Source of the DNA: Prorocentrum cordatum
Lineage: Eukaryota > Sar > Dinophyceae > Prorocentrales > Prorocentraceae
Direction of reading: 5' to 3'
Length of the DNA stretch: 64,000 bases
NCBI GenBank assembly: GCA_963575745.1
Contig: CAUYUJ010001303.1
Span: forward strand, 135,808-199,807
In this document: positions 1 through 64,000 of the stretch, piece after piece
Numbering within the stretch: position 1 is the stretch's first letter
How the letters are laid out: each line of letters opens with the position of its first letter
Notes under the pieces: generated by a model
Database searches by the model: none
Told to the model about the DNA's origin: nothing
The model's input: only the letters and a program-made list of their open reading frames with translations
Translations under genes and position numbers: made by a program

Positions 1-35
1 GGGAGTGTCGCCCTCAACCTCATCGTCCCGGCCAC

Positions 36-56
36 CCGCAGCCGTTTTGGCTCAGG
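36..56 (+). other. Degenerate dinoflagellate spliced-leader relic
   Basis: These 21 bases match positions 2-22 of the conserved dinoflagellate spliced leader (which ends CCATTTTGGCTCAAG) at 18 positions; the differences are C for T, G for A and G for A. A leader inside genomic DNA, not followed by a splice donor, is the known mark of an mRNA that was trans-spliced, reverse transcribed and reinserted. The downstream sequence (57-280) has only a short open frame and runs into a trinucleotide repeat, so the retrocopy body is not recognisable. A chance match to GC-rich DNA is possible but unlikely at this length. Confidence 0.55.
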
Positions 57-81
57 CCGCTCTGGCCCATGCCGCCAGGAG

Positions 82-190
82 ACGCCTGTATTCCCGCCGC
101 AGCGCCCCTCCCGCACATCTATTAGGGCTGGTTTCCGAGCCTGCCCCAAAGAAGACAGGTCGACCCTCGGCGTCCGGCAAACGTGGGTTG
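82..190 (+). repeat. Duplicated segment, copy 1 (copy 2 at 886-985)
   Basis: The stretch starting ATTCCCGCCGCAGCGCCCCT is repeated almost exactly at 886, on the far side of the ATG-repeat tract. The similarity continues through the AGGGCTGG and TCCGAG blocks. The pair frames the microsatellite, as if one unit had been duplicated or the repeat had expanded inside it. Confidence 0.6.
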
Positions 191-284
191 GCGGTCTCCA
201 CGTCTAATTGGGCTTCCTGCCGTATCCCTCCCTCTTTCCCCCACAGACAGGGAGGGTGCGGGGAGGAAGGGCGCGAAGTCATAG

Positions 285-292
285 AATGATGG

Positions 293-354
<62 letters not shown>

Positions 355-708
355 CTGATGATGATGATGATGATGCTGATGCTGATGCTGATGCTGATGC
401 TGATGCTGCTGATGATGATGATTATGATGATGCTGCTGTTCATTATGATGCTGATGCTGATGCTGATGATGATGATGCTGATGATGATGTTGATGATGAT
501 GACGACGATGACGATGATGACGATGACGATGACGATGACAATGCCGATGATGATGCTGATGATGATGCTGATGATGATGATAATGAGGAGGATGACGATG
601 AGGATGAGGATGAGGATGAGGATGAGGATGAGGATGATGCTGATGCTGATGCTGATGATGATGATGATGATGATGATGATGCTGATGATGATGATTATGA
701 TGATGATC

Positions 709-803
<95 letters not shown>

Positions 804-875
804 AACCGCGACGACGACGACGACGATGATGATGAGGAGGAGGAGGAGGAGGAGGAGGAGGAGGAGGAGGAGGAG
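285..875 (+). repeat. GAT/GCT then GGA trinucleotide microsatellite
   Basis: An almost pure (ATG)n tract with interspersed GCT, GAC and GAG triplets, ending in (GGA)n from about 829. Long open frames exist in several frames on both strands only because the repeat period is three; none is accepted as a gene. Confidence 0.9.
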
Positions 876-885
876 GCGTATGCAT

Positions 886-985
886 TCCCGCCGCAGCGCC
901 CCTCCCGCAACACTCCTAGGGCTGGCCTCCGAGCTCGCCCCCACAAGAAGCCTCGGCGTCCGGCCCTCGCGTCCTGGGCGTCGGC
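886..985 (+). repeat. Duplicated segment, copy 2 (copy 1 at 82-190)
   Basis: Second copy of the block described at 82-190, with scattered substitutions and a slightly different end. Confidence 0.6.
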
Positions 986-1040
986 AGCGCCTGCTGTGCC
1001 GGCGGGGGGCTTCGAGGAGGAGTGGGTGTGGATACTACAC

Positions 1041-1240
1041 AGGAGACCCGTGCCAAGAAACACTCTGCTTGCCTCCAGGTTGCCTTGGGTTTCTTGGGTT
1101 TCGATGGTTTTGCTACGGGAAGCGCGACGTTCCCACACCAAAAATCAATGGACGTCCTGGGGTCTCAGGGTTGGGTTTCTTGTGGAAGGTTTCTTGTGAA
1201 CTGGCCCCCACCGTATCGCGGCCGGGGCCGCGAAGTCGCC
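1041..1240 (+). repeat. Dispersed repeat family A, copy 1
   Basis: Shares long blocks with 36065-36260, including CTTGGGTTTCGATGGT and GACGTCCTGGGGTCTCAGGG followed by TTGGGTTTCT. Function unknown; no intact reading frame is shared between the copies. Confidence 0.6.
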
Positions 1241-1282
1241 CAGATCTTCGGGAGCCTTGGCCCGAGGGTCAACAATGCAATT

Positions 1283-1440
1283 CGGAGGAGGAGGAGGATG
1301 TACCCATACCTCTGTCCTGTCCTCGATTCCCCCCATTTTGGGGCCTACTCGGAGGCCCTCATCGCCACCGTCGGATTCGCCTCGAAACTCTGGTCAGAAG
1401 GCACTCCGGGAGGTCCGGGGAGTAGTGGCATCGGTGCCTT
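1283..1440 (+). repeat. Dispersed repeat family B, copy (+)
   Basis: Family B has the form GGAGGA...GTACCCATACCTCT...GGGCCTCCTGGGAGGCCCTCGTCGCC...CCTCGAAA..CTGATCAGAA. This copy has close relatives at 60930-61110 and 63888-63975 on this strand, a partial one near 11085-11165, and reverse-strand relatives at 2110-2220 and 2690-2880. Confidence 0.6.
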
Positions 1441-1482
1441 TTGGTCTCCCCAGCAACCTGGTGCGGGATCCTGCAGAGGCAG

Positions 1483-1590
1483 GGTTGCACTGGCCCGGGT
1501 CAGCGCGAAGGATCTTGCAGGATTCTGCAGGATTTTGCAGGATCGCGCGACGCCCGACTGACCCAGGTTTGGATTGACCCGGGTCAGTTT
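1483..1590 (+). repeat. GCAGGATCTT-type repeat (family C), copy 1
   Basis: Short iterations of TTGCAGGAT followed by GACCCGGGTCA. A longer relative lies at 16560-16740 with the same order of blocks. Confidence 0.55.
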
Positions 1591-1745
1591 AGGAGGAACA
1601 AAAACACACAGACACAATGAATCGTCGATTCCCCAGAAACTATGGAAAACTATGGGACGTGGGGGGGAAGACGATAGTCGAAAGAAACATATGGAAAACT
1701 GTGGGGAGTCTTGGGATTTGTGTGTGTTGCTTTTTGAGTTCCTGG
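1588..1745 (+). repeat. MITE-like repeat family D, copy 1
   Basis: Begins AGGAGGAACAAAAACACACA and contains CACAATGAATCGTCGATT. It matches the reverse complement of 4560-4710. Both ends carry related A/CACACA-rich sequence in opposite orientation, which suggests a small inverted-repeat element; no target duplication was identified. Confidence 0.5.
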
Positions 1746-1884
1746 GCCCCTCATCAGTGTGGCCCCGGGACTCACAGGCTTTTCTTCTCGCCCCGAGAGG
1801 CCCCCGGGCCTCCGAGCCCTCGTCCGCGCACGTTCCCGGGGCCACCGGTGCGCGCCCGCCTCCTCCTTCTGCATCCCCCCCCAT

Positions 1885-2098
1885 TCTCCTTCTCCTCCTC
1901 CGCCTCCTCCTCCTCCTTCTCCTCCTCCTCCTCCTCCTTTCCCCCTCCTCCTCTTCTCCTCCCTCCTCCTCCTCCTCCTCCTCCTCCTCGTCCTCCTCCT
2001 CCTCCTGCTCCTTCTTCCCCTCCTCCTCCTTCTCCTCCTCCGTTCTTCGTCCTCCTCCTCCTCCTCCTGCTCCTCCTCCTCTTCTCCTCCCTCCTCCC
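1885..2098 (+). repeat. CTC/TCC trinucleotide low-complexity tract
   Basis: Imperfect (CTC)n with TTC and GTC interruptions. The open frames across it are repeat artefacts. Confidence 0.85.
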
Positions 2099-2109
2099 TG
2101 GCCGGCCTC

Positions 2110-2220
2110 GCCCGCCGGCCAGGAGAAGGCAGGTGTGCCGATGCCGCTGCTCCACGGGGCTCTCCCCGGCTGCGTTCTGATCAGGACGTCGAGGAGAATC
2201 CATCGGTGGCCACGTGTGAG
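2110..2220 (-). repeat. Dispersed repeat family B, reverse copy
   Basis: The reverse complement carries the TCCTCGACGTCCTGATCAGAACGC block of family B, comparable to 60998-61055. Confidence 0.5.
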
Positions 2221-2264
2221 CCCTGCCCCTGCAGTCAACCCGCGGAGTAAGGATGATCGGGCGA

Positions 2265-2415
2265 AGAGAACTATGCACATGCACCGATCCTGGCAAGGCC
2301 CATCCTTGACCCAGGATCGGTGCATATGCCTTCCTGGCCAAGGTAGGAGGGCGTATGCACCGATCCTGGGCTGAGGATGGGCCTGGCCAGAATCGGTGTA
2401 TGTGCATAGTTCTCT
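2265..2415. repeat. Large fold-back inverted repeat
   Basis: Arms of about 66 bp (2265-2330 and 2350-2415) are near-perfect reverse complements around a spacer of about 20 bp. The outer ends read AGAGAACTATGCACAT and ATGTGCATAGTTCTCT. Each arm carries two CACCGAT.CTGG motifs. The structure is that of a fold-back or MITE element; no flanking target duplication is evident. Confidence 0.8.
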
Positions 2416-2689
2416 TTCCTCTAGATGAGCAACTTGTCCTAGGTTACCCTTGCATCCTTGCCCCTCCGGTCCATCCCTGGCAACTTTCGCTAGCCAGCCC
2501 CTTAGGGTACCCTTGGGGCGGGCTTTCCAAGGCCCTTGCATCCTTGTCGTGCATCCTTACTCCGCGGGTTGACTGTACCCCCCTTCGATGTCTGAGGTGA
2601 GGTGGGTTGGGGGATTCACTTCGTTCGGGAGCTTCCGAGCGGAGTGATCCCCCCCACCCCCCCTTCAGAAACCGTGCGAGGCGGGGGCA

Positions 2690-2880
2690 GGGTTCACATG
2701 TGGCCGCCGAGTCCAGCCGTGGCGACGGGGGCCTCCCAGGAGGCCCGAAAAAAGGCGAATACGAGGGGAGGGTGGCGGTATCGGTGCCGCTTCCTCCTCC
2801 GTTCGCCCCCCTTCTCGCCCCCAGGACGTCGAGGCCAATCCCTCCTGGCCGTCCCCGACGCTTCTGTGGGAAGGTACATT
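2690..2880 (-). repeat. Dispersed repeat family B, reverse copy 2
   Basis: The reverse complement contains the GGGCCTCCTGGGAGGCCCCC and GTCGCCAC blocks of family B. Confidence 0.5.
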
Positions 2881-3384
2881 CTCCTTCAAGCAGTGGCGAA
2901 GCGTCTTGTCTTACCGATAGGCCCACCAAACAATATGTTACTAAGTTTTTTGAGTTGCACAACATGTTCCTAGAACATTTCTGGCTGAAGCCGTCTTGCT
3001 TTCATCTGTCGGGCTCACGCTCCAAGATCATTGTTTTGATTATTCGAAGATGCCTTGGTGCTAAGAACATTTCACGGTTGGCCCATGGGGATACCGGGAC
3101 GGTCGGTCTCTGCTCAACTCCTCTCTGACCCCCCCAACACCCCCCGGTGGCGCCTCCCTGCATGCGGCGACCCTGCCCGCGGCCCCCGGCCGCCGCGAGT
3201 CTGCCGCGGGTGCTGCTGGCGCTGGCGCTCCCGGCGTTCGCCAGCTTGGCGCGCCCAGCGCTCCCCGCGGGGGCCGCGGCGGTGAGGATCAGGGGCAGCG
3301 ATATGGGGGATCCCAGACATGATCGCGTCTTTTAAATTACCCCAGTGCGACCCTACCTAGAAGTTGGAGCCCCTAGGAAACCAG

Positions 3385-3800
3385 CATTAGTTGCTATGCT
3401 ATGCCATGTCATGTCATGCTAAGCTGCGCTATGATATGATATGCTATGATATGCTGCGCTATGCTATGATATGAAATGCTATGCTATGCTAGGCTATGCT
3501 ACATCATGCTGCGCTGTGCTATGCTAAGCTATGATATGATATGCTATGCTGCGCTATGCTATGTTATACTATGCTATGCTGCGCTATGCTATGCTATGCT
3601 ATACTGGGCTATGCTATGATAGCTGTGCTGCGCTATGCTATTGCTACGCTATGCTATGCATTGCTGTGCTCTGTTATGCTAAAGCTCGGCGAAGCTAAGA
3701 TGAAGGTAAGCAATGCTAATATAAACCTGAGCTAAGATGACGCTAAGCGAAACTAAGATGAACTAAGCTAAGCTAAGATGAGATAAGCACCGATAAGCTA
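3385..3800 (+). repeat. ATGCT/TATGC degenerate satellite
   Basis: Iterated five-base units (ATGCT, GCTAT, AAGCT) with GCGCT interruptions, drifting from ATGCT-rich to CTAAG-rich toward 3800. Confidence 0.85.
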
Positions 3801-4175
3801 AGGGGCCGTCACTGGGGGAACCGCGGGGCGGATCCTGGGGGAACCGCCCTGGGCGGGACCCACTGCCTGGCCCCTTTGAGAGTAGGCAGAGCCTAGGTAG
3901 GGAACCTCAGGACCGTCAACCGGCCCAGGAGGAAAAACCGGCCCCAGGGAAAGGGTCGGGACTTCCAACGCCGTCCTGAAAAAATCAGGACGTCGCATGT
4001 CGGGGATAGGCACAGGGGTGGAAACATGGACCCCCAATCGCCCATGCATCGCCGACAGGGGCCCCGTAGCCCCAGCCTGCCCAGGGACGGGCGGATTCGC
4101 TACCGGGGGCCCATCGCCGATCTATCGGCGATGTATCGCCGATTCCAGGTCGGTGTTCCCCCCCTTATGCTAGTC

Positions 4176-4323
4176 TCAAGTCGGGCATGTCCCTCTGCAG
4201 GAGGACTATTCAACAATAGTCAAACAATAGTCCGGGGACGACTTTTCTCGTATTATTGAACGTGTTTTGACTACTTGTCATTTCTCGTCCAGAATCTGCC
4301 TGCATGAGGACATGCCCGACCTA
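4176..4323. mobile_element. MITE with 9-bp target duplication (Mutator-like)
   Basis: This 148-bp element starts TCAAGTCGGGCATGTCC and ends GGACATGCCCGACCTA, giving imperfect terminal inverted repeats. The nine bases ATGCTAGTC lie immediately on both sides (4167-4175 and 4324-4332), a perfect target duplication. Nine-base duplications are typical of Mutator-like transposons; no transposase is present, so it is non-autonomous. Relatives are at 10198-10396 and 17910-18073, with end fragments at 30555-30597, 60126-60158 and 63971-64000. Confidence 0.75.
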
Positions 4324-4559
4324 ATGCTAGTCCCCCACCTATCGCGGCCCTCCAGAGGATCGCGGCCAGCGAGGCCGCGAGCCTGCTCGGGGTGGCCGTG
4401 GGCACCACGGGGGGCGCGCTGAAGACAGCCCCGGGGGGGCGTCCGCCGGGGGAGGTGCCCGAGCCAGGGGTCACGTCGGGCTCGAGATGCGAAGCTCGAG
4501 GTGTTCGGATGTGCTCGTCGGTTCTCGTCGGCCCTCCAGCCTCGGGATGCAATCCTGAA

Positions 4560-4710
4560 GGGGAACTGGGACACACAAATAAATACACACAAATAAACAT
4601 ATCCCCCATATTTTCCCATATTTTCTGGGTTTTTGTCTTCCCGCCCAATTCCCATATTTTCCCAAAAATCGACGAATAATTGTGTCTGTGTGTTTTTTCC
4701 CCTCCTGAAA
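4560..4710 (-). repeat. MITE-like repeat family D, copy 2
   Basis: The reverse complement matches 1588-1745 (GGAAAAAACACACAGACACA, then ATTCGTCGATTT). See that entry. Confidence 0.5.
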
Positions 4711-4902
4711 TCCAGCGGCTGCGCCTTGCAGAGATCGTTCCAGGAGTGCCCGGATCGTCCCGAGCGGCCGCCAGAGCGGCCGCCAGCGAACACCAAGGGC
4801 CTCCCCAAGGAACAGCGTTAGGGGGCGGATGGGTTCCGGGGGAGGGTGCGTCGACCCCCCCAAAACCACCGCATGGGGGATCGATCTTCGTGGACCTCCG
4901 CA

Positions 4903-4963
4903 GGCGGTGGATATGGATACATTGGGGCCCCCAGGGGTCACAATACATCCATATCCACCGCTC
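4903..4963. repeat. Hairpin, GGTGGATATGGATA arms
   Basis: GCGGTGGATATGGATACATT is mirrored by AATACATCCATATCCACCGC around a short GC-rich loop. The same GGATATGGATA motif occurs in a fold-back at 8322-8510, and a related GGTGGATACGGATATG lies near 61784. Confidence 0.7.
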
Positions 4964-5211
4964 GCTAGGGCACCATGACGGCGGTTCCCAGACGGTGCAT
5001 ACGGATAGCTCCCCGCCTCGCGGAGCGTTCCCCCTCACTGAGGCCCAAGCATCGAGGGATGAATGGCTCGAGGGTTGAGATGCTTTCAGTTGGACGCCTT
5101 TCGCTTTCTTTGGGCATCCTGGAGGCGCTTCGTGGCCACGGCTCGCTTCCCTTCGAGACTCTGGCTATGTGCCGTCCTGGTTTGCCAGGGGTGGCGACTG
5201 CACGGGATAGA

Positions 5212-5355
5212 GGAGGAGGAGGAGGAGGAGGAGGAGGAGGAGGAGGAGGAGGAGGAGGAGGGGGAGGGGGAGGAGGAGGAGGAGGAGGCGGAGGCGGAGG
5301 AGGAGGAGGAGGAGGAGGAGGAGGAGGAGGAGGAGGAGGAGGAGGAGGAGGAGAG
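5212..5355 (+). repeat. GGA trinucleotide microsatellite
   Basis: Nearly pure (GGA)n; the poly-Glu, poly-Gly and poly-Pro frames are artefacts. Confidence 0.9.
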
Positions 5356-5509
5356 GGAGGGGAGGGGGACAAGCTAGGTGCGCTCGCGTCATATCTGACG
5401 TCCTACCCCTCCCTCCCATCCCTTACCATGGCGCTGATTTTCTCTATCCGCGGACGCGTGTCGTAGCGGACCTGTGGCTCCGCGCGCGCGTGCGTAGTGG
5501 GTGGTGGTG

Positions 5510-5757
5510 CACGTGCGTGCGTGCGTGCGTGTGTGCGTGGTTGTGGTGGTGGTGGTGGTGGTGGTGGTGGTGTGGTGGTGGTGGTGGTGGTGATGGTGGT
5601 GGTGGTGGTGCTGGTGGTGGTGGTGGTGCTGCTGGTGGTGGTGTGATGGGCTGGTGGTGATGGCTGATGTGGTGCTGGTTGGTGGTGGTGGTGGTGGTGG
5701 TGGTGGTGGTGGTGGTGGTGGTGGTGGTGGTGGTGGTGGTGGTGGTGGTGGTGCGGC
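5510..5757 (+). repeat. GTGC and GGT microsatellite
   Basis: GTGCGTGC repeats merge into (GGT)n with a few GAT and GCT triplets. Confidence 0.9.
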
Positions 5758-5991
5758 GCGGTGGTGCGGCGCGGTGGTGGCGGGCGGATGGGCGCGCGAG
5801 AAAGAGGCCCGCGCTGGGGCGAGAACGCCATCCTGAACGACGGAGGCCAAACACCGATCCGAAAATGAGGCCCACGCTGGAGCGGGAGCACGATTCGGAA
5901 CGATTCGGGAGCAGAAATGAGGCCGGCGCCTCAGCGAGAGCAGCATTTAGAAAAAAACACAAGCGAAAACCCAACTCCGGGGAATCCGGTG

Positions 5992-6091
5992 NNNNNNNNN
6001 NNNNNNNNNNNNNNNNNNNNNNNNNNNNNNNNNNNNNNNNNNNNNNNNNNNNNNNNNNNNNNNNNNNNNNNNNNNNNNNNNNNNNNNNNNN
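5992..6091. other. Assembly gap, 100 N
   Basis: Exactly 100 Ns. The sequence resumes in a GAG/GAA-rich tract, so the gap probably spans unresolved repeat and may hide upstream exons of the gene that follows. Confidence 0.98.
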
Positions 6092-6400
6092 GGAGGAGGA
6101 GGAGGAGCAGGAGGAGCAGGCGGATGACGAGGAGGAGGGGGTGGAGGATGAAGAGGAGGAGGAGGAGCAGGAGAAGGAGGAGGAGGAGGAGGAGGAGGAG
6201 GAGGAGGGGGAGGAAGTGGACGAGGTGGAGGCGGAGGCGGAGGAGGAGAAGGAGGAGGAGGAGGCGGAGGAGGAGATCCTGTGCCCAGGACGGGCCCGGG
6301 CCAGCATCGGTGAGGCGGCCAGCCGACGCCCCCCCAGACAGCGCTCCGACGGAAGATCAAAGAGAACCACCCATAGTCGGAGAAGAGAAACGGAATGAGC

Positions 6401-6552
6401 ATAAATTTGTGGCGCTCCGCGCAGAGCTCTTGGATCGGTGTCCTGATCCCCCTGGCAGCGCCTCCAGCGCCGCCCCGGGCGCGCTCCGCGCGCCTGGGAT
6501 GGGGTTCTGGCCCAGGTCCGAGAAAAATCCGCGCGGAGCGCCAGACGTTTAT
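6401..6552. mobile_element. Introner-like element, copy 1 (inside an intron)
   Basis: Terminal inverted repeats ATAAATTTGTGGCGCTCCGC and GCGGAGCGCCAGACGTTTAT bound about 150 bp. The interior holds CGGAGCGCGCC-type palindromes and the block CGAGAAAAATCCGCGCGGA, shared with copies at 6870-6978 and 30911-30990. It lies just upstream of the splice acceptor that precedes the exon at 6580, so it appears to make up most of that intron. Introners with terminal inverted repeats are known in dinoflagellates; this family assignment is inference. Confidence 0.6.
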
Positions 6553-6579
6553 GTTTCTGCCGTTTTTGTTCCTCGAGCC

Positions 6580-8104
6580 CAGACGTCGTGAAGGATGACG
6601 GGACGCGGCTGCAAAAGGTCAGGGAGGCCTACGCCGTGCTCGACGCGGACAACGTGCCGAGCAACTGGAACCTCGAGGACTTCGAGCCCCACAGTCGGTC
6701 GCGGGCCCCCCGCAGGGCTTCCTCGCCTGCCACGGGCAACGTGGGCAGCTGGTCCAGTGGAGGGAGACAACACGATTACCATGTTGAGGGCTGAGCGAGG
6801 AAACGTCGGTGTCGATCGTCGAAGAGGGGTGATCACGATCGACAGCAGAAGGAACCAAAACGCCATACACAAACTTTGGCGCTCCGCGCGGAGCGCGCCA
6901 GGGGCTGCGCCGGAGGCGCCGCCAGGGGGGGGGCCCAGCGCAGATCCAAGAAATCCGTGCGGAGTGCCAAAAGTTTATCCTCGTCTAGTGTCGATTGTGG
7001 TCACCGCGAGTCATCTTGGCGAACTGGCGGCGGTCTGCATAAAAGCCATGGCCGAGGTCGGACCCCGCGACATCTCGGTCATGGTCATCGTGTTTCTTCC
7101 CTCCATCCAGCCCCTCCGCCCAGAGGAAGGCGGCAGAGATGGAGGAGGAGAGGTGGCGGAAGTCGGCGGCCAGTGCAGCGCCGAGCTCTGAGGAAGATCG
7201 GGCCAGGCGGCGCGCGAACGCAGCCGAGTTGGAGAGGCAGGGCTGGGTGAAGAATCTGATGAACGAGCAGATAGACAATCAGGTTTTCCAGTCGTCGCGG
7301 CCCGGTCAAAAGGCACCCACGCTGACGATGGATTGGTACCGGGCAATGACCAACATCCGTGTCAGGGCGGAGCCGAACGTGCAGAGCCCTGCCTTGGGCA
7401 CTGTTATTTAATCGCTTCGCTCATTCCGCCAGCCCTGGAGCGCTATTTGGGGCCTCTTGGGGCCGTCTTGGGGACTTCTTGGGGGGCTTCTTGGGAGCGT
7501 CTTGGGGCTCCTTGGCGGCGTCTTGGGCTCCCCTGGGGCTCCTCTGGGGCGGGAGGGGGGGTAGTCGATTGCAGCCACCCCCTCGGAGGCCACGATCCTC
7601 GAAATGGGTGGCGAAAAATAGCCTCCCCCCTGGGGATCGCCCAGGACCCGGCCGGGGATCGGCCGGGGTACTTTTCGTCCGAGGGCCCCCAGGGGCCGCC
7701 CCGCGCGCGCGACCATAGAAATAGTGTTAAGTACTCCAGATTTCGTAATAGAGGGAGGGGGGTCTCAGTTCGGGGGGGGTCTCTTCCAGGCTATCTTGGA
7801 GGGCCTGGGGTGTCTGGGGACGATGTTTTGGAGGGTTCTCCCACGGGGGAGGTCTGAAATGGCTTGTCTTGGAGGGTCCAGACCCCCTCCCTTTTATTAC
7901 GAAATCTGGAGTAGTTACCGGAGATCTTAGCACGCCTCTAGCCCGTTGGGCCGGCGAATTCGCGAGGGCGAGACAGTTCAGGTCAACGCCGAGCTGGTGG
8001 AGAGTGGGCAGAAGTTCTTGAAGCTCAAAAACCAGGACGGGTGGGTCTTTCAGAGGGGAGTCTCTGGCGAGTGGAAGGGCAAGCAGATACTGGTGAGGTT
8101 CTGA
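6580..8104 (+). CDS. SH3-like-domain gene, interrupted by introns
   Basis: The only convincing spliced host gene here. Coding pieces: about 6580-6775 (V-K-D-D-G-T-R-L-Q-K-V onward, charged), about 7111-7399 (R-K-A-A-E-M-E-E-E-R, an Arg/Glu/Ala-rich helix, then Y-R-A-M-T-N-I-R-V-R-A-E-P-N) and 7952-8104 (R-E-G-E-T-V-Q-V-N, ending W-K-G-K-Q-I-L-V-R-F and TGA). The join between the last two pieces rebuilds the start of a bacterial-type SH3 fold: N-x-R-x-E-P, then S-P-x-L-G, then E-G-x-x-V-x-V, then D-G-W-V. Acceptors of the form CCAG precede the first two pieces. The 5' end is not defined: it lies in a Glu-rich tract next to the N gap, and upstream exons may be missing. The domain call follows family pattern; the molecular role is unknown. 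Confidence 0.6.
6870..6978. mobile_element. Introner-like element, copy 2 (inside an intron)
   Basis: Ends AAACTTTGGCGCTCCGCGCG and GTGCGGAGTGCCAAAAGTTT are inverted repeats matching those of copy 1. The interior CAAGAAATCCGTGCGGA block is shared with 6401-6552 and 30911-30990. It sits between the coding pieces ending near 6775 and starting near 7111. Confidence 0.6.
7400..7951 (+). other. Intron splitting the SH3-like domain, flanked by direct repeats
   Basis: The coding sense stops in this stretch and resumes exactly in the domain at 7952. The sequence AGCCC..(G)..TTGGGC occurs at both edges (7385-7399 and 7940-7951), so the boundaries are direct repeats. No simple GT-AG pair fits; AG lies at 7940-7941. 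The interior holds GGGGC-rich minisatellite and a MITE at 7731-7915. Confidence 0.5.
7731..7915. mobile_element. MITE with about 20-bp terminal inverted repeats
   Basis: TACTCCAGATTTCGTAATA at the left is the reverse complement of TATTACGAAATCTGGAGTA at the right, and GGGAGGGGG / CCCCCTCCC extend the match inward. About 185 bp, inside the intron above; no coding capacity. Confidence 0.75.
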
Positions 8105-8321
8105 AGCACTAGCCCATGTGAGTAGCATCTGCTCTCTGCGACAGCCTCCTTTGTATAATTCAGCGTTCGCAAGGCATGCGTAGAGTTTTACAGTTTCGGA
8201 TGTAGCCCGAACTTGCTTTCTGCAAAGTAAGCGCCGGCTAACTGCCTGTGTGATTGGCTTGGTGATGGATTGTCTGGACTGACGTGGTGAGCCCTCCTGG
8301 GGCCATCTTATAAGCGGGCAA

Positions 8322-8510
8322 GACTTCTGTCCATATCCATTGCAGCTTGAAGTTTCGGGCTCCCTTCCCCAGAAAGCCGAGGCGCACTGGATTGCAATGA
8401 AAATCTGGCCTCTAAATGTTCGATTTTTATCCATATCCAGTGCGCCTCGGCTTTGCGGCGCCTCTTCCAAGAAAGTCCACGACGCGCTGGATATGGATAT
8501 ATTGCCCGCG
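8322..8510. repeat. Nested fold-back with GGATATGGATA motifs
   Basis: AAAGCCGAGGCGCACTGGAT near 8372 is mirrored by ATCCAGTGCGCCTCGGCTTT near 8437. Outer TCCATATCCATTG and GGATATGGATATATTG also pair. Related to the hairpin at 4903-4963. Confidence 0.7.
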
Positions 8511-8984
8511 TCAAGGGCCCTCGGTCAAACAAGGGGGGGTCCCTGATTAGGGTCCCCCCGTCGCAGCCCTCTGAATCGCATCGTGGCTGCTCTTGAGGCA
8601 CAGTTTAGTGTTTTGGGGGTCGTCTTGGAGCCCTCCTGGGCCCCAATCGTGAAACCGTCTTGATGCCCCTAAAGCTCACCAAGAGCAAACTGACGAGGAG
8701 GCAACATATGCACACTGATTCATATCATGGTTTTTTAGTGGTAATTCTTTACGCTTCGCGTATCCCCACCAGCCCATCTCACAGCAGCAACTCTTGCGAA
8801 GCATGCCGACAGTCGTGTTTTTCAGGCGTGTGTCCGCTTGGCCCCGCATATCTCCCCTGTTCCTCCTTCCTCCCGCCTCCTTGTACATCCTCCTTGTGGG
8901 GGGAGCGGGAGAAGGACGAGGCGGAGGAGGAGGGAGAGAAAGCGCTCCTCGTGATTTGAGTCGTTTGGGGTTTCTCGTCCTGGT

Positions 8985-9355
8985 GTGAGTCGTTCGGGCC
9001 CTTCTTCCTGGTGTGAGTCGTTCGGGCTCTTCGTGGTGTGAGTCGTTCGGGCTCTTCGTCCTGGTGTGAGTCGTTCGGGCTTCTCGTGGTGTGAGTTGTT
9101 CGGGCCCCTCGTCCTGGTGTGAGTCGTTCGGGCCCCTCCTCCTGGTGTGACTCGTTCGGGCTCCTCGTGGTGTGAGTCGTTCGGGGCCCTCGTCGTGGTG
9201 TGAGTCGTTCGGGCTCCTCGTGGTGTGAGTCGTTCGGGCGCCTCGTCCTGGTGTGGGTCGTTCGGGCCCCTCCTTGTGGTGTGAGTCGTTCGGGCTCTTC
9301 GTGGTGTGAGTCGTTCGGGCCCCTCGTCCTGGTGTGAGTCGTTCGGGCTCCTCGT
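8985..9355 (+). repeat. GTGTGAGTCGTTCGGGC minisatellite
   Basis: At least a dozen iterations of GGTGTGAGTCGTTCGGGC with variable CTCCTCGTCCT or CTCCTCGT linkers, giving mixed 21-29 bp periods. The long reverse-strand frames (DSHHEEPERLTP-like) are products of this repeat. Confidence 0.9.
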
Positions 9356-9590
9356 GGGGCCTCTTGGGGGCCTCTTGGAGCCTCTTGGGGCCTCTTGGGG
9401 GCCTCTTGAGGGCCTCTTGGGGGCCTCTTGGGGGCCTCGTGGGGCCTCTGGGGGCCTCTTGGGGGCCTCTTGGGGGCCTCTTGGGGGCCTCTTGGGGCCT
9501 CTTGGGGGCCTCTTGGGGGCCTCTTGGAGGCTTCTTGGGAGGCTCCTGGGGGCCACTTGGGGCCATCTTGGGGCCTCTTGCGACCTCCTC
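9356..9590 (+). repeat. GGGGGCCTCTT minisatellite
   Basis: About 20 tandem GGGGGCCTCTT units of 11-12 bp, decaying toward 9590. Related GGGGCCTCTTG runs occur at 7445-7550, 25400-25600 and 32990-33110. Confidence 0.9.
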
Positions 9591-10197
9591 AGAAGCGCAA
9601 ATAAGCGCTGCCTCCTGAGAAGGACAAAATGAGCCCAAAACCTTTGTAAAATCAATGATTTTGCTATGAAGGAAGATGGGCGCGGCCCCGTCAGGAGGCC
9701 AAAATGGGGCCAAAACTGTAGTAAAATCAAGGGTTTTGGTTTCAAAGAAGGGGAGAGGGACTTATCTCCGTCCCCCCGTCGGGGCCAGAATCCTCGTGAG
9801 GGTCGTCGTTTTTTAGCCCTCCCAGGAGTCGTAAAAGACCCCTCCAACGACCCGCCAAACCCCCTCTCAAGGTCCAGGTGGAGGGGGTAGGGGGAGGGGT
9901 AAACCAAACCCCTCCCCGAAGGGGAAGAAGGGGGGTTGAGGACAGAGCGGGCTCTCTAAACCACTCACGCCCAAAGGGCTGGTGGGATTAGTTGGCTCTC
10001 GTGTGCGTCCACTTGGATCGTCTAGGGCGGTCTCTGGCCTCTTGAAGTCATGCTGGAAGCAGTCTTGGACCATCCTGGTCTGTCTTGTGCTATCTTGGAG
10101 GCCATCCTGGACCATCTTGGAGTCAATGGTGCCAGCCGCAGTGACGACGCCATCGCCGACGCCGTCGCCGCGTCAGCCAGCCGCAGTGAGCTCAGTG

Positions 10198-10396
10198 TGA
10201 AGTCGGGCGTGCCCCTCGACAGGAGGAGTGTTCAAAAATAGTCCAGCAATGGTCTGGGGACGATTTTTCCATTATGTTGCGACTATTTCCGATTTCTCTT
10301 TTTTATTTATATACACACGCACTTAAATTTGCACATAAAGCTCTATATGCAATTGTTTCGCCCATAGTCCGCCTGTAGGAGGACATGCCCGACCTG
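10198..10396. mobile_element. MITE, same family as 4176-4323
   Basis: Begins TGAAGTCGGGCGTGCCCCTC and ends GTAGGAGGACATGCCCGACC, with the internal family block GGTCTGGGGACGA. The flanks give only a weak 9-base similarity, so the target duplication is unproven. Confidence 0.65.
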
Positions 10397-10584
10397 ACTT
10401 CTGCGCCTTCCTGCCCGCCAGGCCGGCGCCTCCGTGTAGGGCGCGCGCGGCCTCTCGCGGAAGGGGCGCGGCGCACGCACGCCCCCGCACGCGCGCCCGG
10501 GGGGCGCCTCGCGGCCCGGCGCGCCCTTTTGCGTGCGCGGGCTCCGGCGCGTCGAGGGCTTTTCGGGGCTTTGCTCGGGGGCCC

Positions 10585-10795
10585 CCAAACGGTGTGGTGA
10601 CCACACCGTGCGGTGAGTCGGTGGGGATTTGGGGTCACCGCACGGTTTTGGGACTCGAGTCGTTCTCCGAGGACGTCTCGGGCGACTGGGGCATCTGAGG
10701 TCCCAAAACCGTGCGGTGACGGACCGTGCGGTGAGGTCTTCGGGGGTTTCGAGGTCACCGCACGGTCTGTCACCGCACCGTTTCGGGACTCCAAA
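10585..10795. repeat. Cluster of TCACCGCACGGT palindrome motifs
   Basis: Six to eight copies of CACCGCACGGT or its complement ACCGTGCGGTG in both orientations, many followed by TTTTGGGACT. Neighbouring copies can pair into hairpins. Looks like a foldback repeat array; no function is assigned. Confidence 0.7.
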
Positions 10796-11164
10796 TTTGC
10801 CCAGGCGGAGGCTTAAATCGTCGGGCCCTTTTGGGCTTGGGGCGTCGGCAGCTAGACAACGCCAGAACGCGAAGCACATGGACACAAACACACGCAAGGA
10901 AACTCAATGATTTTTTGCCTCTTTGGGCGCTCGTGAGGGTTCTATTGGAGCGCTTTGGGGGCGGATGACTGGGGGGGGGCTCCGCGGTGGAGGGCGGGAG
11001 GTGGCGCAGAGGCGGCCCAGGCGCGCTCGGCCGGGGAGGGAAGGGGGAGTTTGAAGGGGATGGGGAGGGGTACGATCGGGGGAGGGAAAGGGTATCGATA
11101 CAGCCCTTCTCTTAGTGTTCGCCTTCTCGGGCCTCCTGGACGGCCCTCGTCGTTTCGGGGGGGC

Positions 11165-11570
11165 GAGGAGGAGGGGGGAGGAGGAGGGGGAGGAGGAAGG
11201 GGGAGGAGGAGGACGTGGAAGAGGAGGAGGAGGAGGAGCGCAAAGAAGAAGGAGGAGGAGGGAAACAGAGGAAGAGGAGGAAGAGGAGGAGAGAAATAGT
11301 AATACTCAGAAGACGGAGGAGGAGGAGGAGGAGGAGGAGGAGGAGGAGGAGGAGGAGGAGAGGAGGAGGAGAAGGAGAGGGGTGGAGAAGGAGGACGAGG
11401 AGGGCCAGCCAGGAGGAGGGAGGATGAGAAGGTGGTGGGGGAGGGGGAGGTGGAGGAGGAGAGAGGAGGGACGACGGAGGAGAGGAAGGAGGAGGGGGAG
11501 GATGACAACGGAGGAGAGGGAAGGGGGAGGAGGAGGAACAGGATTTGAGGAAGAGCAGCAGGAGGCAGGA
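11165..11570 (+). repeat. GGA/GAG low-complexity tract
   Basis: Imperfect (GGA)n with GAA interruptions. Open frames in both directions are compositional. Confidence 0.85.
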
Positions 11571-11786
11571 TGAGGACGGGTTCACTATTGCTCAAGGGCG
11601 ATGATGCGCGTGATCGCCGTGTCCGCGCGTGCGTCTCACAAACGTTGTGCTGTTTGTTTTCGCGGATGTGTTCGTTCGCCTGCGCGCGGGAGAACAATTC
11701 TTGCTCCTCCTACTATTATTTATCTTCCTCCTCTTCCTCCCCAGCCTCCTCCTCCTCCTCCTCCTCCTCCTCCTTCTCCTCCTCCC

Positions 11787-11801
11787 CCATTTTGGCTCAA
11801 G
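11787..11801 (+). other. Spliced-leader relic at the 5' end of a retrogene
   Basis: CCATTTTGGCTCAAG is an exact match to the 3' 15 nt of the dinoflagellate spliced leader. It is followed by a short leader and an ATG at 11847, and preceded by a (CTC)n tract rather than the rest of the leader. The position directly upstream of a reading frame is what a reinserted, once trans-spliced mRNA would show. Confidence 0.75.
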
Positions 11802-11846
11802 CGATCGCACGGCCGCGTCTCCTTCCTTTCCTTGCGGGACCGCGGG

Positions 11847-12762
11847 ATGGCGCTGCCTAGAGGGGCTCGCGCGGCGCCTGTGGACCTGGCGGCCCTCGTG
11901 GCTGCAGCGGTCCGAGGAGCCGTGGACGGCTGCGCGCCGCGCCGCACTGTCGCCGCCGTGGCACGCTCCGAAGTGTCGGCCGCCGCTTTCGCGGCGCGGC
12001 CGACTCCGCGGGAGCCTGCCGATGCGGGCGACGAGGTGCGCCCTGGGGTGCCTGCCGACGCTGCTCTTCGCGTTCCCTCGGAGGCGCTGCGTGAGCGGCG
12101 GCGCAGGCGCCGTCAGAGGCGTGCAGGGCGGCGCGCACTGGAGCGAGGGGAAGCTGCGGCGATGGAGGATGCAGTGGTGGCGGGTGTCCTGCCGCCTGCT
12201 GCGCCCCCCGCTGCCGCTGGCAGCCCCGACGTGGACGTCGACGGAGGCTGCGACGACGACGTCGGGTTTGACGACGCCTGGGTTGGCAAGGCCGCGTCGA
12301 GGAGGCGCAGGCCGAGTCCTGCGGGGGCGCGTGTTGCTGCGGGAGGCCCTGCTGGGGTAGGCGGCGTGCCGCCTGCGGCGGCTGGAGCTGACCGCGGTGG
12401 CGGTGGCGGTGCAGCGGCGGCAGCGCCTGCGGCGGCTGTTGCCGCGCTGGCGCTGGCGGCGACTGGAGCAGATGGTGCGGGCCTCGCCCCGCCGTCCGCG
12501 GAGGTTGCCGTCATGGTGGCTGCGCCGCCCGCGGATGCTGGGGGGGGGGGGTTCTGCGGAGCTCGTGGCGGCCGCTACCGCCGCTGTTGCGGCGGCTACG
12601 GCTGGCGGAGCCGATGATGCGGCACGCAGTGCGGCCGTGCAGGATCTCGGGCGGCTGACAGCGCGCTTGGCGGAGCTCGAGGAGCAGGAGCTCGAGGAGC
12701 AGTCGGCGAACGGCCGCTGGCCCGGCGCAGCGAAGGGGAGGCAGCGGAAGGGTCGGCGATGA
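11847..12762 (+). CDS. Ala/Arg-rich hypothetical protein, putative retrogene
   Basis: Starts at the first ATG (11847) about 45 nt after the leader relic: M-A-L-P-R-G-A-R. The product is Ala/Gly/Pro-rich, with an Arg-rich block about 95 residues in, an acidic D-V-D-V-D-G-G-C-D-D-D block and a Pro/Ala linker. The starting frame ends at 12617. A run of ten Gs at 12541-12550 lets a +1 reading continue into a better C-terminus with a coiled-coil-like R-L-A-E-L-E-E-Q-E-L-E-E-Q segment and a basic tail, ending with TGA at 12760-12762. The G run is either a sequencing error or a frameshift mutation. No introns are seen, as expected of a retrocopy. Family not recognised. Confidence 0.5.
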
Positions 12763-14060
12763 TGCCTTGCCCCCCGCGGAGGGGGGAGGCCGCCTGCCCC
12801 TTCCCCCCTTCCCTGCCATGGTGTTCGTCTTCGGCGAGTTTACGTCCGACGACGCGGTCGGGGACCTGGCACTTCAGGTGGTGACCAGGTCCCCGCGGGC
12901 GCGGCCGCGCTGCGGCCGCGTAGTCCCGCGAGACTCTTCCCCTCGGGGCTGTCCTACCTACCTACCTACCTTCTCATCCTCCCCCGCCTTCTCCTCCTCC
13001 TCCTCCGCCTCCTCCTCCGCCTCCTGCTCCTTTTCCTCTCCCCCCCCTCTCACATTATGGGCTCTGTGGCCCTCAGCCATTGATCTGGGGCGAGTTCCCG
13101 GGGAAGGGCACGTGACCTGTGTGGCCTCTATTGGGCTTTTTGGGGGCTCTTCTGGGGGCCTCTAGGGCCGTCTGACTTTGAGGGACGTCCGACAAGATGA
13201 AGCCGCGCAAGTCTATGAACAGTCGCAGCGTCCAGATCAAGCCTTGTTCTCGAGATCCCCTCCCTGCCGACCAAGCTCCTGAGCGCAGGGGAGGGGGTCG
13301 TGGCTGCAGCTCTCAGGAAGAAGCAAGAGGGCCACCAGCACCCACAGGGCGGACAGGGGACGAGACATGGAGGGAGGACCTGGGCACAACACGCGCAAAA
13401 AAAAAAAATCAATTTCTGGAGGGGGAAACGAACCTTTGCCCTGCCCCTCCCTGTTTCCTGGCATCGTTCGGGCGTGTGCATTTTTTCGTCGGCGAGGGCC
13501 ACCGAGGAGCATCCTGGACCATCGAGCCCAAACACACGCACGACATCGAACAATGCACGGGGAATGGACGTCCGAGCGATGGCGAGGTTTCGTGCCGCCC
13601 GCCCTCGCCGCTCCGCCCGCGCAGCGGATTCTTCCGCCCGCGCCCCGGGGGGTGTAGCGTAGCCAGGATGTCCCGCGGGCGACGGTCGCACGGCCCCCGC
13701 TTCCCCCGCCCAGGCGAAAACATGTTTTGTGCAGCCCCCGGCGGCGACTGGCATGGCGTCGGTGAAGAAGGCGATGATCTTCGGATCAAGCCGTCTAGGA
13801 AAGGATCCAAGCGAGGGGGCGCCGAACACGTTCACGTAAACATTGTCTGCGTATGATTCCGTTCCGGGCGAGCAGGATGGGTGCACTCGCGCCGGAATGT
13901 CTGAATGCTTTGCGGCCTCAGGGGCCCAGTGTTGGGACCAGGAGGGGTCTGGGGGCAGATTCTGGCAAGGTTTGAGGTTAGGACGAGGATCGAGCAACGA
14001 GGGCCGAGGATCAAGTTGCTCGAGGGCTTTTACCTAACAGCTTTTGCTGATAATTAGGTT
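12763..14060. other. No recognisable gene
   Basis: GC-rich sequence with (CCTA)n at 12954-12969, a CTC/TCC tract near 12970-13045 and a short A run at 13397-13408. Frames on both strands lack domain-like content. Confidence 0.5.
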
Positions 14061-14067
14061 TCCAGTG

Positions 14068-14075
14068 GAATCAAA

Positions 14076-14123
<48 letters not shown>

Positions 14124-14178
14124 CGAGAAAGAGAGAGAGAGAGAGAACAAAAGAGAGAGAGAGAGAGAGAGAGAGAGC
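14068..14178 (+). repeat. GA dinucleotide microsatellite
   Basis: (GA)n with AA interruptions. Confidence 0.95.
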
Positions 14179-14269
14179 ATCTTGACGCCCCAGGGGGGTC
14201 TGGGCGGGATCCAGACAGATCCGGCGGCCTAGGAATCCCTAGGAATTCTGAGGAATCCTTAGGAATCCA

Positions 14270-14812
14270 TTCCCAGAGCAGCATTCCCAGGCCACATTTT
14301 GAGTGACCAAAGCCAATTGTAGGCCATTTCGTGTTCTTCGTGTTCCCAAAACACAATTCCCAGGCCACAGTTTGAATGCCCAGAGCCAACTGTAGGCCAC
14401 TTCGTGTTCTTCATGTTCCCGGAACGCCATTCCCAGGTCACATGTTGAATGCCCGGAGCCAATTGTAGGCCCCTTCGTGTTCTTCGTCTTCCCAGAGCAC
14501 CACTCCCAGGCCACATTTTGAGTGCCCGGAGCCAACTGTAGGGTACTTCGTGTTCTTCGTTTTCCCAGAACACCATTCCCAGGCCACATTGTGAATGCCC
14601 CGAGCCAACTGTAGGCCACTTCGTGTTCTTCATGTTCCCGGAACACCATTCCCAGGCCACATGTTGAATGCCCGGAGCCAACTATAGGCCCCTTCGTCTT
14701 CTTCGTCTTCCCACAGCACCATTCCAAGGCCACATGTTGAATGCCCGGAGCCAACTGTAGGCCACTTCGTGACTTCTTCGCGTTCCCAGAACACCAGTCT
14801 TGTGCCTTTTTT
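14270..14812 (+). repeat. 73-bp tandem repeat, about 7 copies
   Basis: The anchor CCAGGCCACA recurs at about 14287, 14360, 14434, 14506, 14579, 14652 and 14724, a period of 73 bp. Units contain GCCAACTGTAGGCCACTTCG and TGTTCTTCGTGTTCCC. The 73-bp period rotates frame, so the reverse-strand open reading is a coincidence of the unit. Confidence 0.9.
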
Positions 14813-14814
14813 AA

Positions 14815-15855
14815 AATTCCCGAGCTGAGGCAGGTTGAGGCCGAGGCAGCCAGGCAGGCTGAGGCTGAGGCTGAGGCACGCCGAAGCAGGCTGAGGCTCA
14901 GGCTGAGGCAGGCTGAGGCTGAGGCAGGCTGAGGCTGAGGCTGACGCAGGCTGAGGCCGAGGCAGGCTGAAGTTGAGGCTGAGGCAGGCTGAGGCTGAGG
15001 CCGGCTGACTGAGACTGAGGCTGAGGTAGGCTGAGGCTGAGGCTGAAAGGCTGACGCTGAGACTGAGGCAGGCTGAGGCTGAGGCTGAGGCAAGCCGAGG
15101 CAGGCTGAGGCTGATGCTGAAGCTGAGGCAGGCTGAGGCTGAGGCTGCGGCTGAGGCTGAGGCTGAGGCAAGCTGCGGCTGAGGAGGCTGAGGCTGCGGC
15201 TGATGCAGGCTGAGGCTGAGGCAGGCTGAGGCTGAGAGACTGAGGCTGAGGCTGAGGGCTGAGGAGGCAGGCTGAGGCTGAGGCCGAGGCAGGCTGGAGG
15301 CTGAGAGGCAGCTGAGGCAGGCTGAGGCTGAGGCTGAGACTGATGCAGGCTGAGGCTGAGAGGCTGACGCTGAGGCTGAGGCAGGCTGAGGCTGAGGCCG
15401 AGGCAGGCTGAGGCTGAGGCTGCGGCAAGCCGAGGCAGAATGAGGCTGAGAGGCTGAAGCTGAGGCAGGCTGAGGCAGTGGCTGAGGCTGAGGCAAGTTT
15501 CGGCTGAGGCAGGCTGAGGCTGAGGCTGATGCAGGCTGAGGCTGAGGCAGGCTGAGACTGAGAGGCTGACGCTGAGGCTGAGGCTGAGGCTGAGGCTGAG
15601 GCTGAGGCCGAGGAGGCAGGCTGAGGCTGAGGCTGAGGCTGAGGCCGAGGCAGGCTGAGGCTGAGGCTGAAGCTGAGGCAGGCTGAGGCTGAGGCTGAGG
15701 CTGTGGCTGAGGCTGAGGCAAGCTGCGGCTGAGGCTGGCTGAGGCTGAGGCTGATGCAGGCTGAGGCTGAGGCAGGCTGAGGCTGAGGCTGAGACAGGCT
15801 GAGGCTGAGGCAGGCTCAGGCTGAGGCAGGCTCAGGCTGAGGCCGAGGCAGGCGA
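14815..15855 (+). repeat. GAGGCT/GAGGCAGGCT minisatellite
   Basis: About 1 kb of GAGGCT, GAGGCAGGCT and GAGGCCGAGGCA units. The reverse frames (Gln-Pro and Ala-Ser-rich) are repeat artefacts. Confidence 0.95.
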
Positions 15856-16018
15856 ATCCTTTGGATTCCCTAGGAATCCTTAGGAATCCCTAGGAACCCA
15901 CAGGAGTCAGGATGCCTAAGGATTCCTAAGGTTTCCCAAGGATTCCTATGGATTCCTAAGGGTGCCTAAGGATGCCTTAGGAATCCCTGGGAATCCTTAG
16001 GATTCCATTGAATCCTAA
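15856..16018 (+). repeat. GGATTCCTAAGG repeat
   Basis: Short palindromic units (CCTAGGAATCC, CCTTAGGAATCC, GGATTCCTAAGG) in both orientations; a similar cluster sits at 14231-14270. The two flank the 73-bp and GAGGCT arrays. Confidence 0.8.
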
Positions 16019-16559
16019 GGCCGTTGCCACTGCGACTGTCATTACGAATGCGACTGCGACTGCGAGGACAGCAGAACTCTACAACTGGATTCTCACCTGA
16101 ATCTTAAGGGGAATGCTTCCAGATATGCTTATACACATCACTGTTATATTGCTTTGCCGGGATAATTTTATCGTGCCACGGCGGCACCCAGGACTTTGGG
16201 GGGCCGCCACGACTGCGGAGCCCGCATGGTGGACGAGGGGGTGGAGTGGGAGGAAGAGATGCCCAAAAACAGGTCGGGGGAGGATTGATTCGCACCTTCC
16301 CCCTCCTCCTTCTCCTTTTTCTCCTTCTCCTCCTCCTCCTCCTCCTCCTCCTCCCTAGGAAAAGATAGCATGGGCGAAGTACCTATTGATATCCGCGGCC
16401 TCGCGGGCCAGGCCCCTGGGCCGCGATGCCCCACGCGGACTGTGTCCATGCGGCCGCCCGTCCACGGGACTGCGCCCTGGAATCCAGGCCAGGAGGGTGT
16501 GGACGTGGACATGCCGGGAGCCCTGAGACGGGGGTCAATGCAAGCGGGGGTCAGCCAGA

Positions 16560-16740
16560 GCGCCAGATCCTGCAGGATCCTGAAGGGCCCAGGTCGCATG
16601 GACCCGGGTTTGGGTGCAGGATCTTGCAGGATCTTGCAGGATCTTTCGCGCTGCCCCGGGCTTGGGTGCAGGATCTTGACGGAGTGTTCCGGATTTTGCA
16701 AGGCCTGACTGACCCTGGTCTGGATGGACCCGGGTCACGA
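16560..16740 (+). repeat. GCAGGATCTT-type repeat (family C), copy 2
   Basis: Iterated TTGCAGGATC with GACCCGGGT blocks, homologous in order to 1483-1590. Confidence 0.55.
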
Positions 16741-17909
16741 GATCCCCGAACATGTTCGCCTGTCGTGAGGAGAGGGGTTGGTGTCGGGGGCCCTCTGGTC
16801 TGGGATGGCGCCCCCGCTCGAGCCAGCCGTTCCCGCGGCCCCGATCGGATCGGGCGTGATCTTTTTGTTTTTGTTCTCTCTCTCTCTCTCTTTCTCTTCT
16901 CCTTTGTGGTCGGCTTAGCCGAGGCTCGCTGTCTTGGAGGCTGGCGAGCTCGCCGAGTCGCTTTCACGCTCTGACGCTACGAAGTCGTCCCTGCCGGGGC
17001 GGGGGGGCGGGAGGGAGGCGCGGGCGGGAGAGAATCGGCGGGCGCCCGGGGGTGGAAGCGAGAAGGGGCGGGTCTTCTGAGAAGGCTCGGAACCCCCGGG
17101 CCTCCGGAGAAGTTTGCTGAGCCTTCCTGAAGACACAGAATACCTCACAGAAGGTCGGAGGGCTTCTCAGAAGTCCCGCCGCCTTCTGAGAGGCACCAGA
17201 TAAGGAAGGATAATCAAGGGGGACTGAACGCTCCCCCTCCCTGAGCTGGTGGCACCCCGTTTTGGGCGCGCCCCCAGAGAGTGCTCGGAGCGGAGTGCCA
17301 CCTGCTCGAGAGGGTGGTCTTCAGGAACGGAGCTCTATAGGGAGGTCTGGTGGTGGTGGCTCCTCTTGCTCTCGTGAGGGAGGGCCTTTTCCCCCTCACT
17401 CTCCCCCTCGCTCGCCGCCGAGAGGAGGGATCGGTAGCCGTTCCCTCTGGCGTTGCACGCTTCTCGTTGGCCGAGCGCGCTCCACTGCTCGCAAAGTGCC
17501 TGCTCGCAAACGTTCGAAAAACAAGAACACATTCACGCCTCGATATCATGGCTCGTAAGTGTCCGGAGGTTGATGGACCTCCTACCCTGACACGTCGATT
17601 AAGGAATTGGCCGTTTTCGGTTCGCACGAGGGCGTCGCGGCCGTCGCTTTTGCGGGTCCAGGTCCGTCGGTTTCGGTCCTAGGCCGTTTTCACAAAGGGG
17701 AGGTTTACTAAAGGGAGGTTTGTCCACCGCCGAAGTACACCCTCCGCGTTGGATCGAGCAGTGGGACGCCCCCGGGGCATGGATCGCTCTCCAGCTCGGC
17801 GCGGCAGGCGGTCCCGACGAGCGCGCGTCTCTGTGGCGTGCGCCCGCGCCCAGGCTGGGAAGGGCGGCGAGGTGTGAGCGGCGCGTGCGGCTTGGACTTC
17901 TGCCAAGCA
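16741..17909. other. No recognisable gene
   Basis: GC-rich sequence with a TC run near 16875-16895 and CTTCTGAGAAG-type short palindromes at 17075-17200. Frames up to about 137 codons show no domain features. Confidence 0.5.
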
Positions 17910-18073
17910 TGAAGTCGGGCGTGTCCCTCTACAGCAGGAATATTGAACAAAACCAGTGACAAAATAGTCTGGGGACGATCTCTGATGTTTGTTGATCATC
18001 TTTTAAGTTATTGCTTCTGACTATCTTCAAGGTTGATTTGAACATCCGCCTGTAGGAGGACATGCCCGACCTA
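17910..18073. mobile_element. MITE, same family as 4176-4323
   Basis: Starts TGAAGTCGGGCGTGTCCCTC and ends GTAGGAGGACATGCCCGACC plus TA, with internal ATAGTCTGGGGACGA. The nine-base flanks TGCCAAGCA and AGCCAAGTG agree at six positions, consistent with an aged 9-bp target duplication. Confidence 0.7.
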
Positions 18074-20390
18074 AGCCAAGTGGGACATCCGACGGCTAGC
18101 GCATACGCGGTGTGAGTGGCAATCGGTGAGCTCGATGCGGTGCCTTCCTGCGGACGTAGCGTTCGTGGCAAGCACCGTTCCAACTTTGGCCCCACGTGCG
18201 TCCCACGCGAGGTGTCCTTTTGCTTCTGCGCAGACCCTTGTCTATGATGTTGCTATGTCCCGTTCAGCTTGAGCACCATGCGCATTATTGTCGGGAGTAC
18301 ATCCAAAATGCTTCTCTTGCTGCATCGTGGTCTGCCTGCGAGTCCCTCTCTTAGCTGTGGGCACCTGCATGTACGCATGCACAAACATATATGCATCTAT
18401 CTATGTATGTAGGTATACACGCATTATCATATGTGGTTCGTTGATGCTATATACATGCCTGTTTTGATTGGATCGAACGCCGACCAGTGATTGGTAGATC
18501 TCATCCACGCGCCAGTGTAGTTCCAGTGCGAATCGGAGCTGAAGCGTAGCTGCAATTGTCCCTGCCTAAGAAGTGTTGTGTTTCAGATGCCGTTTGCATG
18601 TAATCAAGCAGCAGGCTTGTGTGTTTTGAAGCGTGTAGGATGTGTTGCACTACTTCTGTTACAGTGCGTCCAGCGAGTTCCGCTGTCAATCTGGAGTTGG
18701 TCTGGCGTTTGTAAAGCCGAGCTTTTTCGGTCTCCAGTATGTTGAAAACATACACTGCGTCAGTTGTCACATTTGTCGCATCTTGCTTGTCATGTATTGG
18801 GCATCAGCTGTGACACCTCCAGTCATCGTGCATGCCATGTGCTCCCGCGCAACAGCCAGTCCGCGTCTGATTCACCGCGCTCGTTGAAGTTGCATTGTCA
18901 CGTATTTAGGCGAACCTCTTCCTCAGCCTTTTGCCGTGGCGTCTCGGACCTCCTATCCTCTCGTCTACCTTTTTTTTCCTGCCTCTTCCCGAGGTCCCCG
19001 CTTCCCTTTGCTGCAGTCTCGGAGGAGGTTTCTGGCAACTCGCAGTCGTGAGTGACCGTACGTGATGCAGACTATGGCAGAGCAACCTGCTTGGTATATG
19101 TCAGCTGCCACTGCATCCGTGACTGTTGGGCAGTGCGGTGCATTCGGCGGGTCTTGAGCCCTGAGCTTCAGCCCTGGCCTTGCCTCCTGGTCCTGAGCCT
19201 GAGCCCCGGGCCTCGCCTCGGGCCCTGAGCCCGAGTCCTCGGCCACTGTCCCGGCCCTGGCTCTCTCCGCGGCCTCCTCCCGGGCCCCCTGCTGCTCCTC
19301 CTCGGCGTCCTCCCGGGCCTCCTGACGAGCTGCAGGCGATAGGATCCTCCGGAGGCGGCCCTTTCCTCCTCCTCGTCCTCCTCCTCGTCCTTCTTTTCGT
19401 CCTCCCCCTCCTCCTTCTCCTCGTCCTCCTCCTCGTCCTCCTCCTCGTCCTCCTCCTCGTCCTCCTCGTCCTCCTCCTCGTTTTCCTCCTCGTCCTCCCC
19501 CTCCTCGTCCTCCTCCTCGTCCTCCTCCTCCTCCTCCTCCTTGTCCTCCGTCCCCTCCTCCCCGTCCTCCTCCTCGTCCTCCTCTCGAGCAGCGCCCGCA
19601 GCCACCTCCCGCGCCCCCCCCCCTCTCGCGCGGGCTCCGCCGGCGGCCTGCCCATCGCCGGCCACATGCAGCCCGCGGGCGAGCCCGCGCACGGCGGGCC
19701 CTCCCTGGCGGCGTTGCGCCAGAAGCACAGGAGCCGCGTGCCCGTGATTTGCAGGAGCTCGGGAGAGGGAAACGCCTCCTCCTCGTCGTCCTACTTCTCG
19801 TCCTCCTCCTCCTCTCCTGCTTCTTGCTCCTCTTCCTCCTCCACCTCCTCCTCCTCAGCTGCCCCTGTCCATCGAGAGATCTCAGGCAGCTGAAACGGTC
19901 GACACCCCAAAAGGACCCCTCATTTCACTTCCCAGTTTGATGGCATAAGCGGGCCCAGCCATGGGAGCGGCGGCGGTTGGCGATGTTTGTGGGCGGTGAC
20001 CTACAACCCGCACGCCCTTTCGGCCCCCGCCAGGGTTTTCGACGTGTCCGCGGATTAGCAGGGCGTAGACTTCCTCATACTCCAGGGCGCCACGGTCAGG
20101 AGTCGCGGCCAGCCGGCAGGCTTTGGCAAAGGCAGTAACCATACATGTGGAGTGGCAGTGGCATTTCATCGACACAGATATGCAGAGCAGCGCATCATCA
20201 GGGTAGTCGAGGGTCATAACAGACTCCAAGGCAGAGCTCTTCTGGTCCGCTACAGGAGGGGACGACAAAGACTTGGCCATTGCTTCTTTTAACTATCCGA
20301 CGAGAGGCAAGGGAAGAGCAGCGGTGGCATATCAGAAGTTCATTGTTTCAGAACTCACAACATGGTTGCAATATCAATCCCGTTCATTAC
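18074..20390. other. No recognisable gene; low-complexity tracts
   Basis: 18369-18430 is TGCATGTA/TATGTATG-rich. 19150-19330 is built of GAGCCTGAGC and CGGGCC units. 19360-19600 and 19785-19860 are (CTC/GTC)n tracts. The Asp/Glu- and Arg-rich frames here come from those tracts. Confidence 0.55.
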
Positions 20391-20399
20391 GAGACCGGT

Positions 20400-22437
20400 G
20401 TCTTCCACTGATTGGGATGGATATCAATATATAACTTGTGGCAAGGATGGGGACGGTTCACCAGTTGCTGGCCACTACAGTGCAGATGTAGAAGGGGACC
20501 GAAATTCCGCAACGCGAAGCCGATTCTGCAAACACACGACTTGGTATTGGCGAATCATATTTTAATGCAGGCGCGGCGTATTATAGAATTTTCTCAGGTG
20601 GTGAAGCGAATGAATTATTTTGGTTTGCCCACGGTGCTACTAGTCATCCATGAATTGAGGATGCAGGCTACACCGCATCAGAAATTATGTTCCGACATAG
20701 CGCCCTCCGCTCGACGCCTCCTGCTGGCGCGCCTTTTAGCATCACCAGCGCCACCAACTGCTGCATTATAGTTAACAAACGGCCTGCAATGCAGTATTGC
20801 TATATGGGACGGGACGGGATCGGTTTGTGGCAGCGGTGGAGGAGTGTCTGGCACATTGCAGGGACCAGTTTACAGCTTGGGATCGTGACGGGGATGGGGA
20901 TCATATCAATGCAAGGCTGATGCAAGTGGTCCAAGGGACATCAGCGGAGTGTCTGTGCGAGGCCTCAGGCTATGTGTAGAAGCGAGCACATCTTCGCGCA
21001 TAGCCAGCAGCTTCAGGTGCCACTTGCAGCAAGGAGGCAGGCGGAGGAAATTGAGTAGATGCTCCCCGGGGAGCAGCAGCTGGAGGTTTGCAGACCCAGT
21101 GGACGTCTCAACAAGTACAGGCATTATTTTTCCAAGCAGCTGAACGAGGCTCGTATCGAAGGGCTCTGGGATCTGGGATGCGTGGCGGTCTCGTCGGTTT
21201 TACGATGTCCACGAGGTTGCGAGGGTGCTGGCGGGTACCTGCAGGGGGGCACGGGCTAGATTGTACGATCGGGTGGCGACCACGAGGGCGTCGGCGGCGG
21301 ACTGGGTGTCACGACGTGAATTTGCCGGGGTGGAAGGCGGCGCCTAGGCGCAGCTGCGGGCGCAGAGCGAGGCGCAACATGAGACCACAGGCTTCTGGAG
21401 ACTACCGTTTGCTGGACCAGATGGCGCGGGGCACAGTCAGTTACACGCGCCATCGCATTCGGAATGGATTCATCAGGCGGACACTGACAACGTGGACTTT
21501 TCTGCAATGCGTGAGTGCGCACTGATCGCGGTTGCTCGACTGACGGAGAGTTTGAAGCAGCTTCCCTCGTTGCGCGCACAGCCGCAATGGTCAGCGCCAG
21601 GCGATGCACTAAGGGCCCCTGCGATGCCTGACTGGCACCATCGACCGCGACGGGGAGGGGGCCTGAGACTAAGCAGTGACGATCAGGAACAGTAGGTTCA
21701 GGTGCCCGAGCTTGCAAGGACTATCTACCTGTTGCGTCGAGAGACTCGCGCTGTTGGGAGGGCGCCAGCCTCTTGGCACCAGGCGCCCCGTTGCCGACCC
21801 GACAAGAGCAATGACAAGCTCGGCGCAGCAGGTGAGCGACCCATCATGGTGTTCTGTGGTTTGGGCAGGTATTTCTAAAGAAGACTTCGCTTACTGGGCA
21901 CATGGGGGCACATCTCATCGACGGAGGAAGCGTGCCGTGCTTGTCCAACCGAATGGATCAGTACGACTGCGACGAACAGGAGTGGCACGCATTATGCGCT
22001 ATCATGATGCCAGCAATGCCTTTGATTGTGCGCGCGAAGATATGGTGGAGCATGCGATTGCAGAATTGGTGCAGGAGGGCAAACATGATCTTGTTCTGCA
22101 GAGAGTTTTCAAACGTGCTTTTGTAGTGACAGGTGGACAGGAAAGTGCTCGCATGGCCAATGGGTCAGGAGTGCGTCCAGGGGATCATGCTGCTACTCAA
22201 TTGTTCGTCAAAGCGTACGAGTATGGCATGCGACGCATGCGCGGTACTTTCATTCAGGATCCGTGGCAGAGGGCGCTACGCATGTTGATGACCACCGCTG
22301 TCCAGGCTCCAGATGACACGAGCATTGTTGACGCGGCAACGTCCGCGCTTTTTGATGTTGTCGCTCGGAAAATCATGGGCGCAGACCAGAATCATGCGCA
22401 GCGTGTAGTAGAATGGGAGAACCGGTTGTCTGACTAA
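20400..22437 (+). pseudogene. Decayed LINE (non-LTR) retrotransposon ORF2
   Basis: Fragments of a LINE ORF2 in shifting frames. Around 20598-20660 the translation K-R-M-N-Y-F-G-L-P-T-x-L-L resembles the C-terminal part of an apurinic-type endonuclease (R-I-D-Y-x-x-L-P). The last 762 bases (21676-22437) are open: Y-H-D-A-S-N-A-F at about 21999-22022 matches RT motif A, and G-V-R-P-G-D at 22168-22185 matches the G-V-R-Q-G-D motif. The F/Y-x-D-D catalytic motif is not seen in a clean form and the frame ends at TAA, so the copy is truncated and inactive. The LINE call follows established motif order; the clade is not determined. Confidence 0.55.
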
Positions 22438-25110
22438 GGGTTGGGCGATAGGAGGAGCCCCAAATCGAGATAAACGAAGTAATCTGGTTCAGTGAGCAGG
22501 GGCCCAGGCCGCGAAGTTCAATCGTGATTTTCATAAAAAAAGGGCGATTCAGGCTGGAGGGGGCGACGGCGTCTGCCTCAAGCTATATCGCGGGGTGACC
22601 GCACTTCAAAAATTGGTTTTCGTGTGAGAAACAGGTTCGCCTTCAAGCTGTGAAAATTGCATGGCACAGAAGGGGGAGTTTTGGACGAAGACGCAGGTTT
22701 CTCTCAGGTTCAAGGGGGTCGTCTTCCCGGGAATAGTCGCGAACGCGGCCCTGTCGGGCCCGGAGTCGTACATCCTCGCCGTGGCGAACCCGATCCCCCG
22801 GCAGAGTATGGGGCCACCGCGGCAGATTGCGTTCAAATGCGCGCGCGCCGCCCAACGAGGGCAATTCGCGGAGAGGAGATGAAGCGCGCGTGCCCAGTAA
22901 TATTGAGGCCCAGAGGTTGTCGAAGTTCGGCAGTCTTCGTTGAGCCCTGGATCCGCCGACTGAAGTGGCCACGGGACATCGCGACCCACCGGCGTGATCA
23001 TCGACGGGTCGTCGCCGCTCTGATTGGTCAGGGGCGGCCAAACCTACCAAACCATGCCCTTTCCTTTTTTCAAAGAAGGCGGAAGTGCGCAAACACAGGG
23101 AGCGAATGAGATCCTTCCTGAGAGCGTCGCTCTCGCAAGACCGGGTCGCGGCCCCAGGGGCATGCGGAGAGACAACTAAATCGAGACGTTTTGGAAGCCA
23201 CTGCACCAGTCAAGCGCTTCGGGGACGAACATAGACGAAAGCGCCAGCGCGGGCAGAAGTCGCGACGACGGGCCGGCAGAAAGAACGACGCAAGATAAGG
23301 AGCACGGCCCAAGGACAGTCATCGGGGAACGGTCAACGGCGCATGACATCCACGCGCTGCCTTCGAATGGCGTGACCAACGGTGGCCGGCCAGAGCGACG
23401 CGTCTGCGCTGGCACGGGCGCTTATCATTCAAAATATCATGCCTCGGCCTTGCGCTGCGCAGCGCAACTCTTTCTCAATGCGAATCAGAGCTCCGAGGTG
23501 CGCACATGATGTCGGTGAGGCGAAACGCGCGCTGAACCTGGGCGGCCGGGAAAAAACGCAACCACCCCCAAAACGAACATATCCCAACGAAGCAGTCGCA
23601 TGCTTTGCGCGCGGTGGAGTACGACCGCCAGGGTTTGAACAGTCTTACAATATACCCGGCAAACCTTCAACGATTTCTCAAAAGCGATCGGCGCACTCAC
23701 GACACCAGAATTACAAATAAATCGTGTCGCTACTTCGGGAATTTGACAAAGGAACACCACTCCTTTTGTATATGGACGAGCAAGTGAAACGTCACCCACC
23801 CTGACGTACGCATACGCGTGCAGGGATGGCGAATCGAGCCAATGATGGCCCAAAGAGACGGTCCTCCTGTGGAGGGGTTTTGACAACGCGTGCCCGCTAC
23901 ATATCAGGAGCCTCGAAAGTGCACAAACAGACATATCATAGGATCCACACTTGGCTCTATCACAGAGCGCCCGCGTCTGCGTTGGCAAGTGTGGCTCCGG
24001 TGCCGAGCCAGGCGCATGAGTACGCACGTGCTGCGCGACCAGGCTCACGCGCCCCATGAAAGACTGCGGACGTTTCAACGCATTGGCCACGCATCCCCAC
24101 AGACGCAACACAGTACGTTGCACAGATTGAGGCAATGAGTTGCAAATGCTGGGGACCAATAGTATGCCTGGGTGCAACATGTCAGCACATGCCGCACAAA
24201 CCACACGTGTAACCCCCGTCCCTCCATTTCCGCTTGATTTCCCGTCCACATATTATATATATACATATATCCTTCCCTCCCCTGCCGCCCCCGTTCGCCC
24301 CCCCCCCCCTCCCCACCCTCTCTCAACTTTCCCCTCCTCCGCCCCTCTCCTCCTCGACCCCTGGCCCAGCTCGCCCTCGCGGCGGAGCGCGTTGTGCAGC
24401 GCGTCGCCAGGCGAGGGGAATAAAGGAGGGAGGGGGGAGGGAGTGGGGAGGGGGGGGGGGAGAGAAGGGGGGGAAGGGGGACAGGGCGAAAGACGCACAC
24501 AGGGAGGGGGGCGCGGGAGGGGAGCCAGAGGAGGTAGGAGAGATACGGGGGGAGCGGGGGAGGGAAGGAATGCCGGAGGCAGGGAAGGAGAGGAAGAAAC
24601 GAGGGCAAGGGCGACGCGGGCGAGGGGGGCTCATGCGAGGGGGGAGGGGTGGGAGGGAAGGGGCACTAGGGAGGGAGGGGGCGAGGAAAAGCGAGGAAAG
24701 CGGGGGGAGGAAAAGAGGGCAAGGAGGAGAGACAGAGAAGGTGGGGATGTTGTGAGGACAGCGGAGAAGTGGACAGAATGGAAAGAGGCAGATGGCGAGA
24801 GGCCAAAGTGAAGAGCAAGGGAAGAGTGGCGAGGGGACGGCGAGGGAGGGAGAGACACGAAGGAGTAAGGAAGGAGGAGAGGATGGCGGCGGAGTAACGG
24901 GGAGAAGATCGGGAAAGTCCAGCCGGCCTGGACTCCCGCGGCACATGCGACAAAACTTTGCCCTCCGCCCCCCAGCGAGGCCCAAACTGCACTCGCGCGG
25001 CTTGCGGGGGCCGCGCGACTGTCTTTCGGGGCTCGCCCGGGGCGGATCCCCGAATGAAAATTTCGAAAGTGTGGACCCGGAGCTCGTCGCGGTGGGGTAT
25101 CATTTGGGCG
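22438..25110. other. No recognisable gene
   Basis: A short plus-strand frame at 22661-22882 (V-S-L-R-F-K-G-V-V-F-P-G onward) has protein-like composition, but no domain is recognised. 24300-24900 is a GGGAGG/CCCTCC-rich tract. The rest is unassigned. Confidence 0.45.
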
Positions 25111-25114
25111 CGCC

Positions 25115-25285
25115 CCAAACCGGAGGCTTCCGTGGCGACCCCCCCCGGGACCCCCGCCCGTCTGTCTTGTTTCCCGATTTGTGCCTAAACCGGAGGCTTC
25201 CGCGACGAGCTCGGGGGGGCCCCGGGCGCAACCTAAACCGGAGGCTTCCGTGACGAGGGGGCGCCCAAGCCGGAGGCTACCGTGA
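25115..25285 (+). repeat. CCGGAGGCTTCCGTGACGA repeat
   Basis: Four copies of AAACCGGAGGCTTCCGTGACGA or close variants, irregularly spaced by GC-rich DNA. The GGAGGCTTCC core is nearly self-complementary. Confidence 0.7.
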
Positions 25286-25289
25286 CGAC

Positions 25290-28344
<3,055 letters not shown>

Positions 28345-28397
28345 ACGCATAGGCCAACGCCGCGCGCTCCAGGCCCCCCGCGGGCCACCCTGTTGTT

Positions 28398-28754
28398 TTG
28401 AGCATGAAGGAGGCAACCAAGCGCTACGACACAGAGGTCAGACTTCAAGACAGAGGGCGCAAACTCGGCAGCCCCCAATTGCACGCCTTCGCCAGTCTTC
28501 TCGAGTCCTTGGCCCAAACTAGCGTGGAAGGCAAGCCAGAAGAGACCGTTCGGTTGCTCAGGGCGGCCAAGCGCTTAGCCAAGCAACGCGCGGGCGAGAG
28601 CAAGCCATCGGAGCTAGAGGATTTCGCGCACAGCTGTCGAGTCAGCGACTACCATGCGAAGAAGGGTGCGCAGCCCATGAGCAGGATCAACTTATCCGTC
28701 GGGGGGCATTGGCCACTGGGGCAGACGATCGCGCAGGAGGACGACTGGACATGA
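28398..28754 (+). CDS. Hypothetical protein fragment
   Basis: An open frame of 118 codons. It has mixed, protein-like composition, with an amphipathic helical stretch (L-H-A-F-A-S-L-L-E-S-L through R-L-L-R-A-A-K-R-L-A-K-Q). The proposed start is not supported by anything upstream (a poly-A run). It could be one exon of a host gene or a remnant of a mobile-element ORF. Function unknown. Confidence 0.3.
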   Translation: MSMKEATKRYDTEVRLQDRGRKLGSPQLHAFASLLESLAQTSVEGKPEETVRLLRAAKRLAKQRAGESKPSELEDFAHSCRVSDYHAKKGAQPMSRINLSVGGHWPLGQTIAQEDDWT

Positions 28755-29455
28755 TCGAGTCTCATCCTCAGGAGCTCGATTGCAGTCGCAAGTCTGTGCT
28801 CATGGCCGTGGCCAGGCTCCTCTCGCTGGCCATGAGGGCCGCTAGCATGACCAAGATGCCAGTCAAAGCGCCCATGGGCGGTCTGGCGCACTCTCCTCGG
28901 GGCAAGCAGGTGCAACGAGGCAACGAGCAGCAAGAAACGAACAAGCGAGTGCGACGAGGCAAGCTGCAGCAAGACGCGATCAGACGTGAGCAAGCCTGGC
29001 ATGTCAGAGCGTTGGGTAGGTAGCAGAGAGCGAGTTCCGAGCCTGCTGCGCAGTTTCGAACCCGGGCGCGCAGAGGCGCGAGGTAGGAGCAGTCGGTGTA
29101 GCAGAGCCAGCAGGGAACCCATTCTTCTTCCGCCACCCCCTCGTGGGCCTCCCTCCGCCGCCCTTCGCTCTCAGAATGTGACTCTTCCGTCGGGATAACG
29201 TTTGAAAACGCTTCATCGGATAATTCTGGACAAGGAGACCAGTGGCCGCAGAAAAAGGTCAAAACACCCCCGTGCCCAGTCAGGCCTGCCAGCGCCAAGC
29301 CGGTGCATTGCGCAGTGCCAGCGTTCCCAGTTGTGTGTCGCAATGCCCCCCGGTACTCCAAACATCCTCTGTGAATTTGCGGTTTTCCACACCAGGTTCT
29401 GCGGTGCGTGAGCGGACACCAGGTAAAACTCGGCATCGATGCAGCTTCAGTCAGT
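28755..29455. other. No recognisable gene
   Basis: Overlapping frames on both strands (up to about 220 codons) without motifs. 28915-28960 holds a short CAACGAGG/GCGACGAGG repeat. Confidence 0.4.
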
Positions 29456-29459
29456 CAAT

Positions 29460-29690
29460 CAGTCTCCTCCTCCTCATCCTTCCCCGTTTCCTGCTCTTCC
29501 TCCTCCTCCTCCTCCTGCTACTCCTCCTCCTCGCCCTCCCCCGCTTCCTCCTCCCCCGTCTCCTCCTCCTCCTCCTCCTCCTCCTCCTCTTCCTCCTCCT
29601 CCTCCTCCTCCTCCTCCTCCTCCTCCTCCTCCTCCTCCTCCTCCTCCTCCTCCTCCTCCTCCTCTTCCCACTCACACTCCACCTTCTGGA
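29460..29690 (+). repeat. TCC trinucleotide microsatellite
   Basis: (CTC)n with a few CTG and GTC interruptions. Confidence 0.9.
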
Positions 29691-30554
29691 GCATGTGCAT
29701 CTTTCCTGGGGCAGCATCGGTGCAGCGCCCCGCGCCTGCGGATGGGAGCGAGGGGTGCTCCCCATCCTTTCCTCTTCTCGTTCCTGTCGCATGCCCGGGG
29801 CCGCCCGCGCAGCGTGCCCGCACGGCGCTCTTGCACATAGTCTTTCGATACTGCGACCTCAGTATTGATTATTGGAGGAGCATGCGATGGGAGAGGACAG
29901 GCTCATGGTCGTTGCAAGGCTGTCTTGGGAACGTGGCCGAAACTCTGGCCAGGGATGTCGGCCACGTTCGCAGGACAACTTTATGACGAACAACACGAGT
30001 CGTGTATATGTTCGCTGTCTGTTCCTATCTCATGCTCATCCAAAAACCAATATTGGTACCCCCGACGCGCTCGCGTAGTGAAACCAATGACGGGCGGTTT
30101 TGGGCGCTGTCGGCCCCCATGGGCCTGTGGGGGCTTTCGCTGGGCCCTGTGACCGTCGAACAGCCGACCCGGGATACAACAAAAAACACGCTGGCCTTGA
30201 GGAAAGGGGCGGGGTTTCCAGGGACCCGCGTGTTGAAAAGGTCTAGAGGACAAACCTATATATATACACAGAGAGAGATATTATCGATATATTATATTCT
30301 GGAACAAATCGTGGGGAGGCTTGTCCAAGGGGGGTGGTCCTGTTGTGGTGGTCCAGATCCTTGCGGGGTTGTCCGGTGGATTGTCCGGGCTGTTCGGGTC
30401 GTCCTGCTCCTTAAGGGGTTGCCCTGGTTGTGCTGGTGGGTGCCCGTTTTTGAGGGGGCTCGGAGCTCGTTTTTTTTGTCCATGGAGCATCGCAGCCTTC
30501 CCTCGCCTAGAATGGAAAATGGGGTCGTGAACATATATGTTCTGGCATCCGCTA

Positions 30555-30597
30555 AGAGTGCAATCCGCCTGGAGGGGGACATGCCCGAGGTCAGGTT
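30555..30597. mobile_element. MITE end fragment
   Basis: CAATCCGCCTGGAGGGGGAC followed by ATGCCCGAGGT matches the right terminus of the 4176-4323 family. No partner terminus was found upstream; the following ATGCTAG resembles the target site of the first copy. Confidence 0.5.
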
Positions 30598-30910
30598 ATG
30601 CTAGTTTCCATTTCTCTACATGGAAGGAAATGAACCGATTTTGCTACCCTTCCTTCTTTCTAGTCAGAACAATCCCCTTTGGAGACGTCCAGGGAGTAAA
30701 AGAACACAATGCAGAATCACAAGCTTTCGGAGGTTTGCGCGGCGTTCATGGATCAGCGCTGTAACGAAGCGTGCCAGGGGCAATGCCTCCGGTCTCCTAG
30801 CTACCCTTTCGTGGATTGGAGTCTTGGGCATGTGACCAGGTGCTGCTGATGCGATGATCCCGGACCCGAGGAGCCGAAGGGGCCTTTGAAGCCCCTGGCC
30901 GTATGCGCCG

Positions 30911-30990
30911 ACGCCCCTGGCGCGCTCCGCGCGCCAGGGAGGGGGCCCCAGCGCCGATCCGAGAAATCCGCGCGGACCTCCGAGTTGTTT
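30911..30990. repeat. Introner-family relative outside the SH3-like gene
   Basis: Carries GGCGCGCTCCGCGCGCC and GATCCGAGAAATCCGCGCGG, the interior and right-hand blocks of the elements at 6401-6552 and 6870-6978. This shows that family is dispersed rather than gene-specific. Confidence 0.55.
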
Positions 30991-31059
30991 TGTCCATGCC
31001 ATTGTTCGTTCCCCTAACGTTGCCCGGCTTCATCCGTGCGACGCCACGTGTGAGATAGT

Positions 31060-31151
31060 GCATGCGTCACGTGTGTATCTGCGCCGCTCGCCACCGTTTG
31101 ACCTCTACGGGTTCCTTTTTGCCATTGCGCTAAAACGCATCACAATCACAT
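31060..31151 (+). repeat. Short LTR-like sequence, left copy
   Basis: Begins TGCATGCGTCACGTG and ends ACGCATCACAATCACA, so it has the TG...CA ends of an LTR, in about 92 bp. A second copy lies at 33672-33766. It is followed by one T and then TGGTAGCAGAGC. Confidence 0.5.
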
Positions 31152-31152
31152 T

Positions 31153-31164
31153 GGTAGCAGAGCT
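31153..31164 (+). promoter_or_regulatory. Primer-binding-site-like motif
   Basis: TGGTAGCAGAGC differs at one position from TGGTATCAGAGC, the initiator-tRNA-Met primer site common in copia elements, and lies directly after the LTR-like end. Confidence 0.5.
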
Positions 31165-31278
31165 ACCACACGATCCCCGTATCGTGCCACTGCGCGCACG
31201 TCTCATCAGAGAGTGTTACACTACCTCTCTTTACTTCCTGTACTGGCAGTTTCCCTCGCTAGGGGTCAGCACTGCGCC

Positions 31279-32608
31279 ATGGCATTTTCTTTTCTTCGCT
31301 ATCGGCCGAGCCCCAACGCGCTGACGTGGTCCGAGACGAAGCATGGTTCTGACATCTACGACGGCACGGTGACCAGTTTCCACGAGTGGGGGTTCCGCAT
31401 AGAGATGCGCATGAGTGCCGCCTTGGCCCCAGTGGATCAGCAGACGGGTGCCCCACAGCAACACGTGATCACCGCAGTTGTCAACAAGGTTGCAGAAGGC
31501 TTCAGAGGTGACGCATTCGATATTGCCGTGGATATTGGTAAAGACGTGCTTCTGACTCCGAATGGGATCGATCAGCTGGTGTTGGCGATTCGTAATTCAC
31601 TCTTCCACATAGAGGCGCAGGAAGCGAAGACCTGGGTCCAGGTGGGGCAGAGACCATATGAACCATTGTCTCGACAGCACGGTGAGTCTATGGTCTCGTA
31701 CATCTCCCGAAGGAAGCGCAAGTTGAAATTTGTCCCCAAGATAGATCCTAAGATCTTGATGAGCGACGGTGTGCTTGGCTCCCTTCTCTTGGACCATGCA
31801 GGCCTCTCGCATTTGGAGAACCGGATGGTGTTGTCATCCACAGGAAATGTGACAACCTTCGGCCATATCAAGGCTGTCTTGATCCTCCAGCACGGCCGCA
31901 TACACATCCGCCAACAAGGCCAGGGTGAACCCGGTGAAGGCTCCAGTTTTTCCGACGTAGACGCAGCCCAAACCCAGCTACCAGAACAGGAGCAAAGGCA
32001 AGGGCAAGGTGCGCTTTTCCCGGCCACAACACGCCTTCTACACTTTTGATGGTGGATGGTACGAGCAGGAGGAGCATTCCCCTGAGGAGCTGACTCTCTG
32101 CGGATACTACGCGTCCGGCTTTGCGCCAGAGCACGGCTGGGACGACACGGCCTGGGACGACTACTCCGGCGACCACACCTACGTCGACGAGGGATCGTAT
32201 GCTCACTGTGCTCCTGTCCAGGATAGCAGCGAGCTCGACGTTGAGGTGGTCGACGAGATGGTCAAGGCCCGATACACAGAGGAAGAAGCTTCGGACGCGA
32301 TCCAAAAGGACCTGGTCGCCAATCGCGGCACCAAGGGATGGAGCAAGGGCAAAGGAAAGAGCGGATGCAAGAGTTGCCATTAGACGCCCTGGTCGCCCGA
32401 CGGAGGCGACAAGCGAGGACCTTCCCTGGAAGATCGCAAGAAGCGGCTCCAGAAGATCAAGAAACGCTCCAAATGCGAGACCTGCCACGAAACAGGCCAT
32501 CGGTCCGGGGACCCTGAATGCAAGGGCGAACCTAGGACGGTGATGGTGGCGTACACTGGGGACACTGGCGACTGGCGAGCGCCGTGTCCAGTTGCGCGAG
32601 GGCGATGA
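31279..32608 (+). CDS. gag: Copia-type gag polyprotein, broken
   Basis: Begins at ATG 31279 (M-A-F-S-F-L). The N-terminal two-thirds has the order seen in copia gag: G-E-S-M-V-S-Y-I-S-R-R about 135 residues in, then L-L-L-D-H-A-G-L-S and M-V-L-S-S. The frame shifts by one near 31995 and continues through an acidic Y-x-x-D-D segment and a Gly/Lys stretch, passes an in-frame TAG at 32381, and ends in a zinc-knuckle-like C-E-T-C-H-E-T-G-H-R-S-G-D-P-E-C before TGA at 32606-32608. No protease, integrase or RT follows, so this is a gag-only or truncated copy. It lies just after the LTR/PBS-like sequences, which supports the assignment. Confidence 0.6.
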
Positions 32609-33671
32609 ACGAAAGTCCACATTTGTCTGTTCTGTTGCTGTCTCGACATCAAGTCCTCAGCATGTCATTAGGAGCCAGGATGAGTCGATGAGAATGGATC
32701 CTGGTGTTTCTAGAGGCTTACTGAGACCAGACGTGCTGCGCGGTTTGCCGGCTAGCTCGCGATAGAGCTTCACGGGCGTAATGTTTTATAGGCTCACGCC
32801 TCGTCCGCTGGCCCCTACATAAACTACTGCGTGTCCAGGGCTGCGTTTCACGAGGCTTGTCCGAATCATGACACGGCGCTCGACATCGTTCCTGTTGCTT
32901 CGTTGTTGTTATCGTACCTCTCGGTGCTCTTTTGTGGCCTGTTGGTGGCATCTTGGCCTGTCTGCAGGCCTTATCCGGCCGCCTCGAGGCATCTTGGGCC
33001 AAGTTTTGGGGCCTCTTGGGGGCTTCCCGGGGGCTTCCTGGAGGCCTTAGCGGTTTTCTTGGGGGCCCCATCGGGGCCTCTTTGGCTGGTCTCGGGGCAA
33101 GCTGGGGGCGTCTTTGGGCCGAAGGTTCGAACAGATGCTCTTTGAGCTCCGTTTTGGAGTCGTCTGGGGGCCCTCTTTGGCTGTCTTAGGAGGGGGGCTT
33201 CGGGGGCGATTGTTGGGCCCTCTTTGACCCTTGTTGGGAGCCCCTTTGGCCGTCCAGGGGCAATATTGAAGGTTTCTTTGCCCGTCTGGGGTGTTGCGAA
33301 AACCGAATAGGCGAGCGTGCGACACATGCTTGTTTTTCTCAAGGAATGGGCAGATTTTTGTTTCTTGGGGCTCTCTTGGGGCGCATCATGGGGGCCTTTT
33401 GGGGCGTTTTGGCAGCTTCGGAGGCCGCCTTGAGGCCATCGTGGGCATCCAGGGCGATATTTCGGCGAATCGTGGCCCCCTGGGACCATCTGGGGAGCGT
33501 TTTAGTGTCATTTTGGCAAGTTTTGGGGCCTTCCGCCCCCCCGTGACGCGTTCGGTCCGGGGTCGGGCTGGGCGAGAGGGGGGTCGAATTGCCGGTTTGG
33601 GGTCCCTGGGGGGGGGTATGGGGGGGAGATAATTTCACACGCCTGGGGACCCACAAGGGGTCGGCGGAGAC
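32609..33671. other. No gene; GGGGCCTCTTGG-type repeat
   Basis: 32985-33560 is made of GGGGCCTCTTGGGGGC-like units. No pol sequence is found between the gag and the second LTR-like copy. Confidence 0.55.
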
Positions 33672-33766
33672 TGCATGTGTCACGTGCGTATATGCGCTAT
33701 TCGCCGCCGTTTGACTTCTAGGGGCCTTTTTGTTGCCAATGCGCTGAAACGCATCACAATCACACC
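33672..33766 (+). repeat. Short LTR-like sequence, right copy
   Basis: TGCATGTGTCACGTGCGTAT to AACGCATCACAATCACA, homologous along its length to 31060-31151. It is followed by CCACG; the left copy is preceded by GATAG, so no target duplication supports a single intact element. Confidence 0.5.
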
Positions 33767-33954
33767 ACGTTTGCATTCGCTTCGAGGTTCTCGTCCGAGC
33801 GCACCCCTGGACAGGAGGCCCGGGGGAACACTGGTGCAGGCGTCCCCTTCTGGGCCCTTGTGGCCCGAGGAGCGGCGGCGAGTCGCTGCGCTTGCTCGTG
33901 CCGAAGGACATGGACGGCGGCGGCTTCAAGGACTCGTCGGGGGCAGCGCCAGGG

Positions 33955-34024
33955 GGAGGAGGCGGAGGAGGAGGAGGAGGAGGGGGAGGAGGAGGAGGCG
34001 GAGGAGGAGGAGGCGGAATATGAA

Positions 34025-34085
<61 letters not shown>

Positions 34086-34190
34086 GTTTTGGTGATGATG
34101 ATGATGATGATGATGATGCTGATGCTGATGCTGATGCTGATGCTGATGCTGATGCTGATGCTGATGCTGATGCTGATGATGCTGATGATG

Positions 34191-34222
<32 letters not shown>

Positions 34223-34963
34223 GGTGATGATGCTGATGCTGATGCTGATGATGATACTGATCATGATACTAATGATGATGTTGATGTTGTTGATGATGAT
34301 GGCGATGGTGATGGTGATGATGATGACGATGCTGCTGATGATGATGATGCTGGTGGTGGTGGTGATGATGATGAGGAGGAGGAGGAGGAGGAGGAGGAGG
34401 AGGAGGAGGAGGAGGAGGGGGAGGGCGAGGCGGATGAGGCGGAGGAGGGGGAGGAGGAAGATGAGGCGGAGGAGGAGGCGGAGGAGGTGGAGGCGGAGGA
34501 GGAGGAGTAGGAGAAGGGATGAAGGACGATGGGCCAGCGCAGCGTGATCCCGAAAGTCGATGTCACCCGTGACGCTGGATTGCGCAGGCGCCCTGCGCCG
34601 GGAGATCGCCCACGCCAGCCGAAGGAGGCGCGTCTGCGTTTGGGCAGCTCTGGCCCGAGGCATTGTCCCGAGGCCCGTGATGATGGATGATGATGATGAT
34701 GTTGCTGCTGATGATGATTATGACGATGAGGATGATGATGATGTTGATGTTAATGATGACGATGTTGATGCTGATGGTGATGATGGTGATCATGATCATG
34801 ATGCTGCTGCTGATGATGATGGTGATGATGACGATGATGATGGTGGCGATGCTGCTGTTGATGATGATGGTGATGCTGATCGTGATGATGATATTGATGA
34901 TGATGATGATGATGATGATGGTGGTAGTGGTGGTTGTGATGATGATGATGATGCTGGTGATGC

Positions 34964-35001
<38 letters not shown>

Positions 35002-35026
35002 CTGATGCTGATGCTGATGCTGATGC

Positions 35027-35118
<92 letters not shown>

Positions 35119-35190
35119 CTGATGCTGATGCTGATGCTGATGCTGCTGCTGATGCTGGTGTTGATGATGCTGATGATGCTGCTGCTGGCA
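33955..35190 (+). repeat. GGA and GAT/GCT trinucleotide microsatellites
   Basis: (GGA)n to 34018, (GAT)n with GCT triplets to 34370, (GGA)n to 34508, a unique piece of about 170 bp, then (GAT)n with GCT to 35187. Poly-Asp, poly-Met and poly-Ile frames are artefacts. Confidence 0.9.
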
Positions 35191-35294
35191 CCCACTGCGC
35201 TGGGCCCAGGGTCGAGGACTGCTTCACAGAAACCCCGTTTCCATATTCCGTGGCACTGAGATCGACCGCCCCCACCTCCCACAGCGTCCAATAT

Positions 35295-35872
35295 TATTGG
35301 TGGTGGTGGTGGTGGTGGGGATGAGGAGGAGGAGGAGGAGGAGGAGGAGGAGGGCGAGGAGGGGGGAAGGGCTCCAGGGGATAACGTTTTGGGCCCTCGA
35401 GGCTCGAGTCTCCCGGACGTTTTCGCCAGGTCCCGTCGCTTTTCCCGCCTCGGGGTGCCTCTCAGCTACTGCGCTTACTGAGAGGCGTCGGGGGGAGGGG
35501 GGGCCCAGCTCTTCTCGGACGGCCGCCGGAGGGGCCAAGATATGGCCCGCAAGCCCGGGGGGGCAACGTGAAGGATCGATCTCAAAACACCTGGGGAACC
35601 AACGCCCCGTCGACACCTTATCTTCCTCCTCCTCCCTCCTCCCCTTCCTCCTCCTCCTCCTCCTCCTCCTCCTCCTCCTCCTCCTCCTCCGCCCTCCTCC
35701 TCCTCCCTCCTCCTCCTCCCTCCTCCTCCTCCTCCTCCTCCTCCTCCTCCTCCTCCTCCTCCTCCTCCCTCCTCCTCCCCCTCCTCCTCCTCCTCCCTCC
35801 TCCTCCTCCTCCTCCTCCTCCTCCTCCTCCTCCTCCTCCTCCTCCTCCTCCTCCTCCTCCTCCTCCTCCTCG
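35295..35872 (+). repeat. GGT, GGA and TCC microsatellites
   Basis: (GGT)n at 35298-35317, (GGA)n to 35352, and (TCC)n from 35622 to 35872 around a GC-rich non-coding core. Confidence 0.9.
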
Positions 35873-36064
35873 GACGGCTGGCTGACGGACTTGATCTCGA
35901 GGTTCAGAGCAGCTGCAGAGCTCGCGATCACACCGGTGGATTCGGCATGTTCGCAAGCCTTGGCCTCGAGCCTGGAGGCGCCCGAGCGGGGACGGGCTCA
36001 GGGGCCCGATGGCCCGCCGCGCGCGGGAGCGTGCGGAGTCGCTGTCGGGGGCCCTCTACAGGGC

Positions 36065-36260
36065 AGGCCCATGCCAAGAAGCACCCTGCCTGCCTCCAGG
36101 GTGCCCTGGGTCTCTTGGGTTTCGATGGTGCTGCTGTGGGAGGCGCAACGCTCCCATGCCAGAGGCGCGACGCTCCCATGCCAGGGCCCCATGCAGAACT
36201 TATAATGGACGTCCTGGGGTCTCAGGGTTGGGTTTCTCGCGGAAGTCTTGTTGTGGTCGA
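36065..36260 (+). repeat. Dispersed repeat family A, copy 2
   Basis: Matches 1041-1240 (GCCTCCAGG, TTGGGTTTCGATGGT, GACGTCCTGGGGTCTCAGGG). Nothing gene-like is seen from here to 36960. Confidence 0.6.
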
Positions 36261-36960
36261 GCCTCCACTATTTGCCAGGATGGGGAGGTGGACTGAGGAG
36301 GATGGAGAGGCAAGTGGTTGGCTCGAGGTATGTGTAGAGGTGGGCGAGAGAGGCGGGATGAGGGAGGAGGAGGAAGGCTTCTTGTGGAAGGCTTCTCGGC
36401 GTCCACAGTGATTCAAAACGTGCCACAGTGGTTGAACACCTGCGCAGGGGTCGAAGGCCGGGACGTGCTGGAACACTCGCCGATTGTATGCGCCGTGGCT
36501 GAAGGTTTCTCGTGAAAAGTTTCTGGTGGTCGGGCCTCCGCTGTGGCCCACCGCGCGTGGGAGCGCCTGCGGCGTCGCTGTCAGGGGGCCCTTGGCGGCG
36601 TGCTCCCCCCGGAGCCGGCGGACCCCCTAAAGGAGGAGCACTTCGACTACGCGTGAGGGGTGGCCCTTCGCCAAACTTACCCTTGGTGCGGGCCCACCGG
36701 GGCCCCCCGGTCGCCGAACGCGATGCGATCGCAGCGTCTCGCGTGCCTGTGTTTGGCCCCCCCGCGGCCCCCCAAAAACCGCGCACCAAAGGTCAATCCT
36801 TCCCCCAGGGGTCACTCCTGCGTGTAGCCGAGCACGAACAAATGTAAACAAATAGTCAGGGGACGTATTTGTTGATTCTTTTCTTGCATATGTTTTGGAG
36901 TGTTTTTTCCCAACCCTCCTGCGTTGGGTTCTCGTTTTGGATAGAGCACTGCTCGCGCGT

Positions 36961-36995
36961 CTCCTTCCTTCCTTCCTTCCTTCCTTCCTTCCTTC
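36961..36995 (+). repeat. CCTT tetranucleotide repeat
   Basis: Seven to eight CCTT units just before the 102-bp array. Confidence 0.95.
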
Positions 36996-37019
36996 CCGTC
37001 CCTCTCTTCCCCCCTGCCT

Positions 37020-38030
37020 TTGACCTCGCCATCCCTGGGGGGCTGCGATCTACGAAACTGTCGCCACTTTCGAGGGCTGCTGGGGAGGCCAGCGGAGAGG
37101 GTACCCACCGCGGACCCAAACGGGACCTCGCCGTCCCTGGGGGGCTGCGATCTGCGAAGCTGTCGCCACTTTCGAAGGAGGGTACCCACCGCGGAACCAA
37201 CCGGGACCTCGCCGTCCCTGGGGGGCTGCGATATGCGAAACTGTCGCCACTTTCGAGGGCTGCTGGGGAGGCCAGCGGAGAGGGTACCCACCGCGGACCC
37301 AAACAGGACCTCGCCGTCCCTGGGGGGCTGCGATCTGCGAAACTGTCGCCACTTTCGAGGGCTGCTGGGGAGGCCAGCAGAGAGGGCACCACCGCGGACC
37401 AAACGGGACCTCGCCGTCCCTGGGGGGCTGCGATCTGCGAAACTGTCGCCACTTTCGAGGGCTGCTGGGGAGGCCAGCAGAGAGGGCACCCACCGCGGAC
37501 CCAAACGGGACCTCGCCGTCCCTGGGGGGCTGCGATCTGCGAAACTGTCGCCACTTTCGAGGGCTGCTGGGGAGGCCAGCAGAGAGGGTAGTCACCGCGG
37601 ACCCAAACGGGACCTCGCCGTCCCTGGGGGGCTGCGATATGCGAAACTGTCGCCACTTCCGAGGGCTGCTGGGGGGGCCGCATGCGAAACTTCGCGCTTT
37701 CGAGGGCTGCTGGTGGGTCGCTGCGGGGTGAGGCACCGCGCGGGACCTCTGAGCGGGCCACTTTCTGCGCCGCCCCTGGGGGGCTGCGATCTGCGAAACT
37801 GTCGCCGCTTTCGAGGGCTGCTAGTGGGTCCTGCAGAGTGAAGCACCGCGCGGACCTGAGCGGGACTTCGCCGTCCCTGGGTGGCTTCGATTTGCGAAAC
37901 TGTCGCCACTTTCGAGGGCTGCTGGGGAGGCCCGCAGAGAGGGTACCCACCGCGGATCCAAACGGGACCTCGCCGCCCCTGGGGGGCTGCGATCTGCGAG
38001 ATTGTTGCCGCTTTCGAGGGCCGAGCGCCG
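37020..38030 (+). repeat. 102-bp tandem array, about 10 copies
   Basis: The anchor CTGCGATCTGCGAAACTGTC recurs at about 37043, 37145, 37226, 37328, 37428, 37530, 37632, 37783, 37885 and 37987. Most spacings are 102 bp, one is 81 and one 151. Units also hold CACTTTCGAGGGCTGCTGGG and CACCGCGGACCCAAACGGGA. The period is a multiple of three, which keeps frames open on both strands; no protein is inferred. One further unit lies at 59806-59870, beyond the coding block, so the array may derive from a terminal repeat or leader of the element. Confidence 0.9.
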
Positions 38031-38053
38031 CTGAAAATGGACCCCTTGCAGGG

Positions 38054-39920
38054 ATGAGGCTATCTGGACTTAACGAGAATAACGCTCTTGCCAATCTCCG
38101 CACAACCTATGGAGACGGTCCTAAGGGAACGACGGCGGCTAAGTCGTCGGGCAATGCAGGACAGGGCGGAGAAGATGACGACAAGAGCGACGCTCCCAAC
38201 ACTGATATCGTATCTTCACACGAAGATGATCGTGGTAGAGGACCACGAGGATCGCCTCCGTGGAGCCCAGGGGGGTCAGACCTCTCTGATGGCGGGGGTG
38301 GGCGCAGGGGGCCCCGAGGCCCCGGCGGACCGCACGACTCGATAGTAATTGACGAGAGCACGCCGTTAGACCAATGGAGACAGGTTGGTAACAACCAGAA
38401 AATGGATTTGTTTGACATCCTTGATGTTACGAACATTCGCGACTGGAAAATGCACGCAATACGCGACATCGCTGGGTCATCGCCCGAGAGCCAGGCAGCG
38501 CAGCACTGGATTGCCGAGGCTATGGGTCCAGCCGTGGAGGATGAGCAACTCAAAGATGCTGGACGATTCCAGCGTCTCGACCTTATGTTCGCAACGAATC
38601 TTATCGAAACATTCAACAAGATGCGAAAGAGTCGATATCAGCCCCCACATCATACTCATTTCCTTCAACAGGCTACTCGCATGGAATTCAGCGCCCAGGC
38701 CGAGGGAAGGCTCATGACTGGACGCGAGATGGTGCGGGCGATTTGTCACTGGTGTTCGGTAAGGTCGGAGTTGGGACAACATCGCATTTCGCGTGACCTC
38801 TTCAAAGTGAAGATAGACCCGCACAAGCCCGATGCTGACCTGTAGCATTTATACAATGAATGGACAGACGTGTATCAACAGCTGGATGGCGCCAAGCCTC
38901 CGTCCGATGTAATGAGGGCCTCAATGCGTGCACACTTTCTTGAACAATGCAGAAAGCCGAGCAAACTGGATGTTGCATGTAAGTTTTATGACTCGCCGAA
39001 AGACAGAACGGGACAAGGTGTCAAGACTTACGAGTGGCTGATGGAGCAGATTGAAGAAATGATGTTGCGAGAAAATGAAGAGTGGAACATCAGCGTGCAC
39101 GAGGGAACCTTAAACCAACGCGCCAGACAAGCGCGATTCGGCGGAGGCGGAGGCAATGACCATCGGAGGAATGCAGGCAGTAAAGCCGCCCCGGCAGAGA
39201 TTGCCACTAAGTTGGGGCAATCTTCGGATGTCATGAAAAAGCGGGAAAACCATGACGAAACCACGTGCAGATACGCGACCAAGGGCGACTTTTGCCCGTA
39301 TGCAGGAAAAGGCTGCCCCTTCAATCACAAGAAGCCGAAGAACGCCGCGCCGGCTCAGCCGAGTGCGGGACGAAAGTCCAGCGCCGCCCCTGCCCAGGAT
39401 AAGAACCCTAGAGGTAGATCAAAGGACAGGGGCCGAAAGGGGCAGGGCCGATCCCAGACCCCGATTGGAAATCGTAGGAAAGGAGGACAGCAGAAGAACA
39501 GAAGTCAGTCACGTGGGAAAGACACCAATATCCCGTGTTACGCATACTCCCGAGACCCCGCGAATTGTCGAGGATTCGAAGACGGATGCCGCAAGGCACA
39601 TAGAAGGCTAACCGATGCTGAGAAGCTGAAGCGTGACAAGTGGGAACAAGCGAAACTTGACGCTGGGCAATCTTTGGGATATAAGCGCACATCCAAACAG
39701 GCCAATGCTGCTGCTGCCAATATCTCTTCGACGGGAAGTAATGGTGGCTCCAGAGCCACTAGTGCTGATTCCGACAAACGCAAAAAGAATGGAGGGAAAA
39801 AACAAAGGCGGTGGCAAAGGCAAACACATGGTCTGTCGCTCTTACAAAGAAACGGGAAAGTGCTCACGCGGGAAAGAATGCTGGTTCGCCAAGACCGCCC
39901 CAGGTCATCCAGTTGCGTGA
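38054..39920 (+). CDS. gag: Copia-like gag with three CCCH zinc fingers
   Basis: Starts at ATG 38054, 24 bases after the tandem array. The N-terminus is Gly/Asp-rich; a helical capsid-like core follows (L-D-Q-W-R-Q-V through K-S-R-Y-Q-P-P). An in-frame TAG at 38843-38845 interrupts it, then coding continues with W-L-M-E-Q-I-E-E-M-M-L-R. The C-terminal third is basic and carries three Cys/His fingers: C-x8-C-x6-C-x3-H (about 39267-39327), C-x9-C-x6-C-x3-H (about 39537-39602) and, after a one-base shift near 39785, C-x8-C-x5-C-x3-K (about 39835-39890). Copia gag usually has a CCHC knuckle; CCCH fingers are more like RNA-binding proteins. Coding hairpins lie at 38136 and 39351. Ends at TGA 39918-39920, in frame with pol. 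Confidence 0.65.
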
Positions 39921-42700
39921 CAATGGCCCCACACTGGCGGCTCAGCCGTCAGTGCTGGAGGGATGACAGACATAATTGTGTTCATGGTCTTCTTTCCTGC
40001 CGTCCTCGTTCGGCAGACGTGGCGAAGCCTGCGTCGGTTGAGCAGAAAACGGGGGGGCTGGAAGAGACCCACTGATTCAATCAGCTTGGGTGCCGTCGCG
40101 CGCCCCGCCCCATTATTCCGGGGCTTCCCAGGGCAACAACAAAACAGCTTTAAACTTTTGGCCATTGCCTCTAGTGCCGATGGAGGAGACTATTGGGATG
40201 CCTCCAAAGGTGAGTTTCAACAGGACGGCTGGAAACAGGTCGAGAGTTTCGTCGATGTCCTTGCGAATTTCCTGTGCCCTCTTTCTCGGGGCGCGATCAA
40301 AAAGTACTGGTACGTTCCCCCTAGTAAGAGTTGCATGCGACATCGGGATAGCAACCGATGCAATCTCCGCGCGCGTTTTCACCCCTCCACTGAGAAGCCG
40401 ACTATCACTTGGAGAAAGGCGCGTCGCCACGACTTGAAAGAGTTGCCTTCGAGTAGCAAAGACAGATGGAAGTTCCCAGGAGAGATGCGCCGACAGATGT
40501 CGACGCAGTCGAGGGCGTCTGTCGCAGAGGTTTTGATCAGAGCATCAGACCTGCAAGATCACGTCTGGCATCTTTGGTTGAAAGACGAGGAGGGGGAAGA
40601 AAGCCCGCACGGCTCAGCCGCTGCTGGACGCACAGGCAAAGACGCTGCGTATCTAGGGGCATTGAGCTTCATTATAGATACCGGGTGCGGGTACAACCTA
40701 ATTGCGGAGAAATGCATTAGGAGCGCAGGTGCAGTGAGATTGATACGAAAGCTTCCGCAATCGATCACTCTGAACACTGCCGGGGAGGAATCTAAGGCCC
40801 TCGGTTCAGTTCGCATCGCGTGTCCCAAATTTAAGGGTGGTAGTTTTAACGCTCTAGTCATGCCGGAGACCCCGTGCGTGATTTCGGTAGGAGAGCGGTG
40901 CATGGATCACGGCTTTAGTTTCTTTTGGCCAGCTGGCCAAAGGCCCTACCTACTGTTGCCCAACGGCCAAAGGGTGGACCTAGCCGTTGAGGGCAAGATA
41001 CCATACTTGACCCTATCAGGCAAAGAGGCGCTGGGTCAGTGGATATGCGCAGCTGCCGCCGGAAGGAGTGAGCCCCTCGAGCGGCGGTGTTGCGTGGCGC
41101 CGGGCGCCAAGGCATTCCTGGACAACGTGGAGTCTACGGGAGGCCCTCCGCCCCACGCTGTCCAGACTCGCGTAACCATAGACCTGCGCGCACATGAGCT
41201 GATTGGTACCCGCAGCTACGCTGATGGGCGGCCGACCGAGATCGCGCCCGTTTTCCCGTCTTTGATCGACTCTGCGGATACCATCACCTACTTCTACTAC
41301 TCGCCTCAGTGGGCCAGCGAATGCGGTTGGAATCGGACGCCAACCGGTATTGCTGCCTCCAATAGTCTCTCAGCTTTGTTCGACCACGGTCAAGCCGTCG
41401 GTCCATTCGACGAGCAGCCCGGCAAAGCCGAGGCTTGTGCTGCCGCATATAGATGCCATTTTGGATGTGGGGTTTCAGGATACCTCCCGTACGAAGTAAG
41501 TAGAGGACTGGACTCCGATGCGTGCAACGCGGCCCCAGGACCCGAGGAGGGTGAGGTTGGAGACGCTGACGGCGTCGACTTGGTCGACGTCGACGCACCG
41601 CCAGATTTAGACCCAGACATTGCGGAGGTTGAGGTGTCGGAGACCCTTGCTGAGCGGCTCAAAAAGGCTGCAGCCTCCCTACCGCACCTTCTAACTCATA
41701 CTCCTAAGAACCCATTTTGCCCAGTGTGCAATTGGGCCAAAGCCATCAGAAAGCAACAGCGCAAAGCGCAGAACAAAGGGCTAAAGGTTTCTCGCCCATA
41801 CGCTACCCCCACTTCGTTCGGACAACTGACGACGATGGATCATTGGTATGCGATGGATGAACTCTCGCGGGGGCTCCACGACGAGACCGCGTGCGTGACT
41901 TTTCGCGGCCGAGCTGCAGATTTTCTCGCCGCTCAGGGTGTGCGCGACAAGTCTGCGGTTCACGTTTGTAACTTTTTAGTAAACCTTAGAGCCCCGGAGG
42001 AAAAGTTAGAATACTGTTATACAGATGGTGCAAGAGAGTTTGCCAGGGCATGTTACGAGCTCAATATTGCCCATGATCCTACCATCCCAGGAAACAAGAA
42101 ACAACATGCTGTCGCCGAGCGTGCGAACGGCGTGGTGCAGATGGGAGCTAGAGCCTTACTCATGCAGGCTGGTCTTCCACCACCATATTGGATCTATGCA
42201 GTTCGATATTTCTGCTTATGCTACAATGCCAGGGCCCCTGCTGAAGGGCAGTCCAGCTGGGAAAGACGCTTCGGATGCCAGTTCAATGCTCCGTTTCTTC
42301 CCTTCGGATCACTTATCCGTTATGTGCCTCCGCCTGAATCCCGTTTCCGCACTGCCAAGACTGGAGCAACGATGATTCCAGGGATATACTTGGGGTATGT
42401 GCACAAAGCGGGGGGATTGGTTGGACCTGATAGTTACGTAATACCTCTGAGACAATTGGACGGACTGAATATGGAGCCAGGACGCATTCCAGAGGGAAAA
42501 CGACCTATGATCGAGAAGTCTGACCAAGTGTACAGCAACATCATAGATGGTTTTGCTGATGACCAGTTGCCTCAGTTTCCTTTGCGACAAGCACGCGAGA
42601 AAGCGGCGACGGAGGTACGTTCCGTCACAATCCCTGCAGAAACGGGAGAAGGTGCGGCCGTTTCAGACGGACCGCAACCAGGACAAGACCGGACAACATG
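39921..42700 (+). CDS. pol: Copia-like pol, protease and integrase part
   Basis: One frame continuous with the end of gag apart from the TGA at 39918. Protease: F-I-I-D-T-G near 40669-40686 is the aspartic active site, followed by L-P-N-G-Q-R and a C-terminal beta-rich part. Integrase: zinc-binding H-x3-H...C-x2-C near 41684-41730, first Asp in T-M-D-H-W-Y near 41834, second in Y-T-D-G-A-R-E-F near 42019, and Glu in A-V-A-E-R-A-N-G near 42111-42134, giving a D-D-E triad. Then comes P-Y-W-I-Y-A-V-R-Y-F, typical of copia. At about 42685-42700 the reading shifts by one base into the next segment. Coding hairpins lie at 39938 and 40610, and a perfect 18-bp palindrome at 40924. Confidence 0.8.
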
Positions 42701-43930
42701 TTCAATGTTGATGATCTTGCCATTCTGGCGCCACCGCCTCCCCAGGAAGGCGAGGGCGCACCGCGTATTGACTCTGAGGCCGATCTTGATGACGACGTTC
42801 CTGGGGGTTTGTATGTGGGCGATGTGCCTTTGGTAGTTGACGGCAAGGGCCCTCGGCGCGACTCCCATCCTGCAGACGAAAACCAAAAACTAGGACTCGC
42901 ACAACTCGAGTATCGTTTGGACAGACAGTCCAACTTCTCAGCGGCTAAGCCGCGTGAGAAAGTCCCAGGGAAAGGGCAGCTTCTTGCCCGAACAAGTCAA
43001 CATTTGGATACAATGGATTTTTTCGAAGACAGACGGATCGTTGCTGGACTTACAAAAGACGAATTAATTCATAATTTCCCGTTGACAGGTCGGCGATTAA
43101 CATGTATCATACGAGCTGTTCTTTATTATGACCCTGATTCTGCGCTTATAACCCGAGTCTGGGTCACGGACCCAGACCCAAAATACAGTGCCCAATGGTT
43201 AAAGAAGTTACCTGAGTCTACAAATCCCGGGATGCATCCTGGACGATGGTTCAACATGACCCAAGCGCAGCGTCGACGGGCCGTGGAACAATATACGGCT
43301 GAAACGAGAGAGTTCTTCGGTATAGAGGATCCCCGTCCTTGCCTAGGTCTTCTGCGTGATATTGGTCTGGATGTGGATGACCCACCGACTCCGCCCGATC
43401 CCGCAGTGGCTCGGCCACTTGCGGCTCTCCCCGAAGCCAGGCTAACTGGACCCAGGGTGGCTGAGCAGCTACGTGGAATACAAAACGGCAGCCTGTGCTG
43501 CACCCCGGGCAGTGGGCGAGGGGCGGCGTCGCGAAACACCCAGGTCTGTCAAACCACATCTCAAACTGACGGTTCATCAGAAGAAGACGTTGCTAACAGA
43601 CACCTGTCAGACGATGAAGACATTTGGTGGAAACAAGCGCGGTATGGAGGAACTATAGCAAGAGACGGGCTACCCTCCGGCTCAGCCGACAGGGGCCCCT
43701 TGTCCGATGATGATAACCGAAAATCTGAGGATAACGAAGAGGCAAGCCTGACGTCGAGTCCGGCGGCCGCCGCGTCGCGGCGAAGCGTGCCTTGAATGCA
43801 ATTACGAGATAACTCAGACACAGATATCAGTCATCGCGACAAAGAAAAGTTCGATTCGCAATACTTCTATAATCCGTGTACAGATATAATATCTGTCATT
43901 GACGAGCCCTTCCAACTTCCCTATGACTGG
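42698..43930 (+). CDS. pol: Copia-like pol, integrase-RT linker
   Basis: Follows the frame shift near 42695. The first 365 codons are acidic/Pro-rich with a folded-looking core (R-L-T-C-I-I-R-A-V-L-Y-Y-D-P-D-S), and resemble the variable linker between integrase and RT in long copia elements. An in-frame TGA at 43796-43798 is followed by coding-like sequence (Y-F-Y-N-P-C-T-D-I-I-S-V) to about 43920, where the frame shifts again into RT. Hairpins at 42942 (read A-A-K-P) and 43678 (read G-S-A-D). Confidence 0.55.
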
Positions 43931-43932
43931 CA

Positions 43933-45020
43933 ATGCGCTCGTATGCCGCCGTAGCCAGATCTGTCTCGAAAGACGAGGCCAAGGCAAACGCAGACGCTCA
44001 AGTTGCTATGAGAAAAGAGTGGGACAGACTGCGTGACATTGGCACGTGGATCGAAGATGGTGTTCGGGAATATGCCGACGATGTTGCCGAACTTAAAGGG
44101 AAGACGGCTCATGTTTGCCGCTTGTTTGCGATCCTTGTTGAAAAGAACTCAGAGTTGCCGCTGGGACACAAAGGTCGCAAGTACGAAGGTCGGGTGGTCT
44201 TGGACGGTTCGAGCGTTAGAGATCAAAACAAAGACGTGGCACTATTCAGGAACTGTCCAGCAGCCCCGCGACAATGCAGGCGAGCAAAGCAGCCGATACT
44301 TACGGGCTGTTTGAAGGCCACAGTATCGAACAAGCTGACGTTCGACAAGATTACACACAATCAAAGTTGGGAGGCACTCTGACTTGGGTTTTCTTGCATC
44401 GTGACGAATGGCCTAGAGCATGGTCCAACATGAGAAACCCCGTATGTCCTCTGTACTTATCTCTATACGGACATCCTGATTCGGGCGGGCACTGGGAACA
44501 GCATTGCGAGGGACATGTCACGGCGAAAGGTTTTGGGAAATGTAGTCCGTGGCGCAGTTGTTACTTCCACAAAGAATTGCAAATTTTCTGGAGCATGTAT
44601 GTCGATGATTTCAAATTGTCGGGACCTGCCGACACGCTGGCCCAGGGATGGAAGTTACTTCAAGAACCTTCGGCAAATTTGCCTAAGGGCATATGCATAG
44701 ATCCTCCAACAGCTGTTTGACGATACTCAGGATGCGAACGCATATTATCAACTCAGACAATTGAGTGGCACGGAGAGTTACCTACGGTACTCCACCCGCC
44801 TCCTCCAAAAGTTTATGAAAAACAAAAAAAAAACACCTCCGTCACATACGAGAGTAGTGAGGAGGAAGCGGGGGGTGACTCGGCATCTCAGATGACCGAG
44901 CCATCCCAGCCGAGAGAACCGAAACTCGTACTTCGTAGAGCTCTTCGGCAAGATGAGCTAAGAGGAATTCGGGCGCAGGGTGGAGCTAGTTGGCCGACCC
45001 GACATGAAGAGACAATGTGT
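43933..45020 (+). CDS. pol: Copia-like pol, reverse transcriptase part
   Basis: Opens with A-M-R-K-E-W-D-R-L-R-D-I-G-T-W and K-Y-E-G-R-V-V-L-D-G, standard for the start of copia RT. A one-base deletion near 44247 breaks the frame before A-A-D-T-Y-G-L-F. The second frame carries A-D-V-R-Q-D-Y-T-Q-S-K-L-G-G, Y-G-H-P-D-S-G-G and the catalytic M-Y-V-D-D near 44596-44610. TGA at 44718-44720 sits where relatives have Gly (G-R-Y-x-G-C); coding continues behind it to TAA at 45018-45020. The expected next segment (V-K-V-I-E-Y-D-M) only appears at about 45905, after a tandem repeat. Confidence 0.75.
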
Positions 45021-45174
45021 TAACTTTGGGTCGGTTTTTCACTCCTCGTGCAAAATTTGAAAATTCGTTTTGAGAACCAGTATTTTTTTCACGTGTAGTG
45101 GGTTATGCCGCGGCTGCCAGTTAAATTCTCAGGTCCGTAGCTGCAATATTACTATCAAAACACTTGCTGGAACC

Positions 45175-45805
45175 GACGGCCGTTTCGAGCCATCTTGACA
45201 CGCATCGACGGTTTTCTGTACTTCTCCCGAGATTCAGGACAGCTACAGAGCTGACACTTACAGAAACCGATTGGACATCATGAGGCCCGTTTGTCTGTCC
45301 CATCTAGAGCTCTGAACTCGGTCTGCTGCTCGAGCTTGGTCCGCCAACCTATTCGCATTCTTCGAGTGATTTTGACGAGTGCTGTCGGTTTTCTGGACTG
45401 AACTCCCGATTCAGAATAGCTACAGAGCTGGTACGCACATGAGAGGATTCTGTATCATTAGGCGCGTGCGTCTGTTTCATCGAGCGGTCTGAACTCGGTT
45501 TGCTACCCGAGCTAGGTCCGCAAAACTATTCGTATTCTTCAAGTTCTCTTTAGAGGCGCTGTCGGTGTTCTGCGCTTAACTGAAGCTGTAGAGTTGCAGA
45601 GCTGGTACGCACCGAAACCGATCCACAATCATCAGAGGCGTTCGGCTGAAGCATCCAGAGCTCCGAACACAGTCTGCCACCCGAGCTAGGTCTGCAAAAC
45701 TACTTGTATGGGGCCGATTTTTTTGAAACTGATGGTGATTGATTTTTCCCGCTTAACTCGACCTGCAGATGAGCTTGAGAGCTCTTTCGCACAGAAATCT
45801 TGAAG
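45175..45805 (+). repeat. 176-bp tandem repeat interrupting pol, about 3.5 copies
   Basis: The anchor AGCTACAGAGCTG or a variant recurs at about 45241, 45418, 45592 and 45770, a period near 176 bp. Units contain GAGCTCTGAACTCGGTCTGC and CGAGCTAGGTCCGCAAAAC. It lies between the RT and RNase H halves of the polyprotein, where no spacer is expected. No clear splice sites were found. Confidence 0.85.
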
Positions 45806-45866
45806 AAAACTTCCTTAATGTGTACCGGGCAGCCCCGCGCGAGAAAAGAGCTCTGCGAGGCTCCCG

Positions 45867-47165
45867 GTGGTAGCCTGGTTGACGGTTTACCGCCGGCTCC
45901 CAGTAAAAGTCATCGAATACGATATGACCGAGTTTTTCGATTCCTGTGTTACATTATACGCTCTAATGGCGGACGCAGACCCGGCCACATATCCGGCCGC
46001 GGGTGCCCCGTTCGGTCCTGATCTTACTGACTTAGAAGACGGACAGGACGGCCCCAGAGGAAAAATCTACTCCCCAGCTGAGGAGGCTGTAGCATCAGCG
46101 TTACAGATCAACGTTGATACCGGCCCTCCCGAGCAAGAGATAGAGGTGCTTGGCCTCGATGCCGCAGCAGCTAGCCCTAATGACCCTGAGCCGCCGACTC
46201 AGGCGGGAGTGCTTCAACAAACTGCAGCAAAAGTGTGGATGAAAATACTTTATGGGGCTAGACTGGCAAGATGCGACCTACTCCGTGCCGCGTGTCAAAC
46301 TGCCAGTTGCATCGCAAAATGGACAGAACAACAAGACATGGACCTCTTCCGTCTCGTATGTTACATCAAACGTACATCTCATTATCGTAAGACCTCGTGG
46401 GTGGGTGATAAAAAGGAGGGTGTTCTGTTAAAGCAATATTCGGATGCAGATCCGGCGAGTGACATCCGAACACACAGGAGCACGAGCGCCAGCTACCAAA
46501 CAATATGGGGCCCATATACACGGGCAGGCCAGTCGATGAGTTCGCAAAGACAAACATGCGCATCCCATAGGACACTTGAGGCCGAGATCGTTGCGGCCGA
46601 CCTTGCGTTACGCAAGGAACTGCTTGCGGCATTGCCACTGTGGGAGATCCTGCTGGATAGACCCGCGCGATGTTTATTCTTGGAAGATGACCAAGCAGTT
46701 TGCAAAGTCATCAAGGCAGGCGGGTCAATGAAGCTAATGCACCTACCAAGAACGCATCGAATCGATGCTGCAGCTGTGTCCGGACAATTCTCTCGTGGCC
46801 TTGTTCAATTACAAAACGAAAGAACACAAGACGAGGCTGCCGATATTGGAACAAAACGATTCGTTGACCCAATGACATGGGCCGAAGTATTATATCTCGT
46901 CAACATTGTGACGCCGAAGTTCTGGGCCGCTAAGCGGTGCCAAGGTTCTCTTGACTCAATATTTTCTGACGGACTTCCCCTGGAACCCGGGGGGATTCTC
47001 AAGCCCCGCCTGGGCCCTAGTTCGGCCTTGCGGAGAGGGGCTGCCACGCCCAGCAAGAAGTCAAACAACAAAGAAAAAGCGCCCCAACAAAGGCAGACCC
47101 GCCGTGGCTGCCCCCGGCCAAGCCGAGGGATTGTTAAAGACGAAGAACGCAGTCAGCTCAGCTGA
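45867..47165 (+). CDS. pol: Copia-like pol, RT connection and RNase H
   Basis: Protein similarity resumes with V-K-V-I-E-Y-D-M-T-E-F-F (about 45905-45945). The RNase H module has Asp in Y-S-D-A-D (about 46439), Glu in T-L-E-A-E-I-V-A-A-D (about 46573), Asp in L-E-D-D-Q-A-V (about 46681) and Asp near D-E-A-A-D-I-G-T-K-R-F (about 46831), the copia four-acid pattern. Between the two halves is an insert rich in Asp, Pro and Ala. The C-terminus is basic and low in complexity; a hairpin variant at 47115 (CGGCCAAGCCG) lies in it. This is the last recognisable part of the copia polyprotein. Confidence 0.7.
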   Translation: MVAWLTVYRRLPVKVIEYDMTEFFDSCVTLYALMADADPATYPAAGAPFGPDLTDLEDGQDGPRGKIYSPAEEAVASALQINVDTGPPEQEIEVLGLDAAAASPNDPEPPTQAGVLQQTAAKVWMKILYGARLARCDLLRAACQTASCIAKWTEQQDMDLFRLVCYIKRTSHYRKTSWVGDKKEGVLLKQYSDADPASDIRTHRSTSASYQTIWGPYTRAGQSMSSQRQTCASHRTLEAEIVAADLALRKELLAALPLWEILLDRPARCLFLEDDQAVCKVIKAGGSMKLMHLPRTHRIDAAAVSGQFSRGLVQLQNERTQDEAADIGTKRFVDPMTWAEVLYLVNIVTPKFWAAKRCQGSLDSIFSDGLPLEPGGILKPRLGPSSALRRGAATPSKKSNNKEKAPQQRQTRRGCPRPSRGIVKDEERSQLS

Positions 47166-47826
47166 TATTGCAGGTAATGTCACTCCTCGGATGGGCAAAG
47201 AGTGTTACAGCAGAAGCTCCGAGAAAACGAGACAGACAGACAGACGGACAGCAGCCGTGCGCCCACTGGCGCGTCGGCAGGCGCTACATGACACATGAAT
47301 TCAAACGTTCGGAGAGGGGGGGGGCGCGCGACGGAAGGGCGGGGCGCGCGACAAGCGGGGACGGGAGGCGAGGCGGAGCGAGAGAGGGGGGGGCGAGCGA
47401 CAATGGGGGGACGACCGAGGAAAACGCGAGGGGGGGAGAAATGCGCGCGCGCTGCAGCCCGCCCGTTAGGACGCGCATGCCGCGTTCACGTGATCCCTCC
47501 AGATATGCTCGTCTTGAATGAGATGTCCCCATCGGCGACCTTCTCCGGCAGCTCGAACAACGTGCGGATGTAAATGTTGAGCCCATTCCAATCTTGGCCG
47601 CCCACACGTGCGAACGTACCGGTCTGTCTGGTGCTGCCGCGTGCCGGGGGTGAAGACTGAGTCCCTCAGCGGGTCGCCCATCTGTGCCCTTGCTACTTGC
47701 CGAACATCAACAACCAATGGTTTCACATGTGTCAAATGACGCAATCCGTCAACGAACGAGTCAGGCGCCACTCCCGAGAAAACGAGAGCGATCGAAAACA
47801 CAACAAAAAGAAGCTCCGATCGTGAG
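47166..47826. other. Gap between pol and the accessory coding block
   Basis: GACAGACAGACAGACGG near 47229, a GGGGGG/GCGCG-rich stretch to 47450, then unassigned sequence. No gene seen. A purine-rich run at 47309-47330 could be a polypurine tract, but nothing confirms it. Confidence 0.45.
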
Positions 47827-49446
47827 ATGAAAACCATGTTTGGAATATCGGACAGCGAAAGCGAGTCAGAGACTTCCATGAGACCTGAAAACAGGGAGGC
47901 TGCTTCGAACGACGGTCGCTCGCTTCACAATCCGCACTCTGCGGTGGCTGCCAACTTCTCTGACAAAAGGGATGAATGGATGAGACAAGGAAAGAATTTG
48001 ACACGACATCACTATGTTCCGAGACTTGTTACATTTATGCCGACAATCGGGGACTGCCCCGTCGAGCTTGATAAGCTTGATGATAAACGTCGCACAGATG
48101 CCGTCAACTCCCAACAAGGTTTGACGATATATCGCATCGATAATTGGCGTGATGAAGAAAGCAGATATCATCACCCATTTGAATATGACTCAGATGGCGA
48201 TTCTAGCGACGGTGATTATTGCCTCAGCAAATGGACAGGATACACAGAATTTTAAAATCCGAGAAGATTGCGCCCCGGCCACTCAGTGGACCGGGGAAAG
48301 ACTTTCATTAAAGTACTGTTGCGGCCCCCAAAGTAGAGTAGGAGACCCGAAGAAATTCGCTGATAACTCAAGCAAAGTGATTCGATACACCGAGGAAGAA
48401 GACATGAGGACGGATGAGGGATTCAAAATAGCGCTAAACGACATAGCTGCGTTTAAGGGAAAACATACACGTTGTGGGGCTCCATGCCGTGTACAGGGGG
48501 CTCCCCTTGGCAGTGCGCGAGCGAGGCCCATTATTTCCGTATTGGAAACCACAGGGCTATGCGCAGATTTCGGGGCATTAGAACTGATTTCCGTTATCTG
48601 TTTTGGAATTTCCGTGAGATTGCCCGTGCTGTGCACAAAGCGGGGTGCGTTGCATGTATTGAATGGCCTACCCAGTGTAATTATTGGAGAGACCCTCAGG
48701 TTAAGAGTTTTCTTCGAGAGTTGGGATTTGCCAAGACGGCGTTGCGCGGGTGCGCATGCGGATTGAAGGATAGCAAGGGCAATTTCATGAAAAAGCCCTG
48801 GACGATAGCCACCACCTCTCCCATTGTTGCGGATGGGTTAGAGCGTTGATGTGATGGCGCGCGCGAGCACGTGGAGGCTAGGGGGCGAGAGTGTAAGAGC
48901 GCTGAAGATTGCACTGATGATTTTGCCAAGCAAGTGCATTTTGCCGTCGCCAACGCCGCAGGGAGAGTTGGATCGTCTCGTCGTCGTCCTACCTCCTCTC
49001 CCAATCCTATATGCGCCGCTGCCGCTTCGGCGCAACAGCCTGCGCGGGCTGCCCCGCGACCGGCTCCCCGTAGAGGCGAGCGATTGCCTGGCCGCGACTG
49101 CTCGAATCTCGCTTGCCGCGGTTTCCGCGTGCCGGAGACACCGACGACTGAACCCATGCGTCGTCCGCTGGGGAAGAAGGCGGACGGATCACTGGGTGAG
49201 GGCGCGATCTCAGTTCATTCTGACGACATCGTGGATGAAATTGATTACGACGATGTTGTTGACAAGGGCAGAGAGGAAGAGGATTACAAGAGTGCTCTCC
49301 TCGCCACAATTCGAGAAGCCTCAACGCCGGCTCAGCCGAGCGGGATGGCTTGCCCGCCGGCTCAGCCGGATGGGACTGGACATGAACACTTCAGCCCAAA
49401 TGACATTATATCAGAAAACGATGCTGAAATGAAAACTGCCCCGTAG
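47827..49446 (+). CDS. Accessory ORF 1: PCTGGSPW...EWP..CNYW domain
   Basis: Coding passes through three overlapping frames (47827-48252, then 48250-48470, then onward). The central part holds P-C-T-G-G-S-P-W, followed about 60 residues later by C-I-E-W-P-T-Q-C-N-Y-W, G-C-A-C-G-L and K-K-P-W-T-I-A-T. Coding continues through a TGA at 48847-48849 into A-K-Q-V-H-F-A-V-A, then an Ala/Pro-rich and acidic linker with two hairpins (49328 and 49358, both read P-A-Q-P). I recall this motif series from unannotated dinoflagellate proteins but could not verify it, and its function is unknown to me. The frame shifts near 49425 into the next ORF. Confidence 0.5.
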
Positions 49447-52382
49447 AAGACGTCGAGTCATGGAGAAATGCAGAAGTCTTCAAGTGCCTCCCTGATAAAT
49501 TGAGAGAGTGGTCCCGTGCGGGGCCCAAAGACGGAACCGTCAAATTTGTGCCGTCAAAGGGCTGGGCTTGGCGTTACACGATGTGGAATAACGGCGTGTT
49601 TTACACGAGAAATGACGCCGTCGTGATTGCATTGAGGGCGGACCTGGAAACAACGTCTCAGACGATATTCCAGCGTGTACACCCCCGGATCTCCCAAGAC
49701 CTGTGGACCGTACTTTGGATTATGTTTGAGCGGAAGGACACTTGCCGTTTCGATTGCGCCCCTCCAGACGTCGACAGAATCCCCGTGGGGGCGTTCTTCC
49801 AAACGCGTCCTGATGAAAAGACGAAGCTGATCAGTGGGGTGTACGCGGAAACCCCAGAAGAGAGCCTTCGTGGTATAATACGAACGCTCGAGCCGGGAGA
49901 TGTGTTTGGTCCCGCCGTCGGCCCAGCCGTTCGGTTCGAGACCCACCGGGGCAGTTATGCGAGTGTGCCAGTGGCGGACCACCGGGATTTTGGCCCCCAA
50001 AAGGTCTGGATTGATATTCGGAGGCCTTCCCCTCGAAAGCCTCCCCGCGGCTCAGCCGTTGGGGAAGGGTGGGGAACGATGTTCGCTTTTCCAGTGGTCA
50101 GAGGAAAACACAGTGTACCTGTGCACGTGGTCGAGAAAGCCCTTGCTGCCGCCGCGCAGGCGGCGCGCTTCGAGGACGCACCCAAGCAGGCAGTGCACTG
50201 GAGGAAAAGACAGCGCCCCTGGACGAGGCCACAGAACTTTGAGAAATGGCTCGCCGAAGACGGACTCAACCCGGATGCTGATGAGGACTCACCGCAAAAG
50301 AAGCCGAAGACTGCGACGGAGGCGCCCGACGACGTGATCGCCGAGGAATGCCAATCAGCAGTCGCGGGCCAATATCAGCCATCATTGGACGACCATGGGA
50401 CTGGGAAACGGGCGGCCAGCGGAACACCTGCCAGCCAACCTCCCAGCATTGAGAATCCTCGCTAGGCCAGTGGAGGCAATGGTGGCGCTCCCCCTCACGG
50501 CTCAGCCGGCGATGATGGGGATCAACCACCATCTGGCGGGTTCCCCTCACGAGACGACACCCCCTCAGGGGGGGGAGGGGGAGGTGGGCCGCCGGACTCG
50601 GGGCCCGCAGAGTCAGAACCCGAGCCCGACGACAATCCTTACATCGGTCGCGGCCCGTGGGGCGTCCTTGAGTATCTTCGCATGAAAGGGAGCCGAGGGC
50701 GTGTTCCGCCCCCCCGGGATGAATGGCGAGTAGTAGTGGACGGAATCCTGGACCTCTATATGGAAGTCACGGACCCAAAATTGAGATTCTGGTCAGGTAA
50801 CTTGGATTTTGCCGAGAAATGGCAGGCGATTGCAGAGATCGCCGAGGTTCATGGTCACTCGTGGATTCCATTTACCGGAGAAGACCTGGCCACTATGTCG
50901 TCCACGGGGAAATCTGTGACGGACTTCTTCCGACCGCTGACCCAGATGATGAATGGGTCTGATCGTAGTTGGTCATTTTCCGTTCATATCGTGTCTGACT
51001 CCACAATTACGTTCAAGGACACATCAGGGACGCCTAAGCCGAGCCTTATGCCTGAGTATCACCTGCGAAATTCGGTGTTTGGAAGCGCACAGTCGGCTAA
51101 GAGTGGAGCACTACTCAATGGTATTGCCGCCGACTCTGCGAACTTTCAGCGGGGCAAACAGTGGTATTATAATGAAGGGACTCACGCCCCAATTCGCTTC
51201 ACTTTCTGGAATCTCAACGACATTGTTGACCAATCGGGCAAATTGAATGGAGTCGGCAGTGGAGGCAAAAGAACTGAGAACCCGTTTACTTTCGCAGGGA
51301 GCCTCAGGCAGATGATACAGGACGCCGTGGATTTGATCGACGATCTAATGAAATGGTCCCAACAGGGGACTATAGACATAATGTATGTCGGCGGGGGCTC
51401 GACGTGTCGGCAAGTAGGTGATGACGGCGTCGGCCCGATGTGGGACGATGTTGTCACTATGGTCCGAGCCAGAATGAAACGTCGGATTGAACACTTTAAA
51501 ACGATAGGATTGTTCCCCAGAGTAATGATCCTCGACGGCGTCAGCCTATCCCGCCAGCTTAGGCACCGCAATGAGGATGCTCTCCATTTCTGTGCTTCAC
51601 ATGACGACTATCAAGTGTTTGACGGGGGGGAATCCCGAAAGGTCCTTGCCGCGGAATTGTGTGCCGATTACATGATTAAATCGGCCAAGCTGGCTGTGCT
51701 ATTTTTCTGTCAGCCTGCCGGCGGCCCAGCCGTCGGGGAAGGACGCGTAACTTGCCCGGTGAGGGAGGACAAGTACGCCCAACAGGAGGCGAAAGTCCAA
51801 GATCTTGTCATGTTTTGGCAGGACTGGTCCCCCGCAGAAAGTAACATTCCCAGGTCGATACTTGGCGCGCTCCCATTTACGGAACAACTGACCGACGAAC
51901 GCTTCTTTGTCGTCTCGAACGGAACTGGAGGTTGTGCTAGATATTCGTTCTATTCAGAAGAATTTAAAGACTTCCTTAAAAGGGGAGGCGTCCATGGGGA
52001 CTTCTTCCCATGGAAAGATGACGCTTACTTTTTGCCCCGAGGAGAAGTCTTCTGTCCTGGAACGCCACCGATGGGGAAGACCCAGAGACCACCGACCGAG
52101 GGAGTCCAGAATGATGAGCCAATGCGTGCCGTACCCAAGGAACTCAACAGAGCAGCGCCAATGGCGATGCCGAGCGGCTTAGCCGTTGCGGCGAGTAGTG
52201 CAGCGCCAGGTGGCATTGCGGTCCCTGTATTTACTAAAGTTTTGACCAGCCAGCCCGGCGTTGTTGCCGCAACTGACAAGGCCAAACCCGTCGGCTCAGC
52301 CGGAACGGGCTCTGGTTCTTGTGCAATGACGGCTCCGTCGCCGCGCGCCCCTTCCGTTGGCTCCTGCAACCAATATCAATGA
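49440..52382 (+). CDS. Accessory ORF 2: SGNH-hydrolase-like segment
   Basis: One frame of about 980 codons with a single TAG at 50463-50465; the sequence around it is continuous and in frame. The first half has no recognised domain (R-I-P-V-G-A-F-F-Q-T-R-P). After a Gly/Pro linker, the second half shows H-I-V-S-D-S-T-I-T-F (near 50986; like the Ser block of SGNH hydrolases), F-W-N-L-N-D (near 51205; like the G-x-N-D block) and D-A-L-H-F-C near 51576 (like the Asp-x-x-His block), in the right order and spacing. The Ala/Pro-rich C-terminus carries hairpins. Hairpins lie at 49919, 50048, 50498, 51722, 52175 and 52292, all read G-x-A. Catalytic function is inference from motif order only. Confidence 0.5.
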
Positions 52383-54075
52383 TATCGAAACCCCCAGGGA
52401 AACAGCTGAAAGGGCCATTCGTGAGAACTGCCCCGAGGGTAGGTTGTCTTTGATTAGTAAGAGGCAAAAGAGCAAGTTTCCAAGGAGGCCGAAAGAAGGA
52501 TGCCCTGGAGAAGAAGAATGCTTGTGGCCGATCCATAAGGAGTATCAGCAGATAAAGAATCTGCCGATTAAAGGTACAAAGACGGGTGAGGTTGCTCGTC
52601 ATAATGTCCTTTGTCCATTCACGGTCGCCAGCGGCAACCTTCACCGGGGCATGATGCCGTTTAATGCATGCCCAGGCGAAGAGGGACGAGCTGCTGAGGT
52701 CGCTGAGGGAAGAGATCCCCCTCACAGCTCGGAACGGAAAACGATCCTAAAAGCTGCGAGTAGCCCAGTGTGGTTTGCCCACCAGATGCTCCAGCCAACG
52801 ACGAGAGTTCCACCGATGACCAAGAACTATCTAGTGCCGAACCGGGCTCGTTTCTTCAGGATCAAAGCAGACAGGTCGATAAGAACGCTGAATGCCACCG
52901 TGGCCGATCGCTTGACTTGGGCAGACTTGAGGTTGACATCCCACAAAGTGGGCAAAGCCCACTGCGTCGAATTAGCGTTGCCTTTCTTCCTAACAAAAGA
53001 TAAGCTTGCGGAGGTCTCAGACCCATCCACCAGCTGGACAAAGCAGTTGCATGGTACGTCAGTATCAACACTTCATGCTATTTTGGAGGGACACCAATTG
53101 CTTCCTTCAAATCCTCGATACGGCGGAAGCGTGAAAACACCTGTGGTTGGTGCGTACTCTTTCCCATGTACTGACAATCCCAGCACTCGCACCACTTACT
53201 CCATTGCGGAGGAGACCTTTCGAGATGGCATTTGGGTTACGGCCGAGATTGTCTACTATGCCAAGACGACCAAATCTATTCGAGGATCACCGACGCAGTA
53301 CGTGGGTCATCCAGAGATTGAATTGTTATTCGAGATGAGACTCTATCATTGGACTGCAGCAGCCGCGTGGGTTACTCAAGCACGGACACATTTGCTGCGC
53401 GCTGCCAGAGATAAAGGATGGAATCTGGAAGTGGACTTCGAGTTTGAGAGATACCCAGACCCAGAACGGACTGAGCACACGAACAAAGTCCAGGATGCTC
53501 AAACGGCTTGAGTCCCCGGCCTGACTTCTTTCGAATGGCAAAAGGGGGCGCGCCCCTATTTGAGGGGAGAAGGCGAAACAGACGAAGAAAAATATGATGA
53601 TATTTGGCCGCGGCTCCAAGACAAGGGAGTCAGACTGACCAAGATTCACCCTGTACATAGGAACGAGGCCTCGGATAGATCAGTGCAGTTGGTCGAGCAG
53701 AATGCAAAGAAGAAAGAGAGGGCAGCTGAAGGGGGCGAGAAGGAGCTGCCGGCGGCTAAGCCGCCCGGCACTCCGTTTTCAATTGATAAAAAGGACTTCC
53801 CTGATCTTGGAAGGGCGCCTGCGAAGCCCGATAGGCCTCATAAGGCGCCGCCCCCGAGGGCTGCTAGTCGGGCCCCTGTTCCTCCTCCTCCTGGTGGACC
53901 GAAAGAAATTCCTGCCCAGAAGGCCCCGCCAGCGATTCGTACTCCATCGAGTCCTCCTGACCAACGGCCGAATGTTACTAGGCAGGCGCATGCTCCACCT
54001 GCGAAAAGGTTTCTACCAGGAAGGCTCCTCCTCCGAGGACCGATCCCAGGTCGGAGGACTTAGGTCAACCGCCAG
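52357..54075 (+). CDS. Accessory ORF 3: ADP-ribosyltransferase-like segment
   Basis: Entered by a frame shift near 52360 from the preceding frame. About 230 residues in, L-H-G-T-S-V-S-T-L-H-A-I-L is followed about 25 residues later by G-A-Y-S-F-P and an aromatic stretch G-I-W-V-T-A-E-I-V-Y-Y. This resembles the H-G-T...G-x-Y order of PARP and related ADP-ribosyltransferase folds; a catalytic Glu is not clearly placed. TGA at 53509-53511 interrupts a frame that continues (F-E-W-Q-K-G-A-R-P) into a long Pro/Lys-rich tail with a hairpin at 53753 (read A-A-K-P). The frame shifts by one at an A run near 54005. Confidence 0.45.
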
Positions 54076-55700
54076 CGATGATGCCTCGATATGATGGAGA
54101 CCACGCTACTTTTATGACTGCCCAGCCACCGGCTAAGTCGAGTGGTTCAGGTGCAGTTGGTAGCAGACCTTGGAGGCCGAGCGTTCCTGATCCCCCGTCA
54201 GAATTAAATATATTCGCCGGGGCCAACGTTTCTGGCTCCTCGTCTGTTACTCGGAGCCCTCAGACAAATGAGCTTCGCTCTAAACAAGCACCTTCCAAGC
54301 AGGCACCCAGTTGGACCAGGCGCTGGGACGACCCGCCTCGCGGCGATGGCGGTCCCGCGGGCGAACGATCCCGGTCTGCGCGCGCTACGCCTGCAGAGGC
54401 GAAGGCAGCTTCTGATGATGCTGGTGTTCCTGAAAGAGATGGAAACGACGATGCACCGAACATGCGCGACGTTAGCCCCACGGCTCAGTCGGGCGGGGGC
54501 CATTCATCCCAGCATTCGCCTGACTTGGAAGGAGATGATGACTTTACTGCCATCATAATGACAATCAAAGATGTCTCGTGTTTGCATTTTGAATATCCGA
54601 AATCCAGTTCAGTGTTGAGAAATGGAAAAAGACTTCTTTTACCACTTGCGATGGCTACAATCGAGAGCAAATGGCGCCCAGGACAACACTGTTCTGAGGA
54701 AAGGGTTCAGAGTTGCTCTTGCATCATACATCAAGGCAGCGAAAAGCATTTACGAAATAAGTATACCAGGCGAGCTGGAGCAGCTAAACACATATTCCCC
54801 CGCGTGGAATGACTTTGCCAATGCTATCGTCGAGCAAATTTTGAAGGCGGTCAGAAATTTTGCGCGCACTCCGATGATAGCGGGCGGACCTCGATGGTCA
54901 AGACATAAAGAGGCAGAAGGTTCTGGGAGCATGGTCAGAGTGCCGACTCCTCCTGCCCCTCCGCCCGGCTCAGCCGGAGCGGAACGAGAGAGCCGCCGTG
55001 ATGCGCAAGATGAGCAGTCGAGTCCGACGCAAGTGCCGTCGGACGACTGAGCATCACATATTAACGATGATGGGGCAAAACATGTTCCCAAAGGCCGAGC
55101 TCCGTCGCCACCGGGGGCCTCAGGCCACCCGGAAGAACAAGACATGGACGTAGAATCGGAGGACTCTCGCACAAAGTTTCCGCGCGAGAAAGACCCTCAA
55201 TTTCTGGAGTCAATGGGTGGCGAAACTTTTCCACATGGACCGGCGTCTACGTGTATGTTCCGAAGATTGCGCCTTCCGCCTACTCCAGATGAAAGACAGG
55301 GGCGGCCGCAGTGCAGGGGCACTTACGATGGGGACCGAGATGTAACGGTGGGGCATGCTGCTGAATTCAAAGAGAAACGATTGTATCTGACAGCAGATGA
55401 ACGCCATCGCATACTTCAGGCTACGCCTGGGCCTCTAAAGCAGATGCTCCAGGACGCCCATATCACGGGCCCTGTACCACCTAACGTCGAAGCCATCCGT
55501 AAGCAAACGGGAATTGCGCTTCGATGCATGGCAGAATTTGTGGAAGATCCAATATTTGCAATATTGGCAGGTCTCAACCAAGACGACGGATCCTTCGCGT
55601 ATGCAAAGGATTATATGCGAGCCGAGTTTCATTCCGATGACTGTCCTGATGGATTTTCTCCGGGCGCCTATGCGTGCTTGCGGCCACTTAACTTATAGTT
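54006..55700 (+). CDS. Accessory ORF 4: disordered and helical segment, unknown
   Basis: After the A-run shift the frame runs Pro/Ser-rich (hairpins at 54130, read P-A-K-S, and 54481, read T-A-Q-S). It shifts again near 54610-54640 into a helical part (F-R-V-A-L-A-S-Y-I-K-A-A-K and I-V-E-Q-I-L-K-A-V-R). Hairpin at 54966 (read G-S-A-G). TGA at 55048-55050 is followed in frame by more coding, including E-E-Q-D-M-D-V-E-S and an alpha-helical stretch to L-R-P-L-N-L, ending at TAG 55696-55698. A variant hairpin at 55111-55132 has stem CCGGG/CCCGG. No domain recognised. Confidence 0.45.
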
Positions 55701-56735
55701 GGAGAAGATGACGGTGAAAACCCGGCTGCCGCAGGCAGTTCGGACACCTGGAGCGGCCTGAGTTTCCGAGCGGATGATTTGGCCAAAGTAATAGGCCAAC
55801 GTGCTGTATTCGTCGCGAGGCACTGCTCGGACTGTGCTAGGTCGTCCGGAGGCTGGGTCTATTTTGGAGACCTGGTGCAGAACTTATATGATGACGGTTT
55901 TACTTTCCAATCGTACGCCTTGGCTGCGCACAGCTTAGCTGTGATGCCAGCAGGGACAATCGATGTTCTGGGGATTTCCCTCAAAGACAGCCCCGAGATT
56001 GCTGGGGCACTCATCCACGCTCTGTAGGACAAACACAATAAAAGATCTCTACAACAGATCAATGGAAGAGAAATGCCCATGCCGATATTCTGTAGGGCAT
56101 GTCAGGGACATTCAACGCTTACCGCTTCGATTGAAAGAATGTACGTCCCGTGCGACCCTGGCCAAGTCAGGAGTCACGGATCTCTTCTGCATATTACTAG
56201 CTTACAGGCATTTTTTGAGTCTACGAGTGGAAATGTTCGCTTTCCGATGGGCAACTCTGGGCTGTGTCATGCCGCAGATTACGATTTATTGCGTTTGCTT
56301 CCGGCACACAACTGCCCAACTATGCCTGACCCCTCGGATTTTCCTCCGTGGCTAAGCCAAAGGAGATATGGACAAGCGCCCATCATAAAAACCGTAGCAT
56401 CTATGGGCAACCAGGCTCGGAATGGGAAGCCGCCAAAGGTGGGTACCTTGAACGTGGAAGACATGCGCCACCTCTGGCCATGTCTCCCCAATCTCAAGCA
56501 TCATGAACAATGGTGTATTATCCTTGTTTTCGCTGGCAGAGTACTCGCCCGCTTCTCGAGCAGAGTATGCCCAGACGGGACATTGGTGTCCCGGGAGGTA
56601 CCGAGATTCACAGACATCGACAAAGCCGTCTCCTTCGTGAGGCAGATGAATCAGATGCGTTGGACGGTGCTCTTTGACCGCGAATTATCTCCGTACGATC
56701 ATCTTCGACAACGCGTCAATTATTGCCTGGGTTAA
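55700..56735 (+). CDS. Accessory ORF 5: RNA 2'-phosphotransferase (Tpt1/KptA)-like
   Basis: Starts after a frame change at a hairpin (55722-55743) and includes an in-frame TAG at 56025-56027. The upstream part (G-G-W-V-Y-F-G-D-L-V-Q-N-L) has winged-helix-like spacing. After the TAG, C-R-A-C-Q-G-H-S near 56088-56111 closely resembles the R-A-x-Q-G-H-S signature of Tpt1/KptA, the NAD-dependent enzyme that removes the splice-junction 2'-phosphate from tRNA. H-G-S-L-L-H-I-T-S near 56178 stands where the family has H-G-T. The Thr of H-G-T and the second conserved Arg are not clear, so activity is doubtful. A variant hairpin at 56343-56365 has TGGCTAAGCCA at its core. Confidence 0.5.
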
Positions 56736-57473
56736 TACAGACGAGAGTCTGATTATTAATTGGGACCGCGAACCAAGATTGGAAACCTCGATTCAAGATC
56801 GAATTATATCTACCCCGTGGGATGGCGATGGGAGATTTCTTTGTTTCCGTTACCACTGGGTGTGGACGGGTTTTGCCAGCTGTCCCGTCTGTAATTGCCC
56901 AATCCGATATACAGATAGGGTCTCACATGATTACGTGACCCAGACATGGAAGTACAAAACTATCCCGCAATCCCTTGAGGCACATGGTATTTGGATAGTT
57001 GTGGAGGATGAAGGATCTCTGTCACGGGATCGTCATGTATACATGGATGCGCGGATAAGGAGACAAGGGGGAGCTTCTGTAACGTTGCGAAAAACGTCGC
57101 CAACAACAATCAGGAGGAGCGAAAATGGGAAACCAGCTTTGTCACAATGGCGGCTGCCGGCGCAATATTTGGCAACGGCCAGCAGCGGAGCTTTTCAGCT
57201 TGGATCCCAGAGGGCGCCGAGGCTCAGCCTCCGGCGCGACATGCTCCTTTCTTTCAATACTCAAGGACTTTGGTTAAGAGATCTATATCGTGGCTAGAAC
57301 ACTCGGCCACAAATGTACAGAGGCGAACTCCACCCATTAACAAATGGTGGCCAAAATTGTGGGCGACTCGTTTTGATCAGTACGCTCGCCCCAGATCCTG
57401 CCCAGCACTACAAGCATTTCGCTGGCCTGCTGAACCAGATGACTTGATCACTCTTAGGATTGGCTGGGCATAA
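56674..57473 (+). CDS. Accessory ORF 6: Cys-pair segment, unknown
   Basis: Entered by a frame shift near 56700. Contains S-C-P-V-C-N-C-P-I near 56878-56904, which could be half of a zinc site, and aromatic-rich strands before it (F-R-Y-H-W-V-W). From about 57147 an overlapping frame continues with A-E-A-Q-P-P to W-A and TAA. A hairpin variant at 57214-57237 (core AGGCTCAGCCT, arms GCGCCG/CGGCGC) lies at this switch. No family recognised. Confidence 0.4.
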
Positions 57474-57485
57474 TGGTTCAACAAC

Positions 57486-59187
57486 ATGAGGGGGGCAAAC
57501 TTTTTTGTTCCTACACTTGCCACAATGGATGATGCCGTACAGTTTGGCATGTCGTGGTTCGGCGTATTTCCTGAAGATACTGCAAACAACGCCAACAACG
57601 ACAACCCTCCTGCGAGGTTACCGGTCGCATGGGAGAACAATTTTAGAGCGCGACCGACTCGCAGTTCTCACTCCGTTGCAAGACGGGTCGGCATGTGTCG
57701 GGACCATCGTCTCATTGTTCCTGCGTTGCGACATGCCGCCGGCTCAGCCGCGAGGGCGCGCGAACAAACACAAATGGATCTGGACCTCAAAGTGATCAGC
57801 GGGCCTAAGGCCGCGTCGATAGCTGACGGGCTCCTCGCACTCGATGAACCTGAGGGACACGTGTACTTTCATCATGAGGACCATCTGTTTAAAATAAGAT
57901 TGTTCGGGGGCGAAGTTCGAGTGGTTGCCGCCCATTTCATAATGGAACACGCGGGAATAAACCTCACTACACCCGGCAGGGTTACCCTGATTGGAACGGC
58001 AGACTATGCGATCCCAACGATCATCAAGACAATAGTGGATGACAATTGGTTAGTACCAGCACAAAACATGGAACTGGGCCTTCGACCCATAAGGATTTTC
58101 GCAATTATTCGTGAGCTAATCAGCTATTTCATATCGGAGGACCACTTTATTGGTTACCCGGGGCGAATCATTCGTCCCGAAATGACGAGCACGGATGAAA
58201 TTGAATCAAAGAAACGAACCGACGCATATGCCTTGGACTGCCGAATTCGCGCCGCTGTAGAGACAGACGACATCGCAGAAACATGGGCCCACAAGATGGG
58301 CAGGCAAGTACAGATTGACGTCCGTCGCCATGGTGCTATAATACAGGAGGCCATAACTTGGCTACAAGATAAGTATCCTGACCCCGGTACCGATCTTCAG
58401 GACATGGAAGATGGTCCTTTTCCGCACTGCATGCGGACTATATGGTGTCGCTGCAGCAACTGCTGCCAGAAGTATATTGCAGGTTATGAACGGTAGGGAT
58501 AATGATCCTGAGCGCGACGGCGAAGCCGAGATCGTGGGGCCACGTGCGCCTGCTGGGCCAAAAGCAAGACCTTTGTCTCGCACGCCGTCTCTTCGACCTG
58601 GCATCTCAGATGCTCAGGCGTCTGAGGAGGCCACTGGTTCCCCACGTTCTGTCGTCGGCTCAGCCGTGCCGACCAGAGAGGCTAACCTACAAGATCCCAA
58701 CGCGAGGGATCGGTCGGATTTGCGACGCGCGCGCGATGCAGCCATGGATGATGCCTCTGTCGCGGCCGCCGATGATGCCGCCAGCCTCGCGCAGCCCGCG
58801 GCGGTGGGCGCCGCCGCAGGCGCTGCCTCGGATGCTGCCAGCAGTGTCGCAGGACACGGCACCGCATACGACCCTGGCCAGTCCTGCCCTACCCGCGTGA
58901 ATTGAATCTTTGCTGGATATCACCTCCACCGGAACAGGATCACGTGGCTTACTAACGATGAATGGTACACTTTGCCTTACTGGACCTGGCTGTCAAAGTG
59001 GGAGCATGATCATCACTTCCCGCCAAGAGAGGCGGCACTGGTTGGAAGTACTGACAGAGAAAGAGGGCGATCTCGAACGCCTCGTCGCATGGACGTACAG
59101 ACAGGAGGATCGGCGACTTCAAATCCGCCGCCTCCGGCGCCGCCCAGGCGAGAGAGTTCGTGGAATCCGTTCGCGGACCTCAACTGA
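57486..59187 (+). CDS. Accessory ORF 7: C-terminal segment, unknown
   Basis: A 336-codon frame from 57486 with well-ordered composition (H-A-G-I-N-L-T-T-P-G-R-V, N-M-E-L-G-L-R-P-I-R-I-F-A-I-I) and a Cys cluster W-C-R-C-S-N-C-C near 58443-58466. It shifts near 58480 into an Ala-rich linker, passes a TGA at 58903-58905, and finishes with a Trp-rich strand (Y-W-T-W-L-S-K-W-E-H) and N-P-F-A-D-L-N before TGA 59185-59187. Hairpins at 57740 and 58656, both read G-S-A. This appears to be the C-terminus of the whole accessory frame. No domain recognised. Confidence 0.45.
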
Positions 59188-59805
59188 GTGCGGCGCGCGT
59201 GACTCCGTCCGCGGCAGGCGCATACAACACACTTTACCCACACGCTAAGCGTGCTGGGCGCTGACCTCTCTACTGGTCGGCTAAGCTGGTCCAGCGGAGA
59301 GAAACTATTTATAACTATAGTGGGAAACGTCGAGCCTCTTCGGCCTTTGGCCCCCTGGCAGCCACCGCTGAGCCGTAAAAGCTTTTTCGGGTTGGCTCCG
59401 GTGGTTGTGCACATGTGCAGGCTGGGGGTGCTGTGGCTGGATGGGCTCTACGCGGCCCGCCGCGGGGGGAGTAAATATGCTCCTCTCCGCCTCAGACTCA
59501 TTTAGAACTTAACTTAGTTTGCATGCAACGAACTGTCCGCGTGAATTGAAGCTGCGTTTCTGCAGCTGTATAACTGCTCAAACCAGCCGACCTCGGCTGG
59601 CAGGGGAGAAAAGGAGCGCGCTGGGGCGCGCGGGCGATTCGTCGTCGTCCGTTCTCGGCCTTCCTCCCCCCTTCCTACTCCTGTGGTTTAGCTTAACGGA
59701 TATCTGTCTTATCAATGTCTCATCCCGCCTCCGCTCTACCTGAGCAGAGTGAACATGAGATCTTAATTCCTTTGTCATCTTACCCCGGTTCTCAGAGGAA
59801 AGACT
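59188..59805. other. 3' non-coding end of the large element (presumed)
   Basis: After the terminal TGA there are no long frames. A hairpin variant lies at 59271-59294, and a perfect one with the core in the opposite sense (CCAGCCGA, loop CC, TCGGCTGG) at 59583-59600. The single 102-bp-type unit follows. Confidence 0.45.
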
Positions 59806-59870
59806 CATCCCTGGGGGGATGCGATCTGCGAAACTGTCGCCACTTTCGAGAGCTGCTGAGGGGCGCAGCA
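59806..59870 (+). repeat. Single copy of the 102-bp array unit
   Basis: CCTGGGGGGATGCGATCTGC, then GAAACTGTCGCCACTTTCGA and GAGCTGCTGAGGGG, matches the array at 37020-38030 over about 60 bp, on the other side of the coding block. Confidence 0.8.
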
Positions 59871-60125
59871 CAGTGGGCATCCCGCACGTCCTTCTCCTGT
59901 TCTTCGTTCCCGACTCCCCATGTCCTTTTCGAACCTGTAGTTGTCGCCCCTCGTTCTTGTATGGTTCTCCTGCGCATCATGCCATAGGCGCGTGTCCCAA
60001 GTAGCTTACATCTCAAACAACGACGGATCCTGCAATTTGATTGTCCACGCAAGTTTCAGCCAGCTCCTCGCTTCCCATGATACAAATGGGTTGGGTACGT
60101 CACAGGGTAATTGTTATTCGTCCCA

Positions 60126-60158
60126 ACTCCGCTTGTAGGAGGACATGCTCGACCTGAC
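60126..60158. mobile_element. MITE end fragment
   Basis: CTCCGCTTGTAGGAGGACAT followed by GCTCGACCTGA matches the right terminus of the 4176-4323 family; the left terminus was not found. Confidence 0.5.
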
Positions 60159-60541
60159 CCTATTCGGACTGGGCTGGGACGAGGGTAGGTCCGTTCCAGA
60201 TCGTTCCGGAACGCTCTCGAAGCGATCCGGAACGCTCTGAGAAGGCCGCGGTGCCCGAGACATCCTCCATAGCCGCAGGATTTGTTAGATTTATGATGTA
60301 TCCTTACCCGATTTTCATCCTCGTCCTGGCTTCGTCTTACCAATCGTCCCCCCTCCACTCGAGCAGCCAGAACCCAGTGGAGACAAGATTTTGGAGTTGT
60401 GCGCGGAGCTTGCGGGTCGCCGCTGGGCTTGCCCGGCGGCGCTTGCGGCGCCCCTTCCGGCGCGCTCTGGCAGGGCCCCTTCGACTCGCCAAGGGGGGAA
60501 ACGGGTCCTGATGGAATGGGGTCCTTCGACCAAAAGCAATA

Positions 60542-60673
60542 GACACCACCCCACCTACGGCCCTCCATGTTGCGCTGCGGCCCATCGGGGGCCGTAGCGC
60601 ACACCATGCAAACACCCACGCCAGATGACCTGGTATACGCTACGGCCCGTGGGGCCGTAGGTGGGGTGGTGTC
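60542..60673. repeat. Fold-back element with 21-bp perfect inverted ends
   Basis: GACACCACCCCACCTACGGC plus C at 60542-60562 is the exact reverse complement of 60653-60673. An inner pair GGGCCGTAGCG / CGCTACGGCCC strengthens the fold. No coding capacity. Confidence 0.8.
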
Positions 60674-60929
60674 GTTCGTTTTCTGGTCCAGTCCAGAGTT
60701 TTTTTTATTTTCTGTTTTCGGATTCTCGGTGCCCTCCACGGGCCCCGGGACTGGTCAGAGCACGACTCGGGATGATGCAGGCCCCGGGGTCCAGGACCCG
60801 TCTCCCTCAGGGCCTCCGTGCCCCCCATGCTAGCCAAGAGGGGACCTTCGTAAGCCAGGACTCTGGTGGAGTGTCGAGAGTCCTGGCTAGCAGTGCCCTG
60901 GTGTAGGGTGCGGTGGATCCGCGCGCCAG

Positions 60930-61110
60930 GGAATTCAGGGGAGGAAAAGGTACCCATACCTCTACCCTCCCCTCGCTTTCCCTTCTTTGGGGCTTCCTGG
61001 GCCTCCGTCGTTTCCACCGCTGGATTCCCCTCGAAATCCTGATCAGAACGCACCCCAGGAGAGGTCTGGGGAGCAGCGGTATCGGTACCATTTGGTGTCT
61101 TTAGGAATGG
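60930..61110 (+). repeat. Dispersed repeat family B, copy (+)
   Basis: Contains GGAGGAAAAGGTACCCATAC, GGGCTTCCTGGGCCTCCGTC and CCTCGAAATCCTGATCAGAA; see 1283-1440. Confidence 0.65.
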
Positions 61111-61349
61111 GGGGGTCCAGCGCCGACCCAACCGATTCGCGCGGGCCACCGAAAGCTTACTGTAGGTCCGGATCGTGTCGACACGGCGACGACCGCACCG
61201 CGGGCGTTCAAGGTTGAACGGCCATTTGCTCAGCATGGAACGAGATGCGCAACGATAGATGATATGTGGTTTCGGAGAGCCGCGATCCTTGAAGGTTCAA
61301 CGATCCCCGTGGTGTCAGAGATCAAAGCGCAAGTCGTCACGTCACGAGC

Positions 61350-61535
61350 GTGCCGTATACTCCTGCAGCTTATCGCTCCTCTGAGGAAGCCGTCCTGAGG
61401 CACCCGAACTTCCCGGGCGGCCTCTTCTTCGTCGGCGGGCGGCCCCTGCGGAAGGACGACGTCTTCGGCGTGTTGGACAGCATGTACGGCAACCCCCAGG
61501 GATGCTTGGAAGTGGTGCTCGAAGTGCGCAAATCC
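61350..61535 (+). CDS. Possible single exon, unknown product
   Basis: About 60 codons of protein-like sequence (T-P-A-A-Y-R-S-S-E-E-A-V, then G-G-L-F-F-V-G-G-R-P-L and L-E-V-V-L-E-V-R-K-S) before composition turns to Pro-rich filler, suggesting a donor near 61535. No acceptor was settled on. Could be an exon of a gene continuing toward 62.6 kb. Confidence 0.3.
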
Positions 61536-61779
61536 GACGCGGGGATCGATCCATCACTCTCTCCACCAAGCAGACCACCTCAACCCAACCCGAAGGCGCC
61601 AATTTGCCCTCCATTCCCTGTGGGAGCGGGCGTCGGGGAACATTGTGGAAAAGTACAATGGAGCCCGTACCCCTCCCCCAGCCCGAAATTTGGGTCTTCG
61701 GGTTGGGTGTGGGGTGGTCTGGTGGGTTGTCAATAACCATGGGGGTCGATCTTCGGGGGATCGATCTTCGGGGACCTCG

Positions 61780-61796
61780 CAGGCGGTGGATACGGA
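61780..61796 (+). repeat. GGTGGATACGGATATG motif
   Basis: Single-sided relative of the fold-back motif at 4903-4963 and 8322-8510. Confidence 0.35.
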
Positions 61797-62086
61797 TATG
61801 GAGTTGGCTCTGTTTTCCGGGGGCGGCAAGGAGAGGGGTGATGACTCGGGGAGTGTGGATACCATGGCGGAGGCCACGATGCCCCTCCCAGATCTCATGG
61901 CGCCGCTTCGTATTGCTTCCCTGGCCCTCCCCCTCTCTGGGCAGCGCACATGCCGCCGGCCATGATTTGCACCCCCCCCCTCGTGGACGCTCCCGATTTT
62001 TTTTTACACAGCTTGGCAGCCTTGCGTAACGTCGCGGGCAGCTGGGCCACTGCCAGAGGGCTCGCGACTCGTGCGCGAGGCCCTGG

Positions 62087-62660
62087 GTGCTCCCCTTCGT
62101 GGGCGCGGGCTCCGTCATGGTCGTGCGCTTCGCTGCCATCTTCGTATGGCGCGTGCTCCATGCCAACAAGGAAGACAGACCCTATTCAGAGACTACGAGG
62201 CGCGCTCTATTCCTCATCGTTGCGGCGCCCAGCGGCGTAGAGTTGCACCATGTCGGGATTGGTCGCATGTACGGCTGGAATAGCTCCTGCCATCTTTGTC
62301 CGCAGCGTCTGGGGATTCCTCGACGCCCTCTTGCAGTTCCCCATAGTTTACGACGCGGGAACTTGCTGTACGCTGAAACAGTGTTTCCTTGTGACCTGCA
62401 AGGTGGTCTGCCTGGCATGCGGATTCGAGGACGCCAACTACGAGAACATGGTGTTGTTTCTTGCCGTTCTCGTAGTGAACGCTTTCTTTTCGCTATTGTA
62501 CGGTCTGGCGTTGCCCATCCGTGGATCAGCGGCTGGCGGCCCACGACGTCGTGGACGTCGACTTGGCTTCGCGCGTTGTAGATCTCGCCATGAGCCGGAT
62601 GCGGAGACAGGAGAGATACGGCAGTTTGAAGAGGAAGGGTCTGCAGCATGGCGCTGAACA
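62087..62660 (+). CDS. Possible membrane-protein fragment
   Basis: Two overlapping frames are hydrophobic: V-M-V-V-R-F-A-A-I-F-V-W near 62115, and from 62250 I-A-P-A-I-F-V, then F-L-V-T-C-K-V-V-C-L-A-C and M-V-L-F-L-A-V-L-V-V-N-A-F-F-S-L-L-Y. The latter looks like two or three membrane segments. Start and splice sites are not resolved; it may be part of a gene with 61350-61535. Confidence 0.25.
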
Positions 62661-63520
62661 CGGCCGACCATTCTCTAATGGCAGAACCGGCAGTCAATTT
62701 CAGCCTCAGGTTCCCGATGGAGCCTTGGTGGAGAGTTCTCGCAGGAGCACGTGCGTGCAGAATCGCAGGCGGTTCCAGCGGCGCCGATTGTGGATCCGCT
62801 TGGGGTGGCGCTGTGCCTCATGCTGATGTCGCGGTCAACAGTGCGAACGCCAATCTTGTACAAACAGCAGTGTGGATGGGCACAGTGCTTTAGTGTGTGG
62901 GTGGATCCTGCGGCGAGTTCTTCATGGTTCTGCTGTAGGAGTGTGCCTAGTCTCTATTTGCGGGGGATCAGGAGTGTTCCTGGCCTATACTAGCGTGGGA
63001 TCAGTTTACAATCGTGCTAAGGGCAGCGACCCCTGGCTAGTTGGAACATGGGTGCGGGATCATTCTCCTAGCGTGCAATCGTGCATTGTGCGAAGGCGGT
63101 GCTGGACGGATGCTGCGACGGATGTTGTTCAATTCACCTTCAAGGCCACGTTTCTCGGGTGTGGTTTGCACCATTCAAGTGCAGCCCACAACAGTCCAAC
63201 GCTCTGCTGCGCACAGTGGGTTCAGGACGTACGTTTTACGCCATTGCCTGAGTGCCCAACGATTTGGCTGCGTACATTGTAAAAGCGTCATTTGCGTAGC
63301 AAGCGCATCTGATGGTACATGAAACCAGGATCTCCGACGGAGTTATACTTCGTGCTTTGTCGGGAATTCTTCTCACATTGGATACATGGATCACATGGCG
63401 CGTTTGAATTGAATTCGGCGTGTTCGCACAACGAGTTTGATTGTGGCACCTTGGCATGATTGGTATCTATATATATACACACGTGTTTGTACACATTCAC
63501 ATCATGCCAAGATGCCGCAG
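62661..63520. other. No recognisable gene
   Basis: Frames of 60-136 codons without motifs; ends in TATATATATACACACGTG. Confidence 0.45.
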
Positions 63521-63710
63521 ATAGAGTGAGAGAGAGAGAGTGAGAGGGATCCATATATGTATATATATATATGTGTGTGTATATATATATAGACTTGCCA
63601 TGGGTAGATTTATGCACGTTTCCTCACACGTGCAGGATTTTGGCATGACCGTCTATACATATATGTATGTGTGTAGCGAGAAAGAGAGAGAAAGAGAGAG
63701 AGAGAGAGAC
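63521..63710 (+). repeat. GA and TA/TG dinucleotide microsatellites
   Basis: (GA)n at 63525-63546, TATATGTATATATATATATG near 63555, and (GA)n again at 63682-63710. Confidence 0.9.
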
Positions 63711-63887
63711 AAACAACATGAGCGAGACATCCATCGCCCGCCGAGGACCCCCGAAGAGCGATCCCCCCGGGCGGTGGTGGCGGATAACCCCCCCCCGCAT
63801 CGCAGCAAGCCTTGATCGAGTACCGCACTCCTGAGGTCGGCGCGGGTCTCCTGAGTCGGCGATGACCCCTTCCTCGAAAGTGGAATG

Positions 63888-63975
63888 TCAGAGGAGGAAG
63901 AAAAGGTACCCATACTTGTATCCTCCGCCCGTTTTCCGCTTTTTGGGCCTCCTGGGAGGCCCTCGTCGCCAAGTC
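63888..63975 (+). repeat. Dispersed repeat family B, copy (+)
   Basis: GGAGGAAGAAAAGGTACCCA to GGGCCTCCTGGGAGGCCCTC, the family B core. Confidence 0.6.
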
Positions 63976-64000
63976 GGGCCTGTCCCCCTACAGGAAGAAC
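63971..64000. mobile_element. MITE left end, cut by the window edge
   Basis: AAGTCGGGCCTGTCCCCCTA followed by CAGGAAGAAC matches the left terminus of the 4176-4323 family, inserted directly behind a family B copy. Confidence 0.55.

Follow-up and report, generated by a model that had tools for sequence, protein, structure and literature searches.

Small palindromes in or near coding sequence are known from Rickettsia and from algal organelles such as those of Volvox, where they are held to be mobile insertions. Dispersed RNA packaging signals have been described in single-stranded RNA viruses and in hepatitis B virus (PMC4751978, PMC6281560, PMC7612645), and are characterized as degenerate (PMC4751978). 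The coat-protein operator of phage Qbeta is reported to require A as the final base of its three-nucleotide loop, and its sequence, AUGCAUGUCUAAGACAGCAU, reads as two 4-bp helices with one bulged base between them, a C-G closing pair and the loop UAA (PMC12724129). In the dinoflagellates, LTR retrotransposons of the Ty1/Copia type have been described (PMC11453091, PMC5890265), and the word “hairpin” is absent from the main texts of both papers.

The locus analyzed here lies in a window of 64,000 nt from Prorocentrum cordatum (assembly GCA_963575745.1, contig CAUYUJ010001303.1, positions 135,808–199,807, forward strand). Judging by domain order, known motifs and reading by eye, the 38–59 kb block appears to be a Copia-like LTR retroelement: a plus-strand copy at 38,020–59,806, 5′-truncated or rearranged, with pieces 64–89% identical elsewhere in the genome. 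A gag-like ORF (38,870–40,075) contains two CCCH-type zinc-finger patterns (CRYATKGDFCPYAGKGCPFNH, CYAYSRDPANCRGFEDGCRKAH), identified as pattern matches; a Pfam search of this ORF gave no match, and the homologous ORF in L011 matched zf-CCCH below the cut-off (E = 0.01). It is followed by an ORF in which protease- and integrase-like regions were recognized by eye (39,963–42,836; Asp_protease_2 at E = 0.078, below the cut-off), a frame-split reverse-transcriptase-like region (43,927–44,720) with the sequence YVDDF, which we take to be the reverse-transcriptase motif, and an RNase-H-like ORF (45,867–47,165) without a match in the Pfam search, whose ADIGTK motif is presumably of Copia type. The putative order PR-INT-RT-RH was read from the ORFs by eye, with all Pfam matches below the cut-off. 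Further ORFs occupy the 3′ half, and an approximate 3′ LTR, its start inferred, lies at 59,487–59,806, the 3′ end being shared with L008 and L010. The window copy has no LTR pair; copy C4c (L015, L021) has a terminal direct repeat of 239 bp at 92% identity. One genome search with a 1.8-kb piece as query returned 432 first-look candidates, 40 of which were scored and matching. As far as the cited papers describe them, the dinoflagellate Ty1/Copia elements share with this one the terminal repeats and, by known motifs, the pol region, whereas the CCCH-finger patterns in gag, the long additional 3′ coding region and an array of hairpins set it apart.

The array had been noticed in a first-pass annotation as about 25 tiny hairpins at 38–59 kb. 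The observation holds, and the hairpins far exceed chance. The motif CGGCTNAGCCG has 16 exact matches in the window, where dinucleotide shuffles of its full length lead one to expect 0.09; 15 of these sites lie at 39,351–58,666 and one at 16,911, so that the same annotation erred in seeing none elsewhere. Allowing up to one mismatch, 27 sites are found in the window (3.25 expected), 26 of them at 38,136–59,375. A refined count, restricted to C[YMA]G hairpins whose stems reach at least 4 bp and compared between strands and with shuffles, gave 31 sense and 4 antisense hairpins in the window element (shuffle mean 1.35), as opposed to 3 and 5 at window positions 1–37,000 (shuffle mean 2.95). The sense-strand motif is present in all nine copies or part-copies examined, with 7–50 sites per copy and 27–50 in each of the three longest; sense/antisense counts are 20/3 in C4a, 27/5 in C4b, 50/3 in C4c, 10/2 in C45, 16/4 in C49, and 9/2, 8/2 and 7/2 in C69a, C69b and C69c, with shuffle means across copies of 0.35–1.63. 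A covariance model built from the other copies only yielded 22 window matches at E < 0.05, all on the plus strand at 39.3–58.6 kb; one of these, at 43,401, has a TCG loop. Searching 38,000–59,900 against Rfam at the gathering score gave no match.

The motif consists of a Y-M-A triloop closed by a C-G pair on a 4-bp upper stem of variable sequence, rather than of the one-base loop originally proposed. Among 131 CGGC-NNN-GCCG sites from the nine copies, the first loop base varies (T 56, C 44, G 16, A 15), while A stands in third place in 120. The same loop also occurs on stems other than CGGC/GCCG, and such stems of at least 4 bp form at 41 of 326 C[YMA]G contexts in the window element and C4c, compared with 37 of 1,789 in the background. 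In about two thirds the outer stem follows after an excess of 1–2 nt on the 3′ strand: the net excess is 3′ in 84 of 124 hairpins and 5′ in 6, compared with 40 and 37 of 314 controls, and the bulged base is not fixed. Upper and lower stems both vary in sequence, leaving the loop and its closing pair alone common to all. At the 31 refined-motif sites of the window the hairpins fold better with their own flanks than with shuffled partners (mean −15.5 versus −11.9 kcal/mol). The proposal that the flanks are complementary but site-specific, and that these are structured units rather than copies of one longer repeat, is thereby borne out.

The individual hairpins of the window element are all on the plus strand (loop in brackets, E values from the covariance model). 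The core CGGC[TCA]GCCG is found at 39,345–39,368 (3′ bulge A, 6-bp lower stem, E 1.5e-5), 39,932–39,954 (5-bp lower stem), 40,607–40,624 (3′ bulge), 43,673–43,694, 49,325–49,342 and 49,353–49,374 (a pair 30 nt apart), 50,042–50,065 (6-bp lower stem; the best model match, E 1.3e-6), 50,495–50,512 (short lower stem, E 0.24), 52,287–52,309 (5-bp lower stem), 54,960–54,983, 57,734–57,757 (weak lower stem, E 0.16) and 58,650–58,674 (E 0.15). With the same stem, the loop is TAA at 42,935–42,960 and 53,747–53,770 (both with a 6-bp lower stem), CCA at 49,914–49,935 and 51,718–51,736, CAA at 47,112–47,129 (E 0.12) and TTA at 52,169–52,192 (a model match), while 54,124–54,147 reads CGGC[TAA]GTCG with one G-U pair (E 0.048) and 59,273–59,294, upstream of the LTR and kept in L008 and L010, reads CGGC[TAA]GCTG (E 0.23). 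Other stems are CATC[TCA]GATG at 44,879–44,900 (bulge A; its counterparts are CGGC[TCA]GCCG in C4b, CGGC[CCA]GCCG in C4c and CGTC[CCA]GACG in C4a) and at 58,597–58,618, CCGC[TAA]GCGG at 46,923–46,942, CAGC[TCA]GCTG at 47,149–47,171, CCAC[TCA]GTGG at 48,273–48,296 (6-bp lower stem), GGTC[TCA]GACC at 53,010–53,028 (in C4c the stem is kept and the loop is CAA), GGCC[TCA]GGCC at 55,111–55,132, TGGC[TAA]GCCA at 56,344–56,365, AGGC[TCA]GCCT at 57,214–57,237 (6-bp lower stem) and ACGC[TAA]GCGT at 59,237–59,258, where the last sense frame longer than 100 codons ends, with no match among those listed to E 10. Weaker members are CGGC[TAA]GTCG at 38,136–38,146 and CGGC[GAA]GCCG at 58,518–58,528 (neither with a match listed to E 10), CGGC[AAA]GCCG at 41,414–41,437 (E 2.2), CGGC[TCA]GTCG at 54,476–54,498 (E 4.5) and GGCC[TAA]GGCC at 57,796–57,819 (E 1.8).

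The hairpins had been said to interrupt protein frames without closing them; the frames are indeed open, and the hairpins are part of them rather than interruptions. The two at 59,246 and 59,282 fall where the last sense frame longer than 100 codons ends, or past that point, but an open frame of 100 codons runs through both, so that they may still be coding. Relative to the longest open frame (n = 178), the first loop base occupies codon position one in 83 cases, two in 9 and three in 55, with 31 unclear. Within coding sequence the hairpins are under selection at the RNA level, as seen in their excess over synonymous shuffles, covariation and synonymous-site conservation. Synonymous-codon shuffles of the open stretches of six of the nine copies left far fewer hairpins than observed: 1.2 against 17 in the window (200 shuffles, maximum 5), 3.1 against 40 in C4c (maximum 8), 1.6 against 21 in C4b (maximum 7), 1.0 against 13 in C4a (maximum 4) and 0.7 against 15 in C49 (maximum 3); C69a is weak, with 5 hairpins against 0.6 (maximum 4) and a 3′-bulged lower stem in none of the five. 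Hairpin counts exceed those of dinucleotide and synonymous shuffles alike. Fourfold sites are changed in 10 of 126 cells in the core (7.9%) and in 2,813 of 8,423 elsewhere (33.4%). Pairing is kept in 62 of 72 cells with two-sided stem changes, compared with 52–59% in controls, and after one-sided changes only slightly more often than in controls (55 of 156 versus 400 of 1,417); among the one-sided changes G-T outnumbers A-C by 55 to 38 (controls 400 to 449), a modest difference that points to the sense RNA.

These observations bear directly on several other explanations. It is hardly credible that the hairpins are a by-product of protein sequence, arising by chance where G+C-rich codons encode linkers rich in Pro, Ala, Gly and Ser (PAQP, GSA): such repeats do account for most cores in five public viral contigs, those with the highest counts among 20 listed, nearly all of them in one frame per array, but in the element the sites occupy several codon phases, the fourfold sites are frozen and synonymous shuffles give 1.2 hairpins against the 17 observed. 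Sites acting at the DNA level, as cruciforms or single-stranded DNA in, e.g., integration, recombination or replication, are improbable; perfect palindromic cores could extrude, but both the loop and the bulge differ between the strands and mostly have the sense orientation, and the modest G-T preference points the same way.

The first-pass annotation had likened the hairpins to Rickettsia palindromic elements and mitochondrial double-hairpin elements, and mobile palindromes of this kind that colonised the element would explain many similar hairpins within ORFs. They would, however, be expected to leave a given site filled in some related copies and empty in others, and that annotation had itself taken the lack of such differences to count against the idea. 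In 502 hairpin-to-copy comparisons, made in both directions and confined to the aligned stretches of the nine copies, the loop A and all four pairs are kept at the homologous place in 399, pairing is lost by substitution in 79, small gaps fall in the core in 12, and the pairs are kept with another third loop base in 6. Gaps of at least 8 nt account for the remaining 6; in five of these only part of a site is gone, while the sixth is the loss of an entire tandem-run unit, a 30-nt hairpin of C4c missing from C4b. Apart from such tandem units, which also include a duplication in L012 at site 43,678, the aligned stretches of the nine copies held no clean filled/empty hairpin site, a result from the copies seen that comes close to the lack named above. 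Since the only differences in presence or absence seen are tandem-run units, the comparisons give no support to mobile palindromes; the single orientation, the compensatory substitutions in stems and the restriction of shared sequence to loop and closing pair argue in the same direction, and we regard such an origin as very improbable. Like the Rickettsia and algal-organelle palindromes, these are small palindromes in or near coding sequence, but they stand at homologous places and under selection. Of the original interpretation, structured units in excess of shuffled sequence therefore survive, while the analogy with mobile elements and the one-base loop do not.

We suggest instead that the hairpins are one RNA-recognition motif, repeated along an LTR retroelement’s sense RNA. 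It comprises a Y-M-A triloop on a C-G closed 4-bp upper stem of free sequence, a 3′ excess of 1–2 nt in about two thirds of cases and a lower stem that is likewise free in sequence, and its loop would be read by one trans-acting RNA-binding protein. The first loop base is C in place of U at most shared sites of C4c, and less purely so in C49. T in C4b corresponds to C at 11 of 14 sites in C4c and at 5 of 7 in C49; T in the window corresponds to C in C4c at 7 of 8 sites, and T in C4a at 6 of 9, against a background T-to-C rate over all aligned positions of 0.18–0.19. C4c and C49 are only 69% identical. The loops of C49 are mixed (of its CGGC cores, five have CCA or CAA and two TCA), and some C-type loops occur also in the C69 and C4b copies. 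Such a copy-wide difference is the pattern that a shared reader would force.

On balance we take the hairpins for dispersed sites of RNA-protein binding, probably packaging signals that the element’s own Gag would recognize. More weakly, the reader may be this Gag, whose candidate CCCH fingers are pattern matches or sub-cut-off Pfam matches (E 0.01), and the sites may act as packaging or assembly signals that select and condense the long genomic RNA; the part of reader could just as well fall to a host protein. A role in the nuclear export, translational control or stability of the element’s RNA, or in its escape from silencing, through a host or accessory RNA-binding protein, is in our view less likely, although everything that speaks for a selected RNA motif read through its loop fits it equally and the ORFs of the 3′ half have no assigned function; export and decay elements as known generally work with fewer than the dozens of sites found here along the whole RNA. 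As to packaging signals, the hairpins resemble the viral ones in being many stem-loops spread over coding RNA with varied stems and one common loop motif, here selected at the RNA level within coding sequence. They differ in belonging to an LTR retroelement, in being visible from sequence alone, and in an apparently stricter architecture (C-G closure of a 4-bp upper stem, A as the third loop base, an excess on the 3′ strand). With the Qbeta operator they share the triloop with A in third place, the C-G closure and the 4-bp upper stem, but the bulge, an A in Qbeta, is on the 5′ strand there and on the 3′ strand here (84 of 124 versus 6), and here the hairpins recur dozens of times in long copies. 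We know of no relation of the element’s proteins to the Qbeta coat protein. Tentatively, and with less confidence than in the packaging reading, we propose that this retrotransposon RNA carries dozens of copies of one coat-protein operator whose geometry is convergent with Qbeta, and that lineage operator codes, U-M-A versus C-M-A, may be maintained at many sites at once by co-evolution with the Gag zinc fingers.

So far, dispersed packaging signals have had to be mapped experimentally, by cross-linking or selection. The present genome offers a large natural alignment, in which a long copy has dozens of sites and the loops appear to be of two types. The array would be a clear case of strong selection on RNA structure within retrotransposon genes and, if the proposal is true, an RNA-protein code and its co-evolution would be readable from sequence and open to test with a single recombinant protein and short RNAs.

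The first-pass annotation proposed, from the sequence alone, that the window holds more hairpin cores than chance allows, and this is borne out: CGGCTNAGCCG occurs exactly 16 times, against a shuffle expectation of 0.09, with 15 occurrences at 39,351-58,666 and one at 16,911. The latter contradicts the accompanying statement that the rest of the window is free of the core. It is an exact CGGCTTAGCCG (16911-16921) outside the element, where the covariance model described below listed no match up to E 10. With one mismatch allowed the window contains 27 cores, 26 of them at 38.1-59.4 kb. Across the genome (4.13 Gb in 21,875 contigs, the window lying within contig C1303), the core with T as first loop base is barely enriched (9,436 places vs 8,304 for the backwards pattern); CGGCYMAGCCG is enriched (27,560 places on both strands vs 17,369) and, among the 100 matches listed, bunched in some loci. 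Neighbours at most 45 nt apart are in clear excess only in C4c, a homologous copy of the element (11 vs 3.6 expected). Near the start of the window, positions 36-56 hold a relict resembling the spliced leader, with three mismatches to the dinoflagellate sequence; this and the size of the genome are consistent with a dinoflagellate.

The element copy in the window (38.0-59.8 kb) has eight homologous copies or part-copies elsewhere in the genome (C4a, C4b, C4c, C45, C49, C69a, C69b and C69c), at 64-89% identity by piece, making nine in all. These were obtained from twelve, then seventeen genome stretches by a search that used the core string itself, which inflates the number of cores counted there; this bias touches counts of other stems, the sense/antisense contrast and covariation less. 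Read by eye, the carrier looks like a Copia-like LTR element, with frames that would encode a gag with CCCH-type finger patterns, a protease, an integrase, the reverse-transcriptase motif YVDDF and ADIGTK, a Copia-type motif of the RNase-H-like frame; Pfam matches to these domains fell below the cut-off. C4c is bounded by 239-bp terminal direct repeats, 92% identical (C4:553,953-578,479, about 24.5 kb). The C69 copies (loci L011, L012 and L023, C69:1-30000) are gag-pol units, 92-96% identical, that stand head-to-tail and, judged from start positions, recur every ~10.95 kb; they gave no blastn match to window 44.3-59.4 kb.

The long form has further open reading frames in its 3' half, several of them long in window 49500-58496. 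Pfam returned no match for five of these, and one 3' frame used as query had no match among phage records. Homologous proteins were sought twice (~8,000 scored candidates each), with none below E 0.001 or 0.01, and a search of viral contigs reaching close relatives only found no relative of one frame. One 3'-half frame contains HIVSDSTI and, further on, a W-N-ND stretch that may point to SGNH hydrolases. The window copy also carries a ~970-bp insertion (44930-45901) between the regions resembling reverse transcriptase and RNase H, with a diverged internal repeat inside; it is missing at that place in locus L006 and, by eye at the 5' edge, in L007 too. A ~545-bp insertion (47233-47780), missing in L006 and L007 and with direct repeat CGAGAAAACGAGA on both sides, is a filled/empty site of another kind of element than the hairpins. 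A tandem array of ~102 bp (37022-38021) adjoins the element's 5' end, and one unit akin to it borders the 3' end (59808-59882), which gives the impression of a copy lodged within the array. In C4c, a TA-rich repeat (L016:3034-3504, reading YIYIYI) interrupts the reverse-transcriptase-like region.

The hairpin differs from its initial description as CGGCTnAGCCG with a one-base loop. At 131 CGGC-NNN-GCCG sites in the nine copies, the first loop base is T in 56, C in 44, G in 16 and A in 15, and the third is A in 120; because the first varies while the third is nearly always A, the loop is a triloop, and a one-base loop is ruled out. Stems other than CGGC also form, with at least 4 bp around C[YMA]G at 41 of 326 places in the window copy and C4c, vs 37 of 1,789 in the background. 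An outer helix of at least 3 bp follows a net excess of 1-2 nt on the 3' strand in 84 of 124 hairpins from four copies, the remainder showing a 5'-strand excess (6), a symmetric defect (1) or no outer helix (33); among 314 control triloop hairpins the figures are 40 (3' excess), 37 (5' excess), 15 (symmetric) and 222 (none). The flanks had been described as complementary in a site-specific way, and own flanks indeed fold better than partner-shuffled ones in all five copies tested. The hairpin lies within the predicted minimum-energy fold of 51 nt at 28/31 sites in the window copy, 21/27 in C4b, 38/50 in C4c and 13/16 in C49, vs 26/60, 27/60, 18/60 and 18/49 for control triloops, but the 6-nt-loop controls of C4c outdo the motif in folding against shuffles (mean z -3.4 vs -1.7), the G+C content of control hairpins being unmatched. 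Our hairpin table comprises 30 hairpins and five weaker members and omits 48,927, 49,658 and 50,565, which have hardly any lower stem; Rfam gave no match in the element region.

We regard it as almost certain that the hairpins are a selected RNA motif. C[YMA]G hairpins number 31 sense and 4 antisense in the window copy and 50 and 3 in C4c (dinucleotide-shuffle means 1.35 and 1.63), with 7 to 50 motifs per copy or part-copy; the window outside the element has 3 and 5 (shuffle mean 2.95). They might instead be a by-product of protein repeats, and in viral contigs, where 90 stretches hold two cores close together, the five read by frame are mostly such repeats. This explanation is contradicted in the element by synonymous-codon shuffles of open stretches in six copies (17 vs 1.2 in the window copy, 40 vs 3.1 in C4c) and by the spread over codon phases: in the longest open frame (n=178) the first loop base falls on position 1 in 83 cases, position 2 in 9 and position 3 in 55, with 31 unclear. 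The shuffle result is weakest in C69a (5 vs 0.6, shuffle maximum 4), where none of five hairpins has a 3'-bulged lower stem. Of cells at fourfold-degenerate sites, 10 of 126 in the CGGC core vary from copy to copy, and 2,813 of 8,423 elsewhere. Where both sides of a stem have changed, pairing survives in 62 of 72 cells (controls 52-59%). Such cells are not independent events, since the nine copies, several of them part-copies, share ancestry and were compared both ways. At homologous site 44,888, for example, the window copy has CATC[TCA]GATG, C4b CGGC[TCA]GCCG, C4c CGGC[CCA]GCCG and C4a CGTC[CCA]GACG. One-sided changes weigh against selection on RNA structure, as 55 of 156 keep pairing, just above controls (400 of 1,417). 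Among them G-T exceeds A-C (55 vs 38; controls 400 vs 449), a modest sign that the folding molecule is the sense RNA.

The earlier likening to mobile palindromic elements is not supported. In 502 hairpin-to-copy comparisons, made in both directions over blastn-aligned stretches only, 399 keep the hairpin at the homologous place and 79 have lost it by substitution; the rest comprise small gaps in the core (12), pairs kept with another third loop base (6) and gaps of at least 8 nt (6). Five of these longer gaps are partial and one is a whole unit of a tandem run of three in C4c, missing in C4b. At site 43,678 a tandem duplication is present in L012; presence or absence was seen in these copies only as units of tandem runs.

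A covariance model was trained on 19 hairpins from C4b, C4c and C49 only, picked for pairing, which makes their 93.7% paired cells circular. In the window, no site of which was in training although homologous sites were, it gives 22 matches with E<0.05, every one of them between 39.3 and 58.6 kb and on the + strand, including one TCG loop (43,401); the first match outside the element ranks 24th (E 0.15). In 13 copy loci 95 of 96 matches (E up to 0.1, training hairpins included) lie on the element's sense strand. Among 20 non-element loci, of which 13 had been taken because they contain a core, the model lists 22 matches at E 10 or less, and three of these have E<0.05.

The first loop base differs jointly between copies. 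The CGGC cores of C4c are C-type in 21 cases (CCA 13, CAA 8) and T-type in two, those of the window copy TCA or TAA in 14 and CCA or CAA in three, and C49 is mixed (five C-type, two T-type). Loop T of the first-named copy is matched by C at the homologous place in the second at 11/14 sites (C4b/C4c), 5/7 (C4b/C49), 7/8 (window copy/C4c) and 6/9 (C4a/C4c), against a T>C background of 0.18-0.19 over all aligned positions. At only 69% identity between C4c and C49, loop C of C4c is C in C49 at 10/13 sites, and 11/12 in reverse. Such a joint difference at many sites would be expected under a shared reader.

The hairpins are thus very probably read by a trans-acting protein, which would contact loop and bulge. 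That this protein would be the element's own Gag is a weaker proposition. CCHC knuckles are usual in Gag, and CCCH patterns stand in their place here; finger sequences of the C-type copy L015 (a piece of C4c) differ somewhat from those of T-type copies, which is suggestive only as to Gag as reader.

The Qbeta operator requires a three-nucleotide loop ending in A and an eight-pair stem, and its quoted sequence has 4+4 pairs with a 5' bulge (PMC12724129). Loop, closure and upper stem are common to it and our motif, but the bulge lies on the opposite strand, and we therefore do not class the motif with it. Open-access titles and abstract openings revealed no hairpin array of this kind in a retrotransposon; hepatitis B virus and viruses with single-stranded RNA genomes are known to have dispersed packaging signals (PMC4751978, PMC6281560, PMC7612645). 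We lean slightly towards the hairpins being putative packaging signals for Gag: they occur along the whole RNA, in the C69 copies as well, as would be expected of packaging signals rather than of the control of one gene.
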